Assembly: GCA_018398765.1 (NCBI GenBank)
Contig: JAHBMJ010005723.1
Location: 1 to 64,000 of the forward strand
Length of the DNA: 64,000 bases
Origin: Chromera velia
Taxonomy: Eukaryota; Sar; Chromeraceae
Direction of reading: 5' to 3'
In this document: in pieces, positions 1 through 64,000 of the stretch
Position numbering within the stretch: the stretch's first letter is position 1
How the letters are laid out: every line of letters starts with the position of its first letter
Position numbers and translations under genes: made by a program
The notes under the pieces: generated by a model
Told to the model about the DNA's origin: nothing
Database searches by the model: none
Seen by the model: only the letters and a program-made list of their open reading frames with translations

Positions 1-59
1 TGTGTGTGTGTGTGTGTCTGTGTGTGTGTGTGTAAGTGTGTGCGTGAGTGTGTGAGTGT

Positions 60-105
<46 letters not shown>

Positions 106-106
106 A
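1..106. repeat. (TG)n microsatellite in an intron
   Basis: Almost pure TG dinucleotide tract. It lies directly upstream of the first visible subtilase exon and ends just before that exon's acceptor, so it is the 3' part of an intron. Its translation (Met-Cys-Val runs) is not protein. Confidence 0.95.
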
Positions 107-121
107 AATGCATGGCTGCAG

Positions 122-3100
122 GGTCTGTTGAGTGACGCCGTGCGAGCTCTCGAGTACGCGTCCGAGAAGGGCGTCTCCGTGGTGTCCAACTCGTGGGGCG
201 GTGCTGCATTCTCCGCTTCCCTCAGGGCAGCCATCGAGGCCATCCAGAACGACAACATGCTCTTCATCTGTGCCGCAGGTTGGTCAGGTAGAGAAAGTCT
301 CGTGGTCGTGCACACATTAGTTTCCGGTTGTACATCGTAGACACAACAAAACAAGGGGGAGGCGCGCAAAGAAGATTCTACTGAAAGCGACCGGCAGGAG
401 GGAAAACGAACGGTGTACTCTAGAAATACGGCTGGGGGGAGAAGTAACACCAGACGCAGGAGCAATGCACCCTCTTCCATAGCAGCGTTGAAAAAAAGCC
501 AAAAGCCTTCGGGTCAAAGCGTCTCTCCATAGAGTCGGCGATTGACATCGACGCAAAGATTCTAGGACCAGATGGGCCGTATGCAATCAAGTTTATTAAT
601 CCATCGATTGTCCTTGTTTGTCCTGCAGGGAATGAGAACATTAACAATGACGTTGCCAACGACTACCCCTCAGCATATGCGCTGCCGAATATCATGACGG
701 TTTCTGCGGTCGATCGGGACCGGGCCCTCGCGTCATTTGCCTCCTACGGCCCCAACACGATCGACATCGTTGCCCCCGGAGTCCAAATCCTTTCCATGTC
801 TGCAGGCGATGCTTGGTGAGTCGTGCATCAGTTTTTGATTCCTTTCCTGAAGATGAACCGACCGAAGCTCTCCTCGGAGTGGAATGATTAGTGTTGATGG
901 CCTACGTACGTTTTCAAGTGCCTGCAAGATTTCCACGTGAAAATGTGTTTTGAGTCAGGGGTTGAGCATACATAGAGCCGCCCTCCTCTTTCTATGGAGA
1001 CGCCCTTTCCCTCTCTGTCTGTTTTTTGGATCGACCCGGAATTTTGTTTCTTGGATGAAGAAACCGAAAGTCGGTTTTAGAGCCTTGATTGAGGTTGCGT
1101 GGGGTCGCATGTCAAAAAGATGTCTTTTTGACGCCGTGGCAGCTCTTTTCCAGATTGAGATTTGGGTCCAGGGAAAGTCCTGCATGCTGAATGAGAACCT
1201 CTGCCTTCACTCTCGCATGTCGATCGGTTTGCACCCTCACATTGATGTCATTGATGGATGCATGCAGGTACGCGTACCGGTCAGGGACGTCCATGGCGGT
1301 GCCCCATGTCTCCGGTGCTGCTGCTCTCGTCCTCTCCGCATCTGGGGGCATGCCGTTCGCTTCCCTCAGGCAGCTGCTGGAGGAGACTAGCCAGGCTGCA
1401 GCAGTCAGAAGCGGGGAGGAATACAGACAGACGAAGGGAAGAGTGTTGGACGTTCAGGCTGCCGTCGCGAGGGCAGTGGCCAGTCGGTGGGTCAGTGCGC
1501 CCTCCGGTCTTGTGTCTGTGGAAGCGGGCGCTTCTGCCCAGGCTCTGCTGGAGATGGCAGTTCTGCAAGAAGGGACACACACCGCTGTAGTGGACGTCCG
1601 TGTGTCCTCGTCGGGAGTCTCGGAAGGCAGCGTGACGCTCACCGCACAAGGGAAGGGCGTTCCCCAGATGTCGAGCGCTTTGCCTGCCAGAATGGAGCTG
1701 GAAGCCGGTGACAGTGTGCCTCTTCTTCTGACAAACAGTGGCACTGCGCCTCTTGCTATAGGCTTCGTGTCTCTTGAGGGTGTGGGAAAAGATGCTTTCT
1801 CGGTTTCTCTCTCAGGCACCTCCTTGCTGGTCTTGCCTGCCGGACAGACCTCCTCTCAGACCCTCACGGTTAGTCCCTCATTCTTTCCGTGTGCCCATCT
1901 GGCTGCGTTCTGTTTCTCTCATATGCCCATGCCCATCTATCCCAGTCGACTCTGTAGAGGATCAGGATCAGTCATGGCGTCTCTACAGCTTGTTGACCCT
2001 GCCTCTCTTCCTTCTTTCCTTCCTTCCTTCCTTCCTTCCTTCCATATTCTTATTTCTAGCCACAATCTGGTTTCAAATTTCTCCTTGCTTGCTGTTCCCC
2101 TCCCCGTCGGATTGAAGCTCCCTCTTCAGGAACCTGCGCTAAAATTCGAAGGGAAATGCTTCTTCATTCTTCTCTGTAGTCTCGGAGGCAGTTTCTCGTC
2201 AGAGAGACCTTTTTCATCCTCTGTGTTTGATTCTCCTTGCAGGTTTCCTGCTTGTCCTCTGTCTCAGAGGCCACCCAGGCCACTCTCACCCTGACAGAGA
2301 ATTCTGGGTCCACCTCCCCTGCCGACCTCCAGACCTTCACCACCCGATCCATCCCCCTCTCCTGCGCTCCAGCTGTCACGACTACAACCACGACCACCAC
2401 TTCCACAACGACAACCGGAGGGGACGGGAGCACAACCACCACCGCAAGCCCCACACCAGTCCCCCCCTCAGAGAGCGAGTTCTGGGAACCCCCAGTGGAC
2501 AGCCCTCTCTGGCAATACGAGAGAATCCCCGGATGGGCCATCATGGGACAAAACGCTCGGGTGGGTAAGTGCCTTGAGAGAGAGTGCGTGGACCTTTCTT
2601 TTTGCAGAACTGCAAATTCATCAAAGCACAAAGGCACAGAATGCTCCTTCTGCTTCTCACGTCACGACAGACAAAGAGAGGAAGAACGAAAGAAAGAGAA
2701 ATAGACAGCTGACACATACAGAGACTGCCACACAGCATACTGACAGCAAATGGATCAAAAGAGCCAGGAATATCCAGGGGCCGCGCATGAGTAGAGAGAA
2801 GACAGCGAGAACAGATCATCTCACATTGCTGTCTTTCTTCGTTGCTCCCATCCATCCAAGAAGTCTCACTTCGTGCTCTGCCCTTCTCAGTCCTGCACAC
2901 ATGCGCTCTCCCGCTTTCACACCCTCTGTATGCACGCACGCACGCATGCAGGTGGTCGAGGGGGTCGGAAGCCCCGCAGAGTGTGCGGCTGCATGTGACT
3001 CGGAAGCCTCCTTTGCGTGTGTCTCGTTCGAGCACGAGTTGGCCAAGGGGCTCTGTAAGCTGTCTGCTGTTCGGAGGAGCGACTCTGTGGTGAAGACTGG

Positions 3101-3173
3101 CAACTTGTTCTTCCAGCCTGGTCACGGGCTTGTGGACATGTACGAAAAGTATGAAGAGGTGCGAAGGAGATGA
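122..3173 (+). CDS. Subtilisin-like serine protease (S8) with C-terminal PAN/Apple domain, 5' partial
   Basis: Five exons fit in phase: 122-278, 629-815, 1268-1868, 2243-2560, 2952-3173 (TGA), giving 494 residues. The protein shows SNSWGG, then CAAGN (the oxyanion-hole Asn, rebuilt across intron 1), then GTSMAVPHVSGAAAL with the catalytic Ser. The Asp and His of the triad must lie upstream of the window. After the catalytic domain comes a beta-rich stretch containing LTNSGTAPLAI, like Hydin/ASPM-type Ig domains, then a Thr-rich linker (about 20 Thr) that may be O-glycosylated. The last part is a PAN/Apple module with ECAAACDSEASFACVSF and the Cys of GLCKL. Family knowledge: such proteases are secreted, and PAN domains bind protein or sugar. 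The beta domain and linker are read from composition, so they are less certain than the peptidase. Confidence 0.88.
2007..2044. repeat. (CTTC)n microsatellite
   Basis: Tandem CTTC/TTCC units in the third intron of the subtilase gene. Confidence 0.9.
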
Positions 3174-5346
3174 TTATGCAGAAGAAAGCGGAAGGGAATG
3201 AAGGGAACGGCAGAGGAGACGGAGGAGGGAGAGAATTCCTTCTCTGTTTCTCTCTGCGAGCAGAATGAATGAATGAATGTCACAAACGTTTTTTTCTCCA
3301 AAGCCACAGAATCCATGTAGTCTGTACATTGCGTGAATTTCACGAAGGTGCAAGAGTCGTCTGTTTTTCGTGCACAGTCGGGCGAGCCTTCGCTTTCCCT
3401 TTCTTATCGATCGGGGCTTCAGACGCCCCCTCCCTCTTCTGCGTGTGTTCATTGATTCAATTTCTTTCCTTGATCTGAGTGGATTCCTCCGCAAGCTCCG
3501 TGGGGATGAACGCCGGGTTTGTGGGTGTCCACTCAGGAAAGGAAGGAAAGGAGAATGAATGCACACGCACTCACGGCCCCTGTGTCCTCGGCAAAAAGTC
3601 GGCAGATGGGCTGAAGGGAAGGAGTGTGGTTGATTGGCCTCTGCCGTGATAGAATGAGAAGGAGAAGGAAGAACAAGATGTGACGAAAAAAAGAAATTGC
3701 TGCACCAGAAATGAATGCAAAGCCAATGGACGAATCCACGCATTCTTCCTTCTTCTCGATCTACTGCGATTGAAGCGGGACGGTTGCAGCCTTAACCCTT
3801 CGCTAGGGGTTTAGGGGTGTGTGTGAAGGTGAAGGAAAGAGAGAGAGAGAGAGAGAGAGAAATGATGTCAGACAGGATTTGTTCGTTCAAACTTCATGGA
3901 GTCCGTGTACCACAAGAAAGAAATCAATTTCTCTTCATGGTCGTACATGCATGAATGAGAGTGATGCATGTGTGTGTGAACGCAATTGACCTGAAACAAT
4001 TTGTGCGTCGTGTTGTTCTTTCTCCATGTCTCTTTCCTTCCATCTTCCCTAACTACATGTCTCATGTCTCCTTTCGGCCTTCAAGGCCATGCGACCTTTC
4101 TTTTCCCCTTCCCCCCCTCGTGCGCATTTCGGCGTCTGAAGTTTCCTGATTCTACACAGGGGTCTTCAGGGGCTCGTTCGTCATCAAACAATTAAGTCAA
4201 AAAAGCTTGCCCAGCCCGCCTTAAAGTTTCATTTGACCTTTGAAGATCGCCTTGAAGTTCTCTCTTCATCTGGATGCAACATTAATCGTCAGCAGACCCT
4301 CCACCGATGATTTCATCAAACGCGAGCAGTCCATCTCCATGGAGCCCATTCGATTGGGTAAAGAGAGACTGAGCATGCAGAAAGCCGAGAAGAATTAAGA
4401 TCGAGGAAGAAGAAGAAGAGAATCGGGACCTCCGTCAAGAGCGGTGCAGAGCTGTCGCTGCCACATAGATCGTGCGGAGTGATAAGCCGGAGGGCATGAA
4501 AAGACCACTGACCGAGCTTTCTCCTGCTGTTGCCTCATTACAGTGGGACACTCTGCATCCGTCTTAGTCTATTTGTGCGTGGTTTTCTAACATTACCAAC
4601 TCGAACAAATGTACACAGTGCACAGAACTGGCTCTTTTCAAAAGCGAGAATTTCTTGGCTCGTGTATGCATGAGGCATTCAAGTCCAGTCTCGGTCTGTC
4701 CTGTGGATGGACATCAGAAAGCATTGACAGTCAAAAGCCAAACAAAGTAGGGGCATGAGATGTACACGTGTCATACACTGTGAGATGTTTAACTGTATTC
4801 GTTATCCATATGAGGATCGATGCATGATTTATGAATTGTTTCTAAAATAATCTTCTAGTGAGAGAATGGTGATAGATCTGAATGATTTACTATTAATATC
4901 TACAGGCAGTCTCTTAATAATAAAATTACTCAACATTCTTTTTAAATTTTAATTGAAATGCTTAACTTTACAGTCTTTACTTAACTTGCAATAAATTTGT
5001 TTTGGCTTCTAATACAGTGAAAAGTAAAGGCCAATGTGCAGTGTAAAGTCATTAACTGGGCCATGAGAACAACTTAATTCTGAAACATGTACGTATTTTT
5101 TAAAAAAATAAATTATCAACTGTATTCATCAATGTCTGCCATTGTCTGGATTAATGTTCAAGTTAGCACATCTAGTAGTAAATTAATATTATTAAAATAT
5201 TGTTTTAGAACTTAGATAAGCTGCTAGATAAGCTGATGAAAACGCAGTCTTGAAAAGGCTAAGTCTTCAAAGTTGTTTTACGATTCAAAAACTTGAAACT
5301 TCAACTTAGAGTTTAAAACAAAGTTAGAAAATCTTAAACCTAGTCT
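3174..5346. other. Spacer between convergent genes, becoming AT-rich
   Basis: Contains the presumed 3' UTR of the subtilase, a (GA)n tract at 3838-3862, and from about 4780 strongly AT-rich DNA. No reading frame here has domain content or coding character. The gene to the right ends toward it, so promoters are not expected. Confidence 0.7.
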
Positions 5347-5811
5347 TACGCATGTCGGGGGCGAGTGGGATGCTTTTTGCCCCCCCCTCTACATAGGAGA
5401 CCGGCGCTTTTCCGCAAAAAACTCGTTCTCATAATTGGTAAGGAGTTAGAAGCTGAAACTTTGTATAAGAAGACGTTGTAACGATAGAAAAAGAACTATG
5501 GAACATATTTTTTATATTATTTCTAGAAATATAGGCTGCCATACAAATTTTGTAAGTTTCATACCGTATTTTTTACTATTCAAAACCGTTTAAAAATGGC
5601 CTCAAAATCAAAAAATTTGTATGGCAGCCTATGTTTCTAGAAATGATATAAAAAATCTGTTCCGTACTTCTTTTTCTATCGTTACAACGTCTTCTTACAC
5701 AAAGTTTCAGCTTCTAACTCCTTACCAATTATGAGAACGAGTTTTTTATGGAAATGCCCCGCTTTAGGGCTGGGGGGCAAAAAGCACCCCACTCGCCCCC
5801 GGCATGCGTAA
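5347..5811. mobile_element. Fold-back (MITE-like) element with about 200-bp inverted arms
   Basis: The left arm starts CGCATGTCGGGGGCGAGTGG, and the right end is its reverse complement with one change in that stretch. The arms run about 200 bp each, by eye about 90 percent identical, around a loop of about 55 bp near 5550-5605. TA lies just outside both ends, which fits a TA target duplication as made by Tc1/mariner-type transposases. No transposase is encoded, so it would be non-autonomous. The G/C-rich tips contrast with the AT-rich surroundings. Superfamily is not established. Confidence 0.8.
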
Positions 5812-6189
5812 ACAATAAACTCATAATATGGCGGTTATTATGACCATGCAGTAAAAGTTTGAAATGTTTGTATTGTCTGAAATGAAAAAATGTTCATATG
5901 ACAAAATACGTGTAGAAAAATTTATGTTTTTTTCAAAGTTCTTTACACTATATAACTTTGTAAAGGAAAAATAAAAATCGGAAGAATTCTAAAAAGAATC
6001 TAATGTATCATATTTTCAGCTGTAATTTTTAGCTGGTTGTACTAGCGGTTATTAGCGGTCATAGCATCAGATGGCTTTCCTTTACTCGATCAGGAAACGT
6101 TTTTTCTTGCTATTTTAGCTAAGTTAAACCCATGTGCCAATTCTACACCATATGTGAATTGAAGATCGTTCGCTGCAGAAATTGCTCGA
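5812..6189. other. AT-rich spacer downstream of POLR3K
   Basis: No gene seen. It would carry the 3' UTR and polyadenylation region of the minus-strand POLR3K gene. Confidence 0.6.
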
Positions 6190-7072
6190 TTAATTTTCCC
6201 TCCACTGTCTGCTGCACTGCACACACTTGTAGAATGTCGTCATCGGTTCGTCGGCAGATCTGATCTGTAGTTGTCTGAAGTAGGCCATCCTGTACGCGCA
6301 CTTAGGACAAATCGCTGCATCGAGTCCATACCAGCAGGCACAAACATTAGTACAATACACTGAAACAGAGAAAGCAGACTGATTCGGCTGAAACGGTCCT
6401 TCCAATGCATCCATCCATCAATTCAGAAAGGTTTGCGGGCGTCTCGTCCCCCTCTGATCCGGCCCCCTTCCCTTCCCTTCACTCTCTGCCTTTTTCTCTG
6501 CCTGTCTGTCAGTCTGCCAGCCTATCTGCTTCACTGTCTGACGGCCAGCGCACCAGGCAGGCAGATGAACAGGCATGTATGCAACCAGAGAGAGGCATAG
6601 ACAGAGAGAGGACAGAAAACAGACTGTCAAACTGAAAATGGAGAGAGAATGTCAAACTGAAAGATGACCGAAAGTGAGGACATGAAGTTCGAGCTGACAC
6701 GATGGGAGAACTGCCGTCAAACACACAGCTTACGTCCACAAAGAGATCGACAGATGGTCTTGGCCAGAGAGAAGGATACCCTAACGAGCAAAGAGACTAG
6801 TCGAGCAAAGAAGACAACAGGAGAAAAGAGAAGAGCAGGGAAAAGAAGAGGAGGCAAAATAAATCCAGCAGACCTTCAGTCTTCTCCACGTTTGCCCACG
6901 CTTCTTTTCCTCCCAGGACGTCGTCTGCCTTTTTGGTCTCCATCACAGTTTTGGAGGTCACCTTCTTCTCCACCTTGAAGATGTACGGACACGTCCGACA
7001 GAAGAAGCGGAGCTGCTCATTACTTCTGTCAACAAGCAGAATGTTCGCACAGGTTGGGCAGAACACCGCCAT
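6190..7072 (-). CDS. POLR3K: DNA-directed RNA polymerase III subunit RPC11 (POLR3K/RPC10)
   Basis: Two exons, 7072-6874 and 6314-6190, join in phase 1 to give 107 residues, the normal family length (human 108). The N-terminal zinc ribbon uses Cys5, Cys8, Cys25 and Cys28 (FCPTC, FFCRTC). A conserved linker DDVLGGKEAW follows at residues 50-59. The C-terminal TFIIS-like ribbon uses Cys69, Cys72, Cys97 and Cys100 and carries the invariant RSADEPMTTFYKC. The Asp-Glu of that hairpin is the catalytic tip for RNA cleavage and proofreading in Pol III. The start was chosen at MAVFCPTC because it aligns with the family; an in-frame non-ATG extension to 7108 is not needed. The acceptor GATGCAG is preferred to an upstream TTTCAG because it restores TEAICPKC. 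The intron separates the two ribbons. Nothing looks broken. Confidence 0.96.
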
Positions 7073-8279
7073 GACTGCTGGGAACAAAAACTTAGCAGCC
7101 AGCCACACGGAGAGGAAAGCCTCACCACGCTCTCTGTTGATGCAACTATGTGACCAGGATACCCTCTCTCTTTCTCTTTGGCCCTCTTCTCAGACTTATT
7201 TCTCGTCCCGATGCGGCAGCATGCAATTAGCTCAGCCGAGGAGACGGCCGGTGAGTGACCTGTGTGAGGAAGGAGGGGGGGGGATCAGATCACCTCCTCA
7301 ATCTGTTCTAACACGCTTTCATGCATGTGACGGGGTCAGGTTTCTCAAAGGCTTCAAATGCCGCCAATACGTCTGCGACTCTTGCACTAGTAATACATAT
7401 AGTATTTAATAACGTGATCATACGTGTGAACGGAAAGTTCGAGACACCAGAGACGGACAGCAAAATTTGCATGCAAGTAGACGGCGATGCAGTATGCCGG
7501 GGCCCAGGGCCTCGGTTCTTGTCTAGCTCTGTACACCCCCGCGACCTGGCTCAAAGGGTAATTCGCGCGAGTGAAGCCTGATCGCGACACCCATCCGTCA
7601 CACAATCTAACGCACTCCGTGCGAATGGCCCGGAAAGCGAAATTTATTCTTGTTGCCCCTGCTTTAAATTTGGAAAGTGCCTCCTCAACTGAATTGTCTT
7701 TCCGGGGCCGAGCTTGGCGTGCATCAGATCTTCCTGTAAACGTCGGACGCAGCCATCCGTGTGGTCTAGGGGGATGCAATTTTTGTTAAGTGCCCTCTCA
7801 GCTTCGCTTTCTGGGCTATGTGCAATGCAACAGCTCCGTGCAAACCATTGCGGAAAGTTTGTACCAACGGTCGCAGAAAGTTCTAGCCATGCGCATAACT
7901 GTATCCGCGAAAACTTCAAGAAACGTACCCCTCAAGCAACCTGTGCGGGATTAACTCTTTGACGCAAGCATGCAACTCAATTAATTGGCATGCATCGATT
8001 TGTATGAAGAAGTAAAATGATAGTAAAATGTATATATATCGATGACACCAGGTGATATATTAATACTGTTATACAAAAGTTGAAGCCTGGCTCCACTCCA
8101 ACACTCAATTCCACAAACGACAATGACACAAATGACGCAACCATCCTTGTACACCTCGACAAAAAAAATTTAATAGACATTGATACATGCAGTCATTTTC
8201 TGTACCAGCTGAATCAGCTAGCTTTCCGCAGACACTCCTTCCTTTGTGCCCCCATGCACATGTAGAAGACACACATTAG
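7073..8279. other. Spacer upstream of POLR3K
   Basis: Should contain the POLR3K promoter (reading leftward). Short open frames on both strands have no domain features. No tRNA-like or rRNA-like sequence seen. Confidence 0.55.
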
Positions 8280-8552
8280 TGCCATCCAGCACCCAGCCTC
8301 AAGCTAGAAATAGCTCCCAAGCTGGCACACAAGGTCTGCAAGAAAGCAGGATGCGGTAGAAAGTTTTTGACAAAGAGTGCAAAGAAGCTGTACTGTTGTA
8401 CACAGTGCAAAATAGATGATGAAAGTAGAAAATGTCAAGCACCTGGGTGTACGCAAGTCTTCCACTGCACTGATCGATGCAGAAAATGGTGTTCTGTTTC
8501 TTACAATATAAAAATTTGGTTAAGCATGCAAGCAGCTTGGCGACAAAAATAA
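8280..8552 (+). CDS. Short cysteine-rich open frame, two zinc-finger-like units; fragment
   Basis: An open frame of 90 codons without an initiating ATG, bounded upstream directly by TAG. It has two similar Cys units: CKKAGCGRKF...YCCTQC and CQAPGCTQVF...CRKWC, each with Cys-x4-Cys and a later aromatic-Cys pair. The spacing looks like a zinc-binding module. It could be an exon of a gene I cannot join, or a worn piece of a transposon. The Helitron-like coding region begins 0.7 kb downstream. No function assigned. Confidence 0.35.
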   Translation, partial: CHPAPSLKLEIAPKLAHKVCKKAGCGRKFLTKSAKKLYCCTQCKIDDESRKCQAPGCTQVFHCTDRCRKWCSVSYNIKIWLSMQAAWRQK

Positions 8553-9237
8553 GCACCTCCAGCTTGGTGACAAAAACAACCAGCTCGTCAGTAGTCCAGA
8601 GTTTGTCAGAATTCTGCGTGTACTAGAGGAGACAGACAAACTCGGTGTGCGTTCGTTATAAGCTACCCGCATCAGTTGCATTGTACACTAGCTTGCCGAG
8701 TCGTATACTACAAAGCTGAACAACGATGCATTAAAGAAGAAAAATGGGCAGCGAAGTTAGCCGAGTGAACGAAGGTCAGCACCGCATGAGGCTACATGCA
8801 TACAAACTATGTACACACATCCACGCATGAATCTGATTCAGTCTTGTAGTAAGACGATACGGTCAGCTGTTACAGACGACTTCTTTGGATCTGTCTGAAC
8901 GTGCATGCTTTGGTCTGCTCCTGCTACACGTCTCATTGCTTGCGGTAGCGTCAGGTTGTTTCCAACGGACACCCTCTTTTTGTGTCATATTCTCATTGTT
9001 GTGCTGCTCTTAATTGAATTGGTCTGATCTTTGCTGCTTTCAACTATGAGCGACAGCCCTTCAATCAACTGCATTGCCACAAAGGCGTATCATAAGAAAG
9101 GAAATTTTGTCCTATTGCGTCATCCTTTATATTTCATCAACTCTGTGGTGCAGGCATTCACTGAACACCGCTTGCTTCGACGACTTCAATGACTGAACTT
9201 TCCACAGACTCCGATAGTCTGCGAATACGCTATCGCA

Positions 9238-9989
9238 GTGCACCACTGTCGTTCAAGGGATCTACCAAGTGCGTACAGACGCTTCCCCTGTGCTGTTTAC
9301 GGGTTAATGGTCCTCTTCGGTCTCATTTCCTCAGTTGCGTGTTTTACTGCACTAATTTCTGCAATTTGTGAAAACAAGCATCGACAGGCGAGCCCTGCAG
9401 TCAGGCTTGCGGCTGAGCAGCACAATGCTAATCAGGAAGGGAGAGAAAGAGAGTTAGACAAATGTATACACTGTGGTCTGAGCACTTTTCTGTGTATCGA
9501 CAGTCGTTGTGGAACCTGTGGAAAGCGTCCTTCTATTTATGAAGAGGATGGTGAATCTTTTCAGTAGGAACAGTGGAGAACTGTTATAAAGAAGAAAGAT
9601 GTGAAGCAGAGAAGGAGGCGAGATCCCACAGAAGAAATTGACTCCGCTGACAAAATTGCGGAGGAATCCGATGTGAGCAGTAATGCGGAACTGGACGATG
9701 CAGAAGAGTGCGAGATGGAGACCGAGAAAGTACTTCGTGTAAACAGCTTGTCCTGGTTGTCCAACCCGTTCCTTTCTATAGTTATAAAAAATGTGCCACG
9801 AGTGTTTGACTACCCGCCCCCTTTTACCTCATTAACTGGTCTTGTGCTCTCCCAAGACGGACTTCAAAACGAGACCTCCTTAAAAGAGCTTCTGTCACGA
9901 TTTCTTCGACTGGACAGTAAGTTAACAGGCCTTTTCAAGTTTTGTCCGCCTTCTTCGATGCTTCCATCTTCCCCACCTCAACTTGTATG
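9238..9989 (+). pseudogene. Helitron N-terminal region with zinc cluster
   Basis: One frame carries KCIHCGLSTFLC followed by CGTCGKR, a likely zinc-binding cluster, then a basic QRRRRDPTEE patch, an acidic stretch and SLSWLSNPFLSIVIK. The frame continues through a single TAG at 9565-9567, a sign of decay. A donor-like GTAAGT follows near 9918. Confidence 0.55.
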
Positions 9990-10194
9990 AACGAAGACGT
10001 CGATCTGTCTTCCGTTCATCATCTTTCACAGGGGTCCTCTCTGTTTCTTCTTGTCCCTCTCCTGCTCACTCCCTCCACCTTTCGTCCAACAGATTAAGAA
10101 ACATTCTCTCCCCCTACAGCGATTGACGGAATATGTATAAATCCATCTAAGCAACCGCGGATCTGCATATGTCTTCTTCCTGTCCAAAATCCCT

Positions 10195-11311
10195 GCAGAC
10201 TCGGTAAGATGCAGACTGGTACTCTGCAAACAGTGTACTGAGGCGATTGCCAGCAACCGCAGACCCCCAGACGCATTGGTCCTACAGTGGAACGGAGATC
10301 CCCGGATGACAGAAGCGTACGGTCCCCTTCTTCCCATTCCAGAGGTGTGGACCCCTGACTGGACTACCGACTTGGGCATTGTTGATGCAGCCCTCATTGC
10401 CAAGGTGCGTAGTCTGATCCCTTCAAAAAGATACCAGCAAATTCGTTGGTGAAAACAATGACAAGGCGTTTTCATACAGTGCATGCATTCAGTCACTGTG
10501 CAGCATCACTCTGATTTTCCTTTCATCTTACTCTCCCCCTGTTTTACACACTCCCTCAACTTTCGTCTGTTTATCGATTATACATGGAGCTCCAAAATGC
10601 AATTTGAAACAAAGAATGGCATGTCTTTGATTATTGCAGGTCCGTATTGTGGTGTGGATCTTCAAGGTGACGCCTGCAGGAATCGAAGTCAGCCGACAGA
10701 GTGCGCTTCCGGGGCACCAACATATTTGTGGGGGCATGATGTTCTTCCCCCAAGATGTCAATGCCATCCAGGCTTACCTTGAGGCACGTGAACGAATTCT
10801 CCCTCACCGACTGAACACGTTGAAAGGCAGCATGAGAGTTCTGTATAGAGGAAAGAAAACGGACCTTGCTTCTCAGTTGAAGCATTCGATCACGGCCCAC
10901 CCTCAGCTGATTTTGCAGGCAATTCGATGGAAGTGCAAGTACGACCATCGATATATTGCAGAGGGGTGGACTGTGGATGAAGAGACAGTCAAAGAGATAG
11001 AAGCAGAAATTTTGAAGGCGCAGGCAAAGGATTCCCATTGGGCAATCGACTTTAGCTTAGTGGAAATTAACGAAGAAGATGAAGAAGACGAATTCGCTCC
11101 ACTACCCAAAAAGCAGTCTGCGAAGCCCACCCATGCTGCAGCCGCTTCTGCCAGGGCCCCCCCCTCTGATCCGCCAGCTTCAGCCTCCAGCCCTGCAGAG
11201 GCACCGCCGGTTCGGGTTTCAGCAACTTTTTTGTCGGAGGCAGCCGATTCATCTCAGCCTGCTGCGTCCCCCCCTGATGAAGACGATGAGTCTCCAGTCA
11301 TCATCCACTAG
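10195..11311 (+). pseudogene. Helitron DUF6570-like region, two exons
   Basis: The first block contains LCKQC, then PDALVLQWNGDP and a VDAALIAK end at 10404. The donor GTGCGT and acceptor at 10639/10640 restore LIAKVRIVVWIFKV, followed by GGMMFFPQDVNAIQAYL. This order (Cys pair, 'E/DAALIAK-VR', 'F-P-Q-D-V') is typical of the region preceding Rep in Helitron proteins. The tail is acidic and proline/serine-rich and ends at a stop at 11311. The clean intron suggests this element was expressed with splicing. Confidence 0.6.
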
Positions 11312-11879
11312 AATGTCTTGGGGGTGATCGATCGGGGCCTCTGCGGAATTCCTGAAGGCGAGCGAAAACGGATGGCTCTTCAGTGTGAAGCTTCTGTCAC
11401 TCGAAGTGCGGCAACCACAGATGCGTAGAAGTCTGGTTTCCGAAGGTCCTCCCACAGCTCCGTTCCCGCTTCAGCGAGACCTCGCAGCGCTCCACCGACC
11501 TACCCAGCATCCCAGCCAAAAGATAGCAGTAGTCCGCCAGACACGGCCGACCCAGGCACCCTCATCATACCTCCCACGCCTTCTAAGCCCCTGGACATGT
11601 ACACTTCTTCCTGGATGTTTGTAGACACATTTTCAAGTGTTTTCGTCTATGGGGTTGGGGGGTTCGTTGGAGCAGGAAACAAATGGAAGAGCATGCCTGT
11701 TCCAGGTAGAGAATACTTTTCCCCGCGCAGCCTTTAAGGGAGAGCCCGGACAGAGCTGAGAAATGTGCGACAAAACGCCGCACGTTGTCCGGCCTTCTCT
11801 TTTGCAGTTCTGATTGTACTGCAGACCCATCAAGGACACTATGAAAGTCACCTGGCTTGGATCAATGGGTAGCAGAAAA

Positions 11880-12478
11880 CATAGATCATTCGGCAGTTAG
11901 CCGTGAAGCAAATCGAAAACCTGGCAGACGCCGTTAAAAGAACGCAGGGAATTTTGTCGACCTCCCGCCAGATGCTTGACAAAAACATCAATAGACTCCT
12001 TGATTCTGTCACGACTGTCTCACGCAAAGTGATGGGCACAGCATTGAGTCGACTAGGTTGATGTCCCATCATGCAATCGATGATTGTCTACAAGAGCCAG
12101 CCGCTCTTTTTCGACACCCACAATCCTAACGATCTCAGACTGCAGACGGCTTCCATCTGGTGTCATGCCCACCACCAATTTGACACAGAGCTGAAGCGAA
12201 CACTGACGGCAATGGAGCGTCAGATGGTAGCAGAAGTGAACCCCGTCGAGGTTGCCGATTTTTTCCAACACCGCATGGAGTCGCCTTTTCAGGCATTGTT
12301 CAAGCTTCCCCCTCCTGCTTCTACCCTTACCGTCCACCGTCCGATCACCCCGAAGCCCCATCTCCCTTCTTGGTCATCGCACTCTACTAACCCCGCCGCC
12401 AATCCAGATCACGCTTTGTCTTGTCCTGCAAAAAATGCCGAAAGGCCGGGCGTCAGCCCTCAGCTGTCTGCGGTCTAG
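11880..12478 (+). pseudogene. Helitron_like_N (Rep N-terminal) fragment
   Basis: One frame reads NINRLLDSVTTVSRKVMGTALSRLG, one stop, then PLFFDTHNPNDLRLQTASIW and NPVEVADFFQHRMESPFQAL. The spacing from a 'P-x-F-F' block to 'NP-x-x-x-A-x-x-F' matches the Helitron_like_N domain. The Rep HUH (His-hydrophobic-His) motif expected next was not found; the AT-rich island begins 0.4 kb further on. Confidence 0.6.
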
Positions 12479-12883
12479 GTCTGCGGCCGCTGCCGCGTCT
12501 CTCCGTCCGACGATTCTATGAATGTAAATCAGGACCCACTCTAGAGAGTCTAGAGCAGCGTTTGCTGCCAATACGGTTGCAAACGTCCCTCCAGAAGCAA
12601 TAAACTCCAATCTTACTCGCAGCCCAAACCTTCCAGCCGACAGTGGCCGTGCACCCGCCCAGTAACGCAGAAACCTCTGCAGCAGTGTCGGAGAGTCAGA
12701 CGACCCACCATTGAGGACTGACTCTTTCCAAGTGGATGCCCCAATGATGAAAAAGCCTACAAAGACAGCCCTTTGGTCGCAGCTAAACTCGTCGCTGGAA
12801 GTTTTAGAGGAGCGAATTGAAACAAAAGGATGGGATCCCTGTGGAGTCAGAGTGTTGGGTCCCCTAGATGCTGTCTAAGACAA

Positions 12884-13390
12884 ATTTATCCCAAACGGTC
12901 TCCAACATCAAAACGGTCTCCAAAATTACCATACCTATCAAGTATTTCTAGGTACTAAACAATGATCAAAAACTTAAAACAAAGAGTTTTAAACGGTTTA
13001 AGAGTGCAATTAAGTGTTTTTTAAATCGTAGTTAATGAAATAAGTATATATAAACTTGATGTATGATAACTGTATATATATTTAAATTTCAATTTATTAT
13101 TTTAACTTTTTTAGTAAGTTTTTAACTCTTTAAAATTATAATAAAATATTCTCTTCACAATAAATCTTAAGGTTTTAACAAAAAGATTAAAAACATGTGA
13201 AACGTAATGTAGAGCTTTTATGAACATCACAATTAATGCTATTAATACGTTAGACTATATGACTACAAATCATGAGTAGGACACTCATAACAATGGTCGT
13301 GAGCTCAAAGCACTGTTTTAGCATAACACCCTAACAACCAGACAATGAAGTTGTTCAACTCAGATAATAAATTTTTTATGCCGCCGAAAC
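12884..13390. other. AT-rich island inside the Helitron Rep region
   Basis: About 500 bp of A/T-rich DNA with no coding character, sitting between the N- and C-terminal parts of Rep. Its base composition resembles the islands at 4780-6180, 20003-20580 and 26390-27560. It may be an insertion or a long intron. No terminal repeats were recognised. Confidence 0.5.
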
Positions 13391-13482
13391 AATGATCAAC
13401 ATTTTAAAATTGGCTTCCAGTGCACGTAACCTATCAGTGAAGGTCTGTATGCATGTGGATCTGCCAGTGCGCACACGTGCGC

Positions 13483-13529
13483 ACGTACGCATACACACAC
13501 ACACACATATACATATATATACACACACG

Positions 13530-13561
<32 letters not shown>

Positions 13562-13568
13562 TACACAC
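13483..13568. repeat. (CA)n/(TA)n microsatellite
   Basis: Alternating ACAC and ATAT runs beside the AT-rich island; a second short CA tract lies at 13863-13890. Confidence 0.9.
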
Positions 13569-14119
13569 AAGGGGAACAGGCCGGGGGGAAAGGGGAAACG
13601 GGAGGATCATAAGCCAGTAGAGAAAACTTAGGTATGAAGAAGAGACCGAGATGTAGAAGGAGAACGAGTACATGCACCTCAGACATGTGCATACACACAT
13701 AAATGCGGACTCAGACAAACTGACTCACAGAAAAGCAACAACACGTACGCATTCATTCTTTCTGAAAGACTAGCTGAAAGAGGTAAGCATCATGAGCTTT
13801 AAGAAAGAAAAGGATGGAAAGACTGTATTGTGTTGCATACATACCTTTATATATTCATACACGTACGCACGCACGCACACACACACACAATGACTCTTTT
13901 CGGCCGTCGAAATCAGTCGCAAAGGGACTCTCCATGCCCATCACCCAGTTTGGACACGGCGGCTTCTGCCAAATCGTGAACTCATTGACCGCCTAGATGA
14001 AAACCTTCCTTTCCGAAAAACATCTCAACAACGGTGTAAGAAGATTTCATTCGCATTGCAGAATTTCTAAAAATCCGTCTGGAGGACTTTGGTCCATCTG
14101 CCCTCTCTTCTGAAGAGAG

Positions 14120-14740
14120 CAGCCAACGTTGCCTCGAACTGAAGGACTGGACTCGGACTATGCAGATGCCAGAAACGTGGTCAGACTCTATTCTGCAAGC
14201 AAAAACATACGAAAAGGCAGGCGATCTATTGATTGTATCGGCACACTTAGAGAAGGACTCCGAGCATGACAACATCGCTCTCGAAATGGAAGAAGATCCT
14301 CTCTGTTTTGACCCGACCGTGGGAGAAAACGGGAATATCGTGGATAAGACGGGAGCCGTGGGGCCTACAGGAGCCCGCCTTTTGCGTGCAGCATACAAAT
14401 TTATGCTCCACAAAATTGTATATACAGTGACTTGCTTCAAGTCAGTCAGGTCCCAATTGAAGAACATCTGTCGTTTCGGCCTCCCCAAGATGCTCATTGA
14501 ATACACTGAGTGGAAAGTCAAGGAGGGGGTGGTTGTGAAAAGACGGTACAGGTAGTCTATAGGGCATAACCACTGGATCCTAGACTAGATCTTATTTGCA
14601 CATGTGCACAACCACGACATCAAACCTCTGATTGGCCGCTCGGAACGAGTCAATGCCACAGTCGCCTACATCTGCAACTATACGGCCAAAGCAGAGGTCT
14701 CTTGTTTCGACTTCTTAGTGTTCATCACTCAGGTCAGCGT
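14120..14740 (+). pseudogene. Helitron Rep C-terminal fragment with catalytic-tyrosine motif
   Basis: ICRFGLPKMLIEYTEWKV followed by VVVKRRYR matches the 'C-R-F-G-F-P ... R-R' block of Helitron Rep. Past two TAG stops the same frame gives HNHWIL, FAHVHNHDIKPLIG and VAYICNYTAKAE. The two tyrosines of Y-x3-Y-x2-K lie at 14667-14669 and 14679-14681 and are in the position of the Helitron transesterification tyrosines. Confidence 0.65.
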
Positions 14741-15186
14741 TTCCCCTCCGTCACTCTGCATGGTATTCCACTTGGCGTATGTGTATATGCCTTCCGCTCT
14801 GCATCCAGGCATCCTTTCTTGCAGTGCATACTACTGTGCTTAAACAGGCTATTAATGTACACTGACTTTTGGTTGTTTACCCCCAACTTTCTGGACGCCC
14901 CATCGATCCTAGCCATCGATCAGTCCTCTCTGATTGAATAGCTAGCTCTAAACATGTCTCCATATGATACTATTTTATGCAAGCATATCAGGCAATGCTC
15001 CACAGAGCAGCTGGACTCACAAAGGAGGGTGGATCTGATGCTAAGTGGTTCATGAATTCGCTCCATAACGCTATTCAGTCCAAGCAGCAAATCAGCACGC
15101 CTCTTGCCTGTCACTTGTTGCTCAACTAGACGCCAGAGACCAACCTGTCTGCCCCACTCAACAGAGGCGACCGCTTCTGCCCATAT

Positions 15187-17190
15187 GTGTTCAGCGGTCT
15201 GTACATGGGAAACTTTCTGAAAGCACTGCATACGCTCCTCGATGTGAAGCTAAAACGGTCTCATGGCCCCTCGAAGGCTTCATCCTCCCACCAGCAGGGC
15301 AAAGAAGACCTGCCATCCTTCACAGTCGATAGCCTCCCCCGCCGGTGGGAGGCGTTCCGCTTCCATGAGGGAGACGTATCACGTGAAAACCTTGTTTCCC
15401 CGCGTAAGTCCTCAGCAAACAGCCCTACACAGATAAGATTCCAAGAGCGCCGAACCTCTCTTGGCCGTCGTCCGAGATCCGCAGCAATCACAGCAGACAG
15501 CAGCATGCCTTCCAATACCAACGGCGGGGTTTCAGTCGGACACATGTTGCTCTCACCGGAAAGAGACACCGATGACCCCTCACCAAGCGTCCATCGTCCG
15601 TCGCAACGCCCTTGTGCAATCTTAGTGCCCGCATCTCCAATGCGTGGTATAGCAAGTCTATCATTCACCAATTTCGCACGCACACCGCAGTACCAATTCC
15701 GATCTGAAACTTATAATGATATCACTGCAGACATTGTGGACGACCATCTGGAGACTTCCTGCGTTTGCTCTTTACTTCGTCGAGCATCAGAGCAGAGTAG
15801 GCAAGTGGATGCGCCCCCCTCCAAACAAACCGGTGGTGTCTTTTCATATGATCCCACTGTTGACGAGCTTGCAGAAGCAGATGATAGTCTGTCTGAGCCA
15901 GACGAAGATGATAGACGTTATAAATTTGACCACGAACCCGTTGATGACGACAATAACCAAAATCACAGTCAGCCGCTTGATTCGGATGATGAGAATGAGG
16001 AAGCAGAACCTCATATCTCTACAGACTATATGTCAACATGGGAGTTTTTTTCAATTAAGAATGCCCCTTGGTGGGCTTCTCAAAGGGGTCTACGCCTGCG
16101 CACAGGCGACCTGTTGCTGTACGATCGTTTTTCCCTGTATTATGCGCGTCCGCCCGCACTCGAAAACTTCTCTTTGTACGAATTCTGCATGTGGGTGGCC
16201 ATTGTTGTTACTCCCCGTTTAGACAAAGATGGGAAGACCTTTTGCCAAACGTGTCACCAACAGGCCAACACTCTCACCGCTGACGGTAACGCCGCAGTCG
16301 AAGAGTTCGTGCCAGTTCCACCTATGGAAGCCGATGACGGTATTGGATAGGGCTTCGATGGTCAGTATATTGAGTTTGTAAGAGATAGGGTCGGTTCAGA
16401 GTATTTCGGCAAGGCCGAACTCGTATTCCTACAGAAGCCCCGAATTCTAAATTTAAACGGTCTGTCCCTCCGCTTCGATTCAAGTCCCGGTGCTTTGGAT
16501 GCGGCCTCGCTTTTGGCACTGTTTTTGTTTGCACCTCACCGCGATTTTCGTGCCCTCGTCAGATGAGTCCTTATCAGTTCGCCCATCGCGCTTACCCACT
16601 GGGACCGTTTTACTGTTGATCTCCCCCCTTCTATTGAATGCACCTTCCTTGTCCACACACTGAAGCTTACGCTTGAAGATCCCTTTCGCGGGGCCTTCAT
16701 TGCTGCGGCTGTCGAGGCCTACTTTGGGCAACCTTTGTCCGACTACTGGCATTTGACTGCACGTCGAAGCTGCAGTCTGCTGAGAGCAGAATTGCGCAAA
16801 TTGAATTCGCTGCTTATGTTAAAATATCAGCGATACCTCTTCTACTCCAGTCTTCGAGACCTTCAACAGAGGCAGACGGAAATGGAGAGAGATCGCGCAG
16901 AGAGACAAAAAGAGAAAGACCACGCAGCAGCCAACGACCCGTTTATCCATCTCCATGAGGAAATGCGGGAAAAAATGAAGAAGAACAAGGGTGGTGGAGA
17001 CACCGCCATCTCTGTCCCCTTTCAACCCTTCCCCCAAGCAGGCATGTACAGCAGTCGCTTCCTTTTGAAGCGTCTCCTTGCCCCAGACCAAAGCATTGAA
17101 TCGGCGGTCACCACTAGCGAACTGACAACGGCTCTCCAACGTTTGAGGACTCGCATTGACGTGCTCTGCCCTTCTCAACCTACTGCAACG
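15187..17190 (+). pseudogene. Helitron Rep-helicase linker region
   Basis: A long frame with SGLYMGNFLKALHTLLDVK, a Ser/Arg-rich part, a strongly acidic stretch, and FFSIKNAPWWASQRG. After a TAG at 16348 the same frame continues with LLALFLFAPHRDFRALV, close to the 'L-L-x-L-F-x-P-x-R' block that Helitrons carry before the helicase. After a further stop comes a coiled-coil-like, basic segment (LQQRQTEMERDRAERQKEKD). Confidence 0.5.
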
Positions 17191-17516
17191 TCAGTTTCTC
17201 TTTGCTTCTACCAGTTTGCATTTGATCGCAGCAGTCAATCCAACCCTGTCCTTTAACCTTTTTGCCATTTTGATATGTAGCGTTTCTCCTTTCTTTACTT
17301 CCCATTCTGCTTACACTCGGTATCTTTAGGCTACCTCTTTCAGCTGTTTTGAGGTTTTTATGGCTCATTTTGTCACCATTCCCCTGTAGACACTCACTTG
17401 GTATCTTGCTGATGCATTTTCAATTTGTTTAACCAGATCTCTAAATGAAAAGCTTTTTTGTATGCGATGTTTAGATTTTTTATTTCCTTTCTTCAAATCA
17501 CTCACCGGCTGTTTCT

Positions 17517-17935
17517 TTGCAGATCGTCCTCTTCGACTGCGAACACCTCAATACACATGTTAGACGACCCAGACAAACCTCTGTTAGACACCTTTCAGGA
17601 AGAGGTGCACGAATTCCTCCGCCGGCTCCCACAGATAAAGGCTCTTTTCAAGGAGGCAGAAGGGCGTCGCACAGCAGAACTCAACAACGATTCCGCTGCG
17701 ACCTCCGTGGGAGACTAACCCACCTAAGATGCCCAGCCTACAGCACCCCCACAACCCATGGCTGCCCATGGCTGCCGAGACTCCAGCTCGTCCACTGGAT
17801 CCACCCACATACGATCCCAACTTTCTTAAAGACTTTATTCAAGAGGCTATCACCAGATACTCCTCTTTATTGAACAGTATGCAGAAGCTTGCAGTGCAAA
17901 TCTGTCTTCAAGGTCTACTTGAAGAGGACAATGCC
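17517..17935 (+). pseudogene. Possible Helitron exons before the helicase
   Basis: Short open blocks include HEFLRRLPQIKALFKEAEGR and, in another frame, PNFLKDFIQEAITRYSSLL, with GT/AG-like edges at about 17520 and 17935. They sit where the element's linker should continue into the helicase. Assignment is by position only. Confidence 0.3.
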
Positions 17936-18149
17936 GGTGGGTCGAGCACTTACTTTGTTTCGTCTATTGTTCTTTTCTTCCACCCCCTCTATCTCCCCCC
18001 CCTTTTTTGTTCCTATCTATATTCGATCACAGTCATGCAGAACTATTTGCAGACTGATACGTCTACCCCCTTTTACACAAATTACATCCATTTTGTCTAG
18101 TCCATGTGTACCTGCAACTGGATCCCGATAGTTTGCCTCTCTGCAGACG

Positions 18150-19239
18150 CCGACGAGATCTAGGCTTTCATCGTGGGAGAAGGAGGCACGGGCAAGTCTA
18201 AGATCATTCACACCGTCTTCTCTATCCTGGCAGAGCTTCGTTTGCGGCATTGTGCTCGAACTATAGCCCCAACAGTGACTGCGAGCATCGCCATCGAAGG
18301 ACGCACAAACGCGTCTTTTTTTTCCAACTACTAAGACCCCGTTTCGGCCGACGACCTGGCACAGCTCCAGAAAGACTGCGAATCACTGAAGCTTCTCTTC
18401 TTGGAAGAGGCATCCATGCTGGGGCTCGAACCACTGCGTTTGATCGAGTCGCGTCTTGTCACAGCAAAGGGGAGCATCAGGGGTGTACGGCGTCTTTTTG
18501 GAGGCGTCCGTGTGATGATAGTGGGCGATTTGAATCAGCTGCCCACAGTGCGGAAGACCCCACTGTACATCACCTCATTGAAGAGCCCCGACGTGATTGA
18601 TGAGAGCCGACCCGGAGGCACACGTGCATGGGTGTACCTCGAGTCTGGCTTCAACCTCTAGAACAACAGACTCCACCACTGCGTTATCCTTAAGGAGAAC
18701 ATGCGAGCAATGGATGACCCTGTCTTGTCTGCGTTGCTCAAACGCCTGCATACAGGTACCATAACACCAGCGGACATTGCGTGGCTTGAGTTGTTCATCT
18801 TTGACGACTCTTTTTTGCAGAACCTTACCACTCGGCAAGCCGAACTCTTTTCTACAGCTCCGGTGGTAATGCAGGAAAATGTGGTCCGGATGGCCGTCTC
18901 TTTACAATTTGCATTGAAACACGCACAGAAGCTTAGGGCCATGGTGTATGTTTGCGTTGCCCGCATCGGCCGCTCCAGCAGGGATTTCACGTCTGCAGAG
19001 ATTTCACGAATTCTGGTGGAAAGCGAGACCAACCACCAAGGGTTTCCAGGGATCGGCATCTATTTAAATTTGTGGGCATGCGGACGATGATTACTCACAA
19101 CCTTTGCACGGCTCTTGCTGTTGCCAACGGTCAAGAAGGAGACGTCGAAAAGATCTTTCCAAATGAAGCAGACCTTGACACGCCGGTGGTTGACACCACT
19201 CTTTTCGGTCGGCCTCGTCATACGCTTTGCTTCGATTAA
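18150..19239 (+). pseudogene. Helitron PIF1-type helicase domain
   Basis: Walker A is GEGGTGKSKII (about 18174-18206). Walker B is LLFLEEASMLG near 18390, with Glu in place of the usual first Asp. Motif III is GDLNQLPTV near 18523-18549. Then come ILKENMRA and MITHNLCTALAVANGQEGDV, the 'L-T-x-N-L ... V-N-G-x-x-G' block of PIF1 helicases. In-frame stops lie near 18163, at 18331 and at 18659. Confidence 0.8.
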
Positions 19240-19422
19240 ACTAGAACAGCAATTTCTGCATCATATCTTTCACTTACTTTCACTTTGTTCTCGACCCGCT
19301 CAGTGCAATCACACATACCGCTTTTAATTAGACAGTCTGCATGATGTCATCTTCACCGCTGTGAATTTGAACCCTCACTGCAGCTCTTTACACAATCTTA
19401 TCGTGTCTGTGCAGGCATCTCC

Positions 19423-20002
19423 GTGAAGGCAAAATTTTGTAACGAGCCGCTTGCTGCACTGCACATTCGAGCACAGGTTCCAGCGATTATCGTGGCCCAC
19501 TTGCCTGCCGAGTACAAGACACACCAGGCAGGCTCTGCTGTCAGCACTGCCTCATCATGCAGGAAGCAGGCCTGCTCAGAAACAACGACGCCAACCCGTC
19601 ACTGTTACCCTCCCAATCTTTTACAAGGAGACGACGTATCCCTTTAAGCGGAAGGCCTATTCAGATGGCTACATCTGGCTTTCTCGAGGCGGTCTGTCGG
19701 CAGTACCCCGGTACTCCATGACTCACTACAAATCCCAGCGTCGTTCATTTCTAGCCGTTATCCTTGATTTGCGTCCAGCAACGAGAACAAACACCTACAA
19801 GATCTGGGTAGTATGGTATATGATGCTCTCATGCTTGTAGCACCATGAAGGCCTTTGCATCCTTCGAACTTTCCTTCCTTCCATTGCCCGCAGGAATCTT
19901 TTGAGTTTTTTAAAAGAATTGCGCCCTCCTCCTGCATTGATTGCCACAACAAAACGACTTGAGAAGATGGCTCAAGCCACCCTAGAGAAATTTGACTCCT
20001 GA
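19423..20002 (+). pseudogene. Helitron helicase C-terminus
   Basis: A block with RYSMTHYKSQRRSFLAVILD matches the PIF1 'A-x-T-x-H-K-S-Q-G-x-T-L' motif near 19710-19770, with Gly replaced. The last frame, FLKELRPPPALIATTKRLE, ends in a TGA at 20000-20002. Confidence 0.6.
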
Positions 20003-21512
20003 AAAGCTAAAGACTTAATTTTATAAACCCATATGCATATTCATTTACATTTCTGTCTTAAGCATTATATAACTAGAAAATGTAAAAGCAACAACATGAA
20101 AAGAGAATTTGCTGGGTGTTTTCATTATATAATTCAAACTAGCAACTCAATATATACTTCAATTTTATAAGTTGATACTTGTCCTTTTAAGTTTTATAAA
20201 CCCATAAAACAAGTATAAAATACTGACCTGTTACCTTAATTGTTCGAATATATTAATCAACTGCAAAGTTGGAAATATAATTAATCCATATACCCTGCAA
20301 CCATTTGAGCTATAAATTGTATATACATATTTATCTATAGGTCTGACGATAGATCTTAACCCTTAGCATAACTCATAAAATGTAATGCAATCTTTTTGTT
20401 TTTAGAAACTGCAAAACACTGCATATGGTGATGCCAGTGACGGCGCTAGTACTAATCTCAAATATAATCAGCTCTTTATGTTTCGTTTGATTTTAAAAAT
20501 TCACATTCACTATATAATTTCACTATTTTTTTGTATATGCTCTACTCTGTTAGTTAGTAGAAATACAAACTTTTTTGCACCATTCGCTTATTAATACACA
20601 ATTAACTAGTCGTATAAAATTTAAGATCCGTTATGATCTGTGCCTCTACTGGGATGTAAGTTTTTGTTTTTCTTCTTGCTTTTCTTTTTTTTTAAACGTT
20701 CATGCTCTCAACCAATCAATTTATCAATCAATCACATACACTGGCACGCAATCACTCACTCACTCACTCACTCAATCAATCAATCAATCAATCAACACCC
20801 AGGCCCTAACCCAGGCCGTAACGCTTCATTTAAATTCATTCATGTTTCATTCACCCGCTTTTCCTTCACACACCATATCATGCACCACTTTCAGTTGCGA
20901 GGCGCAGAACACCAGCCTTTATATCAAAGTATGCGGTCGTCCTACGAATCCCCCAACGTCCAGTCCGTCATACAACATCATTCATACTCTCGATCATGCA
21001 TGCAATGCTGGCCGAAAGTCGTCAATAAAAAGAAAAAAAGAATTACTGTCGTTCAAACCGATCAACCGTCCGTACATGCAAGCACGGTCTCCCTTTCCTT
21101 CTCTTTCTTTCAGTCGCTTTCTTTATTTTCTTTACTGACCATCGCTCACTCTCAGGCACACACGTCACACTCTTTTTTTTTTAAGACTCTCTCATTCATT
21201 CACTCTTTCGACGCCTCAGAGACTCCCACACAATGCTCAATAAAGCTTCTCCATGACAACACCAACAACAACAATAAGGTAATCCGTTCCTTCAGTCTTT
21301 CAACAGAGCATCATTCTGTCTCTCTGTTGCGTTCTTGTTCGCTCACTCTATCGATGCGGCCTTCATGTCATTTTTTCTTTTCTCCTTCCTTCTCACTCCT
21401 TTCATTTTGCCTCACTCCTTCTTTCTAGCGTCCTACATCCCGTCCTCCCTCGCTCCTTCCCTCCCTCATGTTCGTTCCATTCTTCCAATTTTTCTCTTCC
21501 GGTTCCTTTTCC
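20003..21512. other. AT-rich island, then repeat-rich spacer
   Basis: 20003-20580 is AT-rich and non-coding. After that come (CTCA)n and (AATC)n tracts near 20755-20796 and pyrimidine-rich sequence up to the next gene. No domain-bearing frame seen. Confidence 0.6.
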
Positions 21513-22034
21513 TCACTCGTCTTCGGCTTCTGCATCCACAAACCCCTTCACCAGTCTGCTTTTGTTCACCTTTTTACCTCCTGCCTGTCTAGACGAAGCG
21601 CTCAAGGCCGCAGCGGCTTTTCCTTTTCCAGCGATCTTGCCGCCGACGGTCAACTTCGCCTTTCCGGCTGCAGCTGCAGCGGCCTCGCCGGCTCGAATGC
21701 CTATCGTCTCATCTTCGTCCTCGTTGGTGACCTCGGTGATCTTCTTATCTTTCTTCACCGCGCCGGCAGCGGCCATGAGCGTCTGTGCAGGTCGACGTTG
21801 CAAACAATCCTCGAACGCAAAAAGGCACAAGCACGCAGGGATGTGATTGACGTGCTAAATAGGTAATGCACCATGCATACTGTCGCCATCTGTCGGCTTA
21901 TATATTTGCATCCCCACTTGCCCACTCATCTCACCCACTCACACACAGTGTCACACTCACTAACTCACATACTCACTCACTCACTCACTCATACACACAC
22001 ACACACACACACAGACACACACACACACACACAC

Positions 22035-22082
<48 letters not shown>

Positions 22083-22446
22083 TGCCTCCCACTCCCATTC
22101 ACATGCATACGTACACGCACTCGCACTCGCACATGCGCACTCGCCCTCGCACTCACACTCACACTCACACGCATACTCACGTACACTCACCGCACTCTCA
22201 CTCACTCACTCACTCACTCACTCACTCACCCACTAAGCACTCACTCACTCACTCACTCACTCACTCACTGAGCCTCACTCACGTATGAGTCACCATCCCT
22301 CATTCACTCACACACTCACTCAGTCATTCATCAGCTCACTCACTCACTCACTCGCTCACTCACTCTTTCATCTCGCTTACTCCTAGGCCAAAGACACATG
22401 CATACACATCGACACACATACAGTTCAGACACATACGCGCACGCAG

Positions 22447-22490
<44 letters not shown>

Positions 22491-22730
22491 ACTGACGCTG
22501 AGGGCAGGACCAGCGTGGACACCGGGGACAACTGTGGGGGCCGCGTCGTCGATCTCAGACAGGAACTCCTTCTTGCTCGTCTTCTCCATGCCGTTTCTGA
22601 CGAAGTCGACGTTCGTTTGCCAGCCAATGCCCTCTCCGATGGAGGACATTGCAGCGAGGCATTCTCTCGTCAGCTCTCTGGCGACGCACTTCAGGGCCTC
22701 GGGATCCACCACAACGGACGACCACCAGTC
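21513..22730 (-). CDS. Unrecognised Ala/Lys-rich protein, 5' end unresolved
   Basis: Two exons join in phase 0: 22730-22497 (acceptor GATGCAG, donor GTCAGT) and 21782-21513 (stop). The first encodes DWWSSVVVDPEALKCVA..., then KCVARELTRECLAAMSSIG and VDFVRNGMEKTSKKEFLSEI. The second has an acidic patch (NEDEDETIG), an alanine run (EAAAAAAGKAK), basic glycine-rich sequence and a conserved-looking end KGFVDAEAEDE. The intron is made of CA and CTCA microsatellites. No family is recognised. Upstream, to about 22860, two other frames also look protein-like (AIVDVINN; HCVGEVCEERAAYIENVM) but do not connect cleanly, so the N-terminus is open. Confidence 0.5.
21960..22365. repeat. (CA)n and (CTCA)n microsatellite block
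   Basis: Long CA run at about 21991-22080, then CTCA tetranucleotide arrays at about 22197-22365. Lies in the intron of the minus-strand gene. Confidence 0.95.
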
Positions 22731-23698
22731 CTGCATCGCCGGTCTTCGATTCCATGACGTTCTCGATGTACGCAGCTCTCTCCTCGCAGACCTCCCCAAC
22801 GCAGTGGATCTTGTTGACGCCTACGGTTGTTGATGACGTCAACGATGGCCCTCGCACACACATGCAAGCATCAGAATACAAAGATTCATCATTTAAATGA
22901 CATGCAGGCATATCAGCCAGTTCTCGCAGGTCCCGCCATACGTATCCATCTCATTCCTTCTCTTTACACTGTGACACCGATGCACACTGATGATCGAACA
23001 CCTTGTCTGCTTTCACATTCTCACCAGACGACCACCCTGCATGCATGGCATGCACAGAGATGCATGCATGCATGCATGGAGACGGCATAGAGACGATTAT
23101 ATAGAGACGCGGCCAAAAAAATGCTGCGCGCGCGTCATTTGCGCGCCATGCATGCACGCATGCCGAATTAATCGCGGACCTTTATTCTGACAATCGGTTC
23201 GATGGATCGAGTTTAAAGCGAGATATATATATATATATAAAGCTAGCGAGACTAAAGGTTGAGCTCTCCGAACAAGGAAAGACTCCTTCAGTCGCATTCC
23301 AACAAGGCTTGTCCTGAAGCTCTTCTCAATGCCTCTGTGGGATGCTTCGTGACACTTGAGGGAGTGAGTGGGTTCTATTTGTTATTTTGGCTTTCCTGTG
23401 CATCAGCAGTCAGGTCAGGCAAACTGCTCCAGTGTTGTCGTCTTCGAACCCCCCCCGGCGTCGCCTTCTTCCTTTGCCACCAATCGGTATGAGGAACGCT
23501 GACGGGTCAGTTTTGATTGGGTTTTGCAGAGATGTCTAATCAAGCAATCGGCTGCACGTTCGCATGCGCCTCTATCGAGAAGTTTCGGGAGCGCGAATTT
23601 TTTTTTGTGTGTGTGTTGCCAATCAAATATATATATATATATATATATATAAACAATCCATTCGTCGTGCATTCCTCCCTGCCTACCCCTGTCTGCAG
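22731..23698. other. Spacer with short repeats; unresolved 5' ends of two divergent genes
   Basis: Contains possible upstream coding of the minus-strand neighbour (to about 22860), an ATGCATGC run near 23040-23080, a GCGC-rich patch near 23127-23150, and (TA)n tracts at 23223-23240 and 23626-23652. The first exon of the plus-strand cysteine-motif gene is probably here; a phase-compatible exon ending at about 23414 (donor GTCAGG) is possible, but it has no in-frame ATG. Confidence 0.5.
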
Positions 23699-25157
23699 AA
23701 TTCCAGTGACAAATGGCAACCCGCACTCATTCTTCGGAGGTGATACGGGGATTCCCCCGGGTGCTCTTTTCTACTGTGGAAGAGCGAATCGTCCCTGCAG
23801 GTACATACACATGTATGTATATCTTTATCGATGTGTCTTCTCAATCGTCACGTTCACATGCCCAATTGGCTCGTGGCACCTTAGAGCAAGGTCCGTACTT
23901 TCACGCGTTTTTCAAATTTTCTCTGTGCAACTGTTTTTCTGCTCTGTGCAGGTGCAGAAAATGCCCCCATGACACCTGCGGACCTAAGGAAGGGTGCCCG
24001 TGCAAGGCTTGCTTGACGTTGATGGGATTCCGACTCAACCGTGCAGGCGTTGTCTGCAAACCGGGTGAGTGAGTAATCAGAGTTGATGAAGATGTCTTTA
24101 TGGTGTGGGGACTTCCACATCTGGTTTCTCCTGGAGTAGCTCGGTTGCTCTGTGTGTGGAGGGTGGGAGGGGGGCATTTGTAATGGTGGACAAGTAGACG
24201 AATGAGTTTTTGAGGGAGAGACTGAGTATAAGTGAGACAGTTGCTATGCGAAAGCGTTCAAATGCGTCTGACTGCGCTGTCGATGTGCATCGGCGAGCCA
24301 TTGAGAGGATACTTAAAAACACCCCCGCTCAATTTTGCCACACAGCTAATGTGCACACTGAATGCAGGAGGCCGAAAGGGTGATGGCGGTGACCAAAAGG
24401 TGAAGCCCCACCGGCTCTTCTATTGCGGGCGCACAATGGGACAGTGCAGGTGTGGAGAGTGCGACGGGCGGTGCGGGCCCGCAGACGGGTGTCCGTGCAG
24501 CGACTGCCTGGCTGTGTTAGACATGTCCAAAATGCCACAGAAGGACCCCTTCGCCCACGGTATGCCGGGGCCCCCTGGCCCTGACAGGCACCCTCAAGCC
24601 TTTGACGGCCGCATCTCTCCACAAGCAATCCCGCCCCCCCACCGTCAGAGAGAGAAAGCCCCGGAGGGCCCGCCAATGGAGCCTGTCTCGTCTCCGATAA
24701 AAGAGGCACCGCGGGTGAATGCGGAAGGCGTGGAGGCATGGAGAGGGAAGAGCCACGGACCGGGAGGGGACACGGGACTGCCGGCATCTCAACTTTTCTA
24801 CTGTGGGAGATGGATGGATGAGTGTGGCTGCGGGGAGTGCCGAGGTCAGTGCACCTCTGCGATGTTCTCTCTCTCTCTCTCTCTCTCTCTGTCTCCCTCT
24901 CTGTGTGTGTGTGTGTGGGTGGCAGCCTCTCTCCGGTCTGTTGCCCTTCCATCTTTTTTCTGCTTTCTGCCCTGTGTCCCTATGCGCACTTGTCTGCATG
25001 TGTCCGCCAACCTGTCTGTAAACTGAATCTTCTTTCTGAATACAGAGCTCGTCAGCCACTTCAGTTTCAGGAACTCACATGCACAGACGAGTGTAGAGTC
25101 TAGACTGTCTCTAGCTCACGGTCGTCAGGCTGCACGACCTCGTCGCACGAGTGCGTA

Positions 25158-25198
<41 letters not shown>

Positions 25199-26037
25199 GT
25201 CAGTGTGGCCCTGCGAGCGGGTGCCCCTGCAGCGACTGCCTCATGCTGATCGGCCCGAAGGCTGCTGAAATTCTGGCGGGGCGCCGTGCGAGGGCAACTC
25301 GGAAGCGCTCGACGAGGGTGTGGGAGGTGGGGGCTGCCCTGTGCTCTGGTGGCGTACCCAGGGCGCGCACGCCTTCTCCCAACAGACAGCGGCAGGTCGA
25401 AAAAATGTTTGACAGCCTGCCGAACTACTATCAGGGGGGAGGGGACACTCCCGCCGCCAGAGCGGGAGCTGGGCCCGCTCCGTCTTTCCCCACACCCAAA
25501 GCAGTCTCGGCCCCAAAGCAAACGCCAGACCTATCGTGGCGATGGAATGCAGAACCCCCTTCTCCTCCTCCCCCCCCCAGTGTTTATCACCACCAGGGAG
25601 GAGCTGAGACGCCGAAAGGTGCTGCCATTGGCAAGCAGCCCTCCCCCCACCTTCCACCCCCACCTGCAAAGACGAATGCCGGTAAGTCTGACCCCTCCCG
25701 GAGTCACCGGCGGTCGGTTACTTGGGGGGGTGGTAACGGGGTGGGAGGTCCTTCGGGTGTTTCTTCTTCGGGCGGGAAGGGCGACAAGGGAAAGGGCAAT
25801 GTGGATGAGTATGAGTCCCTGTTGGCGAGTGTCGTTCTGGAGGGTGGGAGCAGAAAGCGGAAAAAGAAATTTGTGACGTCGGAGGAGGCACAGAGACTTG
25901 AGAACTCGCGGAAGAAGAAGGGGATCTCGGAACAGCTGCACTGGGTCATGCTGGAGATGCTGGGCGTCAGCCCGACCGAGTATGAGCAAATGTGCTCAGT
26001 CGGCAGGCGAATGGAAAAGCTTTCTGGAAAGGCTTAA
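23699..26037 (+). CDS. Protein with three copies of a Cys-rich (probably zinc-binding) motif, 5' partial
   Basis: Four exons fit in phase: 23699-23800, 23952-24064, 24368-24844, 25199-26037 (TAA), about 510 residues. Three units share L-F-Y-C-G-R-x5-C-x-C-x2-C-x3-C-G-P-x2-G-C-P-C-x2-C, with 8 invariant Cys each. Unit 1 spans exons 1-2, unit 2 lies in exon 3, and unit 3 spans exons 3-4. In units 1 and 3 the motif is cut by an intron. Eight cysteines per unit suits two zinc ions, but metal binding is inferred. Between and after the units the chain is proline- and glycine-rich. The C-terminus has a basic patch (GGSRKRKKKF), a candidate nuclear signal, and a helical end (ISEQLHWVMLEMLGVSPTEY). 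I do not recognise the family. The true start is not visible. Confidence 0.75.
25155..25196. repeat. (TG)n microsatellite beside an acceptor
   Basis: TG run ending in the GTGCAG acceptor of the last exon of the cysteine-motif gene. Confidence 0.9.
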
Positions 26038-28139
26038 TTGACTAGAGACAGGATCATGGAAAAGCCGTCGGGAAAGGGGCGCTTGAACAATTTTGGAAAT
26101 ATTCCGATGTCTGCAGATGTCTGCAAGTGACATGAATCACGCCGAGAATCACGTGACAGCCTGAGTGACCCTTTGAAGAGAAAGGGACACTGCCAGTAGC
26201 CTGTGCAATAGCATTCGTGATTCGTGCTCATAATTCTGATTCACTTCAAATCAGATCCACACCGCGACTCGCAGCAGCAGCCTGCAGGGTCTGAGGCGGC
26301 CTAGCTGAAGAGATCTGAAGAGGACGCTTGATAGGTTTCAAAAAGGAGGGACGCCTGGTCTGCGGCCAGGAAAGACGTTGAAAAGTAGATCGAAAATAAC
26401 GCTAAATTGTACTATAGATCCCAAGCAGTGACAAACACATACAAACCTGCACAGATTGTACTCAAATTTAAAGTTGATCATTGAATTAAAAACAATAAAA
26501 CATTTGATTGAACGCTGTTGGTATATTAAAGTTAGCTTATAATTAAACCTCAATTGTAGGCCAGGCAATTCCAAACCGGCTATATAACTCTATGTGAACT
26601 TATACTGATCCACTTTCTTGCTTCTAGTTGTAATACACATAATAAGCCTCAAATGAGGTCTCATTCGAAATTTAACTTGGAAATTAAACAAAAATATTTA
26701 GATCATTAATTAAAGCTTTAATTCTAGCTAGAATTCTAAGTATAATCTAGGATATAACTAGGGATATAATTAATTGAACTGAAGGCTGTTATAGAAATAA
26801 AACAAGCAGCTGCCCTGAGTTGCCATCATACAAGTGCATGCAAGTATGAGGTCGCATGAGAGAGAGAGCTAGCAGCGAGAACAGTAACCAGGACAGAAGG
26901 AAGAGATGAAAGACGTATAGGCCAGACGCTAGGAATAAACTTTAAGTCAATGCGCCCCCCATGCAAGCGCTACAAGCCTAGAAAGAGGCCACGTAATAAT
27001 TGTGGAATGATGATCCATGCCGGCAAATAGCTTAGCATATATAATAATGATGATAATATATACATATTACTGCCAATTTACTGGAATCACAATTGAAGCA
27101 CTGCATAAACGCTATCACCAATGAGGATAACCCAGAGTATAGATTCATGGAGGGGGGACAAATCAGGAAGTCTGACGTCGCTGGGTCTAGGATTTAACCC
27201 CTACTCGTCATCATCACTAGCATTATCATCATCATCACCATTATATCATCATTGCACCTCAGCCTATAATTAATTAGATATCTACTAGCTTGAGAGCATC
27301 TATAGTTCGAGCTACTAGTACAGTTCGACAAGCTATAGTTGATATATACACATATACTAGCAATATAAAAAGTTAGAAAAAAATCCGAGTCAGGATTATT
27401 CAGGATTCTAAACTTTAAGTTGGAAGCTTCACTATAAATTTGGAATCGCAAAAGATTACATTGATTAGAAGTTCTAAAACAAAGAAAAATATGTTACTTA
27501 ATTCAAGTTATTATCATATAATTAAAATTCTGTACAAGCATGTGTGAGAAAACAACATGCCAGTGCCACCTCTGTCTATTTGCCTCCGTAGTTTTTTAAT
27601 TGGGTTGATTCTTTTCCTCCAACACTGAAACCTTTTAAAGTTTTTTTCATTTACCTTCTTTCTCCCACTTCCTAAGAAAAGAGGCACAGAGAAAGCGAAC
27701 ACAGCAAGGCAAGGCAACGCGTTTTGTCGCTGTGCGTCTGTTCGCTGTTTTCCCACCCGTCTTCGCACGCAATGCTGTACGACGCTCCCTTCATGAAATT
27801 TGCAGGGGGTTTACGGCCACCATATCGAGCTGCAGTTTGAGGCTGGCTCGACTGCACTGCACTGTACCGATGGAATCTCTATTAAAGTTTCTTCTCCTCA
27901 GGAGTCGAAGATGCAGTTCAAACTTCAAATTTCATTAATTGGGCCGGTGTGATTCCCTCCCCGAAGAGTTCTTCACCGGCTCGATCCGCTTTATGTGACG
28001 GCAGCGCCCGCTCTCTGATCGTTTGAGGTTCAAACACAGACTGACGCCTCTATGCTTGAGGGCCTGCACTCCACTCCACTCCCTTTGATGCCCCGAACCC
28101 TTCCCCATTCCTTCCTTTTTTGCTACCCCTTTAAAGCTG
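26038..28139. other. Mostly AT-rich spacer
   Basis: 26390-27560 is AT-rich with trinucleotide ATC/ATG runs near 27205-27255. Short frames around 27514-27938 have no recognisable content. The 3' ends of the flanking genes face each other here. Confidence 0.6.
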
Positions 28140-28310
28140 CTAGGGCTGTGGCGGCGGGCGAACGGGGGGAGCGGGGGCCTTCAGGGCGGCTGCAATCTGC
28201 TCCAACTGCCCCATCACCTCCCCGTACCGCTCCTCCACATCCCCCGCGCCCTCCTCTTCCTCTCCCTCCGCAGTACCACCCGCTTTTTCGGCTGCCGTCT
28301 CGCCGCGCAG
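28140..28310 (-). CDS. Small acidic coiled-coil-like exon, gene unresolved
   Basis: Open frame after an acceptor-like GATGCAG, ending at a stop at 28140. It encodes a glutamate-rich part (GTAEGEEEEGAGDVEERYG), a helical part (EVMGQLEQIAAALK) and a proline-rich end. It has coding character but no ATG that is clearly the start. It could be the last exon of a small gene, or an alternative 3' exon of the large receptor gene upstream. Confidence 0.3.
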   Translation of the reverse strand: MRGETAAEKAGGTAEGEEEEGAGDVEERYGEVMGQLEQIAAALKAPAPPVRPPPQP

Positions 28311-28920
28311 CTGCATCGCATCCATAAGTGGCAGGGGAGGGGCGGAAGCAAGAGTAAGCAACCGTTAATCCATGAGTCACTTTGGTTGAGAGTCCTTCAA
28401 AAATTAGATGAACGGAATCATAAGAATGGCTTCCCTCAAACAGGAAACTTCAAGAGAGGCGCATGCGCCAGCGATTTTTTTTTTCTGCAGTTGTTTTTCT
28501 TATTCATGATCTACTTCTCCTAATTGTTCTCATGCCTGGTTGTGAAAGAACTGCATGTGAAGGGAATCATGCACGGGTTTGACGGCGGCCACACGAATGA
28601 AGAGGATCGAGTTGATGGGATTTTTCTCTCAAAGCAGGACAGAACTTGAGATCATACTTGCACGAGAGAATCACACATGCGTACAAGGGGTCTGTGTCAT
28701 CTCTCCGAATGGGACTCCTGAGACTAGACACAAAAAAAAGGATTTGGCGAAGACTTACGATAGGAAATAGGAACAAGTGAATATCGGGTAAACAGACATT
28801 CAGCACGCCAGAAGAAAATTAAGAAGAGCCAGAAGAAGAGCTCAAGATATAGCACCGAATGCGACATTGCAAAATCGCGGACAATTAAGAAAACAACTAA
28901 GCGAAGTCACAGAACTGTCT
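28311..28920. other. Spacer downstream of the receptor gene
   Basis: Presumed 3' UTR and terminator region of the minus-strand receptor gene. No gene seen. Confidence 0.5.
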
Positions 28921-29607
28921 TCACGAAAAGAGATCCCCGACCTCCTGATCGTCCGCATTCTGGTTTTCCCGTCGGAATTGTTCCCTTTCCCATGCTGTCT
29001 CCTGCCTGCTCATGCCCTGTGCATTCATTTCGCTCCTCTCCAACACCCCTCCACCTTCTGACTCAGCCACTCTGCTCTCCTCTGCTGCCCACGCATTTCC
29101 AGGCTGCTGATTAGTTCCTGAAGCCAGACGGCGCCCCTCCTCCATCTCTGTCTCAAAATCCGGTTGTGCACTTCTCTGTCTATCCGGCGAGGCTGGCCGC
29201 ACTTCCACGAGCGTTGACGGTTGCCCTCTCCCCCTTCCCCGTCTCCAGGGCCAGCGTCTCCCTCCACGGCCTCCTGTGCGGACAGAGGAAGCCGAAGACG
29301 CCTTGTCTTGACGACACCTGGTGCAGCAGAGAAACTGTTGACACCGTTCTCCGCACTCCTTCTCTCGCGCGGCTCTTTTCACCTTTCTTTGCCGGAACAT
29401 TTCGGCTTCTTCTGGAGACCCCGGCATGACACCGGTCAGTCTCCAGATACGCAGTCCCGCTCGTCTCTTCGAACAGCAGCACCAGGAGTGACGCTCCGAC
29501 TGCTTGTCAAATCCCGGACAGCAGCACACGCGACGCAGGCACCAGTGCCGTAAGTAAGCCCCCCGTATAAGTGCCCAAATTGAAAAGTCAAAGCGCCATT
29601 TGCGTGT
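28921..29607 (-). other. Cytosolic C-terminal tail of the receptor (last exon)
   Basis: Acceptor CCTTCCAG at 29608 joins in phase 0 to SFPK of the previous exon. The tail opens with [20 protein letters not shown] and then clustered cysteines ([20 protein letters not shown]) among arginines, which could be palmitoylated. It ends QEVGDLFS. There is no room for further membrane segments. Confidence 0.7.
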
Positions 29608-29672
29608 CTGGAAGGCAGATTGACGGACAGAGACAAAAGCAACTGGGGATCATTTGCAGCCATACGGTGGAG

Positions 29673-29716
<44 letters not shown>

Positions 29717-32700
29717 TGTGTGTCGATCTGCCTCGGATTCTCTCTATCCTTTCCAACATGTGAAGACTCCTTTCTCTGTCTGCAGGCTTCCACTTCCCTC
29801 TCAGTTCTGTGTGCTTTCACGAGACCACGGACTTGAGAATACGTACAGACATGACCGAGAAAAAACACAGAAAGGCTCAATGAAGACGCATCACCAATAC
29901 TTGAGGAGGAGAAAAACAGCTTATCAAGACAACAAAAACTTGTGAGAAATTTTCCCATGCACGCACAAAAGGGGTCGGCTGAGTGAATTCATCCCATGGG
30001 CGTGCGCACCTTCGGGAATGAGTAGGCCACGATGCGCATGACAACGAAGAGTAGAGGCTCCCAGATGACCAGCTGGAATCCTAGGGACAGAAGCGCAGTC
30101 GCCCAAAGAAGACGAGGTACACCGGCAGAAGCTGGATCAGGTCTCCCGTCGGATGCGTAGGGGTAGCCACTCCGTCGGATCTGCGTTTATTTTCATACAG
30201 TATGTATAAACGCATGTATGAAAATAAACGGATGCGTTGGGGTAGCCACTCGTCGGATCTGCATCCATGCACTCTTTCGTTCGTTTGGGCCCACCATTCG
30301 ATTGAATGAAGAGTTTCGGCATTCTGGATGCGGATCGCGCGCCTCGCACGAGCCTTTCGTTGACAATTTGGGCTCGCCAGAGAATAAGGAAACGGTCGAA
30401 AAGTGGTCCAGAAAAATGGAATCCGTTAAAGAGAAAGAGCATCGAAAATACTTTCTTTCTTTCTTCCTTCCTTCCTTCCTTCCCATCGTGGATTGAGAAA
30501 GCGAAAGAATCGAAAGGGGGCCACTTTTCAAGGACGGACGGACCCACCTACCGGTGTTCTCTGGTCCTTCTCTACCAGGAGACCATAGCGTTCGATCGAA
30601 TACCTGCATGCAGCCAGTCTCCATGTCCATGAGCAATTTGAAAGACACTCATACACACACATACACAAACATGCACAAGCACACGAACTCAACACAAAAG
30701 AGGAAAGCACAAGCAGCAGCAACAGCATAGAGGATGCAGCAGGGTGAGGAGAGGGCAGATGAATGAAAAGCGACGTAGCAAGCAAATTCGGTAGGAGATG
30801 AAAGACTTGCATGGAGAAGTGACGAAAGGGAGAAGGAAGACAAGAAGGTAGAGCCACAGAAAAGGGAGTACAAATTGACATGGTGGCATTTATTCTTGTG
30901 AGTCGGACTGACACCTTTCAACCATTCGAGAACTTTTCGATTCCTGTTTGACCTTCGAACAAATTGGTGTATGGGGTGCACATTTCCTTCTTCACTTCCA
31001 CCTAGACGCACTGACTCACTGACTGCCTGACTCACTGACTGCCCGACTGAAGGTATCGCCAACCACTGCACTGACTGACTGTATGTCTGAGTACGTAGCG
31101 TCTGATGGCCAAACGAACGCGATCTTCATCCAGGGGTTGAACACGGAGGTGGCAAAGAAGGAGAACCCGAAGACTCCAAGGAAGATCGCCCCTGTTAGAA
31201 CCCAAAAGAACCCGAGAGCAAGTTCCCGAGCCCTCACATGGCTCTTTGCGGAAAGAGGAACGAGGAACAGACGAATGTACTCGTCCTCCTTTTCCTCAGG
31301 AGTCAAGTGAAGTGCCCGGGACATTTCGTCAAAAGGAAGGGGCAGCCAGAAACCAAAAAATACCAAAATTTTGGAAACAAAAGTTGCAGCGGCAGCTGCC
31401 CACAGGATCAGAATGATGTCCCTCCCAGACCACTCCCCTTCTTCCATCGGGCACTGAAATCGATATGTGTCACTCCGACACGGGTCACTTTGTGCGACTT
31501 CAATGCGGGAGGACATGACCGCGTCGTGTTTATTAAATTCGTTTTCTGAGTCATACGGAAAGTAGAGGAGAGCTGCCACGCCCATATGTAGCCAGACGAG
31601 CCACCAAAAGAAAGCTGTCTTGTTCATTCGTGTCCAGGGGTAAGCGACGGAGTCGTTGAAGAGACAAGCGACTGAGTGGAATTCCTTCAACAACCATCGG
31701 AACAATGAAGGATCCCACCAACGAGGAGGGCACACAAACAGACAGCAGAGCGTGTCCTCATGTCGCTGTTTTTCCTCCCTCTCTTCCTTTATCTCTTTCA
31801 CTGCTGCCAAAATTTCTTTTTGTGTCAGCATTTGAGCGTCCCCCACTGAACCTCTTCTTCGTACACCCCAACCTTGCAAGACTTCTTGAAGCGCTAGAGA
31901 CTCCGCCCCTCCGTGCGAAGCCAGCCACGCCTCTTCGTCGACCTCCTCCGGTACCTCGTCTCCCTCATCTCCAGGAACAAGCCCCCCCGTATGCCCATGC
32001 GCAGGCAGGGGCTCCTGCTGAGTCACTCCAGGGGTCCATATGCCCTCGAGTTCCTCAGGGGGGACGTCGACCACAGAGGCGTGCCTGCTTCGGTTGAACT
32101 GCAAATCCTCTGGTGGCGCGTCTGGCCCGGTTCTGTTGGAGCCGTGTGCAGCAGAACTTGACGTGTGTCCCCACTCATCCCCAGCAGTAGCAGCAGCCGC
32201 CCTGCTGCCGTGGTCGACTACACCCTCTTCCCTTCTCTCGGGGGGCTGCTTCAGAAGTATGTGGTCAGTGGTCGCACCAGGAGATCGGTTCTCTTCTTTG
32301 GCTTCCATTGGACTGCTCCTGCTCTTGTTCTCTGCGCCTGTAGCGATTGCTTGCGGGTTGAGTGTGAAAGTTGAGCCTGGACTCTGTCTTTGTGCATCAA
32401 GGACCTCGGGACCTTCCAAGCGGGTGCTGGGTTTTTCTCGAGTGGACCGCGGAGGCGTATGTTCTTTTTTGATCGCTTGGGCTTCTTTTTTGGCATCAGC
32501 AGACTGAGCCCTGAGGGAGTCTACCAATAAAAAAGCAGGGCCTGTCAGGTCTTCTGTAGTCTCTGTGACAGAACCTGGAGCAAACGTAGGTTGTTCTTCT
32601 ATTAATCTAGCAGTGTCTTCTCGTTCAGAAGATGAACTGACAGCCTTTTTGGAACTTCTTGCCTGCAGAGGCGGTAATCGGAGCTTGTAGGGTGCCTTGC

Positions 32701-35700
32701 GTACTTGGGTTGCCCTAGTAAGCAAAGATGACGATGGTGTTCGATGGTGCGATGGGGTGTCCCCCTGGCTGTCCTCATTGTCTTTCGACTCCACACAAGG
32801 TGAAGTGACGGGACAAGTGTTGGAAGGGACGGGAGGGAGACAGCCCTCAGCAAACACTCCGTCCTCTTCTTCATACGCCGGCTGATAGGCAGTGCTGAAG
32901 ACGGCAGTGTCTCCGTAGGGTCCTTGTGGCTCAGGCCACTCATTTTGAGGAGGCGCAGGGGGCATCCCAAACCCTCCTCCGGCCGCATTGAAACTGCCGT
33001 CAAGAGGAAGGCCCCCGTCTACGGCTTGTCTTTCAGATTGTGCAAGCTCCCCAGCAGGAGGGGCCTCGAGGTCGTCTGCGTCTTCCTCTGGAAGTCCGGG
33101 GAGGGCAAACTCGTCGGGGAACGCGGGTATGTCGTCCCGACCCGCATACCCATACCCCCCCTCGGGTGCCGGTGCGCGCTCAGGAGGGGCTGCGGGACGT
33201 AGAGCAGGGGCCCCATCCTGCAGAAATACATGCAGCCGGGAAGTGTTCATTCCTGCATGTGCACGCAGCGCACCATTGTTGTTCTTGAGGTGGACAAAGA
33301 ATTGCATGTTCGAAGAGTCATTTGAAGGACGGTTTGAGGCCTATTCAGTCGATGTCTGTCTGATTGTCTGCCTGCCTGTGTGCCTCTCTGACTGTGATCA
33401 ATTTGACCACCCTGACTGACCGTGTGGCCGTACAACTTCCCGTCTGCTCTCCACTTCTCGTCTGAGTCGAGTTTGTCCAACTCCTTCAGAGCCCGCATGG
33501 CCACGCCAATCTCCCTCTCGTCTCTCTCCAGAAGTTCAAGGAACGCGCGCTTCCGCCGCAAGCGCTCGGTTTCCCAGGCTCCCATTAGAGAGAACACGCA
33601 GAAGAGAATCAGAACTGAAAGCAGGCAGGCAGGCAGGCAGGCAGGCAACATAAATTTTCACACACAGCACATCATCGCCTGGAGGAGCATGAATGATGTG
33701 CTGACTTGTGCATGCACATCACATCACTGGACAGCCCACACCCTACACTTGTGCATGCACATCACATCATTGGACAGCTTACACCCTCCTTACCACACTG
33801 AGGAGCACTCATGGGCCCGAGGAAGTCTGAGCGAGAATGAGCTGCACAAAATACTGCTTGTTTTTGCTTCATGCGCCCGTCTGCATGGTGTATTGCTACC
33901 TACCCGCGCAGATGTACAAGCCAATGGCGTTGTAGGCATCCAGTCTGAGACCCCACCAGACGAGCTCGCGTCTTCGTGATGGGACAACAGGGGCGTCAGT
34001 CGAGACCGCCGCCTTGCTTACCCCGATTGCGACACCCATCGGAGTACCCACACACCTGCAGACGGAATCAAAAAAAGTTATTTTGCAGAAACCATACGGC
34101 GACAAATCTAGTGAATTGATTCGGAGTTACAGCGAACCCATCACTTAACCCAGATAATACCCAGCCGAACGAACACAAAACCAGCAAAGGCTGCGGCACT
34201 TATATGTGGCTCACTGTCTGCATGCAGACATGCTGACGCACCTGCAAGAGACGAAGTAAGCAGACTCTGCCGACTCCGCGTTGCCCTCCTCCGGGATGTA
34301 CGTGTCTGCCTGGAGGGTCTGGTAGATTCCGCACTGGGAGGCGTCCCCCTGGTCGAAGCGTCGGCGGAAGGGCGAAAAGCGAAGACAGGTAAAGGACGAC
34401 GTCACAGCCCACGCGGTGTAGGGACATGAGCTGTTAACGTTGTTCTTCGCAGTCGCGTCAAGCCCGGCCTCTGCAGCGACAATGAATACAGGGATCACAA
34501 AAGCAAGTCAATGCTTTCTTTTTCTGGGTTTACCTGGCTTTGTGTGTCTCCACAAGTCTGTATCTAGATTCACTCGGCATTCTCTTTACTGACCTGCAGC
34601 AGCAGTGGTAGAATTTGAGAAGCAAGTTCGGAGTCGGAGTCTCCATATTGAAATCGCTTGCTCGCTTCTCCCATCGTAGTTTTGGGTCGGTGAGTGGAGA
34701 CCGGAGAGGAGGGCGAGACGCTGTGCGTTTGACAGAGTGTCCGGGTAAACGGCCATTCCCGCCACGGCAGACGCGAACCCGTACGCTTGGGAAGCCCACT
34801 CATACCTGCATACACGCACGTATAAAATCAAGTACTGGCTTCATCTTTTTTTAATTTCTCTCTATCATGCTCACGTCAGGTGTACGGGGAGGGGGGAGTA
34901 ATGAAAACTGTGACCAGTCAAGTCGCGTTGGCCTGAAAGCTAACTGAATATGTGCCCGATTCAAATGTTCGAACTTGCTGCGGCATTGATTCCTTCTTTT
35001 TTCCTGTGACTGTATTTTCGTGCGCTCGGATAGGTCGGGAGACTTTCATCGCTGCATGGAAGTCTGTCTGCTTTCTCGAAGTTTGTTGAGAAGTTTCATA
35101 TCTATTCGGACTGGTCCCTCTTAGCCGAAGTCGACTAATTTACTTACGCAGAGACGAAGAAATTTTTTGATTACGCGTTGCCGAATACTTCCTGGATTTT
35201 GGTTATAAACTTGACTTCTACTCAATCAAAACTGCTCTTCTATCGCTCGAAAACCGACCTGTATGCTTCAGGAGATGCCTCCCACATGCTGAATCCCGCT
35301 CCAGAGTCTGCATAGGTCGACGAGGTTGTCCAGATACCGGAGTTGTGACTCTCCCACAAAACTGAACTTCCGGATCCTCTGATTGTTGTCGCAAACTCGG
35401 TCTCGTTTGTTCCGATGGAAGACATCGGGAGGGTCACGTTGAAGCTCAGAGTTGGAGCGAAACCTGCACTGCCCACCATTCCATCTCCCATCAAGGTCGA
35501 GGGCGCTGTGTACCCTGTGGTGGCTCCCTGCATGAAGGGCTCTCCTCTGGACAGGAACATCTTTGCCAGGAGGTCGGAAGTCCTCACGAGAACAGATTTG
35601 GTCACCTGGCTGGAGCTGGTGTCCGTGGCTGCCGAGGGATCATATTGGAGAGCTGATGATGTCAGACGCCGTCTCGTATCAAATGTGATAGAGCCGCTGT

Positions 35701-38700
35701 CTTGTGACTGTGTCACTGCAGCGTCTTGAGCGTCGGTGCCGAGAAATAGGAGGGTGCTGGTGACTGTGGCCGTGGACGTTGCGGCCGTCGAAGATGTAGA
35801 TCTGGCAGTGGTCAGAGCAGTGGCCAGGTCGAGTCCGAGCACCGTCCGGAAATCTGATGGGACTCCGCAAGGGCAGTCGACAGGGCTGACTGTGGCTCCA
35901 TCGAGAACGCAGACCTCAATTGCTGTGTCCCACGAAATTGCGGAAGCTTGATCGTCCGAGTCGAGTGTGAAGGTTGGACGCATGTTCAGACAGGAGAGTA
36001 CAGCTTTCGAGCTGGTCTCAGAGCACACGACCGTGCCACCCGGGAGGCTCCTTGTAGTTGAGCTGTCGCATGCAACAGACGCGAATGCAGTGTTGCTGTT
36101 CCCAGGTGTTTTGCTCGAGTCGTTGCTTTTCACGAAAGTGTCGTAGAGTCCTGCAGAAAGGCAGAAGGATAAACGAGGTCAACTTTCTCATGTGATCATC
36201 TCAACAGGTTGGTCCGAGCACACATGATGAGATGCAAAGTGAGCGTTTCATATTTACACGTCAAAGAAGTGTCTGGAGCCAGAGGAATCTAAAAGGAGCA
36301 TCCCATATCGAGCAGGGGACAGGCAGGACCGCTGACATGCAGACTTTTCTGACCTTCGCCATCCCTGATTGGCAGAGAGCTTGTATCGTTGAACGCGCAT
36401 GCTTCTGTTTGGTTTCGAATGTCCCAGAAAAGCCCAGTGAGGTTCGTCGAGAACCCGCCATTACCAGACGCGCTGATGAGTGTAGTCCCGAGAATGTCCG
36501 CAATCATGAGCCTTGAGGCTGTCGTCAGACGTCCACAGTCTGCAGAGAGGAAGCCGTTCGTGAGCAAGTTCATAAAGATTGTTCAAACCCGATCCTCACA
36601 CTCTCATACGCGAAAGAAGTTTTGTTGAGATGGATCTCACAGCGAGAGCCATGCATTTTTTTCTTTTAATTTCAAAAGTCCCCAATTCGTGCATGCCTCA
36701 AGGAAACAATGACCAGCAAACTTGCTGCGTTGGTATCATGCCGCTCAAGTGGAGGTTATTCGTGTTTGTTGTTGAACACGAATGCAAAGAGCCTTGCGAG
36801 AAAAGAAAACCATTCAAAGAATCTTGTTTTTTCCAATTCTGTGCTCTCCCGGTGAAGAAACTAACCTGCTGCGAGAGTCCGCAGAGCACTCAGAGCTTGA
36901 GCCATATCGCCTTGTTCAGACGGGTCGAGGAGTTTTGCATCTGCCTGGAGCTGCGTGAGGAGGTCGGAAGTGAGGGCCTGCTGGCTCTCCACCTCCGAGA
37001 GGCTTCGGTCGCAGGCAACTCCAGTGCGGTTTTGTGAACAGGAACATCGATTCCACAGGGTGGTCCATACCTCCACAGACGCATTCATGCGGACAAGAGC
37101 GTTCCCTCCTCTGTCTGTCTCGATGACGGTCATCTCTGCTGTGTTGACGTCCGTGATTGGAATGAGACGCTCAACCTCCTGAATTTCGAAAGTCGACACG
37201 GGACTTCCACAGGCGCCCCATTGAGCACAATCTGTGGTGCAATTGGAGACGGCACTCGTATTCTCTGCTGGCCAGAGTGCGATCTCAGCAATATCCTGGA
37301 GGGCCTGGATGCGCTCACGTGGGCCTGCTGCAGCGAATTGGGAAGACAAAGTTGTGGTGAGGACGGAACGCTGTCTTGCCAGGTCGTACGGGTCATTGTC
37401 AGGGTCCGACACCCCCGAATCAGATGAGCCTCCGTATGCCCACAGCAGTCTCGCTCCACGGAGAAGAGCATGATTGGAACCGGTCCCCCAAGTATCAGAA
37501 GGGGAGGGAACCTGCAAGGTGGTGTGATGCAAGAAACTCATCCATTTTCAGCCTTTCCCGGTGTACATATCCACCCATTCATGTAAAGGCTTGGCAGATT
37601 CATGGACCCGGATTCATAATTCGGAGCGCGACAGACACACTTACAGGCCTACACGCCCCTTTATTTATGAGGCATGATTTGTTTTACAGTGAAGGATCTT
37701 CACGGTGGCTTTAGGACTCTAAGTGCACAAGGATGCATGGATACGCATGAATACGGGATCTTCATTTGTTCATGTTTTTTATTTTGCTGACGGACCTGTA
37801 GCGTTGCGTTGGAAGCAGTTGTTGCCTCCTGCCCGAGACTGTCTCGCACCCTGCCGACGATGACAATATCGGACATGTCTTGGCTGGCCCTGTTGCGTGG
37901 CAGAAAGAAAACTGAGGCAGAGGCTGAACCACCCCAGGGTAAAAGGACCGCTCTAATTGAGGTCGTTGAGTTATCTGCACTCCTGAACGCGTAGTAATCG
38001 AACGCATACTCCAGGGGCCCATACAGATCCGTCCAGTACTGCTGTGTCAGGTCTGCCCTCAACATCCCCCCGTATATGTTGGCGGCTGACACCAAGGACA
38101 CCGATATCTGGCCGCCAGACGGAGCTGCAGCGATGACAACCTTCAGGGAGGTGCTGAAGGCATTTGTGCGCGTGACGAAAGCGGTGGTAGGTACCACGTT
38201 CTGCTCCGCGAATGCAACTGTGTACTGGAATGTGTAAAGGCCTCCCGCAGTCAGTTTATTAGCAGGTATTGCATGGACAGCGCTGCCGAAGGACGGGTAG
38301 ACGGAGGCCACGAGGGTCTGTGTGGAGGTCAGGTTGACGGTCTCGTTGGAGAAGACAAACGCCTGACCGGCAGTGTCGACTATCGACCACTCAGAGTAAA
38401 AGGCGTATACCTGATTGCCTACTCCTGCAAAGCTGACAGGGGTAAATCCTGAAGTGGAGGTGGGAACATGTGAGGAAGTCGACTGGGCGTCAGCGGTGCG
38501 TGTGGGAAAGAGGTCGACAGTAGAGTCCGTTCGGTTGAACCAGACAGCAAGAATGGCGGGTGCGTCGGTAGCTAGAATGAATGCACCTTGGTAGGTTCCG
38601 TAGGATACCCCAGCCCTCCTTGCGGCCGCTTTCGCATACAGGTTTCCCCCATTTTGCGCCATGCTAGTGAGGTCACTCAGTGCGACGTCCCTCCTCGAGT

Positions 38701-41700
38701 CCGCTGCAAATGAGACTAGATCAAGACCATAGGTCGTCTTGTGGGAGTCACTGCTAGTCGTTGAGTAGTCCTGAAGTCTCCTTCTGCTGCTGAGGGATGC
38801 GGCGGCATCGAGGAATGTGGTGGAATTGTCGTTTGTTCCGAAACCCAACGAGAAGTCCGTTGTGGATGCCCTATTGATGGGAAACGTGACCTGTGTGCAG
38901 AGCGTCTCGTCGTCCGGAGAGCAGAGAACGGCTATGGCCCCAGCGTTGGCCGAGGACGCGCCTAAGATGAGAGAGGCGGGGACGTTGACGGCAAGGGTAC
39001 CGGAGGTTCGGTAGGACGCGAGGTCTGTGGCCGTGTTGGAAGAAGAGGTGATGTCGGAGTAAAACTTCCAAGAAACGTCGGGAGCCGTTGTGGAGGACGA
39101 AGTGGTACAGGCCGAGTCGTGGACAATGGCGGTTGCGAGTCTGACAGGTTCGCCGTTCTGTGAGAGTGCGACTGTTTGTGTGAAGGCGGAGAGGGTGACT
39201 GGGACCTCTGTCACAGGAATCAACTGGGGGAGATAGGCTGCTGAGTTGACGACCTCAATGTTGTGAGTGCGTGCTGCGTCTTTGCCCAGAAAGTCAGTCA
39301 CGTTGACCTGGAAAACATAGAGATGATCCGGCAAGAGCACTTTGTGGCCAGTGCCCAGGGTAGTGCCTCCTGAGACGGTCGAGTAGGCCTCAAAGGAGAT
39401 GGTCTCTAGGGATGTCATTGAGTTGGCAGTTAGTACTCCTTGGATTCGGGTCAGCTCTGTTGAGGCAGATGCCCCCCGGACCGTATCGACTGTCCACGAA
39501 GGCGTAAAGGCTCTTCCTCCGGCCGTGGAGGTGCCAGCCACCGTGAGTCTGACGGGGTTGCACTGGGTGACTCTGGATGGCCCTCTGATACGCGGCACTG
39601 GGCCTGACGCGAAGCCGCCCGGAAAGGAGACTGTGACGGTGTGCGACCCTGCAAATTGACTGTCGGCATCTGTTCGGACGAAACTCCACCTCTTCAGTGT
39701 GTTTGCCCTCAGCGTCAATGTATCTCCTGCTGTGACTGTAGGGGAAGAACCAAGGGTGATTCGGAAGCTCTTCTCTGAGATGAATCGGCATGTTGGGGAA
39801 GTCCCCAGAGATGAAACATCCGAAAAGACGACGGAGCAGGTGAACTGGACCCCTCCCGAGGGGCTCCCGCTGTCCGACTGTCCGTCTGGGTCGAGGTTCG
39901 ACCCCTCTTGGGAAAGAATGTAGACTGGTGCCCTGTCGAAAGTCACCACGATCAGGGAAAGAGACGGGTCGAATACCGCAGACGACGCAGTGGGAGGTGT
40001 GCTGTCAACACAGCTACTGTATGGGAAGGGGTAATTTGCATCGGTGGACTCACGGGGGACGTCTGTGCACAACCAGTTCGTTTCTTCTGTACAGGTGGAA
40101 GAGCACCCGTCTCCGTTATTTGAGTTTCCGTCGTCACACGCCTCATGAGCTGAGAGACGTAGCCCGTCGCCGCAGTTTGCCGAGCACGTGGAGGCCTGGG
40201 CCACATACTCTGGGTAGATCGTGCAAGTGAACCCCGTCTCAATCGCGCACGCAGACGAACACCCGTCTCCGCTAACCAGGTTGCCGTCATCGCAGGACTC
40301 TCCAGTGTTGAGGATTCCGTCCCCGCACAGGCCTGTACCAGCGATGGGGGTGCGACAGTTGAAACAGGCTGCAGTGTCGGTCCCTCCAATGTCGCAGTCC
40401 TCCAAATTATTTTTCACTCCGTCACCACAGCCGGAATTACAGACCGACCTCCGACTTGCAACCAGAGAGGCGGTGTCTCTCTGAGTGACATAAGTGGACG
40501 AGTCGGAGTATGTCGGTTCTGGAGCGCGCGAACAATGGATCCCTGTCTCGACTGTGCAGGCGGAGGAACAACCATCCTCACTGGAGGTGTTGCCATCATC
40601 GCATTCCTCCCCCCAGACTTCAAAGGCGTCCCCACAGACAAAGGTGCAGGTGGAGACGACTACGCCATTCCTCTCTAGTCTGGGGTCACATGCAAACCCG
40701 GCCTCGAATGTGCAGGTGGCCGAACACCCGTCCTCTGCATAGGTGTTGCCATCGTCGCACACCTCGTTCGGATGCCTTTTTCCGTCTCCGCACGATACAG
40801 AACACACAGAGGGACTTGCAAACGTACAAGTGTAGTACGGCTCTACCTGAAAACCAAACATATATTAGGGGCACCAAGAAAAAGTGTGTGCAATAGGCGT
40901 ATGAAAGTTTTTTTCGCATTCTCATGTTCTCCTCAAGTCCGTTGCATTCTGGTTGAGTGAACATTGAGGGTCAGAGCACAGCAAGACGTTGCAGAACCAG
41001 ACAGAGTTCAGATTCTTTCTCCACATATCTCCTCTTTATGTGACTCTTCTTACTGATGAAATAACGGAAAGGCGAGCAGAACTCGGTCGGCGCGCGAACG
41101 GAAGAATCGTTGCAGGAGCCATTGCAACAACCCAGGGGCCAAACATACAATAGGACTGACGTTGCAATCACTCGAGCACCCATCTCCGTTGGCTGTGTTT
41201 CCATCGTCGCATTCTTCGTGTGTGGACACGAGAGTGCCGTCGCCGCACGTGGCATCACATGTATCGTGTCCCATCACCGAGTTGAAAGAGCAGGTGAACC
41301 CCGTGATCACAACACAGTCAGTGCAACCAAGATCGATGAACGCACCTGTGTCGCATCCCTGCAGAGAAGAATCACGGAATGCATGTAAGGGGATCTGTGA
41401 GACCTGATCAGAGATTGAGTTCCACAGGAAAATAATGGAATTTTCATGTAGCAAGGAGTCTACCCACTCACTCATCTCAGCAGTTATGCCATCACTCAGC
41501 CCTGCATTCGCGCTTGCCCTACGAGCCCTGTCGAAGCTGTGAAATTGCAGGACATGAAAATTGGACTTGATCTAAGAGCTGCCCTTGCAATCAACCTACT
41601 TCGGTGCCAATCCGCTTCCCATCTCCACAAACGGGAGTGCATGTGTCCGGGCCTCCAACCCATCCGCCCGAGCAGGACCAGCCGTCCTCGACACGGCAAT

Positions 41701-44700
41701 TCGAGTCGCACCCGTCTCCGCTCTGAGGAAGTGCCGTGACGACCCCGTTGACCAACGTGTCGACTCCTCCGTTGTCGCACTCCTCCCCCGAAGTCCTGTT
41801 GCCGTCTCCACAATGCCCCGAGCAAACAGTAGCCGACGGGTTGTTGGCGCATGTATACAGAGTCTCAAGGGCGCATGAGGCAGAGCACCCGTCTCCTCCC
41901 TCGGCGTTTCCGTCGTCACAATCCTCGTCGGATGCAACAAGACTGTCAGAGCATCTGCTGAAGCAAAAGTCCCCTATTGAGGAAGCGGTCGACTGAAGAC
42001 AGTAGAAGCCGTACTCGACCTGCAGGAAACGGGTTGTCCATTTGGACGATCGAGTAAATCAGATATGCGTATGTAGAGACAGGAGACAACAAGGCATGAT
42101 CTAACTATGGAAGGGATTGTCTGGGTGAAGTAGGATACCGGTTTTGGGTTGCACCACTGTGTGGGTTTTGTTGATCCTGCCACATTGCAGGTTGATTCTG
42201 TAGGAGCGTCAGATTGCTGTAGAACCCGAACCAGAGGGTTGGGAGAAGACAAGGAGTATATCGACGACTGAAATAATCGAGCTAACTCATGCATCTTTGA
42301 AGATGCGCATGCGTCGGTACAACTCAAGAAGGAATGGACTACAAAGATAAAAAGCCCAAAAGAATAATTCAATAATCTCTTTTCACATGGAGTGACTCTG
42401 CCAGAGACTGATTGCATATGCACAGGCACAGGATGCCCGCGGGACCCCTGAAAGTCGCAATCGACTGACTTGGCAATTCGAATCACATCCGTCTCCGTTG
42501 TTGGTATTTCCTGCGAACATGACAGACAACGGCTCACTGGAAATCAGCATCGCATCAGAACAAAAACATCAAACAGTGCTCTTGGCAGAGGAAGAGGGAC
42601 TTTTCGCTTTGCCTTATTTCTTTCGGACTGGGGGCAATCGACAAAGAAAGAAATTGAGGGAAAACCCCCGAATTAACGAAAAAGGAGCAAGGAGGACACA
42701 CGGACCATCGTCGCACGTTTCATGAGACTGCCGAGTCCCATCTCCGCAGGGGGTTTTGCAGCCCGAGCTGGAGGTAGAGCACTGATGGGCGTATGACCCG
42801 TCACTCTGCAAGAAGAGGTCATCATCAGGCATACATCGAAAAATGGGACGGGGACAGAGAGCGTGAATGTTGTGTGCGATAGGATGCCAACGGGCAGGTG
42901 GCGCACATGCATTCGGTTGAGATGAGAGAAAAGAATTCGAAACTTGAAGAAGAAATTCAGTTGAGAGAGAAAAAGACTGGCATGAATTCTGAAGGCAAAG
43001 CAACCGATATTCCTGAATGAATCTTGTGACTCCCGACTACTCTGGAAGAAACCAGAACAGAAGAACAAGCCTGCCTGATTTTGAAACAGAGTGACACACA
43101 GATTTGCAATTCAGAAAAGAAAAGAAAAGAAAAGAAGCTTCAAAACAATTCAATCAAACATGCTGCATGGCCAAGACCAGATCGAAAGCAAAATTCCCAT
43201 ACAAACCTGAGAGCGCCAGCAACAAGTGTAGCTGGACTCAACCGTGCAAGCGGACGAGCACCCATCTCCATTGGCCGTGTTTCCGTCGTCACATTCCTCC
43301 CCGATGGTTTTGAATCCATCTCCACAGACGGGAGAGCAGGAGGTGAGGGAAGACGAGGAAAGAAGGTCGAACGCAGAGCAAGCGAAATAGGTCTCCACTG
43401 TGCATTGCTTCGAGCACCCGTCTCCGTTGACCTGGTTCCCATCATCGCTGAACGAAAGAAACAAAGAAACAGAAAGAGAAAGAAAAGGAAAGGAAAAGCC
43501 AAAACGCCATGTTCAAGCGCAGAAGATGGATTCAACATAGTACGCTAGACAGAATTGTGTCTGTCGAGGTGATGTCAAATCAAAAGAAAGAAATGGAATG
43601 AAAAAAAGATCGAGTGGAAGCAGAGAGGATTGAAAGGAAATTCTGAATGAATTCAGGCCAAAAAAGGAAATCTGTTGGTCTTTGCTCTTCGAAGAAACTT
43701 CCTGCTCTCTCTGCCTTGATTCGTTTCTCTTCCTTTCTTCACTCCCTCCCAGTACCGTTCTTTTGCTCCTTCTCTCCTTCCTTGTTTCCTTTCTGCGCTC
43801 CTTTTGACCCCTCTCCTCTCTCTTTCATCCAGCCCTTTGCACCATCTGCTTGGCTCAGACGGGCTTTCACAGCTTGCACCGAGTTGCTGAAGGATCTCTA
43901 AACTTTTTTCGTTCATTCACAGAAGCCAGGACGGGCTATGCCGAAGGAGGTCAAAGTTTTTATAACTGTAGCATGACTTTTCATTCTTCCCTTCTTTTCC
44001 TCCCTTTAGTGTCTGCTTCACTTGTCTCTTCACGATTTCAACCCCATACATTCATTTTCCTTAAAGTGCAGCGATGATCTTCAAAGCTTTCGATGGCTGA
44101 CCAACCATTGCTCTGAACCAGCCAGGGTTCCATCTCCGCACACCGGCGCGCATGCGGTCCCTGCTGTCCCGCACACAAAGCCTGCCTCGATTGTGCAGTT
44201 GGGGTAAGAGCAGCCGTCTTCGCTTGCATTGTTTCCATCGTCGCATTCCTCCGAGCCTCGCTGGAGACCGTCCCCGCAGGTGGGCACGCAGATGGACTGC
44301 GACCCTGTCGAGGACGTGGTGTCCGGATAGCAGGTATACCCCGTCTCTATCCTGCATCATTGCATGGCCATCACATAAAGACAGCACATCAATGCTTATC
44401 GGCGACAGACCCAAAGGATATCGAAAGAATATCAAGCAAGGATGCCACGAAGGTGCTTGACTATTCGCTGCAATTTCACCGATTTTCGGTGTGTCAGATG
44501 GAGCGGTACCGCGGTCTATGGGCGTGACTGTCCATGCGACAAATGAAAAGATGGCACTCTGTCTGACGCGTGGAAGACTGTCCCGTCCAACTTTCACAGA
44601 AGGCCATGCCACTTACGTGCAAGTGAACGAGCACCCGTCTCCCCCCACAGGCAAATTGGTGGTCGAGCTCACTCCGTTGTCGCACTCCTCTTTGTTGGGA

Positions 44701-47700
44701 ATCGTCCTCCCGTCCCCGCACTGAGAGCTGCAGGACTGGCTGTTGGTCTTCCAGACCTCCACTGTTTGGTTGCGTTGCCAGTCGCATCTGCACACACACA
44801 CGCATACCCATACACGCAGATGCATCCGCGCCGACGTAGAGAAAGAAATCTCGTCTTCTCAGACCGCAAGATCGGTGCAAGTTGCCAGTTGTGTCTGTAC
44901 GTATGCAAACGTTGAACTGATTACCAGATCAGCAGGGATTTCTCAGATCAGTCATCTATGCAGATGAAGTCCCAACACCAGTCAACAGCTTTTACTAAGA
45001 AGAAAGAACCTTTCCTGCTTGCTTTGATTGCTCAACTGCGAAACGCAAAGACCGGCTGGAAAGCCAAACTCAAACTCACAAGAATCCTGTTTCTACAGCG
45101 CAAGAGGACGAGCAGCCATCTCCATCAGAAGTATTTCCGTCGTCGCACCCCTCCACTCCGTTTACTTTGTACCCGTCTCCACAGGTAGCAGAGCAAGAGT
45201 TCACTCCCGTCAAGCTGCTCGACGAGCAACTGTACCCAGTCTCAACGTTGCAGCGGGGGTCACAGCCGTCACCCCCGTTCGTGTTCGAGTCGTCACACCC
45301 CTCCCACCCAGAGATGACGGTTCCGTCTCCGCATGAGGGGGTCATCACGCTTCCCGAGATCCCCACGATCGCGTTCGACGATTGCCAGTCGGCCCACCCC
45401 GTCTCGATCTGATCGAATTCAGCAGAGAACGAGAGAGAACAAAAATACAATTCATTCTGAAGACTCGGAGCAGAGAAAAGGAGTCTGTATTCGATATTGC
45501 TTCGAATTACTGGCGTTCTTAGCCCCCCCCCAAATGCCTCAAAGTACCGCATTGCACATAGAAATCAATTTTTGGCCCTTTCTGCAGACTTATCTTTGGA
45601 CTGAAATGCAGGGGGAGAAAGAATGCCCACAATGCAATCCAAAGAGATAAAACAAAAGCCCTCATTAAAGCTATCTACAGAACGGAAGCTAGAAAGGGTC
45701 GAGAGACCAAGCACGTCTCTAAAACAACGAGATCACCCATGTGCAATGCGTGATCCCAACTTTCTTTTTCGTATGCGTGTTTGACGCTTGCACGAACGCA
45801 TACACTGTCAATGCACGCACATTCATTCACTCCAACGTGAAAAAAAAAGCTAGGCTCACTTGACAATTGAAGCATCCGTCCCCCGAGACATCGTTGGCAT
45901 CGTCACAGGCCTCGCTTGCCCCCACGACGCTGATCGTGCCACACCCCTGTGTACACGTTTCTGGGTTGTTTGCGGGATAGGTCATACCGTTTCGCTTACA
46001 TGTCCACCTGCAAGGTTGTACATGGAGACTCACTTAGGAAGATCAGTATCCAGGATCACTTCAGCCTTTCTGCATCCCTTTGCACGAAATATAAGACCTC
46101 AAAGGAAGTGTTAATTCAGGGAGCAGATGCCGACTCGGAGGTGTAACATATACAGTGATGAATTTGCATTATTTCATGTACGATTCTCTCAAAGTAGAGC
46201 TCCATTGATTGAAAGCATTATTCACAATGTTGCAACAGAAAGTTTGATTCACAATTTTCACAAATGCAAAAACACCGAAAAACAGTTATCCAGCATGCAC
46301 CCACAGATAATAAAGCTATGTATGTCCAACGGCAATGCAAATGAATGCCCTCAAAACCACTGAAGAAAAAAAACGAAGAACAGCAGATCACGCACCCGTC
46401 TGCGACAAGGCACGTGTCGAGGCACCCGTCTGCGTCGTTCCCGTTGGCCCCGTCGTCGCATTCTTCGGCCCCCAGGCGAGACCCGTCGCCGCAAGTCGCT
46501 GTACAGGTGGAGGGTCCGAAGGCATCGGCAGCAGAGTTGTAGGGCGCTGTGCAGGTGAACCCGGTCTCAATCGTGCACGTTGCGCTGCACCCATCTCCTG
46601 CAATCTGGTTGCCTGCATGCGCACTCATGCGGAGGTGGAAAGTCAACAGAAGCACATCCAACAACCCAGTATGATGAAAGGACGAGCCAACGCCAGACCA
46701 CACCGCTTTTCAGTCACGCTACGCACCTCATAACTAATGTCAGTAATCATGATTGTTTGTTTTCTCTCTTGTTCTTTTAACTTCAAAAAAAGCAAAAGGA
46801 GCTGAGCTGTCAAACTAAGGACCTGTTAATGAGACTTGTCAAAGGACAAGTCAAACAATTGAATTGAATTGTGGTGGTACAATGCTCTATCAATAAACTG
46901 TATCCGCTGACTGCCCAGCGATACACCGAGCGTGTCATCAGCTTACGTGGCAAGATCGTCTTCCTGTCTTGATGAGCCTCGCACGTGGGTGTACGTATGA
47001 ATATTTGTTCCTCACTGTCCTTAATTCCTGACTCACCCACCGTCATCACAGGTCTCCGTAGCGTTGGAGATCAGAGAGTCCCCGCACAGGACGTAGCAAT
47101 TATCGGGGGTCAGCCCGTTAACGTCTGTGACGTCGCATGCGTAGAATTGCTCGATCGTTCCTGTGCTTGTGCAACCATCGCCGTTGACTGTGTTGCCATC
47201 GTCGCACGCCTCCGCAGAGGTCCTGTGTCCGGTGGAAACAATCAAACCAAGAATGCCAAGGTTGAGAAAGACTTGATAGGGAGGGTGAAGGTCTGTCTGC
47301 ATTGGCTCTCGTCCCTGCTTTAAACAAGACTTAGTCGATTCATGCACAACGGACAGAAAACGAGATTTCAAAGGTGCGAGGGTGCCCAAATTGCAATGGT
47401 TTGTTCCCTGTTGTGCAGACATTCCGGTAAATGAGGATGGAGGTTCGCTTCCTAGCGGCTGCACCCGTTCATTTTTAACTCTTGTGCAAAAGTGGACTTC
47501 AAGCGGTGTAAGTGTATTTGATGAAGCATGAACTTGTCTGGAAATTAGTCTGCGATCATGACTCTTGCTTGCACAAGTTGACACGCTGACCTTCTTCCGT
47601 CTCCGTAAACGGGTGAACAGACGGAAGGGTTTGCAGTGAAGATGATTGTTGTCTCGTCGAGAACCGAGGTCCCGCTCTGTTGTGAGTACGTCCAGGGAGA

Positions 47701-50700
47701 CGCCGTGTTCCCTGCAGTGGGCTGGGTGCAGGTGAAGCCCGTCTCCGTGCGGCAGTCGATTGAACAGCCGTCTCCGCTGATGCTGTTCCCGTCATCACAC
47801 CCTCCAGACGCGGCCTCGTTATCCTGCAGAGTCAAAGAGTGAGTAAGCAAAGAATTAAGCAGACCGCCCACTGAGATTAGAGTCGAACGATGGAGAGAAG
47901 CCGTTTCTGTGCCCGTATGTCTAGCCCTCTGATTTCAAGTGTGTCTTAGATGCTTGCCTCTTTGATCGCAAATTGACGACAAAGTTCCGTCCTTTCTGTA
48001 GGGTGAGGAGGAAGTGAGATGTCCTTGAGAGGAGAGGTCAGCACAACAGCCAACCAACTACAATTTCAGGCTCACAAGAAGACGTGCTCAATTCAAAGAA
48101 GCTTCTCTGTTCGTCCACCGTCGAGGTCATGCTTATTCAATGCTGCTCTGAAGCAGGAGCTAAAACAAAAGCAGGATAGACTCACTTGCACAAAACCATC
48201 ACCGCACAGAGTCGAGGTCTTCACCCGAAGAACCGAGGACTCCGCACCGACCCCTGCTGAGTTTTTCGCTGCCACTGTGATGCCGTAATGGCGTGAGTAG
48301 ACAAGATTGAGGGCCAGTCCCATTGTTGCCGTCTCCCCCGTTACCGTGGTGGACTGGAACGCTGACCGGCCTGAGAGGGGTCCGTCTGGGTCCGAGTACG
48401 TGTAGATGACGAAGGAGTCAATCGGAGCCCCCCCTGCCTGTGAGAGGTCCATGTCCCAAGAGACTAGGACTGCAGTGGTGCGTGAGCTCACGAGAGTAAC
48501 GTTCTCAGGAGCGGCAGTTGGGACCGCCGGGGTGAATGTGAAGTCAACTGCGGTGCTCGCTTCTTCATTCTCGGATATGTCTTGGTAGTACATCTGCAAT
48601 CAGCAGAGAAAAACAACGAGTGCGAGAAGTTCACGGACTTTTCTCTGTATTCACCTAAAGACAAGCGGTTTGACAGGAGCATGCAGGAAAATATCTGCGT
48701 GTCGCAATGTAAGTCGTCAGTCTCTCCACATGAGCTTTACTGAAATTGACACAGGCCTTTACACATCTGTATCCACATTTCACAAGTCCATGCACTGACC
48801 GTGATTCGATAAACAGAGTTGGCCACAAGGTTCACGTTTCCAGTCGTTGAGGCGCTCATGTTGGCTGCGCGCAGTGCTGGGTGGGGCTGCTGCGTATTGG
48901 AGGGGTCCTTGAAGATGTCGGTGGTGAACAATGTGATGGTGTGGGGGGAGCCGCTCGTGGTCTCATACGAAGTGAGCGGCTGGAAGAAGTAGGGCGATCT
49001 GGGGTCGGTTGTTGACCCTGCAGCCAAAATGTTCGGACACAATCAATTGTACCGTAGGACGGTGAAATACAATTTTGGATGTCTCGGTGACCGAGACGGA
49101 GGGAGGGATCATCAACACAAACTACGGAACCCGAGAGGTTTTGTCACTACTTCCTTTCTTCATGATTGTCGATCAGGACAGCTTGTGGATTGATTTCGAG
49201 ACCCACTTCTGTATGTCTACACGGACTGGACGATGTTCTCACACGCAAAGAAAAGTTTAGGATCTGAAAACGAACTCATGCAACGGAAACAGGGTGTTCC
49301 GTTTCAGCACGAATACAGGCACGGGGAAGGGCTTTCAAGAATTTCGGTGGGACAAACAATTCGCCAGAGGAGGGAGAGACAAGGTGAGGCAGCTAGAGTG
49401 AGAAACGGACAAACAAATGCGACGAATTCAAATCATGGAATTGTGAGAAACGGACAAACAAATGCGACGAATTCAAATCATGGAATTTGAGGAGCAAAAC
49501 GCAGAAAGGAGTTCGGACGCACACATACATTCTTGTGCGTGCATCAAGGCAGGGAAGAAACATTCACTGACTGACTGACCTGACTGCCAAGTTAAGGTAA
49601 AATAAAGAGACCCCGAGAGAGGGGTCTCAGGAACCGTGTAGGTCAGGGCCACTGTACTGTCTACTGTCTGGAGACTGGTAGGGGAGCTGATGACGATCTG
49701 CTGGGTCGAGGTATCTTCTGTGTAGGTCACGCTGGTCGCCGTTGCAGTGGCATCTCCATTCCTGTGCAAGTCGTTGGTTGCCAGGAGGAATGTATAGATG
49801 GCCCCGCTTGGCAGAGTTCTGGCAGTTGCAGATGTGAGGTCTCCGTTAGTGTCGTTCATTGCCGCAATCACAGAGGCCGAATTTTCAAGAGCAGAAGTGA
49901 AATTCTGAGCCTCAAAAGTAATGGCAGACGTCCCGGCCAAAATGGCGGTGCCGTTGAATGTAATGACGTAAGGGGAATTGGCGTCGGCTGTTCCGCCTGT
50001 TCGCGTGATGGTCAGTGTGGTCTCGCTGGACTCCTCCGCGAGCGTGTAGGAGACTTGAAATACTTGTGCTATCGTCCCGCTGGCGGTTGGGCTTGACAAA
50101 GTGGGGGCTGACGTTGACGAGTCTGTGTTGACCGTGATAGACTCGACACGCGCACTGGCTGGGGCGTTACCGTAAATGTCCCTGTAGTAGACTTCAATGT
50201 AGTAAGTCCACTGAAAGTTTGGGGAGCTGTATGGCGTGAGGAGCGGGTATGATCCGAATGGAGCCGTGTCCGTAACGTTCCATGCTTTGAGTGTGGTGAA
50301 GTCTGCGTTAGTGTCAAAGTCCTGTCTGAGGTCGTCTCTCTTGAATCTGACTGTATTGGACCCTGTGGTGAACGCGCCGGATTCGAGCAGGACCCACATG
50401 GGCGCCTTCGTGTCGTCTCCTATGGTCATGGTTCCGAAGGAAAAGGAAATGACGTCGTCTGTCAGATTGGCGGGAAGTTCGGGAAGGGTGAAAGTCACCT
50501 CAACCAGCTGAGTGACTGTGCCTGAAGCTGCTGGGCTAGTGATTGTCTGCAGGCGAGCAATTGATTTGAGTTGGATGGACATAGAGGTTAGGCATTCACT
50601 TGGAGACTTAGGTCATCAACAAGATACGTCTTTTTTTGTCATTCAGGGCTGGAATTCAAGCACAACCAGAGGCACACAAAGAAGTCGTTCGTACGATTGC

Positions 50701-50708
50701 AGAAAGAA

Positions 50709-50744
<36 letters not shown>

Positions 50745-50775
50745 CGAAAGAACGAAAGAACGAACGAACGAACGA

Positions 50776-50806
<31 letters not shown>

Positions 50807-52389
50807 GAAGAAAGAAAGAAAGGAAGAAAAGAAAGAAAGAAAGAAAGAAAGAAAAGAAAGAAAGAAAGAAAGAAAGAACGAAAGAAAGGAAAGAAGGAAG
50901 GAAGAAAGGAAGAAAGAAAGGAAGGAAAAAAGAAAGAAAGAAAGAAAGAAAGAAAGAAAAGAAAGAAAGAAAGAAAGAAAGAAAAGAAAGAAAGAAAGAA
51001 AGAAAGAAAGAACGAAAGAAAGGAAGGAAGGAAGGAAGGAAGGAAGGAAGGAGGAAAAAAGCTTTGCGGGTCAGCATGAGAAAGTGGATAGGAAAGCACA
51101 AAGCCCGCAGCAAAAGAATCAGACCACGAACGATTAATTTGGACTCACAGGAGCTGTCGTCGTTGTGTCTGTGAATAGAGTCTGGGGACTGTACGTGGTT
51201 GCTCCCCAAACTTCGGGAAGGCCGTTGCTAGAAACCAGACCGACAGAGAAGTCGCCACCCGCAGAAACGGTAGTGTAACTTTCACTGCTGTTCACTCCTG
51301 AGACCTGTGAGCCTGTATCATCGCCCCAACACACCCCCGTACCGTTCGCCAACGCGCCACAGCAGTGGGAGTCGTGGCAGTTGAGGGTATTCCATGTGTC
51401 TGGAGAGACTGTGGGGGGAGAGAGAACAGCCGAAGTTGTGGAAGTGCCCCAGCAGGTCACCACCACCTGGTCCTCCACGACGCAGCAGAAAGTCGGTCGA
51501 CAGCTGAGATTCTTCCAATTCGTTGCGATGCGCCCAGGAGGTTGAGTGCGCACATCGTTGGGGCCCCAGCAGACCAGTTGCTGCAACGGGAAACGGATCA
51601 GAAAAACGCAAAAAGACATTGACATTGCTTTTGCGGGAGTGAGACAAGCGGGGGGGAGTGCGGGGAGAGAGAGAGCTTAGAAGGGGGGGGGGAGACTTCG
51701 AGGGAAAAGGCAAAACATTTGAGGGAATCCGTGAATTGTCTTTCAGAAGTGGCGCACATTTGCCCTCATGCTCGGAGTGAAATTGAAAAATGTGCAGCCG
51801 AAAGACACATACAAAGTGCCATGGTCATTCGCACCTAAGGAATGGGCAAAGGAGACACACCCCAGCAATATGCAGCAGCCACACCCACCATTCCTTCTGT
51901 GATACCACAACAGTGCGCATTTCCACAGGACACTTCGTAGAACACAGTTGTCGACGGGGGAGAGGATTGGAGCTGAGCGTCCTGTCCCCAGCACACGGCA
52001 AGTCCAGTGTCGGTCAGGCCACACGTATTATAGGAGCCTATGGTCAGATTTGAAAGTTGCGTTCCTTTTCCCAGTGCAGACACATCAGGCACTGTGGTCT
52101 GGCCCTCTGTGCTTCGACCCCAGCACGTTGTCGTCTGATTTGTCGTGATGGCACATGCGTGGTTATCGCCCACAAAAAGACTCTCAAATAGGGCACCCGT
52201 CGCAATCCCGCTTACAACTGTCGGAGAATTGCTTGCCGACCCCCAACCGGCAATCGTTCTATAAGAAGTAAGGCCCAGACAGAAGTCTCTACCACAAGAA
52301 ATGTCAATGTAACTTATGTTGGAAGCAGCTCCTAAGAAGGAGATTACCCCCAAACATGCGAAAAGAGATTTACTGTAACGCCTCTTCAT
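28921..52389 (-). CDS. Giant REJ/polycystin-1-like receptor: RCC1, Ig/FN3, 20 DUF4215 repeats, REJ, GPS-like, five TM
   Basis: Twenty-eight exons join in phase: 52389-51859, 51580-51149, 50546-49580, 49017-48800, 48593-48186, 47823-47591, 47222-47041, 46612-46396, 46007-45860, 45408-45080, 44787-44617, 44351-44106, 43447-43207, 42805-42706, 42510-42470, 42019-41600, 41358-41161, 40846-37796, 37511-36866, 36539-36354, 36150-35259, 34805-34594, 34470-34242, 34055-33904, 33614-33421, 33217-31072, 30131-30010, 29607-28921; about 4,532 residues. The start is an ATG heading a signal peptide ([14 protein letters not shown]). The ectodomain ends near a C-R-C GPS-like site before TM1. Polycystin-1 family members act as adhesion/mechanosensory receptors; whether this one signals or traffics with a channel partner is inference. 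The end of exon 26 (several GT choices) is the least certain join. No stop or frameshift interrupts it. Confidence 0.85.
30010..33614 (-). other. Membrane region: TM1, cytosolic loop, TM2-TM5
   Basis: Exons 24/25 create TM1 ([20 protein letters not shown]). A mostly disordered, acidic and proline-rich loop of about 550 residues follows, where PLAT would lie, with a coiled-coil-like [17 protein letters not shown]. Then TM2 ([19 protein letters not shown]), TM3 ([20 protein letters not shown]), TM4 ([20 protein letters not shown]) and TM5 ([20 protein letters not shown]). The W-E-P after TM5 parallels the polycystin-1 block there. Confidence 0.75.
30151..30262. repeat. Duplicated 33-bp unit flanking an inverted repeat
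   Basis: Two near-identical copies (30151-30184, 30230-30262) flank a 15-bp inverted pair (CGTTTATTTTCATAC and its complement). It lies in the receptor intron just upstream (minus strand) of the acceptor at 30132. Confidence 0.8.
33705..33787. repeat. Tandem 43-bp duplication in a receptor intron
   Basis: Two copies starting CTTGTGCATGCACATCACAT with period 43, differing at a few bases. Confidence 0.9.
33904..37511 (-). other. GAIN/GPS-like juxtamembrane region and start of TM1
   Basis: Exons 19-24. A long Ser/Thr/Asn-rich region is followed by ESAYFVSC joined in phase to [12 protein letters not shown]. The C-R-C pair and the hydrophobic stretch after it sit where the GPS 'C-x-C-x-H/T' lies. 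The classical GPS HL-T/S cleavage tripeptide is not evident, so self-cleavage is doubtful. Exon 24 ends with [10 protein letters not shown], which begins TM1. Confidence 0.55.
37796..39999 (-). other. REJ region of the receptor
   Basis: Exon 18 continues without introns from the cysteine array into [20 protein letters not shown] and FTPSWTVD, matching the REJ opening ('G-x-x-x-V-x-x-C-x-x-x-x-L-x-x ... W-x-V'). Several hundred residues of Ser/Thr-rich beta sequence with many NxS/T sites follow. REJ regions sit before the GAIN/GPS part in polycystin-1 and sea-urchin REJ proteins. Confidence 0.75.
40000..47823 (-). other. Array of 20 DUF4215/Myxococcus-type cysteine repeats
   Basis: Exons 6-17 and the start of exon 18. 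Units follow C-G-D-G-x(4-8)-E-x-C-D-D-G-N-x4-G-D-G-C-S-x2-C-x2-E-x-G-(F/Y)-x-C, e.g. [19 protein letters not shown] count 20 E-x-C-D cores. Three are variant: [16 protein letters not shown] is shortened and two EECDNG units have long inserts. Family knowledge: these modules are extracellular, disulfide-bonded and common in protist and myxobacterial surface proteins. Confidence 0.9.
48186..48593 (-). other. Fibronectin type III domain of the receptor
   Basis: Exon 5 encodes [19 protein letters not shown], then [10 protein letters not shown] and [14 protein letters not shown], a standard FN3 fold signature (Pro start, Trp of strand B, Tyr of strand F, A-x-N-x-x-G). It ends in TLCGDGFVQ, the beginning of the first DUF4215 unit. 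Confidence 0.8.
48800..50546 (-). other. Ig-like beta-sandwich repeats of the receptor
   Basis: Exons 3-4. Repeats start SPxASGT(V/I), for example [21 protein letters not shown] and [19 protein letters not shown], with Thr/Ser-rich strands of about 110 residues. They resemble bacterial-type Ig or cadherin-like domains. The family is not named with confidence. Confidence 0.6.
49399..49488. repeat. Perfect 45-bp tandem duplication in a receptor intron
   Basis: Two copies starting TGAGAAACGGACAAACAAAT, period 45, with no difference seen, so the event is recent or an assembly duplicate. Confidence 0.9.
50697..51060. repeat. (GAAA)n polypurine tract in receptor intron 2
   Basis: About 360 bp of nearly uninterrupted A/G with GAAA units and GAAG/GGAA and CGAA variants. 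On the coding (minus) strand it is a polypyrimidine tract. Confidence 0.95.
51149..52389 (-). other. Signal peptide and RCC1-like propeller of the receptor
   Basis: Exons 1-2. After the signal peptide there are eight WG-type units, such as [45 protein letters not shown] and PEVWG. The 'H-x-C ... C-W-G' rhythm is that of RCC1/RCC1_2 repeats. Here the family's usual loops carry extra cysteines, as expected for an extracellular copy. Confidence 0.8.
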
Positions 52390-53924
52390 GCTCGCAAATG
52401 GATGTTTTCAGAGCCTTCCAGCTTTCCTGTGCTTTTTGTCTGCCTCCATTCCCTTTTGGCTGAGCAGCAGAGACTCTTGTACCACGGATACATCTAAGAA
52501 CGTCTACGCGTCCCAGAGAAGGAGACCCGTCTCTTCAGGCTCAGGGAGATGGCAAACATGTTGTTTTGCTTTCTAGGTCTGGAACGGAAGCAAGCTCCCA
52601 AAGGAAGTCAATTCCGAGACCGTTTGAGAAAGATCGCTCATGAAAATGCGGCATTCACGACCCGTCCCTTGTCCTTTCGTACATATAGATCGAAACCATC
52701 GAGTTCAAACATATGCATGTGTATATGCATATGTCCGAATTTGATCCGATCGAAGGAATATATAAGATGCATTTTATTCGATCATATATGATATCATAAC
52801 GTATGTACCCCTATAGCTGAACATTGATTCGTATAGTGGTTTTTTTCGAAAAAAAATCAATACATTTTCCTGGCTTCGCGCGTTTGGCGCGTGACTGTTC
52901 TACGCGCGCGCGTCAGGTTTTTGTGCCATTCATGCACGCGGAGAAGGCCAGCTAGGCGCGAAACCTAGCGCAAAACTTGGAGTCATATGTTGGGCCTGGG
53001 CATCCACATTTTTGCATCACTTTTTCACCCAAGGCAATCGTGTTTGACTATGTTTGACAGACATTTTTTTAGTTGACAAACATTTTTTGACCTTAAAAAA
53101 TGGCACTTCCAAGGCAGAAAATGCCACAATTTTCTGTTGGATCTCTTTTTCCTTTCTTCTGCGTTATAGTGTTTTCCTTTCGGGTATCTAAGGGCTCCTT
53201 TAGGACTCCTGGCATCTTCCAAGTCCCCCTCGGCTACCTAGGGAGGGCAGTATCCGGCGGAGTCGGTTGGGTTTAAAATGTAGTCCAGCAGGTTCCCCTC
53301 TTAGAAGTCCTCTCCCACTTGAGGCACCTTGGAAAGCGTTGCACACGGTTGGAAAGGAGAAAGGGGTCTGAAGCTCAAGAAGTCCTAAGGATAGTCGTTT
53401 TCTATGCAAGTTCCTTGATTTTGTTGGGCCTCCCAGGTGGGAAGAGGCTGAGTGGCAAGTGAGTGGTATCTTTTGTTCCTGTTGAAGGGTTGCTAGTTTC
53501 TGGATGACTCAGTGTGGCCTCTTTGAGCGAGCTCTTACACTCCTAGGCAGGCTAGGCTAGTAATATATATATGTTCAGATCGACTGCCCTCTGCCATTGG
53601 GACACGATGGCTACTAGCTTTAGTCAACCTTATCATCATCATTAGCCTTGCCTGAGAAATCTAAACATATTTCAGACATATAAAATGCCTTATGATGTCT
53701 TTAAACCATTAATTAAACGTGGTATATTTTACACAAGAAGATGCATTTCATTGATTGGCTGACGAAGTTCAAAGTAATTGGAAAACGATTTAAAACAAAA
53801 GTAATATGTATGTGGCTTGGAAAAAAATATGTATGTGGCGGGACCTCTTGTTTGCAGCTTGTCTTCAAAAAGAGGAATCCAATGCTTTTAGTCATGAAAG
53901 CTTACCCTGCAAAAATATTATGGC
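52390..53924. other. Spacer: receptor promoter region and TPR-gene 3' end
   Basis: Right after the receptor start lie (leftward promoter) sequences without an obvious TATA motif I would trust. A GCGC-rich patch is at about 52875-52915. 53150-53520 is more complex, G/C-balanced DNA with no coding frame. 53560-53920 is AT-rich. No RNA gene recognised. Confidence 0.5.
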
Positions 53925-55344
53925 TCACAGTTGAGACGAAGCGAACACACCTGCCCCCCCGCTTGAGTGCACAAACCCCTTCTCCCCCTCCTGGACAATA
54001 CCAAAGTCTGCCTGCCTCGTCTGCACTCTCTCTGAGTCCTTGAAGTTTCTGGTTGCTGGCGTTCCGGTTGCCACAGTGCTGGGTGAGACGGGCCCTGGCG
54101 TCCCGACAGGTGCTGTCAAGGGACTGTTCACAGACCGAGCAGCAGGTGACTTGACGGTAGGCCTCTCGTCAGAGTGACTCTCCGCCCCCTCTTCAGGAGG
54201 ATCTGCAGCAAAGAACAGAGAAGATTCCATACGCACACATATCGACGTGTTCATGTACAGAGATCCAAGACAGTGGGAGTTGCTGCACAACGTACGTGAC
54301 TCTGCTTCTCCTCAATTTTTTCACACCTGCTTCTCAGCGCAGAGACCACGTGTATCAAATGTGATCGATGCAATTCCATGCTGCTTGATATGCATACAAC
54401 GTATGCATATCAATACATGGACGTATATACCTGCGTCAACTGCCAGATCCCATCCAAGACCGAAGGCGCCCCCGATTCCGGAGCTCTTCCCTGTCTTGTC
54501 CTTCTCGTCGACTGCGTTGTCTGAGAGGAGATCAGAGGCTTCACTCGAAGAAGAGTTACTGGCCTCTGGGGGGGTGGGGGGAGGGACCAGGTCCTGGACT
54601 CTGGACAGACGCTCAAGGGCAAAGCAGTGCTGCAATGAATTAAGGCAAAAAGAAAAGAAGGCCGCCGGGGGAGAGGTTTCCACATCTAATCCGGCATACA
54701 GACGCAGAGAAGCACCAAGGTTTGCCTGCGGACAGCCCGCAAAAATGTGTACAAAAGGGAGGTTCACCTGTGTTCTACATACGTACACACTTCTTTTGCC
54801 CCGAACACACTCACCAAACTTTGAAAGCGGAAGAAATCCGCTGACCTCGGGATCAATGTTGAGCGCTTGCCTCAGGTAATTGTGGGCACACGCGAGTTGT
54901 TGAATCGATCCTGCATGATATACCCAAGCGCACCAAATTCAAATGATCAACAGGCGCAAGAGCAGGAAAATGGACAGATCGCTCAGCAGTTGAATGTCCG
55001 TGTTTGTCTTCGTTTAGGCGCAAAGGCTTTGATATACACATCTTTTCTGCACGTAGACATTTCTTCAAGAGTTGGGCGCACAGTAGAAATTAAAAGGAAA
55101 GACGTACCGTTTGGAAGTCCATCTGTGTCGCCAATGAGTCGGTAGAACTCTCCCAGACCGCAAAGAGTCTCCGCATCCTGTCGCCACCAAGAGAAACATA
55201 CAGAGAAAGAAAAACGAGGCTAATGGTGGTATCCTTTCAATAACAAGGTGAATATTCTATGCATCGCGAAGAAATCCATTAAATGCATTCGTGGGCACTG
55301 TTTGCGAAAAGGGGAAGTGAGTGTGCATAGGGTGGTTGGTGCCC

Positions 55345-55379
<35 letters not shown>

Positions 55380-58205
55380 AACCTGGAGACCTCGGGGTAA
55401 ATTGTTGCAGGCAGGAAGGAGCCCACGCATCTTGTCCTCCCCATCACCAGTGCTGGTTCTTACAATTTTCAGCTGAGAAACATCCTCAGCATACATGCAG
55501 GTCTCTTTGTAGCATCTCTCCCTCTTCCTCTTGCTTCGATCCCATCACGCCCCCCACATATGAATACGTTCATCCGTGTGAGGACAGACCTCTACATCCA
55601 CTCCAATCGCCATTTTGTAGTAGTTTCGCGTATGACATCTTCTGGCAGCCCGCCAGAGATCTGCACAGCGGAAACAAAAGCATACAGAGAGAAATGACTT
55701 TTTTGCGTCGGGCAATTAACCGAGTTTGCCGGGGCAGAGTCCGAATGCGTCCGGATTTGAACGAATTTTTCGTGACTCCTCTTTCCTCACTTATGATGGT
55801 CTTTGAAACTTATGATGGTCTGTTACCATTCAGACGGCACAGCGAGACGGGACAGCTCAAAAGCGACTCTCTCGGAAACATGTGGCAATTTAAAGATGGG
55901 GTATGCATAATGATTCATAAACCACGTTCACGCCCACAAATAGAGCTCTGCCTTCCCACCTTCAGGAGAGACCTCCATCATTGCATTATCACTTCTCTGC
56001 CGCTCTCTTTCTCGCGTCTCCACGGCGCTCAGACATTCCTTCACCACAGTGGCCGCCTTCATAGTCATCACAGGGTCCCCCAGACCGTCCACACTTCGCG
56101 GACTGCCGAGGGGGCTCATGTTCCGCGAGAATCTGCACACACATCGACGTGGTCTCACCACCAAACAAGCATACACATGATTGTCATAAGCCCCTACACT
56201 CAAATCACATTCCGAAAGAACACGCGTAGCAGGAATCGTGAAGAAGATTTATTTGCTTGCATAGTCTAAAGGGGCACTTGTTCCATCTCACAGACCCTCC
56301 ATGCACTAAAGCACAAATTAGCGCCGTCAGATGGCAGCATTTCAGACTTCTTCTTTGCGAGTTCATCACCCATGGGCCCGGCTGGCTTTGACGGAAAGAG
56401 AATCCCGGCGTCCTCATGCAGACATGCACCTTTATGTTTTCACTCAGATACATGCAGATGAACAAATGCGCCCGCAATGCAAGATGTTCTTAATGCATCT
56501 TTGATAATTGACTCACTTCTTTGCAATCCCGTCGACCATGGCACCCAGGTCTGAGGTCGAATCCAAAATGTACAGAAGACCCGCGGGGGCGCTCGTCAGG
56601 TTCCGAACTGTGTCACTCCGGGTGTATGGGCTTCCTCCTTCTGAAGGTGGAAAGGGAAGGGGCAACTCAGGTGAAGGAAGAGCAGGGACACCCCCTGGTG
56701 TGGTGACCCTCGTGTACCTGCTCACAGGTCGCTGTTGGACCTCCGCGGGAGCTGTGTGAATGGAATGAGGAGTGGGGGCCGCCGGCAGGCCTCTGTCTCT
56801 GTCCCCTGCTCTTGGACTCCACTGTGAACGCGCCTGCTCGAGGTCGACTCTGTCAAGGGGTGATCTCTGTGTGATGTAAGTCGTGACAGCCGAATTCCCT
56901 GTGATCAGAGTGTTGACATCGAACAGAGCAGAGATCACAGACCCACGTCTTCTCGTACCCTGCTCTTCAGGAACTTGCCGGGGTGCTCCGGGCAGTTGGG
57001 GGATTTCCTCGCGCTTCCTCAGGACAGCGGCCTGCCTGATGAGGCTTTTCGCTGTCTCAACCAGACGCGCAAAATCGCCGAGAGAGCGAAAGAATTCGCA
57101 AATTCCAAAGAGGCTTGTCACACGGTCCTTCTGCAACAACCCAGACAGACAACACCACTTTTTTTCCACACACACACACACACACAGACAGACATGCATA
57201 CATACATCAACTCCCAAGGGCCCACGGAGAAAGAGAGCGAGATGACATGGTGATTCATCTACAGAAAAAAGCCGCGGAGAACGACAGCGCGACATAGCTG
57301 GCAAAGTCAGGAAAAGATTGCGAAAAAAAAAAAAGCCTTGCCTGGTTGAGCGCATATCCCCTTTGGAAGGCATTTCTTGCCCCCATCACGTTGCCCCGGC
57401 ACTGCATCAATCAATGCATGAGAAAAACTTTCAAAACTTTGGCGCCATCAATCTTGCACCTTTTTGAAGGATCTTAATTCGATCTGATCTCAACATTGTA
57501 GACAGGTACAAGACATAGAAAGACAAAAGCAACAGACGGCTGCACTTGAAGATCACAAAAGAAAAGCCCTGATCGAGGTGTGTCTCCGACAGCTGAGGCG
57601 TCAAGAAAGACAAGCGGCAGAGAGATGACTTTGGGCAGGGAAGGAAAGAAAAAAGGCCCAAACCAGTAAAGGGCTGTACACGAGAAGCTGTACACGAGAA
57701 GACCGGAATAATCAAGTGACTTCAAGCTCTGTTTTCCAACAGGGAGAGAAATCAACCACCCCGACGCTGCAGTGACTGACCAGAAGAGCAGCACCCAACC
57801 CAAGCCAGCATAGGGTCGACTGCAGACTCTTATATGCAGATGGATACGTACACAGAGGGACTCAACGGGCACTCAAAAAGACACTCAAAAATGCATACAG
57901 GACACTTAAAATGCACAAGATGTCTTCATCAACACAAATGCGACTGGGTGATGAACATACGCATTCACGAACAAAGTCGCACATACAACCATCGACGCCA
58001 AAACAAGAGCTTCAGAAGCGCCAAATTGACACAACAAAAAGCAGAACAGCTTCGAAACTGTCTTGAACGAACCAAGGTCACTGCAGGGATACAGGAAGCA
58101 TGGACCCAGACACACGAAAAACCACTCTCACTCTTTTAAATACCGACAAGGCTAACGGGAACTTTCACTTACTGACTCACTCACTGACTCACTCACTCAC
58201 ACGCA

Positions 58206-58250
<45 letters not shown>

Positions 58251-60139
58251 CCTTGCGTTCGCTGGTGCCTACACGAGAATGCATGATCCCACGACGAGAG
58301 CTAGAGAGACATATGATGGTAAGAACAAAAGAAAGCGGCAATCAAATGTCTACAACGAACCACCCAAACCAAAGAAGGTTCTGCATGACGACATGAAGAA
58401 GTGGATCGACCCTTTTGCTTTAGACCTCATGTACCCACGTCAAGATTGACCAGACAAATGCAGGCACCCAAAATTCCACACTTCCACATTCCCAAACAAA
58501 GAAAAACTTCAAAACTGCCTATAGCAGAAAATTAAACTCACGAGGAAAAACAGAAAGGAAGAAAGAAACAAAGAAGGAAAGAAAGGAAGAAGGAATACAG
58601 ACAGACAGACAGACAAACAAACTGACAAACAGACAAACCTACAAACACACAAACAGAAAAGAAGACAGAAGATGAGAAGAACAACTCAGAAGAATAACCC
58701 GTATCTGACCTTTTGACGCAGCCTGAGAGCAACCCTGTAGAGAGCGTCGCTATTGGCGAAATACCCTTCGCGTCCTCTGCATTGGAGAAGCGCGCTCAAA
58801 GTGAGAAAAGGCGGGTAGTATGGAGAGATGGAAACAAGCTAGAGCCGCAGCATTCCGCCTTTCTGTCTCTGGCATTTCTTTCTTTTCGTTTTGTGCCTGC
58901 GCGTGCGTCAAAGCTGCGCTCGAATCTATTGAAGAGAGGATGAAGTGGCAAACACTTTGTGTTTTCTCCTCTTCGTTAGACTTTTCGATTTCATTTGTAC
59001 CTCTCGAGACTCACCTGAAGAAGGAAGCAGAGATGAACATGTCACGGAATTTCTGCAGTCCGGAGACCCGGGGAGGAGACACGGAGAAGAATGATAGAAG
59101 AACCCATACCCCCATCCTCACTCCCACTTTCGTCTGCCCACTTTTTCTCTCCTTTTCAGCTTTCTTGGAGGTATCAAATATATCTGACAGCGCTGTAAAG
59201 ATAAAGTGGATAGTTTGAAGATTGTCTTCCCTCTCTTCTTTTCTTCTGACAGGCCAGATCCAACTAGAAGCTAGTAAACCTGCTGTTTCTTCCCGACGCT
59301 CTAATGTTCTTCAGTTTTGACGCTGAAAACTCTGTGTACTCCAGAGCAGACGCCTTCCTTCCTTCTGTCAGACAGAGAACATGTACCAGCTAACCAATCT
59401 CTGTGCCTCAGTGCATGCATCCTGTATGAAAATAATTCTGTATGAAGATAATTTCTGCATGAAAATAAACGCATGCAGAGAACATGTACCAGCTGACCAA
59501 TCTACGTGCCACAGCGAGTGCTTCGTCGTATCGTAGGGGCGGCAGTACCCCCGCTGCGGATTAAGGAAAGCATCCAAGACAAAAAAGAGAAAAGACCAGT
59601 GACATGGAGAGACTCAAACCGAGGCGACAGATCGACTGAATTTCCCAAAGCTGTGTCCTCATGGAGAATGTAGACGTGGAGAGAAAAATGAGAATGGGCA
59701 TGGGAAGAAAACTAATCTTCAATCAATAAGTCGAAACATAAGCAACTTAGAATTTGAGTAAGTAAATTATGCGGAAGTCAAAAGACCTCCTGCATGCTTG
59801 GCCCGACGTACACACACGCCCCATGCGGCGCATACCCGGATTCCAAATCAAAAAAAGAAATACCAGCAAGTAATTCATTTCATGGTTTGTAAGAAAAAAG
59901 AAATCCTGCATCAACCTCAGAGGCACTTGGTTCACTTGTAGATTGAATTCCTCGGAAACACAAACAGTCCGCTCCTCAACTGACCGGCTTCCCGTGTTCC
60001 AGGCGTCATGGGTCTGACAACGGGAACCGCAATTCCTGCATGCAATTGAAGCAACAGAATATGAATATTTGCACGAAAAAAACTTTCTGCCTCTTCACTT
60101 CCTTCTCTCTATCTCTTTTCCTTTTTCACACTTACACAC

Positions 60140-60182
<43 letters not shown>

Positions 60183-63100
60183 AGGGAGAGAAAGAGAGAG
60201 AGAAAAGGAGACAGCGACCCATACATGCAGCGGGGCATCACAAGTGGAAGCAGGGCTGCTGAGTACAGAGGAGAGCAGAAACACGGACCCTAAGGAAGAC
60301 TTATGGGAGAAGTCAAAATGAGATGCACATGCCCACACTCTTTCAGCACAAAGAGCCATGGCCATGCTCTGACGAGGAAACTCCTGGCTTCTGAGTCTTT
60401 GAAAAAGGGGGAACAACAGTCAGTAGGTACAGCTGCAAGACTTGAAAAAGGGGAAAGTGGACAGCCAACCACTATTCAATCGTGCCAGAAAGAAAGTGTC
60501 AGAAGGAAGCGACACACGACACAAGGAAGGATAGGAGTGAAAAAGGAAGCAAGACCGGAAAGAAGGGCGGCATGCCAGGAATCACTCTTGACTTAGACAA
60601 ATGATGAAGAGGTCAATTGACTTCTTTGGCTAAAAATGACCTTGTTACTGGGTCTGATACCCGCGCCGTATAAATCTATGCGTTCACCACAAATGTGAAG
60701 AGGAAATGACCGACAGATTTGATTCGACTGACTTCCATAGGACGAGTAAGTCTTAAGAGTTCCAGAGCCACTCGAGGAGGATGAACTGCTTTTTGGGTTG
60801 GACTCCCCGTCAGCTCTCCTGTAGTCCCTGTTTTTGGATTTGTAGTCAGTTACTAGACTCTGGGCAAAGTTGGAGGCCTCCTGCTTGCTCCCTTTGTTCC
60901 CCTCTGCCGCCGAAGGAACCTTCTGTGCGGACTTGTCCGAGTACCTCGACCCTCCTTCCTCTGCGAACAGAATGTGATCAGGAACAGCAGCCTCATCCCT
61001 GTAGCCCCCACCAAAGTCGAGGCCCATACCTGCAAAAAGAAATTGATGCAAGTGTACACGGATATCCATACACTCACATCTATGCATGGCTTGGCAAACA
61101 TCTGTCCTTTTCTATGCTTTTGCAACCAAGACTATTGCAAGAAGATTTCCAATCGTCTATCTAGCGTCTCTCAAATCATGAACCAAGAGGAGGAGCCAGA
61201 CACGAACAAGTTCTTGTGCACGCTCACCACAAGAAGCCTCCTAGGCAGCTGAAGATACGTACATGCTCTCCCTCCCCCCCTCCCTCCCTACCTGGAATGG
61301 CGGTCTCAAATTCTCCGAAAAGCCCCGGCGGCTGCCCTGCATTTGCCTCTTCGCCCTGTCCATCCTTTTTCGGCTCCACAGCACCACCACCTACAGCAGC
61401 GGCCTCTCCCCCTACAGCAGAGAACCAGAACTCCTCCTTACCGTCCTCGTGTTCTGACACAGAAATGTCATCTACCGAGGGCGGGGCTGCCTCTTGGGTC
61501 GCTGCGAGTGAAGACATTCTGTTCTTCTTCCGCTCTTCAGATGTCAGGCTCTCGGATTTAGACACGGAGGCCGTGGGGCGATTTGTCACCGGGGGCGGGG
61601 GGAGGAAGGCTGCCTTGAAGTTGGGGGGGGGAGGAATGCCGGCGCGTTTCCGCATCCTGCAGCCTCACAGAGAATGTAAGAGGTACAAATGTTCAGACTA
61701 CTCCCATACTCTCATCACCTTGGTGCCTTGAGATGAGAGGGAGTCGGGAATTCGAATTGGCAGCCAGCAGGCTTCATAGAGAATTTTGGCGATAGGGAAG
61801 GACAAAACCAGCGGCATGAATCAATCTGACAAGCCCTTTTGGGCACATTTGTTTTTTTCCATTTTTAATCTATCTCTCCATGTGGAGATGTCTCTTTGAT
61901 TGCGTTCAATTGAAAGTCTGACTGACTCTGCGCTGATGGGCATCAAGGCCTTTGCAGGAGACGCGGGGGAACGTGAGAGGAGCATGGAGACGGTTGAGAA
62001 CTTCGCCTTCTGCGCGGTGGAGTTCAGAGAGGCGACTCCCCCAAAGGCAGAGAACATTGAGGGGCCAGCCTGGCCGTTTGCGTTGTTATTGGTGATTAGT
62101 TTGGAGGATGCAAGTTTCTGTTCGAGGGAAGGGAACACGTCGTCGATGCGACTGACGACTGGAGAGACCATCACGTCGCACCTGCAAGGGCGGAAAAGTT
62201 GTGGCATTGGCACGTGCAATGTGGTTTTTTCTTCTAGGCCCAGTTTTTAATCTTGATGGATCGACGACTGGTCAAACTTCACTCTGCACTACACCATCCG
62301 ATCGAAGAACGCCCATGTCGACCTCAGATAGTTGCAGGTAAACACTTTCGGACAAAACACAAATCAAGAGTACAGACAAAGCCCAACAAAGACTTCCGGA
62401 CACGCATGAGAAGAGTACACAAAGAGATTTGAGTATCAGAACTCCTAATTAAAAAAAGAGTCTCTGGAGAGGAATCACACCGAACAAAAAAAAGGCATGT
62501 GGGCAGGAGAGAACGGTGGGTCACTCAGATGGGTTTCGTGCCCACATGCTGCATTTGCTTATTTCATTTCCCGCGTCTTCCTTCCTTGCATATTCATTCT
62601 GTTTGTATCCATTATAACTGCACACACTTTCACCACGGTCCAAGTTGACTTTTCTTTCTGATCATTCAAATCCCTTCCCCCCTCCGCCCAACGAACCTGA
62701 AGTCCTCCATGAGGGTCGAGTAGGTCTTGAAGGACTTCGTGCCCCAGACGTACTCTCCTCCGTTGCGGCTGATTCTGCATTCACTCACTCAAACACTCAC
62801 TCACTCACTCACTCACTCACTCAAACACTCACTCACTCACTCACTCACTCACTCACTCAAACACTCACTCACTCACTCACTCAAACACTCACTCACTCAC
62901 TCACTCACTCAAACACTCACTCACTCACTCACTCACTCACTCACTCCTTCCTTCCTTCCTTCCTTCCTTCCTTCACTCACTCACTCACTCACTCACTCAC
63001 TCCTTCCTTCACTCACTCATTCACTCACTCACTCACTCACTCACTCACTTATGCGTACCTGCATTCATTCGTCCGTTCTTTTATTCTGCTGGTGAATTAC

Positions 63101-63586
63101 TCCATGAGACAAGCAATCCATCCATTCATCCATGAGTGGATCAAACAGGACTCAGCGCAAAGAAAAGACCTGAATTGCATGGAGAAGGAGTAACATACCA
63201 CCCACGTATGACCGTGCCCTGAAAAGATCCCAATGGATAGAGACCTTTTCCACACTGTGAAATCGATGGTGGAAGTCGAACGAATTCACCACCACCACAT
63301 GTGTTTCCGAACGAAGCGTTGAGGACAGGACTCACCTGTCTGCGCAGTCGCCACAGACGATCTGATGGGCCTCTGGGAGGAGCACCGCGAGCCCGCGCCT
63401 TCGCGGCCGCCCCCCAGTTCCAGGCTGCTGTCCTCGCCCTGCAGCAGTGAAAGCCAGACTCGCCATAGAGCCTGGAGTGTTGTGGGGCGGGGCAGGAGGG
63501 GGTGTATCCTTTCCTCCGGGGAATGTGGGTGGATGGAGGCAGTGGAGACAGAGACGGAGAGGGGGAACCAGATAGGCACACGGGTC
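53925..63586 (-). CDS. TPR-repeat protein with N-terminal Cys pairs, 5' partial
   Basis: Sixteen exons fit in phase: 63586-63336, 62774-62697, 62181-61927, 61656-61292, 61029-60641, 59052-59015, 58776-58710, 57401-57342, 57130-56517, 56132-55960, 55660-55590, 55472-55383, 55177-55108, 54910-54846, 54629-54431, 54202-53925; about 1,020 residues. N-terminally CLHCL and VCGDCADR suggest a small zinc-binding unit. A long Ser/Pro-rich, probably disordered part follows. TPR-like helices come next: GREGYFANSDALYRVALRLR, GNVMGARNAFQRGYALNQ, LFGICEFFRSLGDFARLVE, then later RNYYKMAIGVDVE, LGEFYRLIGDTDGLPNG and CAHNYLRQALNIDPE. TPR proteins are scaffolds; the partner is unknown. The donor at 57341 is GC (CAG|GCAAGG), forced by phase on both sides. 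The end of exon 61029-60641 is the weakest join. No family name assigned. Confidence 0.75.
58196..58250. repeat. (CA)n(GA)n microsatellite
   Basis: CA run followed directly by GA run in a TPR-gene intron. Similar tracts in other introns of this gene lie at 55346-55376 (GA) and 60138-60178 (CA). Confidence 0.95.
59373..59514. repeat. Tandem duplication, period about 103 bp
   Basis: A unit starting CAGAGAACATGTACCAGCTA is repeated at 59476 with a few changes. The interval carries three ATGAA(A/G)ATAA motifs. Confidence 0.85.
62784..63050. repeat. (CTCA)n array with CTTC interruptions
   Basis: About 270 bp of CTCA tetranucleotides broken regularly by AAACA and by two CTTC runs, in the TPR-gene intron just upstream of the exon at 62774. 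Confidence 0.95.
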
Positions 63587-64000
63587 CTGCAGGCAGGCGG
63601 CACAATATTCAAATTCAGCGAAAACAAACAAGAATAGTATTATCGCATATTCACTCAGTCAGAAGGGGGCAGAAATAGATCCTTGAGAAAAAACAAGCAA
63701 GTCCGCAGGGATTCTGTGCAGTGGATGATCGAGATAGATAGACGGAGGTTTGCAGAGCTCCGCACTGGCAGTGAGTGTCATACATTGGCTGAAGATGGAT
63801 GAGAGAGAAATGAAAGGCTTGAAGGTCGGGGTGTTTGGAGTACGTCATGTACGGCTGTACACATATATCTCTGACGTGTTCCTACAAACGAAGGATCATT
63901 CATTCATTCATTCATTCATTCGCAAAGGAAAGCAAGAAAGCCAGCACATAAACAGAGAAACCAGCAGACAAATATGCAGGCAAGCAGATCGGCACAGAAA
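63587..64000. other. Right edge: intron of the TPR gene
   Basis: Upstream of an acceptor (GCCTGCAG on the minus strand), so most likely intron. Holds an (ATTC)n run at 63898-63920. No exon recognised before the window ends. Confidence 0.55.

What the first reader, a model, noticed from the sequence alone, without database searches (positions are those of the whole stretch)
28921..52389. Receptor combining an RCC1-like propeller, 20 DUF4215 repeats, REJ and polycystin-1-type membrane segments
Each module is seen directly in exons that join in phase through 28 exons. I know polycystin-1/REJ proteins and DUF4215 proteins as separate groups, but I do not know a described protein with this order in one chain. 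The size and lack of damage suggest a selected, expressed cell-surface protein.
Basis: partly seen in the sequence, partly recalled or inferred. Interest (0 to 1): 0.8.

Follow-up and report, generated by a model that had tools for sequence, protein, structure and literature searches.

The report
Giant algal receptor with mixed surface domains
A single-celled organism, probably the alga Chromera velia, appears to carry one very large intact gene for a cell-surface receptor that joins a plant-receptor-like propeller, a long cysteine-rich stalk and a stretch distantly related to animal sperm and kidney receptors; what it does is untested.

Summary
The reading holds up in outline. One open exon holds the last five DUF4215 repeats and the REJ-like region, so the feared split there is excluded in the DNA. 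Strongly supported: a seven-unit RCC1-type propeller close to the ectodomain of plant receptor kinase ACR4, FN3 and 20 DUF4215. Weakly supported: REJ. Five membrane helices rest on hydropathy and one motif match. GPS, PLAT and PKD channel were not found. So it resembles a REJ/PKD1-type receptor but does not pass as a polycystin-1. It is not isolated: the same genome holds REJ receptors with EGF or sushi fronts, and relatives that carry one DUF4215 plus an intact GPS. Best reading: a channel-less recognition receptor, one of a lineage-specific repertoire. The gene model was partly edited by hand, and the last two exons are weak. New variant of a known kind.

The parts
28921..52389 (-). whole gene model, 30 exons, 4585 aa
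   Evidence: partly edited by hand; controls
52327..52389 (-). start codon and signal-peptide-like N-terminus
   Evidence: hydropathy peak at residue 10; read by eye, no signal-peptide program was available
51149..52389 (-). exons 1-2: seven RCC1/crinkly-type repeats of about 40 aa (propeller)
   Evidence: RCC1_2 E 8.5e-17 in exon 1; seven units; C-X9/10-CWG in five of seven; PDB match to ACR4 7a0j E 4.2e-17
48800..50546 (-). exons 3-4: region without a family match (beta-sandwich-like by eye)
   Evidence: exon 3 open frame: 0 Pfam families; coding frame supported
48186..48593 (-). exon 5: FN3 domain plus the CGDG that opens the first DUF4215 repeat
   Evidence: fn3 E 6.6e-9; sequence
40022..48206 (-). 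array of 20 DUF4215 / myxo_disulf repeats, exons 5-20 (ends approximate)
   Evidence: 20 stretches, E 4.3e-108; TIGR02232 E 1.7e-51 in exon 20 and 9.5e-24 in exon 11; 21 core motifs
37796..40846 (-). exon 20, open for 3051 bases: last five DUF4215 repeats and REJ-like region in one exon
37769..38152 (-). REJ match (C-terminal part of the REJ profile)
   Evidence: 28.3 bits; 24.5 bits alone; none in the long scan
33904..37511 (-). exons 21-26: juxtamembrane region where a GAIN/GPS domain would be expected; none recognised
   Evidence: no GPS match; hhalign to GPS relatives not better than shuffles
33575..33935 (-). TM1 (approximate, split by the intron between exons 26 and 27)
   Evidence: hydropathy 2.67
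31625..33574 (-). long loop between TM1 and TM2, presumed cytoplasmic, low-complexity, no PLAT (contains the intron between exons 27 and 28)
   Evidence: 0 Pfam families in the open frame of exon 28
31163..31621 (-). TM2, TM3 and TM4 in exon 28
   Evidence: hydropathy 1.67, 2.28, 2.09; TM2 motif shared with C3442
30010..30131 (-). exon 29: TM5
   Evidence: hydropathy 1.93; weak coding score +1.6; splice sites chosen by hand
28921..29607 (-). exon 30: basic, cysteine-rich tail and stop
   Evidence: sequence; coding score -0.5, the weakest exon

Best explanation
One intact gene for a very large cell-surface recognition receptor of a chromerid-like alga. Shown by sequence: one spliced frame with an RCC1/crinkly-type propeller, FN3 and 20 DUF4215 repeats. 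Supported but weaker: the REJ-like region, the signal peptide and five membrane helices. Inferred mechanism: the propeller at the far end binds a ligand (partner cell, gamete, bacterium or host matrix); the disulfide-rich repeat array is a stalk; the REJ-like and juxtamembrane parts pass the pull to the five-helix anchor with its long inner loop and basic tail. No kinase or channel domain was found, so it must signal through a partner, possibly one of the PKD-channel-like proteins encoded on other contigs. With no recognisable GPS it is probably not self-cleaved. It is one member of a set of receptors in this genome that put different binding fronts on REJ or GPS bases.
For: Gene. Front; a propeller of this type is the presumed ligand-binding part of plant CR4 receptors (PMC4617170, passages). 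Array. REJ: (score 41.4 against a maximum of 26.8 in 15 shuffles, probability 20%, E 0.0011). Helices. Related receptors with other fronts in the same genome. PKD_channel matches elsewhere: 16 on 13 contigs. REJ proteins act in gamete contact in sea urchin and one in Ectocarpus shows positive selection (PMC1934368 and PMC4700764, passages).
Against: No transcript. Exons 28-30 needed hand edits. REJ is not listed in a scan of the whole region; the profile of the GPS relatives gives its REJ part only 2.8 bits. The juxtamembrane part does not resemble the GAIN/GPS part of the relatives (16.7 against shuffles up to 21.2). The membrane part matches neither C3495, C3608, C612 and C3614 as a profile (17.8 against shuffles up to 21.7) nor any PDB chain, and has no close copy in the genome. 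Both AlphaFold models are unusable.
Confidence: 0.6

Rival explanations
1. Two or more neighbouring genes read as one, split at a junction that no exon bridges, such as exon 2/3 (propeller to the next region) or exons 25-28 (outer part to TM2-TM4).
For: These joints rest on splice signals and frame only; the unedited model differs in exon 28 and at both ends.
Against: Exon 5 links FN3 to the array and exon 20 links the array to REJ; with free starts and stops the finder still gives one long gene.
Confidence: 0.1
2. A structural coat, wall or cyst glycoprotein with a membrane anchor rather than a signalling receptor.
For: 170 cysteines and 39 N-glycosylation motifs in the first 3500 residues, long repeat array, no enzyme or channel domain.
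Against: Five predicted helices and a long inner loop are more than an anchor needs; REJ-like base and relatives with intact GPS.
Confidence: 0.15
3. A receptor whose C-terminus differs from my model: exons 29-30 are wrong, or further helices, perhaps a channel, lie in exons that I missed.
For: Weak coding scores, repeated GTCAGT at the exon 28 donor.
Against: No PKD_channel match on this 150,552-base contig at E 0.1 (contig length); relative C3442 also shows no helix after its fifth in the 2.5 kb fetched (read by eye).
Confidence: 0.12
4. Artefact or pseudogene.
For: No transcript was available; automatic model imperfect.
Against: No stop in 4585 codons, score 1356 against 117 and 38-62, conserved cysteine repeats.
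Confidence: 0.03

Closest known systems
Polycystin-1 / receptor-for-egg-jelly family (PMC1934368, passages read)
   Same: Giant surface protein, modular front, REJ-like region before several membrane helices; the family as described spans 1 to 11 helices and variable fronts.
   Different: No GPS, PLAT or PKD channel found; five predicted helices; propeller and DUF4215 array are not among the modules named in the passages read.
REJ/GPS receptors in the same genome (C3608, C3495, C612, C1987, C3801, C3614, C3474, C610, C3442)
   Same: REJ-type region then helices; C3608, C3495, C612, C1987 and C3801 also have a DUF4215; C3442 shares the TM2 motif.
   Different: EGF, sushi or WSC-like fronts, at most one DUF4215 match each on their contigs; those with DUF4215 have an intact GPS. 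Their gene models are automatic and unverified.
Ectocarpus male-gamete REJ protein Esi0130_0068 (PMC4700764, passages read)
   Same: REJ receptor outside animals, 6-7 predicted helices.
   Different: 1427 aa, GPS present, no propeller or DUF4215 in the passages read.
CRINKLY4/ACR4 receptor kinases of plants (PMC4617170, passages read; 7a0j)
   Same: Seven extracellular RCC1-type repeats of about 39-40 aa with C-X-CWG motifs.
   Different: No kinase; the rest of the chain is unrelated.
Myxobacterial surface proteins with RCC1 and DUF4215 (L099)
   Same: RCC1 propeller beside a DUF4215-like unit in one frame.
   Different: One DUF4215-like unit, below the cut-off, and RCC1 after it instead of before; no REJ family listed.

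Membership tests
Polycystin-1 / REJ receptor | REJ domain | tested here: inconclusive
   28.3 bits over cut-off, 24.5 bits just under it alone, none in the long scan, hhalign above 15 of 15 shuffles at probability 20%
Polycystin-1 / REJ receptor | GPS/GAIN before TM1 | tested here: not met
   15 GPS matches in the genome, none on this contig; none in the spliced region; hhalign no better than shuffles
Polycystin-1 / REJ receptor | PLAT domain after TM1 | tested here: not met
   no Pfam match in the open frame of exon 28 (E up to 1); the short exon 27 part and parts of the loop were not scanned apart
Polycystin-1 / REJ receptor | eleven helices with PKD channel (polycystin-1 proper) | tested here: not met
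   five helices by hydropathy; no PKD_channel match on the contig
Polycystin-1 / REJ receptor | membrane part homologous to PKD1 | tested here: inconclusive
   0 PDB matches, model of TM2-TM4 too poor; TM2 motif shared with REJ relative C3442 only
CRINKLY4 receptor kinase | seven crinkly repeats | tested here: met
   seven units of about 40 aa, five with C-X9/10-CWG, ACR4 match E 4.2e-17
CRINKLY4 receptor kinase | cytoplasmic kinase domain | tested here: not met
   no kinase family listed in the parts scanned; exon 30 scanned from its open frame
DUF4215 / myxo_disulf repeat | tandem cysteine-rich repeats over the curated cut-off | tested here: met
   353.9 bits, cut-off 27; TIGR02232 171.7 bits, cut-off 20.8

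The most novel reading that the evidence does not exclude
This alga has a repertoire of channel-less, about five-helix REJ receptors that swap ligand-binding fronts (EGF, sushi, WSC-like, crinkly propeller with DUF4215 stalk), comparable to the adhesion-receptor repertoire of animals but built in a photosynthetic relative of apicomplexan parasites; the member in this window has in addition lost self-cleavage and joined a plant-type receptor propeller to an animal-type REJ base.
Probability: 0.35. Interest if true: 0.65.

Novelty: new variant of a known kind. Interest (0 to 1): 0.45.

Why it matters
If the chain is made as predicted, REJ-type receptors outside animals can carry fronts known from plant receptors and repeats known from bacterial surface proteins. 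The gene and its relatives are concrete candidates for cell recognition (mating, flagellar contact, partner or host contact) in a lineage close to apicomplexan parasites, where the 2015 chromerid genome paper infers such recognition from its extracellular proteins (PMC4501334, passages; section 55).

Tried and rejected
Rejected: two genes split between array and REJ (one open exon). Rejected: chance. Rejected as unsupported: a GPS in this gene. Led nowhere: PDB sequence searches with the membrane part (0 matches each); AlphaFold of TM2-TM4 (mean pLDDT 47.5) and of the REJ region (32.8), so no fold search was made; Rfam on the window (0 matches). Paper searches in the held library: Chromera with DUF4215 (0), REJ/polycystin/GPS/alveolate (28 papers, 20 listed), DUF4215 alone (0), receptor for egg jelly with dinoflagellate (1, listing only, on Hydra and Chlorella), GAIN domain with Tetrahymena and polycystin (0), cysteine-rich repeat with Myxococcus and RCC1 (0), REJ domain with protist terms (2,929 papers hold two terms; none of the 15 listed holds 'REJ domain').

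Below-cut-off Pfam matches that I gave no weight: V-SNARE in exon 21, MISS and DIPSY in exon 23, an apicomplexan microprotein in the TM part, a prophage tail domain in a REJ piece.
Full report
Setting. The window is contig C3795, bases 1-64000, of a genome of 177.8 Mb in 4040 contigs. No tool names the organism. Size and contig number fit Chromera velia (193.66 Mb in 5953 scaffolds, PMC4501334, passages) if short scaffolds are left out; this is inference.

The gene. Open frames and a small gene finder trained on the long open frames of this locus give a chain of exons on the minus strand. The raw result has 34 exons, with a 2-base false first exon, a 3-base micro-exon and an intron that removes TM2 and TM3 from a long open stretch. 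I set the start to ATG 52389, dropped the micro-exon, kept the open stretch whole as exon 28 and chose exons 29 and 30 by reading the sequence. The result is 30 exons and 4585 residues with GT and AG at all 29 introns, ending in TGA at 28921.

More than chance? The finder scores 1356 on this strand, 117 on the other and 45, 62 and 38 in three block shuffles. With starts and stops made free it still gives one gene of 34 exons plus a 62-residue scrap; only a bonus for each start and stop breaks it into dozens of pieces. With each exon left out of training, the spliced frame is the best of three in 30 of 30 exons and positive in 29 of 30; the weak ones are exon 29 (+1.6) and exon 30 (-0.5). The model was trained on this locus and the exons were chosen with a model of the same kind, so this supports rather than proves.

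Modules. RCC1_2 in exon 1, E 8.5e-17. Seven units of about 40 residues across exons 1-2, five with C-X9/10-CWG. Best PDB matches by sequence are 7a0k ('Predicted protein', E 5.2e-19) and 7a0j, the plant receptor kinase ACR4 (E 4.2e-17), ahead of BLIP-II, UVR8, HERC2 and RCC1. Plant CR4 receptors have seven extracellular repeats of about 39 residues with a C-X10-CWG motif and are thought to bind a ligand there (PMC4617170, passages). FN3 E 6.6e-9. DUF4215: 20 stretches at a permissive limit, E 4.3e-108; the same repeat is NCBI's myxo_disulf_rpt and matches pappalysin-1 in the PDB (E about 2e-8).

REJ. In the genome search the stretch 38152-37769 has 28.3 bits (cut-off 25). A scan of the whole spliced region lists nothing, and the last 130 residues alone give 24.5 bits, E 1.3e-5. 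Against a profile of C3474, C610 and C3442, hhalign gives score 41.4, E 0.0011, probability 20%; the best of 15 shuffles is 26.8. The corresponding HMMER search finds two stretches in the same order, 10.1 and 6.4 bits. The profile of the GPS-bearing relatives gives the REJ part only 2.8 bits. I take REJ as likely but not proven.

Membrane part. Five peaks of hydropathy follow. TM2 matches C3442: 24.9 against a maximum of 17.6 in 20 shuffles, repeated with a longer string (24.9 against 18.0). It does not match the C3495/C3608/C612/C3614 profile (17.8 against shuffles up to 21.7), nor any PDB chain, nor another place in the genome (next best E 0.59). Charges around the helices put the tail inside only weakly. 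The TM1-TM2 loop shows no PLAT.

GPS. Relatives read Cys-Arg-Cys-Ser-His-Leu-Thr and match Pfam GPS. The window reads Cys-Arg-Cys-Val-Gly-Thr at a similar place before TM1, and only after I removed the micro-exon; the automatic model reads differently there. No GPS match was found and the region is not closer to the relatives than shuffles are. If the places do correspond, the histidine is gone and self-cleavage is unlikely (role of the histidine recalled).

One gene or two? Exon 20 (40846-37796) is open for 3051 bases and holds five DUF4215 repeats and the REJ-like region. Exon 5 holds FN3 and the CGDG of the first repeat. Other joints rest on splice signals and frame.

Relatives in the genome. 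REJ: 10 matches on 9 contigs at E up to 1, five over the cut-off. DUF4215: 45 matches on 9 contigs. Four contigs have both: this one, C3608, C3495 and C612 (REJ of C612 below cut-off). Automatic models of C3608, C3495, C612 and C1987 read as EGF repeats (Pfam run on a C3495 part; the C1987 model holds only one such repeat and ends at the end of the fetched stretch), one DUF4215, a long REJ-type region and an intact GPS. In C3495 three hydropathy peaks follow TM1, and one more helix is read by eye; C3608 and C612 models show fewer. C3801 belongs with them and has DUF4215 and GPS. C3614 has sushi repeats (E 4.8e-7), a GPS-type motif by eye and helices of similar layout. C3474 is a clear REJ protein (E 1.5e-21), and C3442 has a WSC match below cut-off and no helix after its fifth in the 2.5 kb fetched (by eye). 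Of two other DUF4215 arrays, fetched only in part, C1 runs into a GPS and one helix; C3172 runs into a GPS-type motif with no helix in the model. The first 841 residues of the window protein have no second copy at E 0.01. PKD_channel: 16 matches on 13 contigs, none on this one.

Outside the genome. The array query found 55 bacterial or archaeal loci, many titled as myxobacteria. Among 58 open frames with the core motif, from 48 of the 55 loci, two frames of one locus (L099) had two or more RCC1-like motifs by my pattern; that pattern misses the window's own propeller, so this is a lower bound. Pfam confirms RCC1 in both frames with a DUF4215-like unit below cut-off. A propeller beside this repeat is not new in itself.

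How it probably works. A propeller of a ligand-binding type at the tip, a disulfide-rich stalk, a REJ-like base, five helices. No enzyme or channel domain was found, so signalling needs a partner. Roles to test are gamete or flagellar contact, by analogy with sea urchin REJ proteins (PMC1934368, passages) and the Ectocarpus male-gamete REJ protein (PMC4700764, passages), or contact with bacteria or a host. Ligand, location and signalling are inferred, not shown.

What is known. The chromerid genome paper discusses extracellular proteins (section 55); its main text holds neither 'GPS' nor 'polycystin' (supplements not seen). No paper in the held library contains DUF4215. These searches cover open-licence papers only, and I had no eukaryotic protein database, so the order may exist in annotation or elsewhere in print. 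Interest 0.45: solid and unusual, but a new arrangement of known modules, with a marginal REJ and no functional test.

Noticed in passing
window 64-18661, + strand (automatic model; subtilase near its start): Subtilase-like protein, PF00082 E 3e-18 on its first 116 residues. The automatic model is unreliable further on and shows a stop inside.
   Followed up: partly
window 19087-28300, + strand (automatic model): Predicted protein with three similar cysteine-rich units ending in GCPC-x-x-C; no Pfam match at E 0.01 for the part tested.
   Followed up: partly
window about 50640-51080: Long A/G-rich (T/C-rich) microsatellite inside the second intron; it gives false open frames of Lys/Glu/Arg or Ser/Phe/Leu on both strands.
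   Followed up: no
window 31015-31085: Repeated GTCAGT at the 3' end of exon 28 offers several possible donors; similar Ser-Val-Gln-Ser repeats appear in models of relatives.
   Followed up: no
L043 (C1:162001-172000) and L042 (C3172:56001-66000): Downstream ends of two other DUF4215 arrays: GPS plus one helix in C1, GPS-type motif in C3172, so a second receptor type uses this repeat.
   Followed up: partly
L025, L023, L028 (C3495, C3608, C612): A long conserved stretch of several hundred residues between TM1 and the later helices; the 259-residue C3608 part tested has no Pfam match at E 1.
   Followed up: partly
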